Positions 1 to 64,000 of a stretch of 64,000 nt of DNA are shown one piece after another. Within the stretch, counting starts at the first letter, position 1, and each line of letters starts with the position of its first letter. The notes beneath the pieces are model-generated. The model was given only the letters and a program-made list of their open reading frames with translations, did no database searches and was not told where the DNA came from. This DNA is from Actinernus sp. WN-2022 (lineage: Eukaryota > Cnidaria > Anthozoa > Actiniaria > Actinernidae). The stretch covers positions 1 through 64,000 of the forward strand of contig JAOWCC010000274.1 of the NCBI GenBank assembly GCA_030867875.1. Reading direction: 5' to 3'. A program made the translations under genes and the position numbers.

Positions 1-290
1 AATAAGTGAAGGTTAAACTAGTCCATTTTTTCTTTTTATGCCTCTTTTTTATTTCAAAACGAAAAAAAGCGGGACAAAAGGAGACAAAAGGGACGAGAGG
101 GCCTACTGACAAGAGACGTGTTCACATTCGGATACAAGTATCTCCGTTTATCCCTTTCATCCCGTTTTGTCGCCTCTTGTCCCGCTTTTTATTCTTTTTT
201 ATGCCACTTTTTTTATTTCAAAACGAAAAAAAAGCGGCCAAAAGGAGACAAAAGGGACGAAAGGAGATAAAAGGGACGATCAAGTAGATG
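1..290. repeat. A-rich GGGACAAAAGG repeats and partial copy of a local repeat
   Basis: Bases 1-35 match 7698-7730 and about 9856-9890, so the window opens inside another copy of the tRNA-bounded duplicated unit. The rest is two copies of a tract with T-rich and A-rich stretches followed by GGGACAAAAGGAGACAAAAG-type purine repeats. An inverted copy around 148-190 gives a hairpin. The short open frame here is low-complexity and not credible as a gene. Confidence 0.6.
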
Positions 291-308
291 TGTGCTATTT
301 GATACTAA

Positions 309-527
309 CTTTCAACGAGTGAACATGGAAAATCAGACTTTGAAAACTGCCCTGTACCTAATTGTGGATCAAAGTATCTTGTTAAATTATCCAACCACTT
401 GGCACAAGTCCATAGGTTATCAACTCAAGAACGAAAACCCTATTTACAAGAAGCGAAACTTCAAAAAAGAAAGTTTTTGACGAGGAATGTAAATCCAGTT
501 GTTGATAATGGAAAATATGTTGGTTAG
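309..527 (+). pseudogene. C2H2-type zinc-finger gene remnant or exon
   Basis: An open frame follows a TAA at 306-308, has no in-frame ATG, and ends at TAG 525-527. It encodes a zinc-binding motif CPVPNC, then KLSNHLAQVH (Cys-x4-Cys, then His-x4-His), followed by STQERKPYLQEAKLQ. I remember this finger, followed by a T/QER...YL segment, from many uncharacterised cnidarian proteins, often next to acidic LPTYRK-type proteins like the next feature. Lack of a start suggests an exon or a decayed repeat-family gene. The ATG frame at 292-480 is an out-of-frame shadow. Confidence 0.55.
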
Positions 528-689
528 GAATCCTACTTACAATGTTGATCTAACTGAGAGACCTTAGCTAAATCAGCTAATCGACATTTGTTAATCGTAG
601 TGACCACACCAATTTGTTTTCTATAAAGTTCGAAACTTTTAAGGGTCTAACATTATACTCCCGATCCTTGAAGAGTAAAGATATAAACG

Positions 690-1162
690 ATGGCTGCTAA
701 TCGTTCCACCTCAGATGATGAAATGACTGAAGATTCTTATCAAAGCTCTGATTCTCAGGAGAGCACGGACTCCACTGATGATAGTTATGACGGAGAAGAG
801 GATGTTTGGGAAGAATTCGTAACGAAGCTAAAGAACGGCACCAGGAAGATTGGGAAGCGTTGGTTCAAAAGTATGAACACGATGGGGATAGTCATGAAGT
901 TGCTGAAATCAAAGCCAGTAACGCTTTGGTTCCTACCTATAGAAAAGACCTAAGAGAAGTGTTGTTCGAAGATATGAAATGGATTCACAGCTTAAGAAAA
1001 GATCCTGATTTCCAAAAAATCTTGGAAACAAAACAAAACTTGATGAACACGGAAGATTATGGATGGCAAGAAGCGACCGAGGCTGCAATTCACCACCGAA
1101 AATTCTTGTTGAATAAACAATTCCAAAACAACCTATTCCGGAACAGAGTGATTCCGCGATGA
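690..1162 (+). pseudogene. Frameshifted acidic LPTYRK-family protein gene
   Basis: The ATG at 690 opens a Ser/Asp/Glu-rich N-terminus ending in EDVWEEF. The continuation, RNEAKERHQEDWEALVQKY and onward, lies in another frame from about 818 and runs to the stop at 1162, so a one-base-scale frameshift splits the gene. The C-terminal half has the pattern NALVPTYRKDLREVL, then KDPDFQKILETK and HHRKFLLNKQ. I recognise it from uncharacterised, repeat-associated cnidarian proteins; the function is unknown. With the zinc finger at 309-527 it forms the usual pair, so both are probably relics of one mobile gene cassette. Confidence 0.6.
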
Positions 1163-1935
1163 ATAATACATTTGTACCTTTTAGAAATAAGTTTTATTAA
1201 GTCGATTTCTATTAATAAATGTCTTTTAAAATATTCTTCCTCTTGTCCTCGTTTTAATTTCAATTTCTAGACTGGACTAGAAAATGATAGCTGAAGTATA
1301 GTTTTAGACTAGACTATCTTGGTCATTAATTTTCCTCTCCTCGGTAAAAACACAACTGTCTGTAGCATTTGTCAACAAGAAAAATATCAATGAAACATAA
1401 ATCAGTGTAATCTTGTAACACGGTACATTATATCAACCCAAGAACTGAGAAATAAGAAAGTTATCAACTCCGCGAGGATAAGGAAAACGAACTGTTTTTA
1501 AAATTGGTGTTTTTGAGATTGAATAAACTTTGTTTAATTATCTAGTGGTTTGTTTATATTCGTATGGTAATTATAGTTCGGTTTTAGAGACGAATTTGCA
1601 TCACAAGAGTTTTCCTCCAAACAATAGGCTCTTCAGTTATCGTTAATCCCTAAGGACAATAGCAAAATTCTCACAGTGGATTTTGTATACAATTATCTTA
1701 TGAGTTATTAACTGTAAAGGAAAATAATAAAGGACAGTTTAGAGTCTATCACGAGTAGTTTGTTCTTACTATTTACGCTACAAAGGGGTTTAGATATTGC
1801 GAGATATTTATTACTTTTTTCATTCAACTTCGAATGTATTCAGGCCGATTGCTCCTGGTTTTATAGCTGCTCCAAACAATAGGCTTTGCCCAAACATGCC
1901 CGAATAGATCGATGACCTCATCCAAAGGAACAATA
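1163..1935. other. AT-rich non-coding stretch
   Basis: No frame with protein-like composition, no RNA gene and no clear repeat structure was seen here. Confidence 0.6.
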
Positions 1936-2150
1936 GATATTCATGAGCGCGCCTTAAAAATTAACATAGCTCACCACTTTATTCATGAGCGCACCACTTT
2001 ATTCATGAGCTCACCACTTTATTCATGAGGGCGCCACATTTTATTCATGAGTCCAAGACAATAGAACCGTGACGTCATTGAATTAATGAGAGCGCCGCAA
2101 AATTAGCATAGCGCCTTAAAAATTAGCATAGCGCCTTAAAAAAGGGGCTA
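1936..2150. repeat. Short tandem repeats (TTCATGAG... and AGCGCCTTAAAAATTAG...)
   Basis: About four degenerate copies of a 20-24 bp unit, CACCACTTTATTCATGAG, lie at 1940-2050. Two or three copies of AGCGCCTTAAAAATTAGCAT follow at about 2092-2140, just upstream of the gypsy 5' LTR end. Confidence 0.6.
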
Positions 2151-2172
2151 ATTCGGTGCCTCTCATACTACT

Positions 2173-2263
2173 CGCGTAGGACTGGGTCCGAACCTAATCG
2201 TGTGACATTGTTACGTTTTGCTGTCGTCGGAGTTCAGAACAAAACATGGCCGGAGCTATCACA
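2173..2263 (+). repeat. 5' LTR of gypsy 1 (3' portion)
   Basis: The segment from GTAGGACTGGG to GGAGCTATCACA matches the end of the 3' LTR (6262-6349) with a few substitutions. The first 30 or so bases of the 3' LTR are not seen upstream, so the outer end is lost or rearranged. Confidence 0.75.
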
Positions 2264-2264
2264 T

Positions 2265-2275
2265 TGGCGACGAGG
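2265..2275 (+). other. Primer-binding site of gypsy 1
   Basis: TGGCGACGAGG follows the LTR after one base and begins with the TGG expected opposite a tRNA 3' CCA. The priming tRNA was not identified. Confidence 0.6.
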
Positions 2276-2309
2276 TAAACTGTAGAATATTCACCGAAAC
2301 GGCCAGACA

Positions 2310-2894
2310 ATGGCGACGTTTGGAAAGATTCACGAGTACCAAGACTCGGAAGAATGGAATCACTATGTAGAGCGACTGGAACATTATTTCCAGGCCAACG
2401 AGTTACGAGACAAAGGTAAACAGAAAGACATTTTCCTCGCCGGCGTGGAAGCGAAAACCTACAAGCTTATCCGAAGTTTGGTAGCCCCAGAGCTTCCAAA
2501 ATATAAGAGTTTTACCGACCTGACAAAACGTGTGCAAGCCCACTTTACGCCTAAACGGTTGGTAATAGTTCAGCGCTACAAATTCTATAATCGCACTCAG
2601 CAGGGAGGTGAGTCAATCCCAGTGTTTCTAGCCGAGTTAAGATCAATCTCAGAACACTGTGAATTTGGCGCTAGTCTAGACGAAATGCTACGCGACCGAA
2701 AACCCAGCGATACGAAAACCAGCGATACGAAAACCCAGCGCAGATTGCTGGCTGAGCCAAAACTAACCTTGAAAAAAGTAGTAGACATTGCCCTAGCTAT
2801 TGAAGCTGCCGATAAACATGTTTTGGATTTGCATAAGAATCAGAACACTGGTGCAAATCCCACGGTAAACAGGTTAGCCAGCAAGAGTACATAA
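2310..2894 (+). pseudogene. gag: gypsy 1 Gag (capsid part)
   Basis: This 194-codon frame starts 46 bp after the LTR. It carries the Ty3/gypsy capsid pattern, with EEWNHYVERLEHYFQAN near the N-terminus, then a YKSFTDLTKRVQAHF region and IPVFLAELRSISEHCEFG. After LDEMLRDR the usual sequence is replaced by a short duplicated KPSDTKTSDTKT stretch, a local in-frame expansion at 2698-2740. The frame ends before the zinc knuckle, so Gag is truncated relative to an intact element. Confidence 0.8.
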
Positions 2895-3480
2895 TCAAGA
2901 AATAAAATTCTATAGCTGTGAAGGGAAGCACAATGCGAATGAGTGCCGTTTGAAAGATGCTAAATGTCATTCTTGTGTAATTTCTGGCCATATCTCCCGT
3001 GCATGCCGTAAGAAAAAGAGAGAGTAAAAACGTGGTGAAAGCTCAAACAAACCACAGGGAACCCATCATCTAGAAAGGAGTGGGTCACACCCTAAAGAGA
3101 TTGGGGAGGGAGTAGACTCAGATGAAGGACAATCTACCGACGCATATTCCTTTTTCCAAATAAGTAGCAACCACTCATCCCCATACAAAGTAAACATGAA
3201 GATTATTGGGGAGACTTTAACCATGGAACTAGATACTGGGGCATCCCTATCCGTGATTAGTGAAAGTTCTTACAACAACCTATGGAGGGAGATAAGCAAC
3301 CCCCATTGGCGCAGTCTGAGGGAGTCTTATGTACCTATACCGGTGAAGAGGTAAATCCAAGGGGCAAGTAGAAGTAACTGTGTCCTATGAAAACAAGGAA
3401 ATGAAGTTGCCTTTGTTTGTGGTAAGGCGGAAGGGCCAGCCTTACTTGGTAGGAATTGGCTAGAAAAGCTAAAATTAAAT
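2895..3480 (+). pseudogene. gypsy 1 nucleocapsid zinc knuckle and protease remnants
   Basis: Around 2918-3030 a frame reads a CCHC-like knuckle (Cys and His residues within CEGKHNANEC and CHSCVISGHISRAC). Around 3195-3290 a frame reads MELDTGASLSVISE, the aspartic protease active-site DTGA with its usual flanks. Several stops and frame changes separate these from each other and from reverse transcriptase. Confidence 0.7.
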
Positions 3481-5434
3481 TGGCCAGTCATCAAACAGCT
3501 ATCACAAACAAATAGACAGCTGGATAATATTCTAAATAAGCATTCTCAATTATTTGGGGGAGACCTGGGTATTCTCAAAGGTACCACGGCTAAGATTCAA
3601 GTAGATCCAACTGCCACGCCCATATTTAACAGAGCAAGGTCAGTTTCCTATGCGCTTAGAGAGAAAATCGAGCATGAACTTGATCATGAGCGACTGGCGA
3701 AAGAGGGGACAATCGAACCAGTCCAGTATTCCCAGTGGGCCATGCCCAGTGTGCCTGTGATGAAACCAGATGGTACTGTGAGGGTTTGTGGGGACTACAA
3801 GCTCACAGTTAACAAGGTATCTAAATTAGATGCATACCCTATCCCAAAGATAGATGACCTGTACACTAAGTTAGCGGGGGGGGGGGGGGGGGGGGGGTAA
3901 GACATTCACCGAACTAGATCTAAGCCATGCATATGAACAAATACTTTTGGATGAAGATTCCAAAGAGTTTGTGACAATCAATACCCACAAAGGGTTATAC
4001 AGGTATAACCGGCTTCCTTACGGTGTTTCGTCAGCTCTAGGCATCTTCCAGAGAACTATGGAGGGATTACTACAAGGAATCCCCTGCGTAGCAGTCTTCC
4101 TCGATAACATTCTCATCACTGGACACACTGACGAAGGGCACTTAGACCACCTCGAGCAAGTCCTGAAACGTCTCTCAGAGGCAGGTTTACGATTCAAGAC
4201 AAAGAAATGCCAGTACATGAAGGCCTCTCTTGGAAGTCTTGGGCACCGCGTAGATGCAGAAGGTTTCCATCCGGTGAAAGCTAAAGTAAAAGCCATCAAA
4301 GAAGCGCCTACACCCACTGACATCTCTGCGCTGAAGTCGTTTCTGGGAATGATCAACTTCTATGGGAAGTTCCTACCCAACCTTTCATTCCCTTTAGAAC
4401 CATTGCACGAGCTCCTTCGTAAGGAAACGCCGTGGAAATGGGGTAAGCGTCAGGAGAAGGCATTTCAAGTTTCCAAAGATCTCCTGCAGTCATCGTCCGT
4501 GCTGGTGCACTATGATCCCGAGAAGAAGTTGGTGCTGTCTTGCGATGCGTCACCGTGCGGCGTCGGCGCCGTGCTGGCACATGCGATGGAAGACGGAGCG
4601 GAGAAACCCATAGCGTATAGTTCGAGAACACTCTCCCAAGCAGAGAAGCGGTACTCGCAGTTGGATAAAGAAGCCTTGGCGATGGTGTTCGCGGTGAAGA
4701 AGTTTCATCAATTTATGTATGGTCGGCATTTCAAGGTGTATACTGACCATAAACCTCTGCTAGGTTTGTTATCCCCAAACCGAGCCATTCCACCCATGGT
4801 GTCCGGAAGAATTCAGAGGTGGGCCTTAACACTCGCAGCATATGAGTACGAGTTAGAGTACCGACCGAGAAGAGAGAACAGCAATGCGGACGCTCTAAGC
4901 CGATTGCCACTTCCGGAAGAGCCTACGATGACACCAATACCGGGCGAAGTCATCCATCTCATGGACACCCTGAACGCAAGCCCCGTCAACGCACTGAAAT
5001 TTAAGCAGTGGACAGCCCGTGACCCAGTACTGTCACAGGTTCTACAGTTCGTACTGAAGGGATGGCCAGTATATGTAGAAGACGAGGCATTGAAACCGTA
5101 TTTCAAACGAAGAGATGAGTTGAGTGTACATGCGGGTTGCCTGTTGTGGGCATCAAGGGTGGTAGTGCCATCCCAGGGAAGAAAAGAAGTAGTGAACACT
5201 CTACACGAAACACACCCGGGCATTTCAAGGATGAAGAGCCTAGCGCGAAGCTATGTGTGGTGGCCGAAGATGGACGCCGTTCTAGAGGATAAAGTGAAGA
5301 GTTGTGAGGTATGTCAAGCACACCAGAAAGTGCCAGCTCAAACATTACTACATCCCTGGAATGGCCAAGTCGTCCATGGTCACGCGTCCATATTAACCAC
5401 GCCGGATCGTTCATGGGTAAGACGTTCTTGCTAG
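3481..5434 (+). pseudogene. pol: gypsy 1 reverse transcriptase, RNase H and integrase N-terminus
   Basis: The RT N-terminal half is open from about 3481 to the 22-G tract at 3876-3897, ending in LDAYPIPKIDDLYTKLAGG. The tract changes the frame, and the rest (TFTELDLSHAYEQILL onward) is read from about 3899. The catalytic box reads FLDNIL where FVDDIL-type is expected: the second Asp is Asn, so polymerase activity should be lost. RNase H follows (LSCDASPCGVGAVLAH, then QLDKEALAMVF and YTDHKPL), then the integrase zinc-binding H2C2 region (HETHPGISRMK, then CEVCQAH). Frame loss occurs at about 5400-5434. Confidence 0.85.
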
Positions 5435-6156
5435 TCATCGATGCACATTCCAAATGGTTGGATGTTTACTGTGTGAGTAGCACTTCAACCGAAGTAACTG
5501 TTGAGAACTCAGAACAACGTTTGCAACTCACGGGCTACCGAGATGATCGTATCTGACAACGGTTCTTCCTTCACGAGCAGTGAATTCAAAATGTTTATGC
5601 AGAAGAACGGCATTCGACACGTGACATCAGCACCTTACCACCCGTCAGCAAATGGCCTGGTGGAAATAGCAGTTCAGACGTCCAAACAAGGAATGAAGAA
5701 ACAGGACAGTGGGAGTATCGAGACGAAGGTCTCGCGCTTCTTGTTTTAATTACCGAATCACTCCGCAGTCTACAACTGATGTATCGCCAGCCCAGTTACG
5801 ATGGGGGCGCAACCTGAGGTCTCGTCTGGACCTGCTTCACCCAGATACTGAAGGGAAAGTCAGTATGGCCCAAGAAAGACAAAAGCACAACATGACGAGC
5901 ACAGCCGAGCAAGAAAGCTAGAAGTAGGCGACACTGTTCAGGTACGCAACTACTCAGGAGGTTCCAAATGGCTACCGGGTACGATAGTCGAAGAGACAGG
6001 TCCTGTGTCAGCCAGATCGAGTTAGGAGATGGACTGATTGTGAGAAGACACCATGACCAGATAATTCCTAGACAAGTGCAGAGTAAGACAGATCCTGTCC
6101 CGCCACAAGAGACACGCGAGGAGGCACCACCTTATGTTTCAGTGAGAACTTATTAG
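5380..6156 (+). pseudogene. pol: gypsy 1 integrase core and C-terminus, frameshifted
   Basis: Pieces in alternating frames give an integrase core. LLVIDAHSKWLDVY holds the first catalytic Asp. IVSDNGSSFTSSEF holds the second, and HPSANGLVEIAVQ should hold the Glu. Later parts are FNYRITPQSTTDVSPAQL and a C-terminal VRNYSGGSKWLPGTIVE region (about 5938-6000). At least three frame changes are needed, so the integrase is dead. Confidence 0.8.
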
Positions 6157-6212
6157 TGACACTGTTATAACTGCCGTTAAGTTTGAGATATCGTCTTATC
6201 TAGTTTAGAGAC

Positions 6213-6349
6213 TAGGCCGGGGAGGAATGTAGTGTTCTGGACTGTAGTAGTATTAGCTCACGTAGGACTGGGCCCGAACCTAGTCATGTGACATTGTTAC
6301 GTTTTGCTGTCGTCGGAGTTCAGAATAAAACATGGCCGGAGCTATCACA
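6213..6349 (+). repeat. Polypurine tract and 3' LTR of gypsy 1
   Basis: A purine-rich tract ending GGCCGGGGAGGAA (6215-6227) immediately precedes a 122-bp LTR, 6228-6349, that begins TGTAGTG and ends ATCACA (canonical TG...CA). The LTR is unusually short. Confidence 0.75.
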
Positions 6350-6613
6350 ATTGTTGAGTTTGCTCAAGAGGTTTGAACCATGTAGTAACGAGTTTAGTTT
6401 TGTTTAGTTTGAGAGCCCTGGCCAAAAGCTAAGTACTGTATTATAGTGCTTTATAGGTCAGCTTCAGTAAATGAAAATCTCTGTGTTCCGATAAGGGTAA
6501 CCAACCAACACTCAAGATATATGTCTCTATGGCGTACTGAATCTTTGTTGCGCACCCCAAATTTATGTTAACACATTTCACACGAACATAGAACAACTTT
6601 TCATACAAGTCGA

Positions 6614-6725
6614 GCTCCTGTGGCCCTGTCGGTTAGCGCGTCGTACTTATAGTCAGTACAGGCGTGTCCCGAGGATAACTGTACGAGAAATGCGAAGGTC
6701 GGGAGTTCGATCCTCCCCAGGAGCA
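6614..6725 (+). tRNA. tRNA-Ile (UAU) with intron, copy 1
   Basis: Exon 1 is 6614-6651 and exon 2 is 6690-6725, with a 38-bp intron at 6652-6689 just 3' of the anticodon, the canonical eukaryotic site. The acceptor stem GCTCCTG pairs with CAGGAGC, with discriminator A. The anticodon stem TCGTA pairs with TGCGA around the loop CTTATAA, anticodon TAT. The T-arm is GGGAG/CTCCC with TTCGATC. The D-loop has a T where copy 2 has A. It looks functional. Confidence 0.9.
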
Positions 6726-7877
6726 GTGACTTTCTTTCTTCTTTTTCACTCAATGAGGTTACGGAATGTTTATTTGTTGCTCACCCCAAATTCATTTCAG
6801 TACATTTCACATATCATGAGCGCAGAACTTGCACTAACTGTTAAAGTGTTTGCAAAACTTGTGAAGCATTTTCTTATTGATATTGCCGTAACTAAATTTT
6901 CGGCTTAAGAATTTCTTTAATTGTAATTTTTATTATTATTAGTGATTATTACTATGTATTACTATGTATTACTATGTATTACTTACTTACTTACCTTATC
7001 ACTCATTCATTCATTCATTCATTTATTTATTTTAGCCTTAGTAAATAAATAATTTTTGAGCTAGTCAAGTGAATTTATATTTTAATTTAATATCTGTGGG
7101 AAACTCAAAAGTGAAAGTATAAACACATGACAAAACCTGTTTGTAAATGCTACTTTCCACCTCCAATCGATTGTCGATCTTTCTAAAACAGCGTTCTTTA
7201 GGTAGCTTGCCCTCCAGCATCCATGGCAACGCCTTTCCATGGGGATCACGAGCTCAATTCATTCGTTAACGAAGTATTATATCAGCACGTGACTATTTCC
7301 TGCAAAGGACCTATTACACGCCATTCAACTTAAGATCAATCGAATTTCGGGTAAAAATGTATTTTTTGGTTACTCAGGATAGCCGAGTACGGCAGTCCGC
7401 CAAATGTCGTACGGTAATAAATACTGTCATTCCGTCACCCTGTTAAGTGGTTGATTACAAACACAATTACTAACTTCAAAACCTAAACAACTGGAGAGTG
7501 TCCGACTAACTTGTGAGCGCTGCAGCCAACGCACATGTGGTGACGTCAGAGGCTGTTAGCCAATGACTGTGCGCCATTAATTGCATGCATTAATTGACAT
7601 AATCAATACTACCCTGTGCGTAATAAAACATGTCACGTGTTCTGTCAAGTGACAAAATCAGTAAATGAAAATGCGGTTGCGAGAAAAAGTTAGAATAATA
7701 AGTGAAGGGTAAACTAGTCCATTTTCAGTTAGAAAAGGTGACTGTAACATTTAAATATTCAGTATAATAGTGCTGGTGTCCTTTAACATAGCGTGGCGAT
7801 AACTTTGTCTTAGCTTAATTGTCAAGTACAAGAAGTTAGAGAGAACAAGAGAAACAAGAGGTAAAATAGAATCGCCT
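6726..7877. repeat. Duplicated unit, copy 1 (between inverted tRNA-Ile copies)
   Basis: This non-coding stretch follows the tRNA and is colinear with 8954-10013 over most of its length (for example 6766-6850 with 8994-9062 plus 9178-9200, and 7150-7440 with 9500-9790). It includes a TTAC/ATTC microsatellite at about 6950-7035. The short frames inside are not conserved between the copies. The stretch 7500-7700, with a TGACGTCA site near 7542, is largely absent from copy 2. Confidence 0.75.
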
Positions 7878-7925
7878 TGCTCCTGGGGAGAATCGAACTC
7901 CCGACCTTCGCATTTCTTGTACAGG
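7878..7925 (-). pseudogene. Truncated tRNA-Ile(UAU) fragment
   Basis: On the minus strand this is exon 2 of the same tRNA plus a few intron bases. The 5' exon is missing. It breaks into a GGCTACGGTACGTTT sequence that also occurs at 8505-8519, which marks a rearrangement junction. Confidence 0.8.
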
Positions 7926-8841
7926 CTACGGTACGTTTGAGAAGTTGTCGCGTGAAATGTGTTAACATGAATTTGGGGTGCGCAACAAAGATTCAATACG
8001 AGTCTAAATACACCTCAGCTAAATGGATGGATTAATTATAGAATACCCGCATATGTATCTATGTACCAAGTTATATCAAATATGGATATTTTGATGCGCT
8101 TTGCAAAATAGCAGCAAAACGATGTTCACAAGGTCGTTATACTCAAAGCCATTCGGTTGGCTCTTATGTAATGAGTTGTTGTTTTAGTAGCGATGATCGC
8201 TCAACCATTGCATGCATATAAATGGTTGTTTGTTAGGAATTGGGCAATCTAGGCAAAGCTGCTGCATAATTCACATCGTATTTTTTGTTTTATTCTATTC
8301 CCTTTATGTATTAAGGTGTAAGTTAAATACCAATTGTTGGTATTCACTATAAGTTTAGTCAAGAGACCATTACTAATGGTCTCTTGGTTTAGTTAATTAG
8401 TTGTACCGGTCCTTCTCCTCCAGGACAATGCCTGTATTGCATTAGGGGAGGTACAGGTTTCCCCTGATTCAGGGGTTTTTCCTGGCTGGCACCAGGCTAC
8501 GGTACGTTTTCGGCACTAACTTAATTGTGCTTTGTTAAATAAAGTGGCCATGCAGCTTTTGCAGCAGCCAGCCAAGCCTTAGTTTGTTTTGGTCGTTATT
8601 ATCAGGATATAACGATAGTGTGAACAACTCTCTTGATGAGCTAATGCTCTTGGAGTAAATGTGGAGAATATATATGGGTTAAAAAATAAATAAAGCACTA
8701 TACAGCTCCGACTGGCCAGCATATCATCCATTGGAACAGTACGTCCCTAGACGGTCGTAATGTGTTAGTACCATCACCAATGGAACAAAAGCTTTCAATC
8801 GTTTACCAGATGATATTAGGACAACGTTTGAAACATGTCGA
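7926..8841. other. Spacer between duplicated units
   Basis: No gene is visible. A perfect 11-bp hairpin (AAGAGACCATT and its complement) lies at 8361-8385. A GC-richer patch at 8400-8510 has short inverted repeats (AGGGGAGGTACAGG..., CCCCTGATTCAGGGG). Confidence 0.5.
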
Positions 8842-8953
8842 GCTCCTGTGGCCCAGTCGGTTAGCGCGTCGTACTTATAGTCAGTATAGGCGTGTCCCGA
8901 GGGTGTCTGTACAAGAAATGCGAAGGTCGGGAGTTCGATCCTCCCCAGGAGCA
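8842..8953 (+). tRNA. tRNA-Ile (UAU) with intron, copy 2
   Basis: Exons are 8842-8879 and 8918-8953, with a 38-bp intron at 8880-8917. Both exons have the same folds as copy 1 and an intact D-loop (AGTCGGTTA). The intron differs from copy 1 at several bases while the exons differ at one, as expected for a gene under selection. Confidence 0.92.
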
Positions 8954-10013
8954 GCGACTTTCTTTTTCTTCTTTTTCACTCAATGAGGTTACGGAATGTT
9001 GATGTGTTTATTTGTTGCTCACCCGAAATTCATTTCTGTACATTTCACATATAATGAGCACAGAACTAGCCTTCTATGCAGACGTATTTTTTCACTCTCA
9101 TAAATTCGAAGAAAAAAGTTACTTTTTTCTTCGAATTTATGAGAGTGAAAAAATGCGTCTGCATAGCAGGCTAGCGTAGAACTTGCACTAACTGTAAAGT
9201 ATTTGTGAAACTTGTGAAGCATTTTCTTATTGATATTGCCGTATCTAAACTTTCAGCTTAATAATTGTTTTAATTGTAAATTTATTTGTTATTTTACCGA
9301 TTATTACTATTATTTACTTACTTGACCTATTCATTCATTCATTCATTCATTCATTCATTCATTCATTCATTTATTTATTTATTTATGTTAGCCTATAGTA
9401 ATTAAATATTTTTTGAGCTAGTCAAGTGAAGTTATATTTTAATTTAATATCTGTGGGAAACTCAAAGTGAAAGTATAAACACATGACAAAACCGGTTTGT
9501 AAATTCTATTTTCCACCTCCAATTGATTGTCGATCTTTCTAAAACAGCGTTTTAAAGATAGCTTGCCCTCCAGCATCCATGACAACGCATTTTCCATGGG
9601 GATTACGAGCTGAATTCATTCGTTAACGAAGTACTATATCAGCACGTAACTGTTTCCTGCAAAGGACCTATTACATGCCATTCAACTGAAGATCAATCGA
9701 ATTTCGGGTAAAAATGTTTTCCTTATTTCAGCATAGCCGAGTACAGTAAGTCCGCCATATTTCGTACGGTAATAGATGTCGTCATTCTTCAAACTGTTAA
9801 GTGGTTTGTGCGCACGTGTTCTTTCAAATGACTTAGACCACAAAATCAGTTAATGAAAAAAGTTAAACTAATCCATTTTCACTTAGAAAAGGTGACTGCA
9901 ATTTTTAAATATTCTGCAATAGTGCTGGTGTCCTTTAACATAGCGTGGCGATAACTTTGTGTTAGCTTAATTGTCAAGTACAAGAAGTTAGACAGAACAA
10001 GAAGAATAGCCAC
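8954..10013. repeat. Duplicated unit, copy 2
   Basis: Colinear with 6726-7877. It differs by a 110-bp foldback insertion (9068-9177), an (ATTC)n expansion at about 9322-9370, and loss of most of the part matching 7500-7700. No coding content. Confidence 0.75.
9068..9177. mobile_element. 110-bp foldback MITE with 6-bp target duplication
   Basis: Near-perfect palindrome: AGCCTTCTATGCAGACG at the left and CGTCTGCATAGCAGGCT at the right, continuing into A/T-rich arms. AGAACT flanks it on both sides (9062-9067 and 9178-9183). The paralogous site at about 6823-6832 holds one AGAACT and no insertion, an empty site that proves insertion after the duplication. Confidence 0.85.
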
Positions 10014-10125
10014 TGCTCCTGGGGAGGATCGAACTCCCGGCCTTCGCATTTCTCGTACAGGCATCCTCGGGACACGCCCATACTGTCTACAAGTACGACG
10101 CGCTAACCGACTGAGCCACAGGTGT
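10014..10125 (-). pseudogene. tRNA-Ile-derived pseudogene, inverted copy
   Basis: The full 112-bp length with intron is kept on the minus strand. The 5' acceptor reads ACACCTG instead of GCTCCTG, so three acceptor pairs are lost, and the anticodon loop reads CTTGTA (TGT) rather than CTTATA. Probably not functional as tRNA-Ile. Confidence 0.8.
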
Positions 10126-10612
10126 TCGATTTGTTGAAAAATGTAATTTCTGACGCTTGATCTTCTGATGGCACGATAGAGAGGTTGGGTTATCCTCTAT
10201 GGATATAGTCATAATATTTAAGTGCTTGGCGGGGAATATTGATCATTCTACGTGCAGTTAGTCTTCAAGCCCGGTCGTGCTAAAAAAATATTTTTGGAAC
10301 GATGTATGTTTAGAAAGAAGACTGAAGTAGAAACCTTCATTCAACAATCATTCGAGATAAATAACCAACAACAGGATCCCATTGGTAATGGCTCCTGTCA
10401 ACAAATAATTAGTAACATGTCGAGTTTAGTTTCATCATCCATAGATCAACTGAAGAGGGCGAACTCAGATCTGGATCCCAAAAAGACAAAACCCAAAACA
10501 TGCTGCCATGAAAATGAGGCCCTTCATGCGCTTAACTTTAGAGCTTGGCTGAGCGTACGGAAATCGTACATCGGCCCACGTACAAGAACCCAATACTCTG
10601 GAATAACCCAAA
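10126..10612. other. Stretch with no supported gene
   Basis: An open frame (10252-10623) exists, but its composition and lack of any recognised motif do not support a gene. Confidence 0.5.
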
Positions 10613-10790
10613 TGGTACTGTAAGGTACAATAGCGACGTTTCGTGTGTCGTCATCTATTGTCATTAATGTGCCAACCAGAGATCCATTGGTTCCTAACAC
10701 AAAGCGTGCTTTACAAATCATGGTTGGCACATAAGCATAACAATTGCAATGTTTATCAACACGAAACATCGCTATTGGCACACGATAACA
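10613..10790. mobile_element. Degenerate foldback (MITE-like)
   Basis: Nested inverted segments are seen: AATAGCGACGTTTCGTG near 10629 against CACGAAACATCGCTATT near 10760, and inside them TGTGCCAACCA (10668) against TGGTTGGCACA (10721). This suggests a roughly 175-bp inverted-repeat element. Confidence 0.55.
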
Positions 10791-12547
10791 AGGAGGAAGT
10801 AAGAGAAGAAGTGGAACGAGTGCTCAATTGCCCATGACCGAAATGATTAAAGGACTAGGTTCTAATGGTGTGCGCAATGCACCATGGGTATCGGTGTGCG
10901 AAGAAAAGTTACAACAAAAGGTCTACTAATCGGGGACACGGATTCCTCGGTTGAATAATTCGGGTTGGTTGGGTTTTGAGGAGGGAGGAAAACCGGAGAA
11001 CCCAGAGAAAAACCCTCGGAGCAAGGGCGAGATACTAATTATAACAAACGCAACTCACACATGGCTGCAGTTTCTCTTAAAAGGGTAAAACGTACAATTT
11101 CTCGGTTGTCTCCTCAGGATATTTCCAAGTGGTGAAGCGCGCTATGGTACCATGATAATCCTTAATGAAAACTGCGATCAGCCCCGACCAACGGTATTGT
11201 CAGGTTTGGAAAACAAAATTACGGAGCTTACGAATGTTTCCAACACCAAGAGTATATTACAGATAATAATAATATACTCCTGCCAATGCCCATGTTTAGA
11301 TATATATGGAGGTCTCGGTAATATTCAAGAAATCCGTCTTGAGAGAGTCTCTTCTTCCCTCATGATCTTTTGTTATTTTCGAGCCTGTCTACCCAAACTA
11401 TTAACCATGACGTACTGTACATATCATTAGAACCCAGTCCTTTTGTTATATCGGTAGTGGCCAATGGAAGCTCGTACTTAGGCAACTAGCCTCGCTTCCA
11501 TGCCTTATGAATAAGGTCAGTCATCTATCCTTTCGTAGCCATGGCAACAGTAGTTAGCAGAAGTCCAGGATTTCTTGCCCAATCAGTCGTAAAGCCAATT
11601 TAAAGGCAATTCAGAGTTGTTGCGATTCTAGCGGCGATATAAATTAATTTATTTGCTGCAGCAGCGGGGGATGCTAGCTCAAAAGTTGTTATTTGGTATC
11701 CACTTCTCTCACCTTCCTGTGTAGAAAGAGTGTGTTGAGCACACTTCTCTCACCTTCCTGTATAGAAAGAGTGTGTAGAGCACCCCTCTGGATGTACATT
11801 ACAAGTTTCAACAAGTATACTGTTGCAGTTTCAGTTTATTAAGTATCAACAAATAATATAGGCAAGCGTAACCCCGATATTGGCATTTAGTACAGCAATA
11901 CGCTAAACAACTAAATAAATAATAAAACAAACAAAAAACATTCAAGCCACAAAAAGCTAATGTGAATATTAAATGACTTCCTTGAACTGGTTAATATACC
12001 AATTAAGCTTGTACATTTGTTGCCAAATTCAGATCATGTGACAGCTCTCCAGAGGATTCAGTGCTTTGTTTTCTAATTAGAGGAATTTGTACATTTCCTC
12101 TTGGGATAGAGAAAAAACAAGAAAGCATTTAATACTCAATGAAAAAGTCAGGTGACCTGAATTGGGACAATAAATATACAAGCTACATCGGTCTATTGAA
12201 GATGCCTGTACAGTGTAGCTGGGTAGAGCATTCCAAATTGGTATATTGTTCTAATTAACTAACATAGAAAGAGTATTTATAAGCGTTGACAGAGGCAGAA
12301 ATATGTCTATAATGAAAGTCGACTGGAATGAAACTCGTTCCGGTATCATGTAAACATCCCCTAAGTCATATCCAGTTCTGTTTATGCAGGGTTATAAGTT
12401 TTGTTATCCTTTTAACGATTTAAACTTTTTCTTCTTGGTACATACAGTTCAATTTACGATCGATTTCATTTCCAGTTCGAATTACAGTCTCCATATTTAC
12501 ATTATACAGGCATTAGTCTGTAAGATATGTTGCAGGCAAAAAAAAAC
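10791..12547. other. Non-coding stretch with dispersed-repeat motifs
   Basis: No convincing gene. Around 10975-11030 lies a motif (GGAGGAAAACCGGAGAACCC, then AGAGAAAAACC) that I remember as part of a very common dispersed repeat in coral-type genomes. The rest is AT-rich single-copy-looking sequence. Confidence 0.5.
11701..11782. repeat. 41-bp direct repeat, two copies
   Basis: CACTTCTCTCACCTTCCTGT begins at 11701 and again at 11742, each followed by a GTAGAAAGAGTGTGT-type sequence. Confidence 0.8.
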
Positions 12548-12680
12548 GTCAGGTTAAATTTGTGCAAACTAGTTTATTTTTTTCAACCTAGTTTATTTTT
12601 TTCAACCTAGTTTGTTTTTTTCAACCTAGTTTTTTTTTTTAAACCTAGGTAATTTTTTTCAACCTAGTTTATTTTTGTTA
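12548..12680. repeat. AACCTAG array, left inverted copy
   Basis: About six copies of a 20-bp unit (TTTTTTCAACCTAGTTTA) follow TAAATTTGTGCAAACTAG. The same array in reverse complement ends at about 46295 (TAAATTTGTCCAAACTAG). The two face each other across both viral elements. Confidence 0.8.
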
Positions 12681-12853
12681 GATAGCAATCATTCTAAAAA
12701 GGGATCCTTTCTTTTTGGGCAGTCATAAAAAAAACCTCCCCTCCCTTCCCTTTTCTTTGTCCCACTATCGTCCTTCTACACCACTGCACCCTGAACCCCC
12801 CTTACCATCATTACATTAATTAATATCAGACATCATTATTACTTACTTGTATC

Positions 12854-12920
12854 ATCCCAGACGAGACTCGAACCCTGAACCATCGGCTTGGAAGACCAGA
12901 ACTTTACCACTTTACCACAG
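12854..12920 (-). pseudogene. tRNA-Gly(UCC)-like pseudogene or SINE head
   Basis: On the minus strand a TGGTAAAGTTCTGGTCTTCCAA segment resembles the D and anticodon arms of tRNA-Gly with a TCC anticodon. GGTTCGAGTC follows as a B-box-like T-loop. The T stem and the acceptor do not pair, so it is not a functional tRNA. Confidence 0.35.
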
Positions 12921-13449
12921 AAACATTCGATGACGTGGTAGCATTTAAATCACTATTATAACTACGACGTCAGGTCTTATGCAAATTATGTATTCACGCA
13001 TGTGCACTGCTAACGAAATCGGACTTTGAAAAATATAACACGGACGATAACACAGACGAAAATACAGACGAAGTTTGTGTTGACTCTGCGTTCTTTTATG
13101 AAAACTCAAGGGAAGTATATAAGAAACATATATTGTTTATAGATGATCAGGTTTACTTTACGACTCCACTCGTACTTCGAAACAAACTGTGAACCAAACC
13201 GACTTTTACAGAGTAATCACTGAGATAAATAGTATAAAAGCGAATCAACGCTAACATTGACTGCATGGAAGAAGACTTCTACGAAAGAGCTAAACAGTAT
13301 CTTAAAGTAACGAGTTCAAAGGGATCTTGGACTAAACCTCGTACTCGTTAGACTCAGCTTTCCAAATAGAATAACACGCTGTGGCTAGAACAAAATGGAA
13401 GTACGCATTCCAAAATAACGAACTTCTAACTCCTGACAATAAAGAAACA
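12921..13449. other. Flank left of E1
   Basis: Nothing coding or repetitive was recognised. Confidence 0.5.
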
Positions 13450-13454
13450 GTTTG
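13450..13454. repeat. Target-site duplication GTTTG (left of E1)
   Basis: GTTTG is repeated exactly at 29750-29754. Five bp is within the range made by retroviral-type integrases; typical Polintons give six. Confidence 0.85.
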
Positions 13455-13690
13455 AGTAGTATAGTCGGCGTCAAAATTATACCACTTTTTCTTGCACAAC
13501 AAAACTCAAAAAGTGAATTCGGAAATCCACTTTTTGAGTTTTGTTGCACAACAAAAAGTGGTATAAGTTTTGACGCCGACTATACTACTAGGGGGTACTA
13601 AGGGTCATTCAAATTGTCACTAGACATTCTTACACGTAAAAATCCAAACTTGATAACCCTATTAGAGATATGATTACATATAGTTATATC
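13455..13690. repeat. E1 left terminal inverted repeat with terminal palindrome
   Basis: It matches the reverse complement of 29514-29749. The outer 135 bp (13455-13589) is itself a near-perfect palindrome: it starts AGTAGTATAGTCGGCGTC and ends with the complement of that. The centre is GAATTCGGAAATCC, and the two arms differ at a few bases. The inner 101 bp contains TATAGTTATATC. Confidence 0.92.
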
Positions 13691-13742
13691 ACATCCTTAC
13701 ACATAAAAACCAAATTCGAGTATCTGTTGAAGCTATCCTAAC

Positions 13743-13754
13743 ATATAGTTATAT
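13743..13754 (+). promoter_or_regulatory. Promoter-like motif before E1 polB
   Basis: TATAGTTATATC ends 10 bp before the polB ATG (13765). The same core lies at 13681-13690 and in front of several other genes of both elements. A role in transcription initiation is inferred from position and recurrence. It is so close to the ATG that any leader would be very short. Confidence 0.6.
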
Positions 13755-13764
13755 CGAAGAGAGA

Positions 13765-16700
13765 ATGGCGAGACCACGTAGTGAGCCACTTTCACGGAGT
13801 CTAGCTCGAGAGGCAGGTGCTATTCTCGATGAGAGAGATGGAATGCTCGAGGGAGTGGAGATAGGCCGCCGTACTATTCGATGGCGCTTCTTCCAAGGTG
13901 TGGCAGGAGATTTGACTCCTAGGATCATGGAAAAGTTAGTTGCAAAGGTAACCACCAGCTTCTACCTGCGCTACAGCTACACCTATCGCATTCGCAATGT
14001 CAATGACGGGCGTGTGATGCTATTCTCCAAGACTGTCCCAGGCTCTCCATGGGTGAACATCCTAGGAGATGCAGAAGAGTGGATCAATAGCAAAGAGCTA
14101 TCTCGATTGAATCCTGACAACATCAATCGACCAAATACCCAATGGGCCTTCGTTCGTTGGATATATGTGGATGTCAAGGTCGTGATCGATCGTCAGCTTC
14201 TGTTGGGAACAGGCCCACTACCCCAATGGCTTCGCCATAAGAAAGGAATGCTTGCCCTTGATCGATATGGTGACAACCTATGTCTGTGGCGCTGCCTTGC
14301 CATGCATGAAGGAGCAAGAGTAGATAGGTGTTGCGTCAAAGCTCGAAAACTTGCCCAGGACTTCTATCGCCTGACAGCGCCCACACAAGACGTTCCCAGA
14401 ACTTCCATAGACCAGCTGGAGGAAGTCGAGTTGCACTTTGGAATCGGTATTCGGGTGTACGAACCTACGGAGGATGGCGCTTGGCATCTGATGCGACATG
14501 CAGCTCACTACAAGCATACGATGACGATTGGGATATACATGTACGAAGGACATGCTTTCTACATCAAGAACATCAACAAGCTAGGGAGTGTCTACGTATG
14601 TAACGATTGTAAGCAACGGTTCACGAAAACCTCAGACCTTCAACGCCATGCAGATCGTTGCAGGCGTGGAGAAACGAAGATTGTTTGCCCCGGAAAAATA
14701 ATCACAGTACCTCAGTCGGCATACGAAAAAGCCTTCTGGCCAGAGAGCACAGCCAGCAAAGTCGCTCTATGCTGGTTGGAACGCGAAACCGAAAGGATTG
14801 GGCAACACATTCATCATGCAGCTTGTGGGCATGGTGGAGAGCATTGGCTAGAAGGAGCGCCAGTTGACGGCTACGAACCTATTTCGAAAACCATCTTCCA
14901 ATTTCATGGATGCTATTTCCATGGCTGTCCGAAATGTTTCCCTAGGGAAAGAGCTCTCTACCGTAAAACTTGTGAAAGAACGGCAAAGCTACAAGGAGCT
15001 GGTTATACAGTAGTGGAAGCTTGGGGCTGCTCCACAAAGAAGAAGAACAAACCGGTTCCCACACCAACGCAAACTGTCTACCCACACTTCATAGTTTACG
15101 ATTTCGAAGCCTATCTCGATACAACGAAAGGAAGACAACCAACAGACCACCTGACCATCGAAAACGTCCATGTCCCAATATCAGTATCAATTGCCGACAC
15201 GTACGATCGAACACCAACCCACATCTGTCGACGCAATCCAAAAGAACTCATCGAAGCCTTCGTCGAAGAACTCCAGCAAAGAGCAGAGACAATCCAAGTA
15301 GCTATGGCAAGATGGTACAGGCTAGATACACTCAAATTCTCCTTCGACACCCTACCAAAGGGACAACAAGCGAAGATCGACGAATGGATCGGTCAAGTTC
15401 CAGTATTGGGATTCAACTCTGGAAGGTACGATCTCAATCTGATCAGGGAGCACTTCGTAGGAACCATTGCCGACACCTGTACAAAAGTCCGGGTGGCAAA
15501 GAAAGCCAACACCACTATGTTTCTCTTGACTCCCGATTTCCGTTTCCTCGATGTGATGAACTACCTTGGACCAGGTACTTCCTACGAACGTTGGATCACT
15601 GCCTATGGATGCGAGTTGCAAAAGAGTTTCTTCCCATATGAGTGGTTCGACTCTCCCGACAAGTTGGATCACGTTGGATTACCAGACTATCCAGAGTGGG
15701 GTTCGAAGTTGAAAAGAGAACACCTACTATCTAGGTCAGAGTTCGAAGACTGTAAGCGCACCTTTCTCGACAAAGGAATGGAAACCTTTGCAGACTGGCT
15801 ACGATACTACAACAACCTAGACGTAGTTCCATTCCTAGAGGCACTCGAAAAGATGCGAGATTTCTATCACGAGAAAGGAGTAGACATGCTGAAAGACGCA
15901 GTGTCCATTCCAGGAGTCTCACTACAGTTCCTGCTTCGAGGTAGTGTAGAAAGGGGAGCTGAGATGTACGCTCCAAGTAAGGAAGCCTACCACATGCTGA
16001 AAGACGCTGTCGTGGGAGGTCCAAGCATAGTGTTCACCAGACTCCACGAAGCGGGAAAAACTAAGATTCGTAGTCACCAAGGTGGAACCAAGGTGTGTCG
16101 CAAGATTCTTGGATATGATGCCAACGCCCTATATCTTTCCACGATGGAATTCGAAATGCCTTGTGGAAAAGAAGAGGTCATTCACTACGATGAGCCAGGT
16201 CTAGAAGCCGAAGGATTTGTCGAATGTCTACAAAATGGTTCGTGGTTTGGATATGCAGAAGTAGACATTGAGATACCAAAGAAATTGTGGAAGAAATTTG
16301 AGGAGATGCCACCCTTCTTCTACAACAAGAAAATCCCCAAGAAAGCAATTCCTCCACAAATGTTGGCCTACCTCACAAAGACAGGTAGAAAGCTCAGCGA
16401 GGAAACAAAGCTAGTTGGGAGTCTCTCTGGAAAGAAGTTGCTCCTCTATGAGCCTCTATTACGTTGGTATGTAGATCATGGCGCAGTGATCACTGCTGTC
16501 TACCGTACAATAGAATACGAACCCAAAGAAATCTTCGGTTGGTTCGTAGACCAGGTCACCGAGGCACGTCGTATGGGAGATGAAGACAAAGGTGAGGCTT
16601 TGCTGGCAGATGTGTTCAAGCTGCTAGGAAACAGTGCTTATGGAAAGTTGCTCGAAGACTTGGGACGCCAAACAAAGGTCACCTATACAAAAGATGAGAA

Positions 16701-17361
16701 GATTGTGGACAAAGCCTTGCGAAGTGTTTGGTTCGAAGACCTGGAAGAGATTGGCGAGACATACGAACTCGAGAGTAGGAAGGACCAGATCCGAATCAAA
16801 CGCCCTTTCCAAGTAGGTATCGCTGTGTACCAGCTCGCAAAGCTGCGTATGCTTGAGTTCTACTACGACTTCCTCGACAAGTACATCGATCGCAAGGACT
16901 TCGAATACATCCAGATGGACACGGACAGTGCGTACATTGCCATCTCAGGAAATAGCCTCGATGAGGTTGTAAGATCAGACCTACGAGAGGATTTCGAAGC
17001 CGAAAGGAAGGAATGGCTAGCTTGGGACAAGTGGAGCAGTCGTACCCCAGGACTCTTCAAACTCGAATTCGAAGGACAGCGCGCCATTGCCCTATGCTCG
17101 AAAGCCTACTACGTCGATACGGGTGGCAGCAAGAAGTATTCCGTCAAAGGTATGTCTAGGCGGCACAACGACATTTCGTGGGATCGATTCGAAGCAGCCC
17201 TCCAGGGTAGTATCGACACGGCGAAGAACCGAGGCTTCCGACTATTGCCAGAAGGTATAGCAACCTACGAACAACGGAAGCTTGGGCTATCGGCTTACTA
17301 CGACAAAAGACACGTTCTTCCCGATGGAATCCACACCGAGCCAATAGAGTACGCTGTCTAG
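13765..17361 (+). CDS. polB: Family-B DNA polymerase (Polinton/adintovirus type), E1
   Basis: This 1198-aa enzyme is predicted to replicate the viral genome, and the family is protein-primed. An N-terminal region of about 400 residues includes an OTU-like NLCLWRCLAMHEGAR segment (about 174), a C2H2-like finger (VCNDCKQRF...HADRC, about 278-300) and FQFHGCYFHGCPKC (about 380-394), a motif common in Polinton polymerases. The 3'-5' exonuclease follows: Exo I YDFEAYL (about 445), Exo II GFNSGRYDLNLI (about 547), Exo III YYNNLDVVPF (about 681). Polymerase motif A is GYDANALYLSTMEF (about 782), B is KLLGNSAYGKL (about 953), C is MDTDSAYI (about 1050), and KAYY is near 1113. All catalytic Asp residues are present. 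The stop overlaps the integrase stop by four bases, tail to tail. Confidence 0.95.
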   Translation: MARPRSEPLSRSLAREAGAILDERDGMLEGVEIGRRTIRWRFFQGVAGDLTPRIMEKLVAKVTTSFYLRYSYTYRIRNVNDGRVMLFSKTVPGSPWVNILGDAEEWINSKELSRLNPDNINRPNTQWAFVRWIYVDVKVVIDRQLLLGTGPLPQWLRHKKGMLALDRYGDNLCLWRCLAMHEGARVDRCCVKARKLAQDFYRLTAPTQDVPRTSIDQLEEVELHFGIGIRVYEPTEDGAWHLMRHAAHYKHTMTIGIYMYEGHAFYIKNINKLGSVYVCNDCKQRFTKTSDLQRHADRCRRGETKIVCPGKIITVPQSAYEKAFWPESTASKVALCWLERETERIGQHIHHAACGHGGEHWLEGAPVDGYEPISKTIFQFHGCYFHGCPKCFPRERALYRKTCERTAKLQGAGYTVVEAWGCSTKKKNKPVPTPTQTVYPHFIVYDFEAYLDTTKGRQPTDHLTIENVHVPISVSIADTYDRTPTHICRRNPKELIEAFVEELQQRAETIQVAMARWYRLDTLKFSFDTLPKGQQAKIDEWIGQVPVLGFNSGRYDLNLIREHFVGTIADTCTKVRVAKKANTTMFLLTPDFRFLDVMNYLGPGTSYERWITAYGCELQKSFFPYEWFDSPDKLDHVGLPDYPEWGSKLKREHLLSRSEFEDCKRTFLDKGMETFADWLRYYNNLDVVPFLEALEKMRDFYHEKGVDMLKDAVSIPGVSLQFLLRGSVERGAEMYAPSKEAYHMLKDAVVGGPSIVFTRLHEAGKTKIRSHQGGTKVCRKILGYDANALYLSTMEFEMPCGKEEVIHYDEPGLEAEGFVECLQNGSWFGYAEVDIEIPKKLWKKFEEMPPFFYNKKIPKKAIPPQMLAYLTKTGRKLSEETKLVGSLSGKKLLLYEPLLRWYVDHGAVITAVYRTIEYEPKEIFGWFVDQVTEARRMGDEDKGEALLADVFKLLGNSAYGKLLEDLGRQTKVTYTKDEKIVDKALRSVWFEDLEEIGETYELESRKDQIRIKRPFQVGIAVYQLAKLRMLEFYYDFLDKYIDRKDFEYIQMDTDSAYIAISGNSLDEVVRSDLREDFEAERKEWLAWDKWSSRTPGLFKLEFEGQRAIALCSKAYYVDTGGSKKYSVKGMSRRHNDISWDRFEAALQGSIDTAKNRGFRLLPEGIATYEQRKLGLSAYYDKRHVLPDGIHTEPIEYAV

Positions 17362-18410
17362 CGCTTGGGTACAAACAGAATTCCTTTTGGTGGTAGTTCC
17401 GTATCCCTAGGAACAACTTGTAGCTCTTCACGAACGAATCCACGTTTGGGTGCATTCTTCTCCCCTTCTCGCTTCACAAGGTAGTACAACACAGGCTGTC
17501 CCGAAGATACTACACTTCGCGAAATGGTGTATATCTGCAAACTCCACACAGGATCAGTAGCTCTACGTTTTTCACCTCCTTCCAATTCTCCTGGTGCATA
17601 GAGATATCGAACTAGAACGTCGAATGATAGACGCTCTTCTCTCAATCCAACGGTGCGCGAATACGTAGGAGTCTTCAGATCTACTTGTTGCGTCACTACA
17701 GAATTCGAAGGCTCCTTTCCTGTAAGTCGAGTCACCTCACTGTTCAAGGCTTTGATAACCATTGGTAAACGAACTACCCATTCTCTACTACGCTCATCTG
17801 ATCCTTCCGAAGTAAGTACCATCTCTTGTGCATACTGATACCCAAACAATCTCTCGGCTAGAGTTCTATTTGCTCGTTCGACGAAGCCTTGCGCTCTATG
17901 ATTACCAGCCTCACCTCGTTGAACTTTCGTACCATGTAGTTCTAGAGTTTCAGACATACGTCCCATGAATTCTCTACCAGGGTCTACTTGCAACGTCTTT
18001 GGCCATTCGAGTGGACTACGTTTATAGATTCGTTCGAATGCCGCAGAAACTTCACCACTATCTTTCGAAGCTAAAGGTTCGGCTTCTTTGTATCGAGAAG
18101 CTACGTCGATTACTACCAATGCGTACTTGTATAGCTTCCGTCCACGCCCAGGTCGATCGTGTGGTAGAAATATCAAATCAGCTTGGTGGACTTCATTTGG
18201 TTTCGATACAGTCCAATGTGGTCGTGGAATGTGTTTTGGTGGTGGTAGATATATTTGCCACATAGATTGCTTTTCCAACCAACTCCTAGCCACGTCTTCT
18301 GATGCTTTCGCTGCTACCGATAGCTTACCAATTGCAGAGTGACCTTTCCAATAGCCCATAGGACCATAGAAGATATTCGCAAGTTTAGAATCCATCATAC
18401 ATCTATACAT
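17358..18410 (-). CDS. int: Retroviral-type (Polinton) integrase, E1
   Basis: A 350-aa protein from the ATG at 18410 (MYRCMMDS). Frames further upstream run into the poly-A/T hairpin and are not credible. The rve-type core shows Asp78 (HQADLIF), Asp143 (LQVDPGREF) and Glu178 (GFVERANRT), the classic D,D-35-E spacing. An N-terminal helical part precedes it (KASEDVARSWLEKQ). A C-terminal SH3/chromo-like part (VLVRYLYAPGELEGGEK, then GFVREELQVVP) follows. It should insert the element and make the 5-bp duplication. It is convergent with polB. No break seen. Confidence 0.93.
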   Translation of the reverse strand: MYRCMMDSKLANIFYGPMGYWKGHSAIGKLSVAAKASEDVARSWLEKQSMWQIYLPPPKHIPRPHWTVSKPNEVHQADLIFLPHDRPGRGRKLYKYALVVIDVASRYKEAEPLASKDSGEVSAAFERIYKRSPLEWPKTLQVDPGREFMGRMSETLELHGTKVQRGEAGNHRAQGFVERANRTLAERLFGYQYAQEMVLTSEGSDERSREWVVRLPMVIKALNSEVTRLTGKEPSNSVVTQQVDLKTPTYSRTVGLREERLSFDVLVRYLYAPGELEGGEKRRATDPVWSLQIYTISRSVVSSGQPVLYYLVKREGEKNAPKRGFVREELQVVPRDTELPPKGILFVPKR

Positions 18411-18428
18411 TCTAACCTTCAACAGATG

Positions 18429-18508
18429 AAAAAAAAAAAAAAAAAAAAAAGAATAAGAACCAGGCCTCATTCCTTTCTTTTTTTTTTTTTTTTTCTTTTT
18501 TTTTTTTT
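18429..18508. terminator. A-tract/T-tract hairpin, degenerate, E1
   Basis: A run of A, a short centre (GAATAAGAACCAGGCCTCATTC) and a long T run form a hairpin just upstream of the integrase start. It sits on the 3' side of the minus-strand operon-like block. The centre differs from the other four family members (27554, 28275, 35210, 44027). Confidence 0.5.
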
Positions 18509-18945
18509 AGTAGTAACCTAGTAGTAGCCTAGTAGTAGCTTAGTAGTAGCTTAGTAGTAACCTAGTAGTAGCTAGTAGTAGCTTAGTAGTAATCTAGTAG
18601 TAGCCTAGTAGTAGCTTAGTAGCTAGTAGTAACTTAGTAGTAACTTAGTAGTAGCTTAGTAGTAACCTAGTAGTAGCTAGTAGTAGCTTAGTAGTAATCT
18701 AGTAGTAGCCTAGTAGTAGCTTAGTAGCTAGTAGTAACTTAGTAGTAACTTAGTAGTAGCTAGTAGTAGCTAGTAGTAGCTTAGTAGTAGCTTACTAGTA
18801 GCTTAGTAGTAGCTTACTAGTAGCTTACTAGTAGCTTACTAGTAGCTTACTAGTAGCTTACTAGTAGCTTACTAGTAGCTTACTAGTAGCTTACTAGTAG
18901 CTTACTAGTAGCTTAGTAGTAGCTTAGTAGTAGTACCTAGTACGT
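18509..18945. repeat. TAGTAGCTTAC-type tandem array, E1
   Basis: About 435 bp of TAGTAG/CTTAGTAGTAACC and AGCTTACTAGT repeats between the integrase and the next gene. E2 has a shorter, diverged counterpart (35278-35470). All frames are low-complexity. Confidence 0.85.
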
Positions 18946-18979
18946 TTCTATAGCCATTTACTAATAGCGTATCCAACGC

Positions 18980-19378
18980 CTAGCATTCCACCACCGACGT
19001 AGAGCAACTCACCAGTCTTCTGATTGTTTGAGGGTCGGTAGTAGTCAGATAAGTGGGGTTTTTCAGCTCTTTGAGCCGTTTAAGCGCCTTACGTAACTTA
19101 TCGGATCGCACGAAGGATTCGTTGGTATCTCTTTGATCGTTGCGTGCGTTGCGTTCAAGATCTTCCTGCTTTTGTGCATAGTCGTATCGTCTTTGACGTT
19201 CGATTCTATACGCTTTCATTTCGCGTTCTAGTTTTTCGACGGTCCTATCGTGTCTCTCTCGTTCCGTATCTACATCACCCTTTCCAATCATTCTAGCTAG
19301 TATGCCACCACCAGTAAATGCCGTTGCATTCAAGATAGCCCCGAAAATAGACATTCCAATAGCTGCTACCGTCACCAT
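18980..19378 (-). pseudogene. Coiled-coil/membrane protein (142-aa family), C-terminus frameshifted, E1
   Basis: 132 aa. An N-terminal hydrophobic, Gly-rich segment (GMSIFGAILNATAFTGGG) is followed by a charged coiled coil (ERERHDRTVEKLEREM). The E2 homologue ends with SDYYKPSNNQKTGELLYV and a second hydrophobic segment. In E1 the same DNA (18962-19050) is read out of frame, so the tail is lost. I remember this architecture (SDYY.PS...K.GE.L..G followed by a membrane helix) from cnidarian virus-like proteins of unknown function. Probably a virion membrane protein. Confidence 0.65.
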
Positions 19379-19587
19379 TACGGTATGATCTTTTGTTTCT
19401 CAAGATATTGTTTTGCGTATAAGCTACCAAGTATCACGGCAGTCCACTTTGCGTAATTCACTAGGGAAGAAGAAGGATCGCTAAGCATAGATTCCTTGGT
19501 AGTCTTTTTTACGATCCACCCAATACCAGAAGCGAGTCCAACAATTATAGATGCATCGGTTGCCGTCTTCATCAATTCCTTATCCAT
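19378..19587 (-). CDS. Small membrane protein, 69 aa, E1
   Basis: MDKELMKTATDASIIVGLAS begins a hydrophobic helix (residues about 12-28), and a second hydrophobic stretch covers about 45-60. The DPSSSLVNYAKWTAV pattern recurs in small proteins I recall next to the 142-aa family in cnidarian genomes. The stop touches the start of the next gene, which suggests co-transcription or very tight packing. E2 has a 68-aa intact copy. Function unknown. Confidence 0.75.
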   Translation of the reverse strand: MDKELMKTATDASIIVGLASGIGWIVKKTTKESMLSDPSSSLVNYAKWTAVILGSLYAKQYLEKQKIIP

Positions 19588-19624
19588 CTCAACATATATA
19601 AGTATGGTCTCGAGTCTTTAAGTG

Positions 19625-19975
19625 TTACTCCATGTCTAGTGCCGTTGGCTTTACCGGAGCTGCAGGTTGTGTCGTGCTAACGGCGGCAGCTCGAGTGTTA
19701 CCATCTACATACTTCTTGTACGCAAAGTACGTGCCAAACAATGTAGCGCCAGTACCGATGACTGCGAGGATAGTCAGGTTTTCGACCCGACCTTTCTCTA
19801 CGTCGACTTCTTTGCATGATTCGCTTTCGCGCGTCAACTCTCTCTTCTGAGCTTCTCTAGCGAGCTTGTTGCTTAATGCTAGTACCTTTCCAGCTGCAAC
19901 GCGCTTTGGGTTTTTTACCTTAGTTGGTGCAGTCGTCGGAGGATTCGCAGTTATCTGATCCGTCTGTCCTTCCAT
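19625..19975 (-). CDS. Single-pass membrane protein with KNPKRVAAGK motif, 116 aa, E1
   Basis: The ATG at 19975 is chosen because E2 starts at the same place; a longer frame to 20011 is not conserved. A basic motif (KNPKRVAAGKVLALSNKLA, about residues 20-38) is followed by an acidic/basic stretch, one transmembrane helix (NLTILAVIGTGATLFGTYFA, about 65-84) and a Pro/Ala/Thr tail ending DME. The start lies inside the upstream gene (56-bp overlap). I remember the pKRVAAGK-plus-helix layout from other such elements. A role as a minor virion protein is inference. Confidence 0.75.
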   Translation of the reverse strand: MEGQTDQITANPPTTAPTKVKNPKRVAAGKVLALSNKLAREAQKRELTRESESCKEVDVEKGRVENLTILAVIGTGATLFGTYFAYKKYVDGNTRAAAVSTTQPAAPVKPTALDME

Positions 19976-20468
19976 CTTGATTCGATATAGTAGGTATATG
20001 TGGAGGTTCAACAGTTGTACCAGGAATGACTACGTGACCAGATATGTGGAATAGGACGCTAGCTAGAGCTACAAGGCGACCTGCTTTGAGCGATAGTAGA
20101 CCAGTCGCAGCACTGATTTCATTGCGGATTAGAGGGTCTTCTTGTAGGTCCTTGATCAGTGCTTCTTGAGAATCTATTGGTACTAGGTAGGCAACTAGGC
20201 GGGTAGCTAGACGTGTCACGCCGTCGACTAAGCCTTTCGTTACTTGCTGAGCTAGGACGGCCTGATACCTCCTATACAACTTGTCTATTTCTTTCTCAGG
20301 AAGTCTAGAGATGTCTCCTAGAGAAAAGTTCTTACCTAAGTATTCTTTCGTTACGCCTGTTGCGGCTAAGATCGAAAGTGATTCACGATTGTCCGATGCA
20401 ACGTCTATGTCGGTTGGTGGTGGACCTGTTACATCCTCACCGAATATCTCGAGTATTTCTTTATCCAT
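19920..20468 (-). CDS. Conserved 182-aa structural-type protein, E1
   Basis: MDKEILEIFGEDVTGPPP begins the protein. A helical domain follows (FSLGDISRLPEKEIDKLYRR, then VTKGLVDGVTRLATRLVAYL), and then AGRLVALASVLFHISGH, which looks membrane-active. In E1 it is a separate gene overlapping the ATPase stop by eight bases. In E2 the two are one frame. The ILE.FGEDVT start and the RY.AVL..rVT..LVD core are familiar from cnidarian element proteins; function unknown. Confidence 0.75.
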   Translation of the reverse strand: MDKEILEIFGEDVTGPPPTDIDVASDNRESLSILAATGVTKEYLGKNFSLGDISRLPEKEIDKLYRRYQAVLAQQVTKGLVDGVTRLATRLVAYLVPIDSQEALIKDLQEDPLIRNEISAATGLLSLKAGRLVALASVLFHISGHVVIPGTTVEPPHIPTISNQDGRTDGSDNCESSDDCTN

Positions 20469-21084
20469 GATAATATGTTGTAGGTGCTGGGAGCTCTAAC
20501 ACTACCTCGAAAGGATGGCGTAGACAGAAGCACATGCGAGCGAACTTATGGGATCCAAGTATCGTTCGTAACTCTTTACATTCTTGCGAGCCTCCATAAT
20601 CCTCAAATATCTTTTTACCATCTACGGCCGATGCTGTATGGAATGCTACTACGATAGCTACGTTCTCACGGAAGGGTTTACATATGCTCGTTAGTTGTTG
20701 GGACAGCACCCAAATGGAAAGCCCTATGTGTCGTGCAGAAAAGGCTAAGTCCACTAGCTTTTCAGTTCGTTTCTTAACGTCCTTCGATGCGGCGCAATCG
20801 TCGAGAATCAATAGAGTATTGGTACCTGACCAAAATGTTGCGCAAATGCTCAAAGTAGTATCGATGGCATCCTGCGATGGTGACATGACGAAGAAACGAG
20901 GATCTCGATTTGCGAATCCACGATAAGTTTTGTTGTGGGCATACGTAGGACAAATCAGTACTATGTAATCGAACTTACCACGAAATGATCCACGAAGTTG
21001 TTCTATGAGAAACGCAGTCTTCCCACAATTCGTTGGACCGACTATGAGTGCGTTGAACGGTACGTGCTCTACGAGAGAATCCAT
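20461..21084 (-). CDS. FtsK/HerA-type (A32-like) DNA-packaging ATPase, E1
   Basis: 207 aa. Walker A is GPTNCGKT (residues 16-23) and Walker B is LLILDD (91-96), with a polar sensor at VLSQQ (126-130). This is the genome-packaging ATPase of Polintons, adintoviruses, virophages and giant viruses; it pumps DNA into capsids. Its ATG abuts the MCP stop (both at 21084), a tight arrangement that keeps capsid and packaging genes together, as in related viruses. No breaks. Confidence 0.92.
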   Translation of the reverse strand: MDSLVEHVPFNALIVGPTNCGKTAFLIEQLRGSFRGKFDYIVLICPTYAHNKTYRGFANRDPRFFVMSPSQDAIDTTLSICATFWSGTNTLLILDDCAASKDVKKRTEKLVDLAFSARHIGLSIWVLSQQLTSICKPFRENVAIVVAFHTASAVDGKKIFEDYGGSQECKELRTILGSHKFARMCFCLRHPFEVVLELPAPTTYYHG

Positions 21085-22319
21085 CAGTATAATATACTCT
21101 GCAGAGATCTGTTCAATATCGTGACCTGAGCATCCGCAAGGACATAGATGTGCATTTTCACATTTCCACTTCCCTTCGCAGTTCTATGTATGCGAATGTC
21201 GATGTCCTTTCCACTGCCGGTTTGTGCCAATCCATCACCATGAACGGTGGAATCTTTTGCTGTGCGACAATCGATTAGGATAGCGAATCTATTTTCAAAG
21301 AACTTCTTTGGAGTCATGGAAGTATTGGGTGTACCAAACCAGCCTCTTGCAGCCTCCCAGAAATCTAGGGGAAGCATACCGCTTGGAAAGAGTCTGTTGG
21401 GAATCCCGTTGACATCTACTTCTACCTTCGAAATATCGGGATTCGAGAATGCTTCACTATCTCGCGTGCCAATGGTAGGTGGATCTATGAATAGTAGAAG
21501 TAGTCCAGCAAAGGATCGTCGTGGAACATTAACGTTTTGAGATATCAAAGTATCGGATGTTTTAGCGATATCTACTGTCTTGAAGTGAACAGCGTAGTTG
21601 TATAGGAGTGCAGCACCTATTTCGTATTTGTGAAGTGCACTACTAGCCAGCGTTTCGTCCCTGATTGCTTCGTATTCTAGTTGGATATTGGTAAGTTGGT
21701 ACGTACCTATCTTCGTCGTATCCGATCCAATTACTACCTCGTTGGCAGGCGCTAGAGTCAACTCAAATGTAATGGTACTTTCTAAGGCATGTGGATATAG
21801 AACTCCATGTTGTGTCAGAATGTCAACATCTAATGGAATCCTATACTTGGAACCACATGCAGCTAGGAGCGCGTTGTCTGCAGCAACAGAAGTACTTGCG
21901 TCACCAGCTTTCGATCGTAGCTTATTCAAGTTCTCTGATTGAATGCCTTGTTGTATTCTAGACTCTCTCTCCTGCGTAGATAGGTATACATCGGAGTACG
22001 TTTGTAGGAGGTCTGGCCTGACAAGGTCTTCTACTGTTTCAGCTCCCATCCTACAGATTCTACGCATGACCAAGCAGCGTCCAACGTTCGAAACGACTCT
22101 GTTATTCGCATGTCCACCAGATAGTACGATGTCGCCCAATAGCGCTAAGCTACCAGGTACTAGTACTACATCTTCTGCTAGCTTTGGGACTTCTACGTAT
22201 AGAGTCTCACCTGGATTGGCAGATGATCGAGTGAAAGTTTTCCTATACAAGTCTCGTGGAGCCTTGAGTGCATGAGGCTCTCTTCGTACTTGTGTGGGAT
22301 CCAACTTTGATGAGATCAT
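21084..22319 (-). CDS. Major capsid protein candidate, 411 aa, E1
   Basis: The start at 22319 (MISSKLDPTQVRREPHAL) is shared with E2. An in-frame upstream extension would run through the divergent promoter and is rejected. The sequence is rich in beta-type segments: GETLYVEVPKLAEDVVLVPG, FELTLAPANEVVIGSDTTK, NVPRRSFAGLLLLF, a KDSTVHGDG loop, and the end SLQSILY. I recognise these landmarks from proteins encoded beside the packaging ATPase in cnidarian Polinton-like elements, where a double-jelly-roll capsid protein is expected. The fold cannot be proved from sequence here. It is very well conserved between E1 and E2. Confidence 0.78.
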   Translation of the reverse strand: MISSKLDPTQVRREPHALKAPRDLYRKTFTRSSANPGETLYVEVPKLAEDVVLVPGSLALLGDIVLSGGHANNRVVSNVGRCLVMRRICRMGAETVEDLVRPDLLQTYSDVYLSTQERESRIQQGIQSENLNKLRSKAGDASTSVAADNALLAACGSKYRIPLDVDILTQHGVLYPHALESTITFELTLAPANEVVIGSDTTKIGTYQLTNIQLEYEAIRDETLASSALHKYEIGAALLYNYAVHFKTVDIAKTSDTLISQNVNVPRRSFAGLLLLFIDPPTIGTRDSEAFSNPDISKVEVDVNGIPNRLFPSGMLPLDFWEAARGWFGTPNTSMTPKKFFENRFAILIDCRTAKDSTVHGDGLAQTGSGKDIDIRIHRTAKGSGNVKMHIYVLADAQVTILNRSLQSILY

Positions 22320-22324
22320 GTTGA

Positions 22325-22346
22325 ATATAACTATATATATAGTTAT
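22325..22346. promoter_or_regulatory. Palindromic divergent promoter motif, E1
   Basis: A 22-bp palindrome contains ATAACTATA and TATAGTTAT. It sits between the MCP start (22319, minus) and the plus-strand start at 22345. One site could drive both strands. E2 has it with one change at 38857-38878. Confidence 0.65.
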
Positions 22347-23480
22347 GTCTAACATGGACTTTAAGATTGATGGGAGGTATGAGGAAAGAACTGATGAAGC
22401 TGAAAGAGGAAAAGATGACGATGATACTGTCAATGAAGAAGCACGGAAATTGGCGTTTCCAGACTCTACGAATGTGGATCCGAGTGAATCACTCAACCTG
22501 AAAACTAGACGCGACTTCGCCAAGGAAGGTGCTCGACCAAAGAATCGGGAAACCTCGTTTACCGTAGACGATGATTACATAGCCGAACTCGGAAGTCGGA
22601 AGTCTCGAACCTTTCTAGAGAGCAATTGATGGATGAGGATAGAATCGAAAATCCGAAATTTAGCGATCGCCACGTAATCTTCAAAGCAGGCACATCGGAT
22701 GAAATGAAACAAATGCTATTCGATACTGTATGGAAACACTATGCGGATGTAGGGACTCGTGGAGGAGTCCTTGAGATAACTGGAATATGGGAGGCCAATA
22801 AGGAACTGGGTAGAATCTATCTTCACGTACTTGGAAGTAAAGAGAAGCCCATACCTTTGACCACAGTGAAGGGTGAAAGATACCAAAGTATGGGTAAGGA
22901 TCTCAAATTTGCCCTAGGCCCTACGGATGCAGAAAGAGCAGAACAAGTCATCCAAGGTCAAGAAAAGGCCGCCGAACATCTCAAAGTAGAAGATAGCATA
23001 CTTCTAAGCTCAACGTCAACTGAGGACCAGAAGGAAGCGGCTAAGGAAGAGAAAGTACGCATCCATAACGAAATAGAATTACTCGAACGTCAAGAAGAAG
23101 CCATACTAGAACGTACATCGCTACGTGAAAGGATCAAATACATTTTCAGAAAGCATGGAATGACTGTTCTTGCAGTGGTAACTTCCGTTGGCGCTATCGT
23201 TAGTACGATAGTTTCCCTGTTGTCGAGATCCGTACCGAAACCAGTAAAGGCTGGTATCGATAAAGCAGCAGATGCAGTAAAGAAGGGTTTGAAAACGACT
23301 GAGGGGTTGCTAAAAGAAATGGGAAAGGAACTTGGACAGATCCTACCTGGAATGATTGGATCTATTGTGAGTTTCATATTTACTATGGCTGGTAAAGCTC
23401 TGGGAGTACTAGCACAGAACGTTTGGTTATTCATCGTAGCAATAGTGGTGATCACTATAGAGCAATACAAACGACGTTAA
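22345..23480 (+). pseudogene. Coiled-coil and membrane protein (378-aa family), frameshifted, E1
   Basis: The first frame, 22345-22629, holds an acidic N-terminus. The second, to 23480, holds the rest. The frame change lies near 22600, where E2 reads without a break. The second part has a long charged coiled coil (EDQKEAAKEEKVRIHNEIEL), then three hydrophobic segments: KHGMTVLAVVTSVGAIVSTI, an amphipathic AADAVKKGLKTTEGLLKEMG region, and QNVWLFIVAIVVITIEQYKR at the end. I recall this Gly-rich membrane-active C-terminus from many cnidarian adintovirus-like proteins. A membrane-penetration role is inference. Confidence 0.75.
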
Positions 23481-25189
23481 CGAAACAACATCCATGCGAT
23501 TCCAGCTGCGGCAATGGATGTCACTGTGAGATTGATCTCATGTTGTGGGACAGCCTTTAGTATAGGATCTCGTTTCTTGTGCGTCTCGAGAGGAACTTGT
23601 TTCTTGTGCGTCTCGAGAGGCGGCACCAATTTCTTATCTGATGGTCCTTCCATAGGAAGAGGTGTGCGTCCTTTGACTTCTGCATTGATGTCGTTAGTGC
23701 CTAGCACCATATCTTTCGTAGCTTTCGGGATTGGATTCCTATAGCCATCTTTCTTACCAAGATAGTACACTAGATTGCTTGGTAATAATCGCACGCCTAC
23801 AGATATTGCTAGATCGAGCCTCTTATGCGTCATCTTTATAGCAAGAAGATAGTTATCGTAACTTTTCTTTAAGTCGTTTACGAGAATAGCGCCTTCAACC
23901 AAGCTCTTAAACTTTTCTTTGACGTTATGACTATCTATGATGGATTCGTTCAAGTCGGCTTGAGAACCAAGCATGCAATATCCAAAAGCCTCGACAGATC
24001 TATTCAACCTACCCAATCCAGCATCTGTCAAACCCTTTCCGATTGGTGGCGTAAACCAATTGTATTGCTTTCCTTCATGTTCATCGTTCCTAATGAAGGC
24101 CACAAGATCGCCCTGATCCTCCTTACCTCCTTGGTCTGCAAATAAATTATATTTCTGAGGCCATGTGGTTGCACCTTTGTCATAGCTTCGGTCTCCATGG
24201 ACGTTTACGTATCCTGTCGAACCCGGGTACAAAAGGAATATATCTCCTAGTCCATTATTCCTACCTCCGTGCCATCGGAAATCTGGTGTTCGAGATATGC
24301 CAAATTCGATGCACAATTTCTCAAGAGCTGATTTGTTATAGGGGTTATCCATTTGCTTGAAAGCAGGGTCACCAGGTAAAGGAACTCCATGAGTACCACC
24401 AAGCTCACGTAGAATTCTTCGTATCGTGAAATAAACATGAAATCGTAGTAGTCCTTGAACAATAGTAGGATACGTTTTGAAAATAGGATCAAACAATGAC
24501 ACTCCACATCCAGAAGTCGCACACCACGTTGCGAAATTCAATTGTTGAGGCCAATATTTGAAATCCGGACCATGTAACCAATGGTAGGACTCATTTGCTG
24601 TCATATGCTTTACGACGGTCTCCTTGAATATATTTGGAACGCCTGCTTTGAACTTATTCGTTGGGTTATTCGTTGGGTTCTTCGTTGGGGTGACATATAT
24701 CCATAGATTAGTGAGATCGATATCTTGTGCCGGTTCAGTAGAAGGAACTGCTGTAATAGGATATTTCGCACTATTATCTAGGGTCAACGTAGATGGGAAA
24801 CCTCTATGCACATCCCACAACGCATTATCGATGCGTTTTTGAATCGTAGTAGGTAACTTTGAGACATCATCGCCGTAAACGACATAGCTAAAATCTCCAT
24901 CTCGAAACCAAATACTCGTCGAATATTTGCCTGGACCGTTCACTTCCGTAGAGGCATAGAACTTGTGAAGATCTGCATGTGGGTATCGTTTCTTGAACTT
25001 CGCTAATAGATCTGCATTCGATGTTGCGACCTCTCTACTTTCCACATCTTCCCTATCTATCCGAGCTTGATTCTCTCTCCTAGCTCGATTCTCAGCCTTT
25101 GACCGTATATTAGCATTCGGCGTTGGGACCTCTTCCTCTTCGTCTTTCCCTTCGTAATGGTAACTGAAAAGACCTCCGGACCTCCTCAT
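23477..25189 (-). CDS. Conserved 570-aa virus-like protein with C-terminal anchor, E1
   Basis: It starts MRRSGGLFSYHYEGKDEEEE and has an acidic/basic N-terminal 70 residues. The central domain has landmarks LNFATWCATSGCGVSLFD, FHVYFTIRRILRELGG, IEFGISRTPDFRWHGGRNNG and GLTDAGLGRLNRSVEAFGYC. A low-complexity linker with a repeated LETHKK unit follows, then a C-terminal helix (LTVTSIAAAGIAWMLF). I remember the central domain from many uncharacterised cnidarian proteins, but no function is known to me. A virion or membrane-associated protein is likely from its anchor and its place in the capsid-gene block. It is divergent from 25231 across a shared palindromic promoter and overlaps the end of the 378-aa family gene by four bases. 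Confidence 0.78.
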   Translation of the reverse strand: MRRSGGLFSYHYEGKDEEEEVPTPNANIRSKAENRARRENQARIDREDVESREVATSNADLLAKFKKRYPHADLHKFYASTEVNGPGKYSTSIWFRDGDFSYVVYGDDVSKLPTTIQKRIDNALWDVHRGFPSTLTLDNSAKYPITAVPSTEPAQDIDLTNLWIYVTPTKNPTNNPTNKFKAGVPNIFKETVVKHMTANESYHWLHGPDFKYWPQQLNFATWCATSGCGVSLFDPIFKTYPTIVQGLLRFHVYFTIRRILRELGGTHGVPLPGDPAFKQMDNPYNKSALEKLCIEFGISRTPDFRWHGGRNNGLGDIFLLYPGSTGYVNVHGDRSYDKGATTWPQKYNLFADQGGKEDQGDLVAFIRNDEHEGKQYNWFTPPIGKGLTDAGLGRLNRSVEAFGYCMLGSQADLNESIIDSHNVKEKFKSLVEGAILVNDLKKSYDNYLLAIKMTHKRLDLAISVGVRLLPSNLVYYLGKKDGYRNPIPKATKDMVLGTNDINAEVKGRTPLPMEGPSDKKLVPPLETHKKQVPLETHKKRDPILKAVPQHEINLTVTSIAAAGIAWMLFR

Positions 25190-25225
25190 GTTGAAGCTAT
25201 ACGTATATATAGTTATACCTTCAAC
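25190..25225. promoter_or_regulatory. Inverted-repeat divergent promoter, E1
   Basis: Outer arms GTTGAAG and CTTCAAC enclose CTATACGTATATATAGTTATAC. It lies directly between the 570-aa gene start (25189, minus) and the 223-aa gene start (25231, plus). It is conserved exactly in E2 (41651-41686). Confidence 0.68.
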
Positions 25226-25230
25226 ATATA

Positions 25231-25902
25231 ATGACGATCCTTAATGTCACCACGACATTGGTCGACCATACTGTCTACTTCGACGACCCTATTCTTATAC
25301 AGAACATTTCACTACTCGAGGTCACTTTCGAGAACAGTTGGTGGAACCTAACAGAGGCGGGCTCGTTCAGGTGGAATGCCGGTAGTATTATGTTCCCACA
25401 CGACGTTGCTGTAGGGTCTTACAACTTTAAGAGAATCAAGAAGGTCTTAAAGCCTGCAAGTGATGCTGGTATCGTGGAATTTGAGGGCAGGATCCCCCTT
25501 AGGGGCCACGCCATAGTAGTTAAGAAACCAATCAAGTTCGATAAGAATTTCTACGCACTATTAGGTGTCAAAGGTGGAGAAGAAGAGAATAACGAGTTCC
25601 TGCTAAAAGTTGGTACTTACCGCGTTGAGATCAAAGATATCCACACAGTGTATGTCCGTTGCGATGCGGTGGATTCCGGTTTCTCACTTCTAGAGGGAAA
25701 ACGATCGAAGGTCTTGGCTAGCATAGAGGTCAGAGGTCCTTGGTTTTCAAGGACAACCTATACTACAACGAATCCCCAAACCCTGCAAGCTATAGGGACA
25801 ATGCAAAACAGTCTTAGCCTTACGATTCTTGATGAGAAAGGCAACATGGTAGACTTCCATGGTCGACCGATACGATACGTGTTGAAGCTAAACCTCACAT
25901 AA
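25231..25902 (+). CDS. Minor capsid/penton-like protein candidate, 223 aa, E1
   Basis: The N-terminus (HTVYFDDPILIQNISLLEV) and C-terminus (VYVRCDAVDSGFSLLEGKRS, then ILDEKGNMVDFHGRPIRYVL) are beta-rich. The pattern vYVrCD...LL...V followed by IxDxxGxxVxFxxxP resembles the small jelly-roll capsid proteins I recall from cnidarian elements, where they are candidate pentons. The middle (about residues 50-135) differs strongly from E2 while both ends match, which suggests an exposed loop or receptor-facing domain. Nine bases separate it from the next gene. Confidence 0.65.
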   Translation: MTILNVTTTLVDHTVYFDDPILIQNISLLEVTFENSWWNLTEAGSFRWNAGSIMFPHDVAVGSYNFKRIKKVLKPASDAGIVEFEGRIPLRGHAIVVKKPIKFDKNFYALLGVKGGEEENNEFLLKVGTYRVEIKDIHTVYVRCDAVDSGFSLLEGKRSKVLASIEVRGPWFSRTTYTTTNPQTLQAIGTMQNSLSLTILDEKGNMVDFHGRPIRYVLKLNLT

Positions 25903-25910
25903 GTTATAAG

Positions 25911-26507
25911 ATGGAAGGCGATTCGATTCAACCGTTTCCATCAGCACCAAGTATCTATCCACAGATTGCTAGTGACGCTGGAAAGAACTTTAGACTGCAA
26001 ACGATCCGAGACACGCTTTCGGACATCGAAGTTCAAGAAAGGCACTACGAAGGTGTGCGCAAGAAATATGCACGTTCTCAAGGAATAGTTCATGGAATCG
26101 CAGTGGCAACTGGAGGTCTATCCGTGATCTTATCTGGATCTGGATTGTGCGCAGCGTTGACTGGGGTTGGAATAGTGATTGGTCTACCACTTGGAGTTAT
26201 TGATGGGCTATGTGGATTAATTTCAGCATCTACGACCCTTGGAGCTAAGAAGTTAGGAATGAAGGTTTCTAAGCATGAAAGGACAACTATGTTGGCAAAG
26301 GCGAAAATCAATACGATTCGAGATCTAGTATCGAAGGCCTTACGCGATGAAAACATATCCGACTCCGAATACAGTCTCATCCTGAACGAAGCGAATAAGT
26401 ATGAGATCATGAGGTCTGAAATTCGTCGCAAGGCTTCCATAGGTGAAAAAAGCACGGATCGGGTTCGAGCCGAACTCAAGCAAGAAGTGCAAAAGGAAAT
26501 GCGATAA
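25911..26507 (+). CDS. Conserved helical membrane protein, 198 aa, E1
   Basis: An N-terminal helical stretch (LQTIRDTLSDIEVQERHYEG) leads to a Gly-rich double hydrophobic hairpin (IAVATGGLSVILSGSGLCAA, then GVGIVIGLPLGVIDGLCGLI). A charged helix bundle follows (AKAKINTIRDLVSKALRDEN, ISDSEYSLILNEANKYEIM). I recognise this layout strongly from uncharacterised cnidarian/sponge element proteins. E1 stops five codons earlier than E2 because one base makes a TAA; this loses only the tail. Confidence 0.75.
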   Translation: MEGDSIQPFPSAPSIYPQIASDAGKNFRLQTIRDTLSDIEVQERHYEGVRKKYARSQGIVHGIAVATGGLSVILSGSGLCAALTGVGIVIGLPLGVIDGLCGLISASTTLGAKKLGMKVSKHERTTMLAKAKINTIRDLVSKALRDENISDSEYSLILNEANKYEIMRSEIRRKASIGEKSTDRVRAELKQEVQKEMR

Positions 26508-26582
26508 AAACTTGGCAGCTTAGTAGGGTAAGAATCGACGTTTCCTATGAAAGGAACGAACATGGCTCTCACTTCCACTTCG

Positions 26583-27521
26583 CTAAGTCCTATCGCTAGT
26601 TAGCCCATGCTTAGTGTAGATTGGTTCGAAGTGGGAATGGTAAGAAGACAACTCCTTGACAAAACGCTTGACTGAATTTCCAAATACATCACATCGCCCA
26701 ATGACTTCGTTAAGAGACATAGACGATCCTAAACGACGTAGCACCTCGTAACTTGCTCCAACAACTTTCGTCTTAATTACCGATCTGCCTATATTGTTTT
26801 CTATTGCCGTAGTAACAACCTCATGGACTATTTGTTGAACGTCTATAGGTACTCCTTGAGGATCGAGTTTAAGGAAAGTCGTTGCAATGTGAGGAACTAT
26901 GCGCTCGGCATCCAAGTCTACATCGATCTCATCGTCGTCACACAGAGAACGTATAAAGACCTCTCCTCTATGGATGCCTTTGTTGCTTAGTTGCATGAAG
27001 CGAGCAACCTCACCTTTAGTTCGTACGAACCCACATTGTATGCATGCATGGTAGAGTATAGCAGCTAAAATATTTTTCTTAGCATCGCTACGCTTGGGAT
27101 GAACTTTCATTACTTGGATAAATGCGTCGGCTACGATTCCTAACGTGTTCATAGGGAACGATAGGTCATGACTTTGTTTGTAAATAGTGTTGTATGCTTG
27201 TAGTTCTTGTAGGAGCGTTCGTCGTTGTAGTTCCGTGTTATCGCTTTGCTTTGGTTTTGCACGGTCTAGATCACTTTGATACTGAAATCCGTCCGGACCT
27301 ACTATACGCAGTCGAGTAGTAATGATGTCGACCTTCGTTTCTTCACATGGTTCGACCTCGGAAACAAGACCACATGTGGGACATACGAATTCAGTTCCTT
27401 GTATTTCCAAGGGGCAGAGACAATCAGGACATGTTTCACTGGTGTTAATATGTTCCACTTGTGGTTTGATATTCAGGCTTCTACGAATTCCAGGACCAAA
27501 CAATCTGACTAGCTCGTCCAT
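26583..27521 (-). CDS. TFIIB-like transcription initiation factor, E1
   Basis: 312 aa from the ATG at 27521 (MDELVRLFG); the longer frame reads through the poly-A/T hairpin and is rejected. The N-terminal zinc ribbon has Cys31, Cys34, Cys47 and Cys50 (CPDC...CPTC). Two cyclin-like helical repeats follow: FPMNTLGIVADAFIQVMKVH with NILAAILYHACIQCGFV and KGEVARFMQL, then VPIDVQQIVHEVV and later. This matches TFIIB and its viral homologues, which recruit RNA polymerase to promoters. No RNA polymerase gene is present, so it may redirect host Pol II to the element's own motif. E2 carries an 18-residue longer tail. Confidence 0.85.
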   Translation of the reverse strand: MDELVRLFGPGIRRSLNIKPQVEHINTSETCPDCLCPLEIQGTEFVCPTCGLVSEVEPCEETKVDIITTRLRIVGPDGFQYQSDLDRAKPKQSDNTELQRRTLLQELQAYNTIYKQSHDLSFPMNTLGIVADAFIQVMKVHPKRSDAKKNILAAILYHACIQCGFVRTKGEVARFMQLSNKGIHRGEVFIRSLCDDDEIDVDLDAERIVPHIATTFLKLDPQGVPIDVQQIVHEVVTTAIENNIGRSVIKTKVVGASYEVLRRLGSSMSLNEVIGRCDVFGNSVKRFVKELSSYHSHFEPIYTKHGLTSDRT

Positions 27522-27553
27522 GATACAACTATAGATGTTTATATGTTTAATAG

Positions 27554-27628
27554 AAAAAAAAAAAAAAAAAAAAAAAAAATGAAGAGGGTCACGCAACGAC
27601 TTTCTTCATTTTTTTTTTTTTTTTTTTC
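27554..27628. terminator. A-tract/stem/T-tract hairpin, E1
   Basis: A long A run, ATGAAGA, the loop GGGTCACGCAACGACTTTC, TCTTCAT and a long T run. It lies between the TFIIB-like start and the stop of the Cys-rich gene (27639), that is just 3' of the Cys-rich gene. One of five family members; a 3'-end or termination signal is the likely role. Confidence 0.6.
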
Positions 27629-27638
27629 GTGGCTATTC

Positions 27639-28106
27639 CTAATCGTCCTTCTCGCTCCTCAAGGCAGCCAACACCTCGTCGAGAGCATGGGTGAGAGACT
27701 CTCCGAGACCTTCCTCTGGTTCCACCACGTTTGGTTCCGCGGGCAATGCTACCTCAGCAGGCTCCTCCGGTTCCACCACGTTTGGCTCTGCAAGTTCCTC
27801 CTTTCTTGGATCCTCTAGCGTCTTGCTGGACTTCTTAGCGCGTTTTACATAGACACCGGGACACTTCTTCTTGATGGCGAGACGGTCGCATCCTGAGCAA
27901 AGCTCGTAACTAGTACGACATCCTTTACCGCACTTCGAGCATGGTATGAATGGGGCACAGCCTTTTGAGATTTGGGAGTTGTGCTGGGCACAGAACTTCG
28001 TTGTCTTCGAAATCCTCTTTGGGCATTTCGTGTCCTTCCCTCTCATCAACCAATCACAAGTCGTCTCAGGCCTTGCGGCGTCTACGTTCGAGTTCTTCTT
28101 CAACAT
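27639..28106 (-). CDS. Cys-rich zinc-binding protein, 155 aa, E1
   Basis: The N-terminal half has regularly spaced ligands: Cys17, Cys28, Cys39, His42 (CDWLMRGKDTKC...FCAQH), then Cys56, Cys59, Cys63, Cys70, Cys73 and Cys82. This is consistent with two or more zinc sites. The C-terminal half is basic (KRAKKSSKTL), then Pro/Glu-rich with a duplicated PNVVEPEE unit that E2 lacks. I recall the WLMRGK...C first site from other cnidarian element proteins. A DNA/RNA-binding or regulatory role is possible but unproved. Confidence 0.72.
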   Translation of the reverse strand: MLKKNSNVDAARPETTCDWLMRGKDTKCPKRISKTTKFCAQHNSQISKGCAPFIPCSKCGKGCRTSYELCSGCDRLAIKKKCPGVYVKRAKKSSKTLEDPRKEELAEPNVVEPEEPAEVALPAEPNVVEPEEGLGESLTHALDEVLAALRSEKDD

Positions 28107-28234
28107 GTTCGATCTGTATGGTGTTAATGCGTACTAAGATGACAACGTAAGCTAGTATTGTGGAATAAAGAATATATACTAATACCATTTGGTGGTGGTG
28201 ATATACAGTATACTAATCATTCCTTTAACATATA

Positions 28235-28273
28235 CTTCAAGTTGGGATTTTAGGTGTAAGAATGTCTAGTGAC
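28235..28273. repeat. Internal copy of the subterminal repeat, E1
   Basis: CTTCAAGTTGGGATTTTAGG and the following GTGTAAGAATGTCTAGTGAC match the TIR segment at 29549-29588. With the TIR it brackets the right-end gene (28350-29288). Confidence 0.8.
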
Positions 28274-28274
28274 C

Positions 28275-28340
28275 AAAAAAAAAGAAGAAGAATGAAGAGG
28301 GTCACAACGACTTTCTTCATTCTTCTTTTTTTTTTTTTTT
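28275..28340. terminator. A-tract/stem/T-tract hairpin, E1
   Basis: AAGAAGAATGAAGA, the loop GGGTCACAACGACTTTC, then the complementary TCTTCATTCTTCTT and a T run. It is placed nine bases 3' of the SSB-like gene stop (minus strand). Confidence 0.6.
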
Positions 28341-28349
28341 GCCTTCCGT

Positions 28350-29288
28350 TCACTCATCTTCTGCAGCTGTGTCCATACTGGCACTATGCTTAGTATTGGC
28401 GGCATAAACGTCTTGTTGATCATATCTATTCTTCTTCGATGGTTGTCGTACTATGTCGATCTCAACATCTAGTGGGTACGAAAGTCCCATACTACTTGCA
28501 CAAATACTTGAGGCGTTGCAAATACCATCGTGAATAGAACCTGGTAGAATGAGTTTGCTTATGTTGTCGATGTTAAGACCGCTAGAGTTCTCATCTACGA
28601 GAGGTTCGTACTTAGTGTTGTCCCCATCGGAGTACGACTTACTTTTGTCAAAGAATTGACCGTTAGGTGTTCCAGTCTTGTAGTCGCACTTCATTCTCAT
28701 CCTCATTATAGGATTGGGCAATCGACATCCAGCATTGGTAGTGGAGTTCGTGGAAATGAACCTTGAAACCACCTTGGTATTGGGAACAATGATGGCGTCG
28801 TGTGGACTGCGTTTCCGTGGATTGCGTATACAGACCTTCTCGTTTTCGATTAATTTGCTTATTTCACTTTCAAAGGCCTCATCAAGGTATTCTACTAATT
28901 TGAACGTAGGACTCAACTTTTCATCTGCAGGAAGGTCCAATTCTCCCTTGTCATTTTGCTTAATTGTGATTCCATCTGCCTCCATAGGTATGATGGCATT
29001 CCACTTTTGGAACTGGAGGCAAGGATGTCTATCCCGTTTCTTGCCTGCATCTTGTTCGTTGTGTGGTGCTATCTTTCCCACGTGCTTTTCCCCTTCGAAC
29101 CGAAAGACCGCCGGCTGAGGTCCATCGCCAATATCAAAGAATACGGAAACATACTTGCATCCGTTAGGTCCGTTTCTAGGCTGGGTCCAGTCGAATGATA
29201 CAACGGATCCATGAGATTGTCCATCTTCTTTGGCCTTTTCGAATGCTTCGACCACATCGCCTACGTTGAAAAGCTTTGAACTCGCCAT
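28350..29288 (-). CDS. Right-end cargo gene: SSB-like candidate, 312 aa, E1 only
   Basis: The ATG at 29288 follows the TATAACTAT motif. No family is firmly recognised. The protein is soluble-looking, with an N-terminal NVGDVVEAFEKAKEDG, beta-type segments (KYVSVFFDIGDGPQPAVFRF, then LQFQKWNAIIPMEADG), a basic region RNPRKRSPHD and a short acidic tail ending AAEDE. Acidic tails and an OB-like beta-rich core are features of viral single-strand DNA-binding proteins such as those of large DNA viruses, so SSB is a weak guess. E2 has an unrelated gene at the same position. Confidence 0.7.
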   Translation of the reverse strand: MASSKLFNVGDVVEAFEKAKEDGQSHGSVVSFDWTQPRNGPNGCKYVSVFFDIGDGPQPAVFRFEGEKHVGKIAPHNEQDAGKKRDRHPCLQFQKWNAIIPMEADGITIKQNDKGELDLPADEKLSPTFKLVEYLDEAFESEISKLIENEKVCIRNPRKRSPHDAIIVPNTKVVSRFISTNSTTNAGCRLPNPIMRMRMKCDYKTGTPNGQFFDKSKSYSDGDNTKYEPLVDENSSGLNIDNISKLILPGSIHDGICNASSICASSMGLSYPLDVEIDIVRQPSKKNRYDQQDVYAANTKHSASMDTAAEDE

Positions 29289-29296
29289 TCTCTCTT

Positions 29297-29513
29297 CGAT
29301 ATAACTATGTGTTAGGATAGCTTTAACAGATACTCGAATTTGGTTTTTATGTGTAAGGATGTTGCGGGTCTCTTCGGTATAACTATATATTAGGATAGCT
29401 TTAACAGATACTCGAATTTGGTTTTTATGTGTAAGGATGTTGCGGGTCTCTTCGGTATAACTATATGTTAGGATATCTTTAACAGATACTCAAATTTGGA
29501 TTTTTATGGGGGC
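29297..29513. repeat. Tandem 78-bp promoter-like units, E1 right end
   Basis: Three copies of GATATAACTAT...TTAGGATAGC followed by TTTAACAGATACTCGAATTTGG and ATGTGTAAGGATGTTGCGGG begin at about 29299, 29377 and 29456. Inverted relatives lie at 13691-13760 in front of polB. Each unit carries the TATAACTAT core. Confidence 0.8.
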
Positions 29514-29749
29514 GATATAACTATATGTAATCATATCTCTAATAGGGTTATCAAGTTTGGATTTTTACGTGTAAGAATGTCTAGTGACAATTTGAATGAC
29601 CCTTAGTACCCCCTAGTAGTATAGTCGGCGTCAAAACTTATACCACTTTTTGTTGTGCAACAAAACTCAAAAAGTGGATTTCCGAATTCACTTTTTGAGT
29701 TTTGTTGTGCAAGAAAAAGTGGTATAATTTTGACGCCGACTATACTACT
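29514..29749. repeat. E1 right terminal inverted repeat with terminal palindrome
   Basis: Reverse complement of 13455-13690. The palindrome is 29615-29749 (135 bp). GTTTG follows at 29750-29754. Confidence 0.92.
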
Positions 29750-29754
29750 GTTTG

Positions 29755-30071
29755 TAAATTATATGTAACTATACCGCTAATTTGTGACTTAAGACATCAC
29801 AGGTAAACAATAATTAATAAGGGAAGAGAAATTCTACTGTGATTGAACCCATAATAAGAAATAAACTAGGTTGAATCAAAATAAACGACGTTAAAAAATA
29901 CCTAGGCTGAAAAAAATAACCTAGGTTGAACCAAAATAAACCTAGTTTATTTTGGTAATTCAACCTAGTTATTTTTTTCAATGGGCGCTCACTAATTTAG
30001 GGTGTTTAGAGCTATATAGTCACTATTGTTTTTACGGCTAAGTCACTAAACAACAGATAAATAATACTTCT
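29755..30071. repeat. Spacer between E1 and E2: AACCTAG arrays
   Basis: Bases 29865-29930 hold AACTAGGTTG-oriented units and 29935-29980 hold AACCTAGTT-oriented units, the two orientations seen at the far left and far right. The segment 29985-30071 is the first part of the 186-bp repeat continued at 45747. Confidence 0.65.
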
Positions 30072-30076
30072 TTAAT

Positions 30077-30411
30077 AGTAGTATAGTCGGAGTCAGTTAA
30101 ATACCACTTTTTCTTGTACAACAAAACTCAAAAGGTTGTGAATGTTATGGACGCCTTGTTTTCTTGCACAAGGGGCGTCATAAAGTGAATTCAGAAATCC
30201 ACTTCATAACGCCCCTTGTGCAAGAAAAAAGGCGTCCATAACATTCACAACCTTTTGAGTTTTGTTGCACAAGAAAAAGTTGTATTTAACTGACTCCGAC
30301 TATACTACTATGGGGTAACTAAGGGTCATTCAAAGTGTCACTAGACATTCTTGTACGTAAAATCCAACTTGATAATCCTATTAGAGATATGATTACATAT
30401 AGTTATATCGA
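30077..30411. repeat. E2 left terminal inverted repeat with 233-bp palindrome
   Basis: It matches 45407-45741 reversed. The palindrome is 30077-30309: the outer arms start AGTAGTATAGTCGGAGTC, and both arms carry an extra block (GGTTGTGAATGTTATGG, then TTGCACAAGGGGCGT) that E1 lacks. The centre GAATTCAGAAATCC resembles E1's. Confidence 0.92.
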
Positions 30412-30560
30412 CATCGATTGCTTGTACGTAAAATCCAACTTGATAATCCTATTAGAGATATAATTACATATAGTTATATCGCTGCAACGTCCTTACACAT
30501 AAAATCCAAATTCGAGTGCCTGTTAAAGCTATCCTAACACATAGTTATATCGAAGGGAGA
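30412..30560 (+). promoter_or_regulatory. E2 leader with repeated TATAGTTATATCG motifs
   Basis: After the TIR a second copy of its last segment ends in TATAGTTATATCG near 30470-30482. A third occurrence at 30541-30552 precedes the polB ATG (30561) by nine bases, as in E1. Confidence 0.6.
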
Positions 30561-33500
30561 ATGGTGAGACCACGTAGTGAACCACTTCCACGGAGTCTAG
30601 CTCGAGAGGCAGGTGCTATTCTAGAGGAGAGAGATGGAATGCTCGAGGGGATGGAGATAGGTCGCCGTACTATCCGATGGCGCTTCTTCCAAGGTGTGGC
30701 AGGAGACTTGACTCCTAGGATCATGGAAAAGTTAGTTGCAAAGGTAACCACCAGCTTTTACCTGCGATACAGCTACACCTATCGCATTCGAAATGTCAAT
30801 GACGGACGCGTGATTCTATTCTCCAAGACTGTCCCAGGCTCTCCATGGGTGAACATCCTAGAAGATGCAGAAGAGTGGATCAATAGCAAGGAGACAGCTC
30901 GATTGAATCCCGACAACATCACTCGACCAAATACCCAATGGGCCTTCGTTCGTTGGATCTACGTAGATGTCAAAGTCGTGATCGATCGTCAGCTTTTGTT
31001 GGGAACAGGTCCACTGCCCCAATGGCTTCGCCTTAAGAAAGGAATGCTTGCCCTTGATCGATATGGCGACAACCTATGTCTTTGGCGCTGCCTTGCCATG
31101 CATGAAGGAGCAAGAGTAGATAGGTGTTGCGTCAAAGCTCGAAAACTTGCCCAGAACTTCTATCGCCTGACAGCACCCACACAAGACGTTCCCAGAACTT
31201 CCTTAGACCAGCTGGAGGAAGTCGAGTTGCACTTTGGAATCGGTATTCGGGTGTACGAACCTACGGAGGCTGGCGCTTGGCATCTGACGCGACATGCACC
31301 CCACTACAAGCATACGATGACGATTGGGCTGTATGAAGAACATGCCTTCTACATCAAGAACATCGACAAGATAGGGAGTGTCTACGTATGCAACGATTGT
31401 AAGCAACGGTTCACAAAAGCCTCGAACCTTCACCGCCATGCAGATCGTTGCAGGCGTGGCGAAACAAAGATCGTTTGCCCCGGAAAAGTAATCACAGTAC
31501 CCCAGTCGGCATACGAAAAAGCCTTCTGGCCAGAGAGCACAGCCAGCAAAGTCGCTTTATGCTGGTTGGAACGCGAAACCAAAAGGATTGGACAACACAT
31601 TCATCATGCAGCTTGTGGGCATGGTGGAGAGCATTGGATAGAAGGAGCGCCGGTCGACGGCTACGAACCTATTTCGAAAACCATCTTTCAATTTCATGGA
31701 TGCTATTTCCATGGCTGCCCGAAATGCTTCCCTAGGGAAAGGAGGCTCTATCTCAAGACTTGTGAAAGAACGGCAAAGCTACAAGGAGCTGGTTATACAG
31801 TAGTGGAAGCTTGGGGTTGCTCTACAAAGAAGAAAAACAAACCGGTCCCCACACCAACACAAACTGTCTACCCACACTTCATAGTTTACGATTTCGAAGC
31901 CTATCTCGATACAACGAAAGGAAGACAACCAACAGACCACCTGACCATCGAAAACGTCCATGTCCCAATATCAGTATCAATTGCCGACACATACAATCGA
32001 AAGTCAACCCACCTCTGTCGACGCAATCCAAAAGAACTCATCGAAGCCTTCGTCGAAGAACTCCAGCGAAGAGCGAAAGCGATCCAAGAAGTCATTGCAG
32101 AACAGTTCTGCCCCAAGACACCTGAATTCTCTTTTGACACCCTACCAAAGGAACAACAAGCGAAGATCGACGAATGGATCCGCCAAGTTCCAGTAGTGGG
32201 ATTCAACTCTGGCAGGTACGATCTCAATCTGATCAGAGAGCACTTCGTAGGAATCATTGCTGACACCTGTTCAAAGATCCTGGTAGCAAAGAAAGCCAAT
32301 TCCACTATGTTCCTATTGACCCCAGATTTCCGTTTCCTTGATGTGATCAACTACCTTGGACCTGGAACTTCTTATGAACGTTGGATCAAGGCATATGGAT
32401 GCGAATCGCAAAAGAGTTTCTTCCCATATGAGTGGTTCGATTCTCCAGACAAGTTGGATCACATTGGATTACCAGACTATCCAGAGTGGGGTTCGAAGTT
32501 GAAAAGAGAACATCTACTATCTATGTCAGAGTTCGAAGACTGTGAGTGCACCTTTCTCGACAAAGGAATGGAAACCTTTGCAGACTGGCTACGATACTAC
32601 AACGACCTAGATGTAGTTCCATTCCTAGAGGCACTCGAAAAGATGCGAGATTTCTATCACGAGAAAGGAGTAGACATGCTGAAAGACGCAGTGTCCATTC
32701 CAGGAGTCTCACTACAGTTCCTACTTCGAGGTAGTGTAGAAAGGGGAGCTGAGATGTACGCTCCAAGTAAGGAAGCCTACCGCATGCTGAAAGACGCTGT
32801 CGTGGGAGGTCCAAGCATAGTGTTCACCAGACTCCACGAAGCAGGAGTGACTAAGATTCGTAGTCATCAGGGAGGAACTAAGACTTGTCGTAAGATTCTT
32901 GGATACGATGCCAACGCCCTATATCTTTCTACCATGGAATTCGAAATGCCTTGTGGAAAAGAAAAGGTTGTGCACTATGACGATCCAGGTCCAGCCACTG
33001 AAGGATTCGTTGAATGTCTACTTGGTGGAACGTGGTTTGGATATGCAGAAGTAGACATCGAGATACCAAAGAAATTGTGGAAGGAATTTGAGGAGATGCC
33101 ACCCTTCTTCTACAACAAGAAAATCCCCAAAGAAGCAATCCCTCCAGAAATGTTGGCCTACCTCACAAAGACAGGTAGAAAGCTCAGCGAGGAAAAGAAG
33201 TTAGTTGGAAGTCTCTCTGGAAAGAAGTTGCTACTCTATGCTCCTCTTCTACTTTGGTATGTAGATCACGGCGCAGTGATCACTGCTGTCTACCGCACGA
33301 TAGATTACGAACCCAAAGAAATCTTCGGATGGTTCGTGGACCAAGTCACTGAGGCACGTCGTATGGGAGATGAAGATAAAGGTGAGGCTTTGCTGGCAGA
33401 TGTGTTCAAGCTACTAGGAAACAGCGCCTATGGAAAGTTGCTCGAAGACTTGGGACGTCAAACAAAGGTCACCTATACAAAAGATGAGAAGGTTGTGGAC

Positions 33501-34151
33501 AAGGCATTGCGAAGTGTTTGGTTCGAAGACCTGGAAGAGATTGGTGATGCATACGAACTCGAGAGTAGGAAAGACCAGATCCGAATCAAACGGCCTTTCC
33601 AAGTAGGTATCGCTGTGTACCAGCTCGCAAAGCTGCGTATGCTTGAGTTCTACTATGACTTCATCGACAAGTACATCGATCGCAATGATTTCGAATATAT
33701 ACAGATGGACACAGACAGTGCCTACATTGCCATCTCGGGAAATAGCCTCGATGAGGTTGTAAGACCGGAACTGCGAGAAGATTTCGAAGCCGAAAGGAAT
33801 GAATGGCTAGCTTGGGACGAATGGAGCAGTCGTACGCCAGGACTCTTCAAACTCGAATTCGAAGGACATCGCGCCATTGCCCTATGCTCGAAAGCCTACT
33901 ACGTCGATACAGGTGGCAGCAAGAAGTATTCCGCTAAAGGTATGTCTAGACGGCACAACGACATTTCGTGGGAACGATTCAAAGCAGCCCTCCAGGGTAG
34001 TATCGACATGGCGGAAAACCGAGGCTTCCGACTATCGCCAGAAGGCATAGCAACCTACGAACAACGGAAGCTTGGGCTATCGGCTTACTACGACAAAAGA
34101 CGCGTTCTTCCCGATGGAATCCACACCGAGCCAATAGAGTACGCTGTTTAG
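30561..34151 (+). CDS. polB: Family-B DNA polymerase, E2
   Basis: 1196 aa. The ATG at 30561 (MVRPRSEPLPRS) matches E1's start; the longer frame from 30516 reads through the promoter motif and is rejected. All motifs listed for E1 are present: the C2H2-like finger (VCNDCKQRF), FHGCYFHGCPKC, Exo I YDFEAYL, GFNSGRYDLN, polymerase A DANALYLSTM, B LLGNSAYGKL, C MDTDSAYI. It is two residues shorter than E1. Differences from E1 cluster around residues 500-540, between Exo I and Exo II. It looks fully functional and ends tail to tail with the integrase. Confidence 0.95.
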   Translation: MVRPRSEPLPRSLAREAGAILEERDGMLEGMEIGRRTIRWRFFQGVAGDLTPRIMEKLVAKVTTSFYLRYSYTYRIRNVNDGRVILFSKTVPGSPWVNILEDAEEWINSKETARLNPDNITRPNTQWAFVRWIYVDVKVVIDRQLLLGTGPLPQWLRLKKGMLALDRYGDNLCLWRCLAMHEGARVDRCCVKARKLAQNFYRLTAPTQDVPRTSLDQLEEVELHFGIGIRVYEPTEAGAWHLTRHAPHYKHTMTIGLYEEHAFYIKNIDKIGSVYVCNDCKQRFTKASNLHRHADRCRRGETKIVCPGKVITVPQSAYEKAFWPESTASKVALCWLERETKRIGQHIHHAACGHGGEHWIEGAPVDGYEPISKTIFQFHGCYFHGCPKCFPRERRLYLKTCERTAKLQGAGYTVVEAWGCSTKKKNKPVPTPTQTVYPHFIVYDFEAYLDTTKGRQPTDHLTIENVHVPISVSIADTYNRKSTHLCRRNPKELIEAFVEELQRRAKAIQEVIAEQFCPKTPEFSFDTLPKEQQAKIDEWIRQVPVVGFNSGRYDLNLIREHFVGIIADTCSKILVAKKANSTMFLLTPDFRFLDVINYLGPGTSYERWIKAYGCESQKSFFPYEWFDSPDKLDHIGLPDYPEWGSKLKREHLLSMSEFEDCECTFLDKGMETFADWLRYYNDLDVVPFLEALEKMRDFYHEKGVDMLKDAVSIPGVSLQFLLRGSVERGAEMYAPSKEAYRMLKDAVVGGPSIVFTRLHEAGVTKIRSHQGGTKTCRKILGYDANALYLSTMEFEMPCGKEKVVHYDDPGPATEGFVECLLGGTWFGYAEVDIEIPKKLWKEFEEMPPFFYNKKIPKEAIPPEMLAYLTKTGRKLSEEKKLVGSLSGKKLLLYAPLLLWYVDHGAVITAVYRTIDYEPKEIFGWFVDQVTEARRMGDEDKGEALLADVFKLLGNSAYGKLLEDLGRQTKVTYTKDEKVVDKALRSVWFEDLEEIGDAYELESRKDQIRIKRPFQVGIAVYQLAKLRMLEFYYDFIDKYIDRNDFEYIQMDTDSAYIAISGNSLDEVVRPELREDFEAERNEWLAWDEWSSRTPGLFKLEFEGHRAIALCSKAYYVDTGGSKKYSAKGMSRRHNDISWERFKAALQGSIDMAENRGFRLSPEGIATYEQRKLGLSAYYDKRRVLPDGIHTEPIEYAV

Positions 34152-35191
34152 CGTCTAGGTACAAACAGAATTCCTTTTGGTGGTAGTTCTGTATCCCTAG
34201 GAACGACTTGTAGCTCTTCACGAACGAATCCACGTTTGGGTGCATCCTTCTCCTTCGCAAGGTAGTACAGCACAGGCTGTCCCGAAGATACTACACTTCG
34301 TGAAATGGTGTATATTTGCAAACTCCACACAGGATCAGTAGCTCTACGTTTTTCACCTCCTTCCAATTCTCCTGGTGCATAAAGATATCGAACTAGAACG
34401 TCGAATGGTAGACGCTCTTCTCTCAATCCAACCGTGCGCGAATATGTAGGAGTCTTCAGATCTACTTGTTGCGCCACTACAGAATTCGAAGGCTCTTTAC
34501 CAGTCAACCGAGTCACCTCACTGTTCATGGCTTTGATAACCATTGGTAAACGAATTACCCATTCTCTACTACGCTCATCTGATCCTTCCGAAGTAAGCAC
34601 CATCTCTTGTGCATATTGATATCCAAACAATCTCTCAGCTAGAGTCCTATTTGCTCTTTCAACAAAACTTTGCGCTCTATGATTACCAGCCTCACCTCGT
34701 TGAACTTTCGTACCATGTAGTTCTAGCGTTTCAGACATACGTCCCATGAATTCTCTACCAGGATCTACTTGCAAAGTCTTTGGCCATTCTAGTGGACTAC
34801 GTTTATAGATTCGTTCGAATGCCGCAGCAACTTCACCACTATCTTTAGATGCCAAAGGTTCGGCTTCTTTGTATCGAGAAGCTACGTCGATTACTACCAA
34901 TGCGTACTTGTATAGCTTCCGTCCACGCCCAGGTCGATCGTGTGGTAGAAATATCAAATCAGCTTGGTGGACTTCATTTGGTTTCGATACAGTCCAATGT
35001 GGTCGTGGAATGTGTTTTGGTGGTGGTAGATATATTTGCCACATAGATTGCTTTTCCAACCAACTCCTAGCTACGTCTTCTGATGCTTTCGCTGCTACCG
35101 ATAGCTTGCCAATTGCAGAGTGACCTTTCCAATAGCCCATAGGACCATAGAAGATATTCGCAAGTTTAGAATCCATCATACATCTATACAT
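34148..35191 (-). CDS. int: Retroviral-type integrase, E2
   Basis: 347 aa from the ATG at 35191. The upstream TTG start seen in the open frame is not needed. The D,D-35-E core is identical in layout to E1. The C-terminal part lacks three residues relative to E1 (YYLAKEKDAPKRGF here against a slightly longer YYLVKREGEKNAPKRGF). An intact integrase with perfect TIRs fits recent insertion. Confidence 0.93.
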   Translation of the reverse strand: MYRCMMDSKLANIFYGPMGYWKGHSAIGKLSVAAKASEDVARSWLEKQSMWQIYLPPPKHIPRPHWTVSKPNEVHQADLIFLPHDRPGRGRKLYKYALVVIDVASRYKEAEPLASKDSGEVAAAFERIYKRSPLEWPKTLQVDPGREFMGRMSETLELHGTKVQRGEAGNHRAQSFVERANRTLAERLFGYQYAQEMVLTSEGSDERSREWVIRLPMVIKAMNSEVTRLTGKEPSNSVVAQQVDLKTPTYSRTVGLREERLPFDVLVRYLYAPGELEGGEKRRATDPVWSLQIYTISRSVVSSGQPVLYYLAKEKDAPKRGFVREELQVVPRDTELPPKGILFVPRR

Positions 35192-35209
35192 TCTAACCTT
35201 CAACAGATG

Positions 35210-35275
35210 AAAAAAAAAAAAAGGAAGAATGAAGAAAGTCGTTGCGTGACCCTCTTCATTCTTCCTTTTTTTTTT
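35210..35275. terminator. A-tract/stem/T-tract hairpin, E2
   Basis: AAGGAAGAATGAAGA, the loop AAGTCGTTGCGTGACCC, then TCTTCATTCTTCCTT with A and T runs outside. The loop is inverted relative to 27554, 28275 and 44027. Confidence 0.6.
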
Positions 35276-35277
35276 CA

Positions 35278-35470
35278 GTAACTTAGTAGTAGCTTAGGGT
35301 AGCTTACTAGTAACTTAGGGCAGCTCACTAGTAGCTTGCTAGTAGCTTAGGGCAACTCACCAGTAGCTTAGGGTAACTTACTAGTAGCTTACTAGTAGCT
35401 TAGGGCAACTCACCAGTAGCTTAGGGTAACTTACTAGTAGCTTAGGTAACTTACTAGTAGCTAGTAGTAG
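35278..35470. repeat. TAGTAGCTTAGGG-type tandem repeats, E2
   Basis: A shorter array than in E1, with units such as CTTAGGGTAACTTACTAGTAG. It occupies the same place between the integrase block and the membrane-protein genes. Confidence 0.75.
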
Positions 35471-35473
35471 TAT

Positions 35474-35902
35474 CTATATCCATTTACTAATAGCGTATCC
35501 AACACCTAGCATTCCACCACCAACGTAGAGCAACTCACCAGTCTTCTGATTGTTTGAGGGTTTGTAGTAGTCAGATAAGCGGGGTTCTTTCATCTCTTTG
35601 AGCCGTCTTAGCTCTTTACGTAACTTATCGGATCGCACTAAGGCTTCGTTGGTATCTCTTTGATCGTTGTGTGCTTTGCGTTCAAGGCCTTCCTGCTCTT
35701 GTGCATAGTCATATAAGCTTTGACGTTTGATTCTATACGCTTTCATTTCACGTTCTAGTTTTTCGGTGGCCCTATCGTGTCTCTCTCGTTCTGCATCTAC
35801 ATCACCACTCTTTCCAATCATTCTAGCTAGTATGCCACCACCAGTAAATGCCGTTGCATTCAATATAGCCCCGAGGATGGCCATTCCAATTGCTGCCGCC
35901 AT
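35474..35902 (-). CDS. Coiled-coil/membrane protein, 142 aa, intact, E2
   Basis: The N-terminal hydrophobic segment AIGMAILGAILNATAFTGGG is followed by a charged coiled coil and then SDYYKPSNNQKTGELLYV. The C-terminal hydrophobic YVGGGMLGVGYAISKW completes the protein. This copy shows what E1 has lost by frameshift. A two-helix virion membrane protein is the likely role. Confidence 0.78.
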   Translation of the reverse strand: MAAAIGMAILGAILNATAFTGGGILARMIGKSGDVDAERERHDRATEKLEREMKAYRIKRQSLYDYAQEQEGLERKAHNDQRDTNEALVRSDKLRKELRRLKEMKEPRLSDYYKPSNNQKTGELLYVGGGMLGVGYAISKWI

Positions 35903-35922
35903 TACGGTTTGGGTTTGGGCTT

Positions 35923-36129
35923 TTATTTCTCAAGTTGTTTCTCAAGATATTCCTTTGCGTATAAGCTACCAAGTATCACGGCAGTCCACTTTGCGTAATT
36001 CACTAGGGAAGAAGAAGGATCGCTAAGCATAGATTCCTTGGTAGTCTTTTTTACGATCCACCCAATACCAGCAGCGAGTCCAACGATTTTGACTGCATCG
36101 GTTGCCTTCTTCGTCAATTCCTTCTCCAT
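35923..36129 (-). CDS. Small membrane protein, 68 aa, E2
   Basis: Homologue of 19378-19587, with two hydrophobic stretches and the conserved DPSSSLVNYAKWTAVILGSL core. It ends EYLEKQLEK where E1 ends QKIIP, a small tail difference. Function unknown. Confidence 0.75.
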   Translation of the reverse strand: MEKELTKKATDAVKIVGLAAGIGWIVKKTTKESMLSDPSSSLVNYAKWTAVILGSLYAKEYLEKQLEK

Positions 36130-36166
36130 CTAGATATATACTACTATGGTCTCGAGTCTTTAAGTG

Positions 36167-36514
36167 TTACTCCATGTCTAGTGCCGTTGGCTTTGCTGGA
36201 GCTGCAGGTTGTATCGTGCTAACGGTGGCAGCTCGCTTATTACCATCTACATACTTCTTGTACGCAAAGTACGTGCCAAACAATGTGGCGCCAGTACCGA
36301 TGACTGCGAGGATAGTCAGGCTTTCGAACCGACCTTTCTCTACGTCGACTTCTTTACATGATTCGCTTTCGCGCATCAACTCTCTCTTTTGAGCTTCTTT
36401 AGCGAGTTTGTTGCTTAACGCTAGGGCTTTTCCAGCTGCGACGCGCTTTGGGTTTTTTATCTTAGTTGGTGCAGTCGTCGGAGGATTCGCAGTTATCTGG
36501 TCCACTTCTTCCAT
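36167..36514 (-). CDS. Single-pass membrane protein with KNPKRVAAGK motif, 115 aa, E2
   Basis: MEEVDQITANPPTTAPTK begins the protein. The basic KNPKRVAAGKALALSNKLA motif, one helix (LTILAVIGTGATLFGTYFA) and the DME end are as in E1. It overlaps the upstream frame by 53 bp. Confidence 0.75.
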   Translation of the reverse strand: MEEVDQITANPPTTAPTKIKNPKRVAAGKALALSNKLAKEAQKRELMRESESCKEVDVEKGRFESLTILAVIGTGATLFGTYFAYKKYVDGNKRAATVSTIQPAAPAKPTALDME

Positions 36515-37616
36515 CTTGATTCAGTATAGTAGATATATGTGAAGGTTCAACAGTTGTACCAGGAATGACTACGTGACCAGATATGTGGAATAGGACGCTA
36601 GCTAGAGCTACAAGGCGACCTGCTTTGAGCGATAGTAGACCAGTCGCAGCACTGATTTCGTTGCGGACTAGAGGGTCTTCTTGTAGGTCCTTGATCAGGG
36701 CTTCTTGAGAATCTATTGGTACTAGGTAGGCAACTAGGCGGGTAGCTAGACGTGTCACACCGTCGACTAAGCCTTTCGTTACTTGCTTAGCTAGAACGGC
36801 CTGATACCTCCTATGCAACTTGTCTACTTCTTTCTCAGGAAGTCTAGAGATGTCTCCTAGGGAAAAGTTTTTACCTAAGTATTCTTTCGTTACGCCTGTT
36901 GCAGCTAAGATCGAAAGTGATTCGCGATTTTCTGACGTAACGTCTAGGTTGGTTGGTGGTGGGCCTGTTACGTCCTCACCGAATATCTCGAGTATTTCCT
37001 TATCAGTCATAATGGATGCTGGGAGCTCTAACACTACCTCGAAAGGATGGCGTAGACAGAAGCACATGCGAGCAAACTTATGGGATCCAAGTATCGTTCG
37101 TAACTCTTTGCATTCTTGCGAGCCTCCATAATCCTCAAATATCCTTTTGCCATCTACGGCCGATGCTGTATGGAACGCTACTACGATAGCTACGTTCTCA
37201 CGGAAGGGCTTACATATGCTCGTTAGTTGTTGGGACAGCACCCAAACGGAAATCCCTATATGTCGTGCAGAAAAGGCTAAGTCCACTAGCTTGTCAGTTC
37301 GTTTCTTGACGTCCTTCGATGCGGCGCAATCGTCAAGAATCAATAGAGTATTGGTACCTGACCAAAATGTTGCGCAAATACTCAAAGTAGCATCGATGGC
37401 ATCCTGCGGTGGCGATATGACGAAGAAATGAGGATCTCGATTTGCGAATCCACGATAAGTTTTGTTGTGGGCATACGTAGGACAAATCAGTACTATGTAA
37501 TCGAACTTACCACGAAATGCTCCACGAAGTTGTTCTATGAGAAACGCAGTCTTCCCACAATTCGTTGGACCGACTATGAGTGCGTTGAACGGCACGTGCT
37601 CTACGAGAGAATCCAT
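36462..37616 (-). CDS. Packaging ATPase fused in frame to the 182-aa protein, E2
   Basis: 384 aa. The first 200 residues are the ATPase (Walker A GPTNCGKT, Walker B LLILDD, VLSQQ). After VVLELPAS the frame continues through IMTDKEILEIFGEDVTG into the second protein. In E1 a stop and overlap separate the two. The junction differs by a small deletion (E1 20468-20485 against E2 37010-37018). Whether E2 makes a fusion or restarts at the internal Met of MTDKEIL cannot be told from sequence. The C-terminus is two residues shorter than in E1. Confidence 0.88.
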   Translation of the reverse strand: MDSLVEHVPFNALIVGPTNCGKTAFLIEQLRGAFRGKFDYIVLICPTYAHNKTYRGFANRDPHFFVISPPQDAIDATLSICATFWSGTNTLLILDDCAASKDVKKRTDKLVDLAFSARHIGISVWVLSQQLTSICKPFRENVAIVVAFHTASAVDGKRIFEDYGGSQECKELRTILGSHKFARMCFCLRHPFEVVLELPASIMTDKEILEIFGEDVTGPPPTNLDVTSENRESLSILAATGVTKEYLGKNFSLGDISRLPEKEVDKLHRRYQAVLAKQVTKGLVDGVTRLATRLVAYLVPIDSQEALIKDLQEDPLVRNEISAATGLLSLKAGRLVALASVLFHISGHVVIPGTTVEPSHISTILNQDGRSGPDNCESSDDCTN

Positions 37617-38851
37617 CAGTATAATATACTTTGCAGAGATCTGTTCAATATCGTGACCTGAGCATCCGCAAGGACATAGATGTGCATTTTCACATTTCCA
37701 CTTCCCTTTGCAGTTCTATGTATGCGAATGTCGATGTCCTTTCCACTGCCGGTTTGTGCCAAGCCATCACCATGAACGGTGGAATCTTTTGCTGTGCGAC
37801 AATCGATTAGGATAGAGAATCTATTTTCGAAGAACTTCTTTGGAGTCATGGAAGTATTGGGTGTACCAAACCAGCCTCTTGCAGCCTCCCAGAAATCTAG
37901 GGGAAGCATGCCACTTGGAAAGAGTCTGTTGGGAATCCCATTGACATCTACTTCTACCTTCAAGATATCTGGATTCGAGAATGCTTCACTATCTCGCGTG
38001 CCAATGGTAGGTGGATCTATGAATAGTAGAAGCAGTCCAGCAAAGGATCGTCGTGGAACATTGATGTTTTGAGATATCAAAGTATCGGACGTTTTAGCGA
38101 TATCTACTGTTTTGAAGTGAACAGCGTAGTTGTATAGGAATGCAGTACCTATTTCATATTTGTGAAGTGCACTACTAGCCAGCGTTTCGTTCCTGATTGC
38201 TTCGTATTCTAGTTGGATGTTGGTAAGTTGGTACGTACCTATCTTCGTCGTATCCGATCCAATTACAACCTCGTTGGCAGACGCTAGAGTTAACTCGAAC
38301 GTAATGGTACTTTCTAAGGCATGTGGATATAGAACTCCATGTTGTGTCAGAATGTCAACATCTAATGGAATCCTATACTTTGAACCACATGCAGTTAGGA
38401 GTGCGTTGTCTGCAGCAGATGAAGTACTTGCGTCACCAGCTTTCGAGCGTAGCTTATTCAAGTTCTCTGATTGAATGCCTTGTTGTATTCTAGACTCTCT
38501 CTCCTGCGTAGATAGGTATATATCGGAGTATGTTTGTAGGAGGTCTGGCCTGACAAGGTCTTCTACTGTTTCAGCTCCCATCCTACAGATTCTACGCATG
38601 ACCAAACAGCGTCCAACGTTCGAAACGACTCTGTTATTCGCATGTCCACCAGATAGTACGATGTCGCCCAATAGCGCTAAGCTGCCCGGTACTAGTACTA
38701 CATCTTCTGCTAGCTTTGGAACTTCTACGTATAGAGTCTCACCTGGATTGGCAGATGATCGAGTGAAAGTTTTCCTATACAAGTCTCGTGGAGCCTTGAG
38801 TGCATGAGGCTCTCTTCGTACTTGTGTGGGATCCAACTTCGATGAGATCAT
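37616..38851 (-). CDS. Major capsid protein candidate, 411 aa, E2
   Basis: Same length and start (MISSKLDPTQVRREPHAL) as E1, with only scattered substitutions. Mild conservative change across the whole length, in contrast to the penton candidate, is consistent with a structural shell protein under constraint. The stop coincides with the ATPase start at 37616. Confidence 0.78.
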   Translation of the reverse strand: MISSKLDPTQVRREPHALKAPRDLYRKTFTRSSANPGETLYVEVPKLAEDVVLVPGSLALLGDIVLSGGHANNRVVSNVGRCLVMRRICRMGAETVEDLVRPDLLQTYSDIYLSTQERESRIQQGIQSENLNKLRSKAGDASTSSAADNALLTACGSKYRIPLDVDILTQHGVLYPHALESTITFELTLASANEVVIGSDTTKIGTYQLTNIQLEYEAIRNETLASSALHKYEIGTAFLYNYAVHFKTVDIAKTSDTLISQNINVPRRSFAGLLLLFIDPPTIGTRDSEAFSNPDILKVEVDVNGIPNRLFPSGMLPLDFWEAARGWFGTPNTSMTPKKFFENRFSILIDCRTAKDSTVHGDGLAQTGSGKDIDIRIHRTAKGSGNVKMHIYVLADAQVTILNRSLQSILY

Positions 38852-38856
38852 GTTGA

Positions 38857-38878
38857 ATATAACTATATATATAATTAT
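38857..38878. promoter_or_regulatory. Palindromic divergent promoter motif, E2
   Basis: Equivalent to 22325-22346 with one G-to-A change (TATAATTAT on the right arm). It lies between MCP (38851, minus) and the plus-strand gene. Confidence 0.62.
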
Positions 38879-39962
38879 GTTTAACATGGCCTCTGAGGGT
38901 AGGTATGATGAAAGAACTGATGAAGCTGAAAGAGGAAGAGACTACGACAACGATGATACTGTCAATGAAGAAACACGGAAATTGGCGTCAGACTCTACGA
39001 ATGTGGATCCTAGTGAATCACTCAACCTGAAAACTAGACGCAATTATAATGAAGAAGGTGCTCGACCGAAGTATCAGGAAACGTCATTGACAGATGGAGA
39101 GCTTAGTGAATTGCTGGATGAGGATAGAATCGAACGGCCTAAATTTAGCGATCGCCACGTATTCTTCGAAACAGGCATATCGGATAGAACGAAACAAATG
39201 TTATTCGATGCTGTATGGGAACACTATGCGGATGTAGGGATTCGTGGAGACCTTGAGATAACTAAAGTATGGGATGCCGATAAGGAACGGGGTAGAATCT
39301 ACCTTCACGCACTTGGAAGTAAAGAGAAGCCCATACCTTTGACCACAGTGAAGGGTGAAAGATACCAAAGTATGGGTAAGGATCTCAAATTTGCCCTAGG
39401 CCCTACGGATGCAGAAAGAGCAGAACAAGTCCTCCAAGGTCAAGAAAAGGCCATTGAACATCTCGAAATGGAAGATAGTATACTTCAAGATCTAACGTCA
39501 ACTGAGGACCAGAAGGAAGCGGCTAAGGAAGAGAAAATACACATCCATAACGAAATAGAATTACTCGAACGTCAAGAAGAAGCCATACTAAAACGTATGT
39601 CGCTACGTGAAAGGATCAAATACATTTTCAGAAAGCATGGAATGACCGTTCTTGCAGTAGTAACTTCTATTGGCGCTATCGTTAGTACGATAGTTTCCCT
39701 GTTGTCGAAATCCGTACCGAAACCAATAAAGACTGGTATTGATAAAGCAGCAGATGCAGTAAAGAAGGGATTGCAAACGACTGGGGGGTTGTTGAAAGAA
39801 ATGGGAAAGAAACTTGGACAGATCCTACCTGGAATGATTGGATCGATTGCGAGTTTCATATTTACTATGGCTGGTAAAGCTCTGGGAGTACTAGCACAGA
39901 ACGTTTGGTTATTCATCGTAGCAATAGTGGTGATCACGATAGAGCAATACAAACGACGTTAA
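38877..39962 (+). CDS. Coiled-coil and membrane protein, intact, E2
   Basis: 361 aa from the ATG at 38877 (MFNMASEGRYDERTDE); 38886 is an alternative start. The N-terminus is acidic and disordered-looking. A middle domain contains FETGISDRTKQMLFDAVWEH and LTTVKGERYQSMGKDLKFAL. A coiled coil (TSTEDQKEAAKEEKIHIHNE) follows, then a membrane-active C-terminal third ending QNVWLFIVAIVVITIEQYKR. E1's copy is frameshifted near the region read here as TDGELSELLDEDRIE. It is convergent with the 563-aa gene, overlapping by four bases. Confidence 0.8.
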   Translation: MFNMASEGRYDERTDEAERGRDYDNDDTVNEETRKLASDSTNVDPSESLNLKTRRNYNEEGARPKYQETSLTDGELSELLDEDRIERPKFSDRHVFFETGISDRTKQMLFDAVWEHYADVGIRGDLEITKVWDADKERGRIYLHALGSKEKPIPLTTVKGERYQSMGKDLKFALGPTDAERAEQVLQGQEKAIEHLEMEDSILQDLTSTEDQKEAAKEEKIHIHNEIELLERQEEAILKRMSLRERIKYIFRKHGMTVLAVVTSIGAIVSTIVSLLSKSVPKPIKTGIDKAADAVKKGLQTTGGLLKEMGKKLGQILPGMIGSIASFIFTMAGKALGVLAQNVWLFIVAIVVITIEQYKRR

Positions 39963-41650
39963 CGAAACAACATCCATGCAATTCCAGCTGCGGCAATGGA
40001 TGTCACTGCGAGATTAATCTCATGTTGTGAGCCAGCCTTTGCCTTTGCCTTTGCCTTTGCCTTTGGTACAGGAACTTGTTTCTTGTGCGTCTCGAGAGGC
40101 TGCACCAATTTCTTATCTGGTGGGCCTTTCATAGGAAGAGGTGAATGTCCTTTGCCTTCTGCATTGATGTCGTTAGTGCCTAGCACCATATCTTTCGTAG
40201 CTTTCGGGATTGGATTCTTATAGCCATCTTTCTTACCAAGATAGTACACTAGATCGCTTGGCAATAATCGCACGCCTACAGCTATTGCTAGATCGAGCCT
40301 CTTATGCGTTGATTTTATAGCGGTAAGATAGTTTTTGTAGCTCACCACTAAGTCGTTTTCGAGAATAGCGTCTTCGACTAAGCTCTTAAACTTTTCTTTG
40401 ACGTTATGGCTATCTATGATGGATCCGTTCAAGTCGGCTTGAGCACCAAGCATGCAATGTCCAAAAGCCTCGACAGATCTATTCAACCTACCCAATCCAG
40501 CATCTGTCAAACCCTTTCCGATTGGTGGCGTAAACCAATTGTATTGCTTTCCTTCGTGTTCGTCGTTCCGAATAAAGGATACTAGATCGCCCTTGTCCAC
40601 ACTGCCTTTCTCGTCTGCAAATAAGTTATTGTGGTTGGGCCATGTGTCTGCTTCCTTGTCGTAGCTTCGGATTACGTGGACGTTCTTATAGCCATCACCA
40701 TACAAAAGGAATACGTCTCCTAATCCGTGATTCCTACCTCCGTGCCATCGGAAGTCTGGTGGGAAATCTGGTGTTCGAGATATACCAAATTCAATGCACA
40801 ATTTCTCAAGAGCTGCTTTGTTATAGAGGTTATCCATTTGCTTGAAATGAGAGTTACCAGGTAAAGGAACTCCATTGGCACCACCAAGTTCATGCAGAAT
40901 TCTTCGTATTGTGAAATAAACGTGAAATCGTAGGAACCCCTGAACGACTGGTGGATACGTTTTGAAAATAGGATCAAACAATGACACTCCACATCCAGAA
41001 GTCGCACACCACGTTGCGAAATTCAATTGTTGAGGCCAATATTTGAAATCCGGACCATGTAACCAATGGTAGGACTCATTTGCTGTCATATGCTTTACGA
41101 CGGTCTCCTTGAATATGTTTCGAACGCCTGCTTTGAACCTATTCTTTGAGGTGGCATATATCCATAGATTAGTGAGATCGATATCTTGTGCCGGTCCAGT
41201 AGGAGGAACTGCTGTAATAGGATATTTCGCACTTCTATCTAGGGTCAACGTAGATGGGAAACCTTTATGCACATCCCACAATGCGTCATCGATGCGTCTT
41301 TGAGTGACTGCAGGTAACTTTGAGACATCATTGCCGTAAATGACATAGCTAGAATCTCCATCTCGAAACCAAATACTCGTCGAATATTTGCCTGGACCGT
41401 TCACTTCCGTAGAGACATAGAACTTGTGAAGATCTGCATGTGGATATCTTTTCTTGAACTTCACCAACAGATTGGCATTCAAGGTTGCAACCTCTCTACT
41501 TTCCACATCTTTTCTATCTATCCGAGCTTGATTCTCTCTCCTAGCTTGATTCTCAGCCTTTGACCTTATGTTAGCATTCGGTGTTGGGACCTCTTCCTCT
41601 TCGTCTTTCCCTCCGTAATGGTAACTGAAAAGACCTCCGGACCTCCTCAT
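39959..41650 (-). CDS. Conserved 563-aa protein with C-terminal anchor, E2
   Basis: The start at 41650 (MRRSGGLFSYHY) matches E1; the longer frame reads across the promoter. The central domain is conserved. The linker differs: E2 has a PKAKAKAKAKAG run made by a GCCTTT microsatellite at about 40036-40062, where E1 has a LETHKK duplication. E2 also has an insertion duplicating PDF (RTPDFPPDFRWHGG) and lacks E1's repeated NPTN unit. The C-terminal helix is LAVTSIAAAGIAWMLF. Confidence 0.78.
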   Translation of the reverse strand: MRRSGGLFSYHYGGKDEEEEVPTPNANIRSKAENQARRENQARIDRKDVESREVATLNANLLVKFKKRYPHADLHKFYVSTEVNGPGKYSTSIWFRDGDSSYVIYGNDVSKLPAVTQRRIDDALWDVHKGFPSTLTLDRSAKYPITAVPPTGPAQDIDLTNLWIYATSKNRFKAGVRNIFKETVVKHMTANESYHWLHGPDFKYWPQQLNFATWCATSGCGVSLFDPIFKTYPPVVQGFLRFHVYFTIRRILHELGGANGVPLPGNSHFKQMDNLYNKAALEKLCIEFGISRTPDFPPDFRWHGGRNHGLGDVFLLYGDGYKNVHVIRSYDKEADTWPNHNNLFADEKGSVDKGDLVSFIRNDEHEGKQYNWFTPPIGKGLTDAGLGRLNRSVEAFGHCMLGAQADLNGSIIDSHNVKEKFKSLVEDAILENDLVVSYKNYLTAIKSTHKRLDLAIAVGVRLLPSDLVYYLGKKDGYKNPIPKATKDMVLGTNDINAEGKGHSPLPMKGPPDKKLVQPLETHKKQVPVPKAKAKAKAKAGSQHEINLAVTSIAAAGIAWMLFR

Positions 41651-41686
41651 GTTGAAGCTATACGTATATATAGTTATACCTTCAAC
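41651..41686. promoter_or_regulatory. Inverted-repeat divergent promoter, E2
   Basis: Identical in layout to 25190-25225, with GTTGAAG and CTTCAAC arms. It serves the 563-aa (minus) and 224-aa (plus) genes. Confidence 0.68.
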
Positions 41687-41693
41687 ACATAAG

Positions 41694-42368
41694 ATGGTTC
41701 TCTTATATGTCACCACAACATCGGCTGACCATACTGTCTACTTCGACGACCCTATTCTTATACAGAACGTTTCACTAGTCGAGGTCACTTTCGAGAACAG
41801 TTGGTGGAATCTAGAAGAGCCAGGGAGCTTTCATTGGAAGGTCAATGGTGTGATGTTTCCACACGAAATTAAGGTGGGGAACTACGATATACCAACCCTC
41901 CAGACCCTCTTCAAACCCGCAATCAAAGCTGGTATCATAAAATTCGGGAAAGACTTATTGACGGGGAATTGGGTCCTAGATGTCATGAAACCTATCATTA
42001 TTAGCACAAATATCTGTGAACTGTTTATTGAAGCATGTAGGAGTTCCCCAAATACTACCACGACTTTAACTTTAGCGGTAGGCACTTTCCCTATAAGTAT
42101 CCTCTTTGAGATCGATACGGTATATGTCCACTGTGACGTAGTGGATTCCAGCTTCTCACTCCTAGAGGGAAAACGCTCGAAAGTCTTGGCTAGCATAAAT
42201 GTCCGAGGCGATAGATTTGTGAAAACGACGTATGCCTCACTACAACCTCTAGATGTCAAAGCTCTAGGTACGATACAAAGCAGCCTTCGTCTGACAATTC
42301 TCGATGAGAAAGGCAATCTGATAAACTTCCGTGGTCGACCTATACGATACGTGTTGAAGCTTGAGTAA
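41694..42368 (+). CDS. Minor capsid/penton-like protein candidate, 224 aa, E2
   Basis: The ATG at 41694 (MVLLYVTTTSADHTVYF) is chosen by alignment to E1. The first 45 residues and the last 90 align closely with E1. The middle (GKDLLTGNWVLDVMKPIIIS and onward) is almost unrelated and of different composition, although neighbouring genes are about 90 percent alike. This points to diversifying selection or recombination at an exposed part. Confidence 0.65.
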   Translation: MVLLYVTTTSADHTVYFDDPILIQNVSLVEVTFENSWWNLEEPGSFHWKVNGVMFPHEIKVGNYDIPTLQTLFKPAIKAGIIKFGKDLLTGNWVLDVMKPIIISTNICELFIEACRSSPNTTTTLTLAVGTFPISILFEIDTVYVHCDVVDSSFSLLEGKRSKVLASINVRGDRFVKTTYASLQPLDVKALGTIQSSLRLTILDEKGNLINFRGRPIRYVLKLE

Positions 42369-42387
42369 GCTATATGTATAACGTACA

Positions 42388-42999
42388 ATGGAAGGCGATT
42401 CGATTCAACCGTTTCCATCAGCACCAAGTATCTATCCACAGATTGCTAGTGACACTGGAAAGAACTTTAGACTGCAAACGATCCGAGACACACTTTCGGA
42501 CATAGAAGTTCAAGAAAGGCACTACGAAGGTGTGCGCAAGAAATATGCACGTTCTCAAGGAATAGTTCATGGAATCGCAGTGGCAACTGGAGGTCTATCT
42601 GTGATCTTATCTGGATCTGGATTGGGTGCAGCGTTGACTGGGGTTGGAATAGTGATTGGTCTACCACTTGGAGTTATTGGTGGACTATGTGGATTAATTT
42701 CAGCGTCTACGACCGTTGGAGCTAAGAAGTTAGGAATGAAGGTTTCTAAGCATGAAAGGACAACTATGTTGGCAAAGGCGAAAATCAATACGATTCGCGA
42801 TCTAGTATCGAAGGCCTTACGCGATGAAAACATATCCGACTCCGAATACAGTCTCATCCTAAACGAAGCGAATAAGTATGAGATCATGAGATCTGAAATT
42901 CGTCGCAAGGCTTCCATAGGTGAAAAAAGCACGGATCGGGTTCGAGCCGAACTCAAGCAAGAAGTGCAAAAGGAAATGCGAGAAAAACTTGGAATGTAA
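42388..42999 (+). CDS. Conserved helical membrane protein, 203 aa, E2
   Basis: Nearly identical to E1 but reads on to EKLGM at the end. The Gly-rich hydrophobic hairpin is IAVATGGLSVILSGSGLGAA followed by GIVIGLPLGVIGGLCGLI. The near-identity to E1 contrasts with the diverged gene just upstream. Confidence 0.76.
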   Translation: MEGDSIQPFPSAPSIYPQIASDTGKNFRLQTIRDTLSDIEVQERHYEGVRKKYARSQGIVHGIAVATGGLSVILSGSGLGAALTGVGIVIGLPLGVIGGLCGLISASTTVGAKKLGMKVSKHERTTMLAKAKINTIRDLVSKALRDENISDSEYSLILNEANKYEIMRSEIRRKASIGEKSTDRVRAELKQEVQKEMREKLGM

Positions 43000-43002
43000 G
43001 AA

Positions 43003-43995
43003 TCAACGTTTCCTATGAAAGGAACGAACATGGTTCTCACTTTCACTTTGCCAAGTCCTACTGCTAGTTAGCCCATGTCTAGCGTAGATTGGTTCGAAGT
43101 GGGAATGGTAAGAAGACAACTCCTTGACAAAACGCTTGACCGCATTTCCAAATATGCCACATCGCTTAACGACATCCTTAAAAGACATAGACGATCCGGA
43201 GCGACGTAGCACCTCGTAACTTGCTCCAACGACTTTCGTCTTAAGCATTGATTTGGGGCCTATATTGTTTTCCATTGCCGTAGTAACGACCTCGTGGACT
43301 ATTTGTTGAACGTCCCTAGGTACTCCTACAAGATCTAGTTGTAGGAAAGTCGTTGCAATGTGAGGAACTAGGCGCTCCGCATCCAAGTCTACATCAATCT
43401 TATCGTCGTCACACAGAGAACGTATGAAGACCTCTCCACTATGGATGCCTTCGTTTCTTAGTTGCATGAAGCGAGCGACCTCACCTTTAGATCGGACGAA
43501 TCCACATTGTATGCATGCCTGGTAGAGTAGAGCAGCTAAAATATTTTTCTTAGCATCGCTACGCTTGAGACAAACTTTCATTACTTGGGTGAATGCGTCG
43601 GCTACGATTTCTAACGCGTTCATAGGGAACGATAGATCATAACTTTGTTTGTAAATAGCGTTGTATGCTCGTAGTTCTTGTAGTAGCGTTCGTCGTTTCA
43701 GTTCTATGTCATCATCGCTTTGCTTTGGTTTTGCGCGGTCTAGATCACTTTGATACTTAAACCCGTCCAGACCTACTATACGCAGTCGAGTAGTAATAAT
43801 ATCGATCTTAGTTTCTGTACATGGTTCAACCTCGGAAACAAGACCACATGTGGGACACACGAATTCCGTTCCTTGTACTTCCAAGGGACAGAGACAATCA
43901 GAACATGTTTCACTGGTGTTAATACGTTCCACTTGTGGTTTGATATTCAGGCTTCTACAAATTCCAGGACCAAACAATCTGACTAGCTCGTCCAT
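43003..43995 (-). CDS. TFIIB-like transcription initiation factor, E2
   Basis: 330 aa, starting MDELVRLFGPGICRSLNI. The zinc ribbon (CSDC...CPTC) and both cyclin-like repeats are present. The tail after HGLTSSRT runs 18 residues further than E1 because the E1 frame meets a stop. Sequence drift from E1 is greater than in the capsid genes. The stop lies three bases from the end of the plus-strand gene ending at 42999, so the two are convergent. Confidence 0.86.
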   Translation of the reverse strand: MDELVRLFGPGICRSLNIKPQVERINTSETCSDCLCPLEVQGTEFVCPTCGLVSEVEPCTETKIDIITTRLRIVGLDGFKYQSDLDRAKPKQSDDDIELKRRTLLQELRAYNAIYKQSYDLSFPMNALEIVADAFTQVMKVCLKRSDAKKNILAALLYQACIQCGFVRSKGEVARFMQLRNEGIHSGEVFIRSLCDDDKIDVDLDAERLVPHIATTFLQLDLVGVPRDVQQIVHEVVTTAMENNIGPKSMLKTKVVGASYEVLRRSGSSMSFKDVVKRCGIFGNAVKRFVKELSSYHSHFEPIYARHGLTSSRTWQSESENHVRSFHRKR

Positions 43996-44026
43996 GATAC
44001 AACTATAGATGTCGTACGTTCAATAG

Positions 44027-44091
44027 AAAAAAAAAGAGGAATGAAGAGGGCCACGCAACGACCTTCTTCATTCTTCCTTTTTTTCTTTTTT
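44027..44091. terminator. A-tract/stem/T-tract hairpin, E2
   Basis: AGAGGAATGAAGA, the loop GGGCCACGCAACGACC, then TTCTTCATTCTTCC and T runs. Positionally equivalent to 27554-27628, just 3' of the Cys-rich gene. Confidence 0.6.
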
Positions 44092-44102
44092 CGTGGCTAG
44101 TC

Positions 44103-44540
44103 CTAAGCGTCCTTCTCGTTCCTCAAGGCAGTCAACACCTCGTTGAGCGCATGGTTGAGAGACTCTCCAAGACCTTCCACTGGTTCCAACACTCTTGGTT
44201 CTGCGGGCAATGCTACCTCCGGTTCCACCACGTTTGGCTCCTCCTTTCTTGGACCCTCTAGCGTCTTGCTGGACTTCTTAGCGCGTTTTATATAGACACC
44301 GGGACACTTCATCTTGATGGCGAGACGGTCGCATCTTGAGCAAAGCCCGTAACTAGTACGACATCCTTTACCGCACTTCGAGCATGGTACGTATGGGGCA
44401 CAGCCTTTTGCGATTTGGTAGTTGTGCTGGGAACAGAACTTCGTTGTCTTCGAAATCCTCTTTGGGCATTTTGAGTCCTTCCCTCTCATCAACCAATCAC
44501 AAGTTATTGCGGCGTCTACATTTGAGTTCTTCTTCGACAT
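44103..44540 (-). CDS. Cys-rich zinc-binding protein, 145 aa, E2
   Basis: The same Cys/His ladder as E1: CDWLMRGKDSKC, FCSQH, then CSKCGKGC and CSRC. The Pro/Glu-rich tail has one PNVVEPE unit rather than the E1 duplication. It probably binds nucleic acid or protein through zinc sites; function unproved. Confidence 0.72.
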   Translation of the reverse strand: MSKKNSNVDAAITCDWLMRGKDSKCPKRISKTTKFCSQHNYQIAKGCAPYVPCSKCGKGCRTSYGLCSRCDRLAIKMKCPGVYIKRAKKSSKTLEGPRKEEPNVVEPEVALPAEPRVLEPVEGLGESLNHALNEVLTALRNEKDA

Positions 44541-44666
44541 GTTCGATCTGTATGGTGTTAATGCGTACTAAGATAACAACGTAAGCTAGTATTGTGGAAT
44601 AAAGAATATATACTAATACCATTTAGTGGTAATATACAGTATAATAATCATTCCTTTAACATATAC

Positions 44667-44710
44667 TTCAAGTTTGGATTTTTTAGGTGCGCGAATGTCT
44701 AGTGACACTT
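44667..44710. repeat. Internal copy of the subterminal repeat, E2
   Basis: CTTCAAGTTTGGATTTTTTA, then GAATGTCTAGTGACACTTT, matches E2's own TIR near 45448-45487 and the E1 copy at 28235-28273. The cargo gene stop lies just beyond it. Confidence 0.8.
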
Positions 44711-44717
44711 TGGCTTC

Positions 44718-45395
44718 CTACGTGGCAGAATGAGCATCCATGTAGTTGCGTAGTACAACCCTTTCGTCCTCTGTGAGCTGGGAGTACTGCCACTTAACGA
44801 ACCATTTAGCGATATCAAGATGACCATTGTTACAGGCGTATTCTATAGCAAGATCAATGCATTCATACTCTAGGGTTATCTGAAAACGTCGCATGAGCCA
44901 CTTAACGTTATTAAGATGACCATTCCTACTGGCACCTAATATAGCAAAACTGACGGCTTTATCCTCTTTGGTGAACTGGAAGTGCTTAATGAGCCACTTA
45001 GCGATACCAAGATGACCATGCTCAAGGGCAGCGCGTAGAACGTGATTGGCGTGTCTGTCCATCATATCGAAACGTAAGTGCTTGATGAGCCACTTAACAG
45101 CATTAAGATCACCATATTCGCTGGCGTAGAGAAGAGAAAAGCTATCGTCGATGGGGCTTGCGGAAATACCGAAAGTTCGAGCCAATTCGTCTCGATCGTC
45201 GTCACTATGAGTAGACCTCAAACCAAAGCGTAGTGCTAGTTTACGGAACACTTGGTCTACGTTTTTGTAGCGCGCAAGAGATGCAGCACCGTTTAGGCGT
45301 TTCGATGTCCTTGAGAGGCTTGCGAATGACCAAGGATCTGCATGCTCTACGATCTTAGTCAGAATTTCTAGAGGGAGGCACGATATATAATCCAT
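44718..45395 (-). CDS. Right-end cargo gene: F-box plus ankyrin-like repeat protein, E2 only
   Basis: 225 aa. The N-terminal F-box (residues about 3-35) is ISCLPLEILTKIVEHADPWS followed by FASLSRTSKRLN. Four repeats of about 33 residues from about residue 84 each contain a GHL/GDL...KWL motif (YGDLNAVKWLIKH, HGHLGIAKWLIKH, NGHLNNVKWLMRR, NGHLDIAKWFVKW), the form of giant-virus ankyrin repeats. F-box proteins bring substrates to SCF ubiquitin ligases, and viral F-box/ankyrin proteins (poxvirus, giant virus) are known host-range factors. Here the F-box is N-terminal, unlike poxviruses. It replaces the SSB-like gene of E1. Confidence 0.82.
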   Translation of the reverse strand: MDYISCLPLEILTKIVEHADPWSFASLSRTSKRLNGAASLARYKNVDQVFRKLALRFGLRSTHSDDDRDELARTFGISASPIDDSFSLLYASEYGDLNAVKWLIKHLRFDMMDRHANHVLRAALEHGHLGIAKWLIKHFQFTKEDKAVSFAILGASRNGHLNNVKWLMRRFQITLEYECIDLAIEYACNNGHLDIAKWFVKWQYSQLTEDERVVLRNYMDAHSAT

Positions 45396-45406
45396 AGTGG
45401 AAGAGA

Positions 45407-45741
45407 TCGATATAACTATATGTAATCATATCTCTAATAGGATTATCAAGTTGGATTTTACGTACAAGAATGTCTAGTGACACTTTGAATGACCCTTAGT
45501 TACCCCATAGTAGTATAGTCGGAGTCAGTTAAATACAACTTTTTCTTGTGCAACAAAACTCAAAAGGTTGTGAATGTTATGGACGCCTTTTTTCTTGCAC
45601 AAGGGGCGTTATGAAGTGGATTTCTGAATTCACTTTATGACGCCCCTTGTGCAAGAAAACAAGGCGTCCATAACATTCACAACCTTTTGAGTTTTGTTGT
45701 ACAAGAAAAAGTGGTATTTAACTGACTCCGACTATACTACT
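45407..45741. repeat. E2 right terminal inverted repeat with 233-bp palindrome
   Basis: Reverse complement of 30077-30411. The palindrome is 45509-45741. The inner part carries TATAACTATA next to the cargo-gene start. TTAAT follows at 45742-45746. Confidence 0.92.
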
Positions 45742-45746
45742 TTAAT

Positions 45747-46128
45747 GGTCCTCTGAACCACTACAAACCCTACCCCTACATTTAAAAAATACCCTAACCG
45801 TCCACAACGGGTACTCACTTATTTAGGGTCTTTAGAGCTAGTCACTTATTTAGGATGTTTAGAGTTAGTCACTAGTTGTTGTTTTTTACCTCTAAGTCAC
45901 TAAACAACAGATAAATATAATGCTTATTTAATGATCCTGTGAACTAATACAAACCCTACCCCTAGATTTAAAAACACACTAACCGTCAACAACTGGTGCT
46001 CACTAATTTAGGGTGTTTAGAGCTAGTCCCTAATTTTTGGTTTTTTTTTAAAGGCTAAGTCACTAAACAACATATAAATATAATGCTACCCTACATTTAA
46101 AAAACCCTAAAAATTACTGTTTGGGAAA
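45747..46128. repeat. 186-bp tandem repeat interrupted by E2
   Basis: CTCACTTATTTAGGGT begins at 45814, and CTCACTAATTTAGGGT near 46000 and again at 29988 left of E2. Each copy continues through AAGTCACTAAACAACAGATA. E2 is inserted in one unit at the TTAAT before GGTCCTCTGAAC. Confidence 0.7.
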
Positions 46129-46295
46129 TAATAACCTAGGTTGGACACAAAATAACCTAGTTTGGACAAAAATCAACTAGGTTAAACCAAAATAACCTAG
46201 TTTGGACAAAAATCAACTAGGTTGAAAAAAATTAACTAGTTTTGACAAAAATAAACTAGGTTGAAAAAAATAAACTAGTTTGGACAAATTTAGCA
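46129..46295. repeat. AACCTAG array, right inverted copy
   Basis: About eight units such as AATAACCTAGTTTGGACAAA and AATAAACTAGGTTGAAAA, ending AAACTAGTTTGGACAAATTTA. This is the reverse complement of the left array start at 12548. Confidence 0.8.
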
Positions 46296-46984
46296 TGAAG
46301 TATTTTTTAAACTACAACATATACATAATTTCAGCCTCACCAGTTCAGATAATTCCGTTTGCGTTCAAAGACAAGGGTCAATCACTGTTCACTTCCAGCT
46401 TTTGCGACTCTTGAGTTGAAGTCTTAGTTGACTGGCTTCAAGACTTCCCAGTTGTCTCAAGAGTACTTCACTCTTCAGGAGAGTACTTGCCGGTAAACAG
46501 CCAACATTTACTCTAAACAATCAAAATCCCTCATTTGACCTCTTCACAGTGTGTGATCAGGGTATCAACGAAGAGCGTCTCACCAATATCAACAACGCAA
46601 CACTGCAATCCTATGGCACTTTATAGATGCAGCAGTACAGGTTTTCGTGGATTATTGGACCAAAACCTTCACTTCTCCGGCCATCCCTTTCGTAAATGTG
46701 AGAATTTTCCATCGAAAGCCCCTAAAAGTCCTGTTAGCCCTAGAATAACTGAACATCTTGCTATTTCAGTCGAAGAAACCTTTGGTTTCAGCAATATAAT
46801 GGGTAAGAATTGCCCAAACTTTCGCTCCCGTTGATGGGAAATTATCGAACTTTGCCTCTACAAATATCGGAAGTGCCCCGAGCGGTGTCGAATTTGATTG
46901 GTTGATCCTGTCACGTGTCGAATAGCTCGACTTGGGGAAAAAAACACTTGGAAACCTTGACTCGCGAGTAATTAAATTAAACAG
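46296..46984. other. Flank between AACCTAG array and gypsy 2
   Basis: No recognised gene. A 99-codon frame at 46535-46834 has no known motif. The expected 3' LTR of gypsy 2 is not seen here. Confidence 0.45.
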
Positions 46985-47004
46985 TCCTATGAAACCTAGA
47001 CTCT

Positions 47005-47256
47005 TTAGCATTCTTGAATGAGTCTTGCTGGTGCACGGCGATTGCGCGTAGGATAACGCAGTATTGTAGACACAATGGGGAAGGGCATCGTTGATGCCGC
47101 AACTGTTTCTGGCGGTGGCGTTGAAACCACAGATGGTGATTCCGCTTTTTCACATTGTTCTGGTGTTCCAAGTGGTACTTGTGGCGTATCGCTCATAAGA
47201 GCTGAAGAGTTAGGTACGGTAAGAGACTGACCGACCGCATCAAAATCCTGATTCAC
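47005..47256 (-). pseudogene. pol: gypsy 2 integrase C-terminal tail
   Basis: The frame ends RYPTRNRRAPARLIQEC, the usual basic terminus of this gypsy clade. It is separated from the integrase core by a stop and a frame change near 47260-47398. Confidence 0.65.
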
Positions 47257-47397
47257 ATCCGCTGGACCTTTTGGGGGTAGTTGAGCATCCCAAATTCGAA
47301 TGTCCCTACGGTTGCGACGGTACGTCCTACCATTGACACAAACCCAGTATGAGCGAGGACCATGCTTTCCAGTGCAGACGCCAGACGTCCACGATTT

Positions 47398-48192
47398 CTA
47401 CTCAGGTAATCGTATGCTGACATAGATCCCTTTCCTTAGAGTAGGTAGTTGTCGCGCGTGAAGATAATACTGGGTGCGATACTGCTCCTTCTTTGCGCGA
47501 AGAGCTTCTCCGTCAGCCTTCACGCTGAACCTGGGTGAGAGCAAAGCAGGTGTTGTCACGAGTAACGTCTTGCAGCGCCGACCCATTAGACGTTGCGCTG
47601 GGCTCGACCCTATTCCCTCAGTTGGAGAGTTTCGGAAATCAAGTAAAGCCTGAGCTTCATTAATTCCTTCTTCCTTAGCCTTCGTAAAGAGTCTCTTTAT
47701 TGACTTAACTGAGTTTTCGGCCTTGCCATTTGATTGCGCATGGTAAGGTGACGAGGTACTGTGCTTGAACTGCCACTCCGCCGGAAATTTCGCAAATTCG
47801 CTTGACGAGAATTGAGGGCCGTTGTCCGATATCACTTCATCAGGAATCCCATGACGTGCGAAAATGATAGACAAAGATCTGATGATGTCCTTAGAAGGCG
47901 TTGTACGAAGACGATCGACTTCCGGGTAGTTGGAATAGTAGTCAACTACAACAAGAATCTGCCTTCCGTCGTGCTCGCAAAGGTCAACGCCCACCTTGGC
48001 CCACGGACGATTGACTACCTCATGTAGCAATAAGGGCTTCTGCTGCTGAGCATCACGGTATTTCATGCAGATGTCACATTTACTCATAAAGTCCTTAAAC
48101 TCTTTGCTACTTCCCGGCGAATAAAGTGCTTCACGCATTCGGCGCTGGCAGCCAGTAATACCAGTATGACTTGAGTGCACGAATGTCATCAA
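47398..48192 (-). pseudogene. pol: gypsy 2 integrase
   Basis: 264 codons. The zinc-binding part is degraded but recognisable (SSHTGITGCQRRMREALYSP, then CDICMKYRDAQQQKP). In the core, VGVDLCEHDGRQILVVVDYY holds the first Asp, EVISDNGPQFSSSEF the second, and SNGKAENSVKSIKRL the Glu. The frame is open but detached from RNase H upstream. Confidence 0.85.
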
Positions 48193-48256
48193 TTTCTTCG
48201 AAGGGAAGCTGGGACGTACACCTGTTGTCCACGAAATATGAGTGAGTCCTGCACTA

Positions 48257-48901
48257 TCAGATGAGATCGTTCACCAAAGAATGAGCGAAGAGTAGGTGAT
48301 ACCACCGCATTCTCAGGCCATCCTGTGGGGATCGTGTCACGGAGCTGTATACAGACCGGATCAACTGCTGATGCTTGACTGAGATCTTTCCAACCACTGA
48401 CGATATGGAACGAGGGTCCCGATGATCAACAGAAGAGAGAGCATAAATCTCTGAGTTGTCTTTAGTTGTAGGCAGGTTACCTCGACTCAGAGGATATGCG
48501 AGACACATATCAGCAGCCTTCTTGTGTGACACATCACGATTATAGTGTCGAAGACGCATAAGTAACTTCTGCAGCCTAAGGGGAGCTGTGTCCAAGGCTT
48601 TTTTGAAGATGACCTCCAATGGCTTGTGATCTGTCTCAACATGAATCACATGGCGGCCATACAGATAGTCGTCGAACTTCTCACAAGCCCACGTGATTGC
48701 TAGACACTCTTTCTCGATCTGGGCCCACTTTCTCTCTGCTGCAGTCATTGCTCTTGAAGCGTATGCCACGGGTTGGGAACTCTGAAGTAGGACAGCACCC
48801 AAACCGAATTGAGAAGCATCGCATTGCAGAGTGGCATCATCGCTAAGGCTGTAGAACCTCAATACAGGTGTGGTTACTAATGCTTGCTTTATCTCCTTCA
48901 T
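48257..48901 (-). pseudogene. pol: gypsy 2 RNase H
   Basis: LQCDASQFGLGAVLLQSSQP, IEKECLAITWACEKF and ETDHKPLEVIFKKAL are the RNase H landmarks. One frame change separates it from RT at about 48902-48941, and another from integrase. Confidence 0.82.
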
Positions 48902-48941
48902 CGCTGTTTGATGCTGGGGGGTCCAAACTCAACTTTCTCCT

Positions 48942-49811
48942 TTAACCTTTAGCTCCCGCAAGGGATGTGTCATGTAGAAACTTTCCGAGATAGCCTACCA
49001 TACCCAGGAATCTCTCCAAACCTTTGACATCAACCGGATCTGGCATCTCAACAATGGCCTTCACTTTTTCAGGATCCGCGGAGATTCCTTCTGCTGAAAA
49101 TATGTGGCCAACATATCTAACTTGTTTCAGGCACAGCATCAGCTTGTCACTGTTGAGCTTGACGGTGCGATCTTGACATCGCTGCGAAAAAGCTACGAGG
49201 TTTCTGTCATGATCTTTGTCAGATGTTTCCTGCGTTTCGCCTCTCCCATAGACAAGAAAGTCGTCTGTAATCACCTCAACTCCTTCAAGACCCTCAATAA
49301 GCTCGTGCATCTTTCTCCGGGACATTTCGGGTGCTGAGTTTAAACCGAAAGGCATTCTACACCACCTGTAACGTCGAAATGGTGTCTGAAACGCAGTAAG
49401 ATGAGATGACTCATCATCCAGTTCAACATGCCAAAAACCTTCACCCACATCACAAATTGAAAAAGGTTTTGCATCCTTCATGCGTGATGCAATAGCCTCG
49501 ACCGTGGGCAACGGGTAGTTTTCCCTCATGATTTCTTCGTTCAGATCCTTGGGGTCTAGACAGATTTGCAGCGTTCCGTTTTTCTTCGGGCGGACTAACA
49601 TCGGTGAGAGCCAAGCTGTAGGCTCTTCAGCCTTTACAATTACTCCTAGGTGCACGAGTTCATCCAACGCAGTCTTCACCTTTTCTCGGATTGCGTGCGC
49701 TAACTTCCTAGGAGCATGCTTTACTGGAGACTTCTCTCCTTTAAGGCGAATATGGTACTTTACGGGCACCTGACCTAGTTCATTATTGAACACTTCTGGG
49801 TACATCTCCAT
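48942..49811 (-). pseudogene. pol: gypsy 2 reverse transcriptase
   Basis: 289 codons with LVRPKKNGTLQICLDPKDLN, FSICDVGEGFWHVELDDESS, FRRYRWCRMPFGLNSAPEMS and the catalytic VITDDFLVYG, all consistent with an active RT fold. Upstream continuity with protease is broken at about 49812-49875. Confidence 0.85.
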
Positions 49812-49875
49812 CAGATGCTTCTTGGTGTCCCTCGATGGCTCTTTTGCTTAGTAAACATGTATTGAACCGGTTTCC

Positions 49876-50082
49876 TTATATGATGTGACACTCTAGTCGG
49901 GCAGAGTACCCATCCCGTTTCCACACACGGATGATTGAAGTACCAAAGATTGGTAACTTCTCGTCTCCATAATTTCGGACAAAGTCATTCCCAGGAACAA
50001 CATTCTTGAGGTTGTAATCTCCCGTCACACGTTTGTAGACACGCATCGGCAGCACTGTACGATCTGCACCCGTATCAATCAT
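49876..50082 (-). pseudogene. pol: gypsy 2 aspartic protease
   Basis: MIDTGADRTVLPMRVYKR carries the active-site DTGA. The frame is short and ends before RT. The upstream side is cut 40 bp away by the inserted DNA transposon. Confidence 0.75.
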
Positions 50083-50121
50083 AAACTGTTTTCTTCGTCA
50101 TTCTTGAATTGCAGGGCTATA

Positions 50122-51175
50122 CACGGCGGGCACAAAGAACGTCAAAAACGGCATCAATAAACGTGACCAAATAATTGAAATTAGCACCATTTCTTTAGTT
50201 ATAGTTTAAATTTGAAGAAATGTTGGTGACTTGGTAACAAAATGAAACTACATATTTTAGGTGTTTTATGTTTGTATGATGACGTCGTTGTGACGTCATA
50301 AGCGATGCCTCCTTTTTGGTGAAATTCCCCCTTTAATAAACGTTACAAACAGACTACTCCATCAAAAGGCCTTCATTACACACATTCATTTGGTGAACAT
50401 TTGAACATTCTACGACGATTACAGCCAAAGTTATAGAGGAATGACTGTTGCTATGACGTCACATTTAGTGACGTCAGGAGTCGTACCTAAATAAGGCTGC
50501 CTATTGTTAAAAAATCAAGAAAAGAAAACAATGTGACTTTTGTTTGCCAGACTAGTACATTTCATCATTAAAACTCGAAAATCACTCAAAGGCTTTTTTC
50601 TTAGGGCATGTATAAAATAATATGACGTCATAATGACGTTGTCGAAAATATGACTTCCATTTTAAGCCGGTTAATGCACAAAAAAAAAATCAAAATTCTA
50701 AAAACACACGATTTTAGTCACGAACGTATTTTATGGCTGGACATAATGTCATGCAACAGTATTTAAAACTCTGAAAGATGAATGAAGCGATATTTTCATA
50801 AATGCTTTTGTGTTGTTTATTTCCCGCCAAATTATGGCGGGAAAATTAGCAAAATTCAAACTTTCATAACTTTTGATTTCCTAAACCAATCGAGATCGGG
50901 TTTTCGTTTCCTTCATTCTCATCACGAGGAAATTTTAACAATATACGACATTCCGTTTTTAGAGGTAATGAACAGTTATAAGAAACGTATTACAAATGGG
51001 CAAATGACGTTAGTGTGACGTCATAATAGTACTAACATAGCTTAAATTATCAGGTTATATTCCTTTTACGATTCTACACCAACCTACCAAAATTCAATCG
51101 TCTGCGTTGAAAACTTTTTAAAATATATAACTCATGCCGTTTTTATGGTCTTTGTGCCCACCGTGATAATTGCTT
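50122..51175. mobile_element. 1,054-bp non-autonomous DNA transposon in gypsy 2
   Basis: The terminal inverted repeats are about 33 bp: CACGGCGGGCACAAAGA...AAAACGGCAT at 50122, and its complement ending CTTTGTGCCCACCGTG at 51175. The interior has no gene but four clusters of TGACGTCA-type palindromes (about 50280-50300, 50453-50480, 50622-50642, 51004-51025). The target duplication is unresolved. Confidence 0.75.
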
Positions 51176-51194
51176 TATTAGCAAAAGCTTTACC

Positions 51195-51510
51195 CATGGT
51201 CAAGATATGTCCTTCTGAATTATCATCCTGTTCATAACTTCGTGGATGTTGGATTGTTTACGGGCGTCCATAGTCTCGTGGAATACGCGAAAATGGTCAA
51301 GCTTGCAACACAAGTTGCATGTCTTACCCAACGCCCGACAGAACGTTTTACCAAAAACGTGCGTGTAACCGCAAAATTTACAGTATTTCTCACGTTTCTG
51401 CCAAGCCGTTTTAGCTCCCGAAGAAGTCGCAGTAGCACTCTCGCCTTGATAACTACTCTTCGATTTATATTCCTTCTTATTGGCTCCACTAGCTCAACAG
51501 GTGCAGGGCC
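51195..51510 (-). pseudogene. gag: gypsy 2 nucleocapsid zinc-knuckle region
   Basis: On the minus strand a frame reads KYCKFCGYTHVFGK, then FCRALGKTCNLCCKLDHFRV, a pair of Cys/His knuckles typical of gag in this clade. It is out of frame with the gag core after 51511. Confidence 0.65.
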
Positions 51511-52080
51511 TCAGAAGATATACCCTCGTCGAATGTACTTGATGTTGACCAGAGATTGTTCTGACGCCAAACATAGATCCACAGTCTTCTGCAAAGTAAG
51601 ATCTGGGATACACAAAAAACGCTCCCTAACCTTAGAATCCCGTATACCAAACAAGATCCGGTCGCGTAGCATGTCATCCAAATCGTTGAATTCGCATGTG
51701 CTAGCGAGACGACGAGGTGTTGTCAGGTACGATTTGAACGATTCGCCTTCCTTTTGCGAACAACGATTAAAGTGTAAACGTTCCATTGCCACATTCTTCT
51801 TTGGAAGAAAATACTGATCGAATCGGGCGATCACTGGTCCAATCTTCTTTCGATCTCCCTCGGGCAAATCCGATTCCAGAGTTCCAAAGAGTTTAATGAC
51901 CTTTGGACCTAGATGCGTGAGCAAATGAGCGACTTGTATAGCCTCATCCTTCTGGTTCAATTCCGTACAAATTATGTAATTCTCCCAAATAGTTTTCCAA
52001 TCTTTCCAGTCGTCGGCTTGTTGGGCTGTGGTGCCTTCCAAATCAAGTTTCGGTGGAATTGGCAAACTATTAGCGGCCAT
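51511..52080 (-). pseudogene. gag: gypsy 2 Gag (capsid part)
   Basis: 189 codons starting MAANSLPIPPKLDLEG. Landmarks are DDWKDWKTIWENYIICTEL, VAHLLTHLGPKVIKLFGTLE, FNRCSQKEGESFKSYLTTPR and MLRDRILFGIRDSKVRERFL. The frame ends before the zinc knuckle. Confidence 0.85.
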
Positions 52081-52173
52081 CTTGGTTCGATTTAAACGGT
52101 AAAAGATCGACTAAACTTGATTAAATTTGATTTAAACAAAGTCTTGAAAGTATCCAAACACTTCTGACACCAT

Positions 52174-52395
52174 GTCGCGTTGCCAGTTATCCATAAACTA
52201 CTATCTAGAACTCGACGAAGATCATAACATGAAACATGAGTTTAACTGTTTCCACCCGATATGCCACCTAAAAGTTCCCGGTTGGCATCACACGAATTCC
52301 ACTACGTGACAAGTAACACAAAGAATGCCCAAATATGGTAAACACGCTATAGGGCGCTATAACAACAGCCTGATAATAAGCTAACCAAACACGTT
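52174..52395 (-). repeat. Probable 5' LTR of gypsy 2 with primer-binding site
   Basis: Minus strand: from TGTAACGTGTTTGG (52395) to GCAACGCGACA (52174), followed directly by TGGTGTCAGAAG (52162-52173), a primer-binding-type sequence. It is defined by its TG...CA ends only, because the partner LTR was not found. Confidence 0.55.
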
Positions 52396-52430
52396 ACACC
52401 GGCCAAACTAAATATTGAACAATGTTAGAT

Positions 52431-52796
52431 CCCACGATCCAACGTTACTTGATCCGACATTGTTCGATAGTTTGTCATCCCATGTTGGACCAACATTATT
52501 CAATAGTTTGTCATCCTATGTTGGACCAACATTATTCAATAGTTCGTCATCCTATGTTGGACCAACATCATTCAATAGTTTGTCATCCTATGTTGGACCA
52601 ACATTGTTCGATAATTTGTCATCCGGCTATGTTGGACCAACATTATTCAATAATTTGTCATCCTATGTTGGACCAACATTGTTCGATAATTTGTCATCCT
52701 ATGTTGGACCAACAATATTCAATAATTTGTCATCCTATGTTGGACCAACATTGTTCGATAATTTGTCATCCTATGTTGGACCAACATGTTTTGCTT
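52431..52796. repeat. 36-bp minisatellite, about ten copies
   Basis: The unit is built on CATCCTATGTTGGACCAACA followed by TTGTTCGATAATTTGT. Because 36 is a multiple of three, two frames stay open right across it. Each unit contains the palindrome TGTTGGACCAACA. Confidence 0.9.
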
Positions 52797-52884
52797 GATT
52801 GGATAAGTTTACTTTTGTTCTATCAAATGTTTGACAGGTTTTGCCGCCATCCCAACATTTTCAGCCAACAAAGTAGGATCGTGC

Positions 52885-52982
52885 AATCCAACAATGTTCA
52901 GTAGTTTGACCAGCGTTGTGCCAACAATGTTCAGTAGTTTGACCAGGGTTGTCCCAACAATGTTCAGTAGTTTGACCAGGAT
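52885..52982. repeat. 33-bp repeat, three copies
   Basis: CCAACAATGTTCAGTAGTTT followed by GACCAGSRTTGT occurs at about 52888, 52921 and 52954. It shares the CCAACA theme with the minisatellite upstream. Confidence 0.8.
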
Positions 52983-53574
52983 TAAAGTTTTTGTTGATGA
53001 CGAAGAGAAACAAATTTGTGATCAGCCTGCAATGTACGCTTTTTATTGCCCATTTCAGAACTTGTGTACCATTCCCTTACGTACAGTGACATTCACTAAA
53101 ATGTTACCCATAGAAAACTACAGGGGGTCCTTTTTGTTTGGTTGAAATACAATTTCACGAGAAGTGACAGCGGAAACAAAATTTCAAACCCTGAACTTCA
53201 TATCTACACCAACTACATATTAACATATCTACATGTTAACTACATGTTAACTCAAACATTTAAATTACATAAGTTAGGTTGTTTTTTATTTCTTTAACTA
53301 TTCGCTACATACCAAACATTAATGATTGTATTATTTCTATGATAATTATTTAATATCAGGATATATTGAAAGACTGTTAATGACGGATTTATTGACGTTT
53401 TCTGCGTATATATTTTTATTTGACAATGATAGGGAAATATCGTTAATTAAATGAGTGTGCATGTGAAATGTTTTTAATTAAACGTATCAGCTCTGGCGCG
53501 ACAGGTTTGGACTGATGGCCAACAAAACTTACCCCCTTTTCATGACTCTTTGAGATATCTGTCCATGGCCAAGA
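52983..53574. other. AT-rich stretch without a gene
   Basis: No supported coding or RNA feature. Confidence 0.5.
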
Positions 53575-53744
53575 GTATCTGTCGTACGACGTCCTTATAA
53601 GGATGTACGTGTAGAGGGTCACTGAAGTACACGAGGGAGGTCACTGATGTACGCACAGGAGACTCGCAGTTTGCGGGTAGTGTTATGTATTAAAATTAGT
53701 CACAAACCGAGCAGCGAAAGAAATTTTCCTCTCTTTCTCCCCGT

Positions 53745-53815
53745 CCTCGGTCGCTTAGCGTATTGGTTGCCACACTTGGTCTACAATCTGAGGACTCGGG
53801 TTCTAACCCCAGAAC
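53745..53815 (+). pseudogene. tRNA-derived (SINE-like) sequence
   Basis: CTTAGCGTATTGGTTGCCAC gives an A-box-like element and GACTCGGGTTCTAACCCC a B-box-like element at tRNA spacing. The acceptor arms do not pair. It probably heads a SINE or is a decayed tRNA. Confidence 0.4.
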
Positions 53816-54035
53816 GATTTTTTTCTCTCAATTTTGATTTTTTTCCTCCCCTATAATTTGGTTTAAACTCGTCATTTGCCTATAAATCCTAGCCCTAGGC
53901 CAGTGAGAACTCGTTGTTTACCTGTAAACCCTAGCTCTAGGTGGGTGAAACCTCGCCGTTTATCTGGGAACTTATTTACTGACGGTTAGGGTTAGGTTTA
54001 TGCCCGAGTTTATGTTACGGGTTAGGGCCCGGTGG

Positions 54036-54172
54036 AGGGAGGGGGGGGGGGGGGGGTTGAAATCAGCTATCCGGTATTTTTTAGGGGTTGGTCAAGCGAA
54101 ATCCATTTTTTAGGGTGATTTTTAGACCATGAGGCATATTTTAGGGTGGAAAACTCGGGGGGGGGGGGGGTT
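54036..54172 (+). repeat. Two poly-G tracts
   Basis: Runs of about 13-16 G end near 54056 and 54170, on either side of a TTTTTTAGGGTGA-type repeat. Confidence 0.85.
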
Positions 54173-54500
54173 ATGGTTTAGTGTTTTGTGTTAGTGTATG
54201 TGAAGTTTCGGTAAAAGGGAATTGGTCTCTACTTAGTTTGTGAGGCCGAAATTTTCAAAATGGCTGATTAAACGAATGGGACTCGGAAAGATTCATGGCC
54301 GCTTTCCTACGCCATTTTGGAAAACTCACGCGGGGACGTGACCTTATAAACACAGTATTTTTGACCGCTAAAATAAAAAGCGAGTAATTATGTGTGTATT
54401 GAATGCATTGTTGTATGGTCATTTAGGTTAGAAAGCACGTAATCAAAATTGTTTTCCCTCACGAACCGACGCCATCTTGGAAATGCCTCGTTTCCACATT

Positions 54501-55040
54501 CCCTTAGTGAGATTAAGGAGCCTGGGAAGGACCGGACCGCCATAGAGCTTCATCAAGCGACATAATATGCGGCGTACTCCGCCTTTGAAATGAAGAAATT
54601 ACAAGATATTTCAAACTGCAAACAATCATTTTATGAAAATCTGATAGCGCAGTTTAAAGGGAGTCACGAAGAGTACAAAGAAGTCGGCGGTTTTCGGAGG
54701 CTAAGGGGGTGTTTACATGAGGAGGGGGGTTGACCCTAGTGCTAGGCTCAAAGATCAGAAAGATAGCCCGGGTCAACTCAACATGATGCGGCCGCCAAAA
54801 TCATTCAAGCACAGAGGACACGAGTAGAGTTTTGACGGGTCAATGGTGGATTAACGTTTACTCTTTTTTCTGTGGTTCCCTTCCAATGTATAATTTGGCT
54901 CTAGAATAGAGTTGTCCCGGGTAGGCGAATTGTCCTTTGCGAACTCGTTACATGAAGTAACGCGTGGAAAAGTTGAACAAGTGCTAGGATGATCCCACCT
55001 CTCAGGTACCCGAGACAGAGAGACAACACTGACCCTTTAC
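54501..55040. other. Left interior of the inverted-repeat structure
   Basis: Fairly GC-balanced and without an intact frame; nothing recognised. Confidence 0.4.
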
Positions 55041-57140
55041 ATGCATATAGCTATTTTGGAAAACAATGAATCCTGTTGGCGCGAGTACCGCGCGGCACGT
55101 AATACAGTAGTGCATCTTATTAGAAACGCAAAGCGCGCATTTTATCATGAATCTATCAACCGCAACCTGAATAATCCAAAAAATCTATGGCGCATTATTC
55201 GTAATCTGGCTCCTTCTAAATGCCCTAATCTGCTTAGCCACCTGACCATTGATGGCAAGAACTATCACAATAATTTTGACATTGCTAACTTATTCAACGA
55301 TCACTTTGCTAATATTACATCCACTGTTAAACTCAGCAGCCCTCCAGGTAGTCCCAATTGGGACCACCTTAACGAGTTTGTCATCTCCAAGCTACCATCT
55401 GGTGTTTCATTCGACATTCCACCTGTTTCTGAGGAATTCGTCCACTGGCAAGGCCGCCGGTTTGGACGGTCTTAACAGCTATTTTCTGAAAATTGCCGCT
55501 TCCTCAATTTTCTCTTCACTGACGACAATTTTTAATCTGAGCATTTCATCTGGTATTTTCCAAGACCTGTGGAAAATTGCTAAAGTCTCGCCAATGTATA
55601 AAGACAGCTCGCTCTTTTCCAATAACCATCCTCGCCGTGGTCTCTAAAGTCCTAGAGCGCAACGTACACTTATCGTTTTACGACTTTCTTGCTCAGCACG
55701 AGCTCCTAACAGACACACAGTTCGCGGCTTTAGAAGGTTCCGTTCATGTGAGCTGACCATCGCTGATCTCTCGGACAAGATACTGAGCAATATAGATAGC
55801 AAACTCCTAAATGGACTTCTCCTCATCGATCTGAAAAAGGCATTTGACCTGGTCGATCACAATACACTACTCTACAAGCTCCGTGTCTATGGCTGTTCCC
55901 CCTCGACTATCGTGTGGCTCTGTTCCTATCAGTCAGGACGTACCCAGAGAACCCTATTCCGGGGCACTCTGTCGGGCGCACTTCCAGTGTCTGTAGGTGT
56001 ACCACAGGCAGCATCCTCGGGCCGCTTTTCTTTCTTATATTTATTAATGATCTACCTTTGCACCTACCAGACAATGTTTGCCGACGACACTATTATACTC
56101 GCTTCTATCTCTACTGTAGGTTCTCAATTGAATGAAGTCGCCTCAGCTGTGTCTTCATGGACAATACAAAACAAAATAGCATTCAACATATCTAAGACCA
56201 AGACTCTACTTGTAACTTCCTCTCATAAATTCCGTACGTACCTTTCTCTACATTAAATGTGGTAGTCGACGGTAACAGTATCGAGCAGGTCGATCACGCC
56301 AAGATACTAGGCGTCACTTTAGACAGTTTCATGTCATGGGAACACCACGTCGACAACATCTGCGCTATCATCAGCAGTAGACTGTCTCTTCTCCGTCGCA
56401 TTAAGCCTTTCCTCATCTATGAATGTGCATTGCGCTTCTATAATTCATGCATCCATAACCATTTCATCTATTGTTCTGCTGCTTGGGGCAACCTGCTCCC
56501 ACCTCCACATGCTGCGGATTCTTCGCCTTCAAAAACGCGCTGCCCGCATACTCTTGGTGCCGACTTTTGTCAACCCTCTGTTCATCTGTTCTCCCAGCTT
56601 CAGTGGATTCCGATCACCGACCTGATTAAATGTAGGAAACTTCCACTTCTCTTCAGCACATTTCTTAATCCTGATGCACCTACATGTTTTAAGAACATGT
56701 TCCATTTCCTCTCTACTACTCGTAGAGCTTCTGGCCGCTGCACCAAAGCCAGCATGCATAACCTCGCTGTACCTTACCCTCGCAGTAATTCTGGCAAGCT
56801 CACTCTGGCTTATAGCGCTGCTATTCTTTTCAATTCCTTGGATCCTGACTTCAAGCAGCTTGCAACATTTACTACTACGCTTTCTTCTGATAATCTGCCT
56901 ACCAGGCTGGCCTCTATTAAGCATAAGCTTCGTAACGTTTTTCTTCCGCACATCTCCTCTGTTAACCATCTGGAGGAGCTCCTGTGCTATAACTGTCGCT
57001 TCTTGCTTCACTGCTGCTGCATTTCTGGCGCCGAGAGTCAGTGCATTGCCCCTTCCATTGCGCATAGTCCGCTTCTTGCTTCACTGCTGCTGCATTTCTG
57101 GCGCCGAGAGTCAGTGCATTGCCCCTTCCATTGCGCATAG
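55041..57140 (+). pseudogene. Non-LTR retrotransposon (CR1/Jockey-like) RT, decayed
   Basis: Pieces in several frames. RNAKRAFYHESINRNLNNPK is a pre-RT region. GLDGLNSYFLKIAASSI is RT motif 1. LLLIDLKKAFDLVDHNTLLY is motif A, VGVPQAASSGRFSFLYLLM is a damaged motif B (PQGS expected), and TMFADDTIILAS is motif C with intact FADD. The thumb region is VDHAKILGVTLDSFMSWEHH and the C-terminus is LAYSAAILFNSLDPDFKQL. Frameshifts lie near 55470, 55630, 55740, 56060 and 56250. There is no endonuclease domain, so it is 5'-truncated. A TAAATAAAGAATATTGTATT tail at about 57308-57330 fits a LINE 3' end. Confidence 0.85.
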
Positions 57141-57217
57141 TCCGCTTCTTGCTTCACTGCTGCTGCATTTCTGGCGCCGAGAGTCAGTGCATTGCCCCTT
57201 CCATTGCGCATAGTCTT
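57000..57217 (+). repeat. 73-bp repeat, three copies, at the LINE 3' end
   Basis: TCTTGCTTCACTGCTGCTGC begins at 57001, 57074 and 57147. As 73 is not a multiple of three, the repeat shifts the reading frame and ends the RT frame. Confidence 0.9.
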
Positions 57218-57800
57218 CTAGTAAGTATATTTTTGTTTTTGTTTTTTCATATTAATTATCTTTATATTGATGTTAGATAACTATGTAAGGTTAATGTGTC
57301 TTCCCTCTGTAAATAAAGAATATTGTATTGTATGGAAACGAGGCTTTTCCAAGATGGCGTCGGTTTGTGAGGTCAAACGGCTTTTGATTACGTTTTTTCT
57401 AATCTAAATGACGAGTTAGTGATAAAACAATGCATTGAATGCACACATAATTACTCGCTTTATATTTTAGTGTCAAAAATACTGTGTTTCTAATAACACG
57501 TCCCCGCGTTCCCGTCCATGCTTTACGATCATCCATCGAAAGCTGGGACGAGTGTCCTGTTCGTACATCAGTGACCTCCCTCACGTACTAAGTGCACTGA
57601 CCCTCTTCAGTCATGATATGGCGGCCTGTTGTGCTTCCTCATAAGGAGGTCGTACGATAGACACTTCTCGCTGTGGCTGTGTTTGTTCCCTAAACACAAC
57701 TATTGTCAATACATGAAATTTAAATAACAAAGACTGGCCTGTACTAATATAATATGCATAATTTCATGTCCACTGAGCTAGTACAGCGATACGATTCAAC

Positions 57801-58069
57801 ATGGCAGTCTCCGATAAAGTAATCGGCCAAATTCTAACCCAAATCTACACTAACTTGCCACAACTAGTTCAGAACAAGACTCTAACAGAAATTTTTACCA
57901 TAATTGTTACAAACGACACTGTTCTGCAAAAATTGGAGCAGATTTCCGGAGTAAATTCTACAGTGATAAAATCCAACATTGAGCCATTTCTCGTTGCCTT
58001 GCACTATCTCACCGCAACACCGTCGCCTATTGCATCGGTTACACAAAACCAAACCAACAGGTCAGCCAG
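57801..58069 (+). CDS. STRA6-like exon 1
   Basis: ATG at 57801; N-terminal extracellular segment with sequons NKT, NDT, NST, NQT and NRS. The donor is CAG|GTAAGTG at 58070, and the frame hits TAG shortly beyond, as an intron should. Confidence 0.75.
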
Positions 58070-61000
58070 GTAAGTGAAATTAGTGTCATAAATCATGCTA
58101 ATGATGCTATATGAGTTCGAATGCTTTGTATGTAACATACATTTTCACTCATCACCTGCTAAACTACCGCCGAAACGCCAAGTACGTACATCATCGAGTT
58201 CAACATCGAGCAAGTATTTAAATGTTCTAAAATGTTGAACGGTCTATGGTGGACAGTTAATTTTTGGCCCAGTTTTTGTCCATATATGTTTTGTTGGAGT
58301 GATCAGTATTATCGTGAAGCGACAAGAAGCTGACCGGACAACATCGAATACTCAAAATTGGATGCTGTTATGGACGCTATAGAACACAGGCCGCCCAAGT
58401 TCTGAAGTCAGATCTATGTATTACAGAGCTGCTATAGGCTAATATACGGCTTACGCGAGATATGCCTTCCGTAGACGTACTCAAGGAACCAAAATGGGAC
58501 CCTTTATTCGCAATGTACAAAGTAAGGTTAGCTACACCAGCAGATAAAGTGGTTATTGACACATAGGTGTTAATATAAATCTAGATCAGGTCTGTGACGA
58601 GCTGCATGGGTCGGGCAGTGACGTGGAGATATTTCACAAGTATTTAACACGGGAAGTTAACTGGCATACGCCCCCAGACATGCAATAAGAAGCACATTCC
58701 AGTATTACTCTGCACATAAGCAGGCGCGGATCCAGAACAAAATCTGACCGGTTTCCGACTTCCCAACTCAAACTCCAAAATTGGAAATTTTACTCAAGCC
58801 TTTTAATTTTTGTTCTAACGCCGGTGCAATTTATCGGCACAGTTATCACAGCAGTCACAATATATTCACTATTACAGCAGGCATTACAGTCATACTTGTA
58901 GGCATATATCACAGCAGTAACATTATATTCACTATATTGCAGCAGGCATTACAGTCATACTTGTAGGCATATATCACAGCAGTAACATTATATTCACTAT
59001 ATTGCAGCAGGCATTACAGTCATACTTGTAGGCATATATCACAGCAGTAACATTATATTCACTATATTGCAGCAGGCATTACAGTCATACTTGTAGGCAT
59101 ATATCACAGCAGTAACATTATATTCACTATATTGCAGCAGGCATTACGGTCGTAGGCATATATCACAGCAGCCACATTACATTCACTATGTTATACAGCA
59201 GGCATTACAGTCGTATAGGCATATATCACAGCAGTCTCATTATATTCACTATATTACAGCATACAGGCATTACAGGTAAATCAGTCGCATAATATATTCA
59301 CAGCAGGCATTACAGTCTTGTAGGCACCACAGCAGTCACATTATATTCACCAAATTATACAGCAGGCAATACAGGCTATACATGTAGGTGTATATTAAAA
59401 TTTTCTATGAGTGCACCCCCGCTTCTATGGACCATATTGTCCACGCTTCAATAGCTATTACACGAAAAATTCGATAGTACATAGAGCGGCAATTGTGTGG
59501 AACCTGCTCAATCCTGTCTTACCGGAGACCTCAAATGTAAAGAACTTTACCAGTATGGCTAGTAAATCACTAGACTTCGGTGCTGAATCACCGCAAACTG
59601 CGCCTCACAGGAACGACAATTTTATATATTACTGAATTTTAATTTTAAATATAGATGATTAATAACAATAATATGGACACAACATATTTTGACTTTTACT
59701 TATATATCCGTGTTAATTTTAAATAGTTAGTTTTTAACAATATTATATATAGTTAGCATTTTAATGTGAAATTTGTATTAGTTAACTAGTTTATTTTAGT
59801 ATTATACACGACCCCACAAGCGGTCATCGTGTTTAAATACATGTTATGTTATTGTATTGTATTCAGTGTAACGGTTTGTATGGGAGTTCTTCCTATAGCT
59901 CGTACTAATAACGTAATAGTTACGGATCTTTTGTAATACAAGGTAATTAAAGGAAGAAGGCTTACTTGAAGTTGTTTTGCTGTCCTATTTGTATTCAAGT
60001 CGCTAGAACGGTGTACTTTAAGGAGGTTTTGAGTTCCTAAGCGCTTCACCTTATTGGAAGAACTCCCATACAAACTTTGTAATTCATTTCTTCGATATTT
60101 ACTGTTTTTAATACATAGTCAGAACTTCGGCGGCCTGTATATACAACACGTGATTTTAAGTACATGCCCATATCTCCCTCATTTCTAATGCCAGCTGGCT
60201 CAAACCTAGACAGACATGGCAGTGGGTTGCTATCAATCAGTTAGTGGCGATGACGTAACGATGATGTCATCGATGACGTGATTTTAAGTACATGTCCATA
60301 TCTCCCTCATTTCTAATGCCAGCTGGCTCAAACCTAGACAGACATGGCAGTGGGTTGCTATCAATCAGTTAGTGGCGATGACGTAACGATGATGTCATCG
60401 ATGACGTGATTTTAAGTACATGCCCATATCTCCCTCATTTCTAATGCCAGCTGGCTCAAACCTAGACAGACATGGCAGTGGGTTGCCATCAATCAGTTAG
60501 TGGCGATGACGTCATCGATGACGTGATTTTAAGTACATACCCATATCTCCCTCATTTCTAATGCCAGCTGGCTCAAACCTAGACAGACATGGCAGTGGGT
60601 TGCTATCAATCAGTTAGTGGCGATGACGTAACGATGATATCATCGATGACGTGATTTTAAGTACACGCCCATATCTCCCTCATTTCTAATGCCAGCTGGC
60701 TCAAACCTAGACAGACATGGCAGTGGGTTGCTATCAATCAGTTAGTGGCGATGACGTAACGATGACGTAATCGATTACGTGATTTTAAGTACATGCCAAT
60801 ATCTCCCTCATTTCTAATGCATGCAGACAGTTCAAACTTGGACAGGTATGGTATTATTTCCTCACGATTCACTTAGTGAATTTTTAGTATATACCAAAAT
60901 AGCTCATCCACGAGTTACCCTTAGGGGCCCTATGTTTCCATTCTGGTAACTCAGGACAATTAAATTGCTGGTCAGAGAATTCCTTCTCGACAGATAATCG

Positions 61001-63450
61001 GTTGACTCTTGATTCTGGATGTTGTATGTTTATACGTTTGTTCTTTTTTTATTCACTTAACCACTTAGCCAGTTTAGACTAGTTGATCTACACTTTTTAT
61101 GTACACACCCATTTGGGCCTCCGTTGTATTACTGAACAGGCCGTTACCCCAGGCCGTTACGGAGTATTTGAATAGATGTAAATGTAGATAGAAATCACAA
61201 AAACTTGGGAATCCGGCATTTTGTAGCTACCTTATGCTCGTAAAACGAGTTCGGTTCCAGACCCCATGGCCGTACATCCCTCCGGAAAATTAGTGAGGTT
61301 ATGATTTGTAGGTACGAAGATTGCAAGCATGACAGATATCTTGAATGTACTGTTGAAAAACAGCGATGTGTTTCTCCGTTCTTGCTGTCAGCTTGGGTTC
61401 GTCAGTTTTAGCAGGCCTCGACAGTAGTTCGCCATCCCTGTTTTATTTTGAAAACTGATGACTTTTGTTACATGCCATCGACATGCTTTCTTCATTGCCT
61501 CATTAATCAGTGTGACCTTCAGTTCTTGTATATGTTGTAGATTTATAAGATTAACTATATGACTATTCTCATTTCCAGCACCAGTTCTAGATGCGTCCCA
61601 ACGCCAAAGAAGGGAAACTTCACAAACCTTACACTTGTACCGGCGGTATGATCACTTTGCGGCATTCAGACCGTTAAAACTATTTAAAAAAAATTTTTTT
61701 TGGTCTTTGAAGTTTCTTACGAAAGGTTTAAATAATGCAGTTTGGGAAATGTGTTGGTTTTTTGCTATGACGCAAGGCTATATAGTGGGTTAGTCACACC
61801 TAGCTCCTTCACAGGCGGTTTACCATACCCCTGACAACCATTTTGTTGGTAATATTTAGTGGGGATAAGTGTGTACTGTTATTGCTCAAATATCAATTGC
61901 AAATTTCTCTTTTTTAGTTTGATTCAGCTTGTCTAGAACTTCCTCTAGAATTATCTTACTGAACTGCTGTCGATCGATACTGACCTCAACGCTTATCTAA
62001 AGCCGTATTTCTGTTATTCTCCCGCAGTTCATTATCATCATTTTGTTCTCATTCCTCCAAAAACGAGCTCGCCCCAAGACACGGTGTGGCCTCTGGAGCA
62101 GACCTGGTCTCTGCATGTGAGTGTGCTCTTCGTAACTTCAAATGCGCTACATGCCAGCTGTTGTCTACAATTTCCTCTTGTAACATGGTGCACGTATTAG
62201 AAAACTGATTTGAGTTTGATGTCAGGTTTATATACCCTATACAAATTCTAAGATTTAGTATCTTCCCCTTTAACATTCTATTACTGTTTATTGTTCTCTG
62301 ATTCTGATCGGATTAAATTGATCACGTGACACAATAGTCCACCGCGGATGCATACTATATATAACATACTATTAGGCGACAATTTAGTGTTGAACAACAG
62401 AGACAATAGAGTGTTTTGTCTCGGGACTATCGTCTGATAGTTTCCCTTGGAAATCTGCTCTTAATTAACAAATTCCATTCTGCCGTGCATCTGTCCTCTT
62501 ATAGATGTACAGATGACGTCACAACGTCAAGAGAACAAAGGAGTGCGCCACGAGACGCAGTGACGTAACTGACTTTGGCGTCGTCTGTGCATCTATAAGA
62601 GGACAGACGCACGGCAGAATGGAATCTATTTACATCATCATGCATAAGGCCTATTAAAGTCATGCGACGACAGCAATAATACCAGTAGCTATTATCAACT
62701 GCACTCAGTGGAGTCCAAATAACGCCCGAGAGAGTCCGAGACGAGTACAATTATCCTGCGATATTATGCAGTAGTTATTTGTACTCTAGAACACTCGCCT
62801 TTGTTTTATTTAAGATAAATGGTTGATTAATAAATATCTATTAGACAGTTTAGTGTGTAGTACGGAGGATATTTTTAGTCCCCATTATTTCCTGCATAAC
62901 TCTAATTATACTGATTCGGCCATACGGTCTACACACTAAACTGTCTAATAATATATGTGCGTTTGTTTCGCTATAGCCCTCTGAATCTCGTGGACAGCTA
63001 TGAGAACAGGATTGGCTATGCCTGTGCATTTGGGGCGACGGTGGAGAAGTGTATCCAGGTCCTGTTCTTCGGTGAATATTCTGAAATCTTCGACAGTGAT
63101 TTGCAGGAATTGCAAAATGACTCAACTGTTCCTAGCTGGGCTGGAGGTAAGAGGCACCGGCCTTCTTCCAGAAACGTTCCTATCCCACTCTTCGCATGCG
63201 CTATATATCTCCTTATAGCTCTTACCAATACACAGAATGACTGGAGATAAGGTACCATCTTTGCCGTGAAACGCCTTAAGTTCTGAGAAACCTAGCAGCA
63301 TTGAATATACGTTTTCTTTTAATTTTTAGTATTTTGGAAAATACTGGCTGTTGTTATCATTGGCATAGCATACTATCCAATGTTTGCCTGCATGGCAACA
63401 GACTATAAACTACTCGGTGGAATTATTGGATTTCTGTATACCGGTACTTG
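57801..63450 (+). CDS. STRA6-like membrane receptor gene, first five exons
   Basis: Exons: 57801-58069, 61579-61645, 62028-62116, 62977-63146, 63330-63450. Every junction has AG/GT borders, and the phases agree throughout (2, 0, 2, 1), strong support for one gene. It continues past the window. STRA6 proteins carry retinol across membranes. The N-terminal part has five N-glycosylation sequons, as for an extracellular segment. Exon 3 then gives a hydrophobic run ending in basic residues and RPGLC. Exon 4 reads NRIGYACAFGATVEKCIQVL, and exon 5 VFWKILAVVIIGIAYYPMFA followed by CMATDYKLLGGIIGF. The WKIL...YYP..AC.AT...LLG pattern is the STRA6 signature I used. ATG context AACATGG is good. Confidence 0.75.
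58070..58855 (+). other. Start of STRA6-like intron 1
   Basis: Non-coding; nothing recognised up to the tandem array. Confidence 0.5.
58856..59390. repeat. 65-bp tandem repeat, about eight copies, in intron 1
   Basis: The unit contains CAGCAGTAACATTATATTC, GCAGCAGGCATTACAGTCAT and CTTGTAGGCATATATCA. The middle copies are near identical (starts at 58912, 58977 and so on) and the last ones are eroded. Confidence 0.9.
59405..59860 (+). pseudogene. LINE 3'-end remnant in intron 1
   Basis: A short frame reads RFNSYYTKNSIVHRAAIVWN followed by LLNPVLPETSNVKNF, the conserved C-terminal segment of CR1/L2-type RT proteins. It ends in a TTATTGTATTGTATT tail, like the LINE ending near 57330. Confidence 0.7.
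59874..60075. mobile_element. 202-bp MITE with 20-bp terminal inverted repeats
   Basis: GTTTGTATGGGAGTTCTTCC at 59874 and its exact complement at 60056-60075. No coding content. Confidence 0.8.
60151..60860. repeat. 128-bp satellite, six copies
   Basis: TGATTTTAAGTACATGCCC begins at 60151, 60279, 60407, 60524, 60652 and 60780. One copy lacks 11 bp and the last is diverged. Each unit ends with ATGACGTAACGATG and ATGTCATCGATGACG, a mostly palindromic ATF/CREB-like cluster. Confidence 0.92.
60861..61578. other. Rest of STRA6-like intron 1
   Basis: No gene or repeat recognised. The pyrimidine tract and acceptor TATTCTCATTTCCAG end at 61578. Confidence 0.5.
61579..61645 (+). CDS. STRA6-like exon 2
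   Basis: 67 bp between CCAG at 61578 and GTATGA at 61646. It reads TSSRCVPTPKKGNFTNLTLV with two more sequons (NFT, NLT), in phase with exon 1. Confidence 0.65.
61646..62027 (+). other. STRA6-like intron 2
   Basis: Ends with ATTCTCCCGCAG. No other feature is seen. Confidence 0.6.
62028..62116 (+). CDS. STRA6-like exon 3 (first membrane helix end)
   Basis: 89 bp between CGCAG and GTGAGTG. It reads FIIILFSFLQKRARPKTRCG followed by LWSRPGLC. The hydrophobic-then-basic switch marks the cytosolic side of helix 1, and RPG matches the STRA6 pattern. Confidence 0.7.
62472..62625. mobile_element. 154-bp foldback MITE
   Basis: ATTCCATTCTGCCGTGCATC at 62472 pairs with GCACGGCAGAATGGAAT ending 62625. 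The arms extend about 45 bp with GTCCTCTTATAGATG. Confidence 0.8.
62839..62950. mobile_element. Tc1/mariner-type MITE with TA duplication
   Basis: TTAGACAGTTTAGTGTGTAG and its exact complement, each flanked by TA. The total is 112 bp including the TA pair. The TA target and perfect 20-bp ends fit Tc1/mariner mobilisation. Confidence 0.8.
62977..63146 (+). CDS. STRA6-like exon 4
   Basis: 170 bp, CTATAG before and GTAAGA after. It reads PLNLVDSYENRIGYACAFGA, TVEKCIQVLFFGEYSEIF, then an extracellular-looking DSDLQELQNDSTVPSWAG. Confidence 0.8.
63330..63450 (+). CDS. STRA6-like exon 5
   Basis: 121 bp between TTTTTAG and GTGAGT. Encodes a membrane helix with WKIL...AYYP..AC.AT..YKLLGG, the best match to the STRA6 family, ending YTGTW across the splice. 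Confidence 0.82.
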
Positions 63451-64000
63451 GTGAGTATTCATTCAACTTTCTTTATAATTACGATATCTTTTGCGCGCCT
63501 TCTGCATGCATGGGTAGCTAATAACGTCACAGCTTCAGTCGAGCTAGCTGGAGGGACACGATACGACGGTCGTTATCTGTATTTACATACATCTATGAAT
63601 AGTTTGCTCTAAGTCCCGGTCTGTCATCGCGTACAATTGCCCGTAAAATTAGGTCATGACCGTGTGGAAGACTGAGAACAAGCACACAACAACTATATTG
63701 CTTTTCTCCGTTTTAGTAAACTGGTTTTGTCAACAAACTCGAATAAAATTTGTATATTTACTATTGAAACAGGGAAAGAACATTTTTCACGAGCGAGAGA
63801 AAACTATTTTATTTCCCGCAAAAAATATTGGACTCAGGTCCCACGCGTCCAAGTCGCCAGTCCTCGGAAGCGCTATTTGGCTGAGTTTTACCGTGTTTTA
63901 ACTTGAAACTAGGTACCAAGGAGCTCGGTTTCTGTAGTAACGGAGGCCTGGCTACTATATTTTCCAATATGGCTGACTAAGGGGTGGACCATTAGAAATC
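63451..64000 (+). other. STRA6-like intron 5 (to window end)
   Basis: No further exon was recognised. An 81-codon frame at 63656-63901 has no supported function. Confidence 0.5.

Follow-up and report, generated by a model that had tools for sequence, protein, structure and literature searches.

Terminal palindromes with covarying arms at the ends of Polinton/Maverick elements in a sea anemone genome

The arms of the terminal palindromes found at the ends of a family of Polinton/Maverick elements in the sea anemone Actinernus sp. WN-2022 covary strongly across 44 distinct palindromes. Two of these elements, E1 (13455-29749) and E2 (30077-45741), lie in the window, the 64,000-nucleotide stretch of contig JAOWCC010000274.1 (GCA_030867875.1) that was analyzed here, and their features are collected in Table 1. 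The reading we favor is of a linear element, probably protein-primed, in which the palindromes at the termini fold back now and then and the arms copy each other as a result, with the two ends being kept alike by another process. All of the data come from integrated copies in one genome, and since no relatives outside the host genome were found in the viral contigs or genome contigs scanned, the comparison is based on that genome.

Table 1. Features of the E1 and E2 elements, with positions in the window
Feature	Position	Strand	Description and basis
E1 TSD, left copy	13450..13454	.	GTTTG
E1 left terminal palindrome	13455..13589	+	135 bp, tip to inner terminus
E1 left inner TIR part	13590..13690	+	non-palindromic
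E1 family B DNA polymerase	13765..17361	+	organellar/viral (protein-primed) type, 1198 aa; PF03175, E 1.2e-12
E1 retroviral-type (rve) integrase	17358..18470	-	370 aa; PF00665, E 6.1e-10
E1 packaging ATPase (Pox_A32)	20461..21084	-	207 aa; PF04665, E 1.9e-11
E1 conserved protein	23477..25189	-	570 aa; 759 homologues
E1 right inner TIR part	29514..29614	-	non-palindromic
E1 right terminal palindrome	29615..29749	-	135 bp, same sequence as left
E1 TSD, right copy	29750..29754	.	GTTTG
E2 TSD, left copy	30072..30076	.	TTAAT
E2 left terminal palindrome	30077..30309	+	233 bp
E2 extra block, left end, outer arm	30137..30186	+	50 bp; arm alignment
E2 extra block, left end, inner arm	30201..30249	-	49 bp; arm alignment
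E2 left inner TIR part	30310..30411	+	non-palindromic
E2 family B DNA polymerase	30516..34151	+	1211 aa as listed; PF03175
E2 rve integrase	34148..35203	-	PF00665
E2 ORF with A32 ATPase domain	36462..37616	-	domain at residues 7-150; PF04665
E2 right inner TIR part	45407..45508	-	non-palindromic
E2 right terminal palindrome	45509..45741	-	233 bp, same sequence as left
E2 extra block, right end, inner arm	45569..45617	+	49 bp; arm alignment and TIR identity
E2 extra block, right end, outer arm	45632..45681	-	50 bp; arm alignment and TIR identity
E2 TSD, right copy	45742..45746	.	TTAAT

All four palindromes extend exactly to the tip of the element, and alignment confirms the coordinates and sizes given in a preliminary description of this DNA. 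They are not complete, as that description had it: 124 of 137 aligned columns in the E1 ends and 220 of 235 in the E2 ends are identical to their own reverse complement, and each palindrome has a few mismatches and an asymmetric center. The left and right TIRs are identical over 236 bp in E1 and 335 bp in E2, so that each TIR consists of the palindrome and a non-palindromic repeat of ∼101 bp. Folding of the TIRs as single-stranded DNA, a check that had been proposed for the palindromes, predicts strong hairpins for both E1 (−63.6 kcal/mol, z = −14.55, 0/200 shuffles as good) and E2 (−122.9 kcal/mol, z = −26.95, 0/100 shuffles as good). It is this predicted folding, along with the covariation described below, that suggests the palindromes are able to fold back.

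The extra block of E2 is present in each of its four arms (50/49 bp per arm), as the preliminary description had reported, and in both arms it separates the palindrome center from the outer stem. We rejected an origin by simple insertion at the center, as the center, GTGAATTC(A/G)GAAATCCAC, is retained. Besides this block, seven single columns separate E1 from E2 with both arms changed at once; one arm is the odd one out at eight columns of the alignment, and at three columns the outer and inner arms differ in a way common to both elements.

The family B DNA polymerase of E1 has 253 homologues and shares 92% identity with that of E2. The conserved 570-aa protein of E1 is a possible candidate for the capsid protein, with no Pfam match, no PDB sequence match, and a poor predicted structure (pLDDT 51.6). 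Among the element ORFs scanned, there was no Pfam match for an adenovirus-like protease and no significant one for a Rep/HUH nuclease or a telomere resolvase, in a scan of ORFs of at least 100 aa that distant Rep/HUH forms could escape. When joined, the flanks of E1 and E2 show inverted 19-bp minisatellite arrays and no clear larger element.

Relatives within the host genome were collected using E1 positions 13590-13709, which take in the left inner TIR part, as a palindrome-free query, which gave 1806 candidates; 40 ends were scored and 35 carry a palindrome, which in one case has shrunk to 82 bp. The 40 scored ends of the E2 type (of 1481 candidates, and including two from the window) are 100% matches, rounded to whole percent, along all 334-335 bp. 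The inner repeat served as the anchor for the tabulated ends, and five artefact rows (305 bp, each a second anchor of an end already listed) were dropped before counting. Across the 78 tabulated ends, a palindrome is present in 72 (61 distinct by flank and tip), with a canonical center in 71. In five of the six ends without a palindrome the break is at or adjoining the center; two of these five lack any outer arm and three retain ∼7 nt of the tip, two of the latter being one duplicated locus. Decay of the palindrome accounts for these breaks no less well than a programmed opening would. Outside the 78 ends, little of the inner arm and none of the inner repeat is left at C790:5298961 (L047).

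Pairing the ends into elements gave 26 rows, reduced to 23 by dropping a spurious E1-left/E2-right pair and two pairs with a single-end palindrome; these 23 represent 20 distinct insertions, with common flanks among three pairs and likewise between two others. A 5-bp TSD is identical in all 23 pairs with a palindrome at both ends, and element length is ∼14-20 kb in nearly all. The earlier claim that palindromes change size in step at both ends holds for 22 of the 23, whose ends match each other, but not for the hybrid C1312:79181509-79201791 (TSD ACGAG on both sides), where the arm types differ between the ends by 25 differences while the arms match within each end, nor for C540:38477637-38494305, where one end has an 82-bp palindrome and the outer arm is mostly lost at the other. 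The in-step rule for the two ends is therefore common, not strict. Relatives in which just one end is palindromic had been named as evidence against fold-back or hairpin-end replication, and the C1312 and C540 elements go part of the way in that direction, yet nearly all of the tabulated ends are palindromic and such elements seem to reflect damage or events confined to a single end.

Covariation between the arms was assessed at 63 arm pairs in the 44 distinct palindromes. Seventeen pairs have changed on both sides, in 141 cells, a result reached by none of 500 shuffles, which overstate significance for related sequences, and the best slid control gave six pairs and 50 cells. One of the five measures, the number of further standard pair types, was not raised (23 vs 26.2 in the shuffles, 496/500 as high). 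All four Watson-Crick types occur at one arm pair, while 29 of the pairs are invariant and 15 deviate through unpaired cells only. Of the 1364 cells in the tip stem, 1309 are Watson-Crick, 9 are G-T and 46 are other combinations, 33 of these at one column; with so few G-T cells, there is no sign of change by way of G-T intermediates. Column 30 holds C in 44 of 44 palindromes, with T (29), G (11), A (3) or C (1) as its partner, and this lasting mismatch, which counts against the reading we favor, implies either that arm copying is incomplete or that the site is remade. We agree with the preliminary description that the four arms are not explained by independent mutation. Two individual ends have mixed arms. 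L090 has a canonical center, but two marks of its inner arm read as in the outer arm; this could reflect conversion, or L090 could simply be a variant of greater age. At C540:26566620 the outer arm resembles the partner end while the inner arm is of another type.

The orientation of the palindrome was counted by exact pattern in E2-type ends, with 332 canonical and 14 inverted (14/346, 4%), and the idea that orientation never inverts was thus rejected. Two matches to the inverted pattern of the A/B type were also obtained, and the end table contains 71 canonical and no inverted ends. The extent of inversion varies, being nearly complete in L091 and L100, while the other 12 inverted E2-type ends keep canonical bases at at least one mark or carry further changes. 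Partner ends were traced for six of the 14 and all are canonical; single-end inversions fit post-integration events too. Regular hairpin ends of the parvovirus or poxvirus kind would be expected to produce frequent flip and flop, and the suggestion that they are the regular mode here does not agree with these counts. Fold-back as the link between the arms, also suggested in the preliminary description, is better supported, since the covariation and the captured inverted ends both require pairing at some point.

In the mechanism that we favor, main-line replication would proceed from open ends, probably by protein priming, and this would keep the canonical orientation. During DNA synthesis, a displaced or resected terminal strand may fold on itself and bring its 3′ tip into pairing with the inner arm. 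Sequence could then move between the arms by copying or by mismatch correction, such that the gain or loss of a block on one side would spread to the other. The two ends would be matched by a second process, either panhandle annealing or recombination. Fold-back would be an occasional route, for repair of a damaged end or as a side reaction, with no obligatory rolling-hairpin cycle. We count in favor of this mechanism the presence of a viral-type PolB and integrase alongside the absence of significant Rep/HUH and resolvase matches in the ORFs scanned, and, as captured states, the inverted ends, L090, C540:26566620 and the C1312 hybrid. It is conceivable, if rather unlikely, that fold-back is regular, with the 3′ tip snapping onto the inner arm to prime or patch the end, a stem mark (the mismatch often present 30 nt in from the tip) allowing the machinery to restore one orientation, and protein-primed and hairpin-primed replication combined within a single family of eukaryotic elements.

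Host polymerases could produce a similar picture through quasipalindrome template switching in the chromosome, where post-insertion errors would equalize the arms and invert the center of a fixed cis-element. Arm homogenization and spacer inversion are the two outcomes that one account describes for template switching in chromosomes (PMC8604942), and both occur here; the variable extent of inversion also fits, as do the six canonical partners, which are expected for single post-insertion events. However, the changes in the tip motif, the A/B block and the E2 block are common to both ends and to many insertions, as the match among the 40 scored E2-type ends shows, and these large co-changes were therefore passed on as the element itself replicated. 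We consider template switching a doubtful explanation.

Far less probable is obligatory hairpin-end replication, whether by a parvovirus rolling hairpin or by a poxvirus closed hairpin with a resolved concatemer. The palindrome and non-palindromic inner repeat do recall the layout of the AAV ITR, and there are inverted ends of the E2 type and two pattern matches of the A/B type, but canonical ends greatly outnumber them in the pattern counts and in the end table, the ORFs scanned gave no significant Pfam match to a Rep/HUH nuclease or resolvase, and 5-bp TSDs that directly adjoin the palindrome tip imply that integration used open duplex ends with both arms present. We give equally little credence to selection for pairing, in which a hairpin is required, perhaps for binding, and is restored one arm at a time through compensatory point mutations. 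Pairing is strongly conserved, as the invariant pairs attest, but multi-base motifs and the 49-50 bp blocks switch in both arms together, and G-T intermediates are rare in the tip stem.

We found no report of palindromic Polinton ends of this kind in the open-access literature searched. The near-identical copies with arm marks, including inverted, hybrid and broken ends, provide a natural record of terminus events, from which the mode of Polinton replication becomes testable at the sequence level. They also suggest how protein-primed elements and hairpin-ended viruses might be connected, a question that bears on ideas such as those about bidnavirus origin.

E1 and E2 resemble known Polintons/Mavericks in their viral-type PolB, rve integrase, A32 ATPase and long TIRs, and their tips are of the (AGT)2//(ACT)2 type, as described in vertebrate Mavericks (PMC8097293). 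Replication of Polintons has been suggested to be protein-primed (PMC4061559), and TSDs of 5-6 bp are given for polinton-like viruses in one source (PMC12220804). The family differs from Polintons/Mavericks in the terminal palindromes that form its ends and in its 5-bp TSD, where 6 bp is usual. In the ITRs of parvoviruses such as AAV, a palindrome at the terminus adjoins an inner repeat that is not palindromic, and two orientations occur. The same layout and two orientations are present here, but flip and flop are not about equal, with 96% of E2-type ends canonical, and the element integrates with an rve integrase and has no Rep-type nuclease match in the ORFs scanned. Vaccinia hairpin telomeres are described as existing in inverted flip-and-flop forms (PMC8956199), and the likeness to poxviruses lies in mismatched hairpins with inverted forms, although here the inverted forms are rare, the ORFs scanned have no resolvase match, the copies are all integrated, and nothing in them points to closed ends or to the resolution of concatemers. 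Bidnaviruses share with E1 and E2 a PolB and terminal repeats, which have been proposed to be Polinton-derived, and their ITRs are said in the same account not to form the hairpins characteristic of parvoviruses (PMC4061559). The closest working analogy is with the telomeres of Streptomyces, the palindromic ends of a linear replicon capped by terminal protein, where the tip palindrome is described as folding on an inner one in an extendable form (PMC4513846). Those ends contain several short palindromes and belong to a bacterial chromosome or plasmid, whereas each end here has one long tip-to-inner palindrome; no homology is claimed, and the likeness lies in palindromic ends able to fold back, which prediction and covariation suggest for this family.

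Each terminus of the two Polinton/Maverick elements, E1 and E2, is a near-perfect palindrome that runs from the exact tip inward and is followed by ∼101 bp of ordinary inverted repeat. The preliminary description had each end as a complete palindrome of 135 bp in E1 and 233 bp in E2; both lengths stand at both ends, but the palindromes fall short of complete. The TIRs (palindrome plus inner repeat) are identical within an element, at 236 bp in E1 and 335 bp in E2, and differ between the two. The extra E2 block described in both arms (the outer and inner halves of a palindrome) at both ends is confirmed, with all four arms holding an additional 50/49 bp. Folding the E1 and E2 TIRs, as had been proposed for the palindromes within them, gives energies far outside those of shuffled sequences. 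The E2 arm looks like a composite of arm types A (...AAAACTCAAAAAGTG) and B (...GGGCGTCATAAAGTG), found elsewhere in the genome. At these blocks each E2 arm also seems, by eye, to include a short inverted repeat (TTATGGACGCCTTGT / ACAAGGGGCGTCATAA) that would allow an alternative, branched fold.

The window DNA is eukaryotic, from a 1.39 Gb assembly, and a Pfam domain scan also found retroelement remnants with RT, RNase H, and integrase domains, which we read as Ty3/gypsy-type. E1 and E2 lie 327 bp apart and are alike in gene order (viral-type family B polymerase, rve integrase, A32 ATPase), with polymerases 92% identical. Among 120 listed polymerase relatives (of 253), five are named to species, all from the coral Oculina patagonica (56–59% identity). 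The elements differ in the gene adjoining the right TIR, which we read as accessory gene exchange, and the protein with TFIIB-repeat matches is perhaps a viral transcription factor. The 11-bp-based arrays of E1 and E2 have diverged in structure. The 19-bp arrays have opposite orientations on the two outer flanks and both orientations in the E1–E2 gap, and the subterminal repeats are unequal in copy number between ends.

Coordinates of the elements and associated features
Feature	Positions	Description
E1	13455-29749	Polinton/Maverick
E2	30077-45741	Polinton/Maverick
E2 extra blocks	30137-30186, 30201-30249, 45569-45617, 45632-45681	50/49 bp per arm
Gene adjoining right TIR, E1	28350-29288	312-aa protein without significant Pfam match
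Gene adjoining right TIR, E2	44718-45395	F-box plus ankyrin protein
Shared gene	26583-27596, 43003-43995	Weak TFIIB-repeat and zinc-ribbon matches, under Pfam cut-offs
11-bp-based minisatellite	18475-18957, 35256-35456	TAGTAGTAGCT-like; between integrase gene and next gene in both elements
19-bp minisatellite arrays	12525-12691, 29839-29980, 46109-46302	AACCTAGTTTATTTTTTTC-like
Subterminal tandem repeats	29281-29504, 30359-30482	Directly inside TIRs

Searching the genome with the E1 TIR returned 2595 candidates and with just its non-palindromic part 1806, and 40 were scored from each. With the palindrome-free query, a palindrome is present at 35 of the 40 scored (of 1806) and absent at five; one of the 35 has collapsed to 82 bp. 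Across 78 tabulated ends, a set without the E2 right end (added for the end-pair comparison), 72 have a palindrome and six lack one. The palindrome is 134 bp long in 55 of these, 133, 135, or 136 bp in 15, and 82 and 233 bp in one each; the canonical centre is present in 71 of the 72, the odd one being the collapsed palindrome. Little or nothing of the outer arm remains at the ends C398:25067437, C685:125477483, C235:42729294/43042999, and C540:38494305; the break falls on or beside the palindrome centre, a pattern resembling opened hairpins or palindromes that broke at their apex.

The two ends of an element usually match. All 23 element pairs that are palindromic at both ends (20 distinct insertions) have identical 5-bp TSDs on their two sides, and left and right palindromes differ at 0–4 positions in 22 of the 23 (0 in 12). 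The proposal that palindromes change in step at both ends thus holds for these pairs and fails in C1312:79181509-79201791 (20.3 kb), where 25 differences separate the ends and the arm types are unlike, while the arms agree within each single end. Elements with a palindrome at one end only had been named as evidence against hairpin-end replication, and C540:38477637-38494305 comes part of the way, with an 82-bp palindrome on one side, an outer arm mostly lost on the other, and GTATT beside both tips (by reading). From these two elements, end matching is a rule, not a law, and arm matching and end matching are separable.

Covariation between arms was scored in 44 distinct palindromes of 133–136 bp (of 46 distinct; the 82-bp and E2 ones were excluded). 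Seventeen of 63 pairs are changed on both sides, in 141 cells, and the covariation score is 0.152 against 0.063 in shuffles and ≤0.071 when the arms are slid; paired cells reach 91.9% against 86.3% shuffled. Further pair types are not raised over shuffles in this set (23 vs 26.2). Another 29 pairs are invariant and hence uninformative, and 15 deviate solely through unpaired cells, which we attribute mostly to poor alignment of type A against type B or to fixed mismatches. Column pair 15/125 takes the states AT (16), CG (11), GC (10), TA (5), and other (2), and the tip stem is Watson-Crick in 1309 of 1364 cells, with nine G-T. Column 110 of alignment A4, which lies in the inner arm at 30 nt from the palindrome's inner edge, is T in 29, G in 11, A in three, and C in one; its outer-arm partner is an invariant C, leaving a mismatch (inner T, A, or C) in 33 of 44 palindromes. 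The base differs between the two ends in three elements, and the column may mark a place where synthesis starts or where a nick or lesion occurs.

Exact patterns joining the centre to the inner repeat, which ends with mutated centres escape in either orientation, count 332 canonical (flip) and 14 inverted (flop) E2-type ends in the genome, and 0 for reversed-pattern controls. When read, the 14 show 1–7 differences from exact flop and 10–18 from flip. Inversion reaches nearly to the tip in ends L091 (one difference) and L100 (two, a compensated pair near the tip); the others retain canonical marks, and inversion tracts therefore vary in length. Eight search windows at guessed places yielded a partner for four ends (L105, L106, L107, L110) and none for four; these partners are canonical with matching 5-bp TSDs (GATAG for L106, by eye). 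Two further canonical partners are among the listed canonical ends (C540:16077002, C635:82728127), so that the partner is canonical in all six cases traced (of 14). Pairing by distance only, among 100 listed canonical ends (of 332) and the 14 inverted ones, gives 44 canonical-canonical and three mixed pairs.

Fold-back or a cruciform is the simplest route by which a 49-bp block or multi-base motif would pass from arm to arm with the centre retained. Arm changes are shared across the family, which places much of the arm copying within the element's own replication. The suggestion of fold-back or hairpin-end replication survives in this form as the simplest link between arms; regular rolling-hairpin (parvovirus) or poxvirus-type replication should mix the orientations, and those observed are unmixed. 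The single-end inversions may be replicative, or may reflect template switching after integration, a process known to homogenise arms and invert spacers, according to one report (PMC8604942). In the simplest model, replication is open-ended and probably protein-primed, with occasional fold-back copying.

In published accounts, protein-primed replication is suggested for polintoviruses (PMC4061559), vertebrate Maverick ends and TSDs are described (PMC8097293), and TSDs of 5–6 bp are reported (PMC12220804). We found no description of Polinton terminal palindromes in the parts of the open-access literature covered, subscription articles and the original Polinton papers being outside its scope. 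Bidnavirus ITRs are reported as not forming parvovirus-type hairpins (PMC4061559). Streptomyces telomeres, as described in PMC4513846, combine a terminal protein, palindromes, and fold-back extension.
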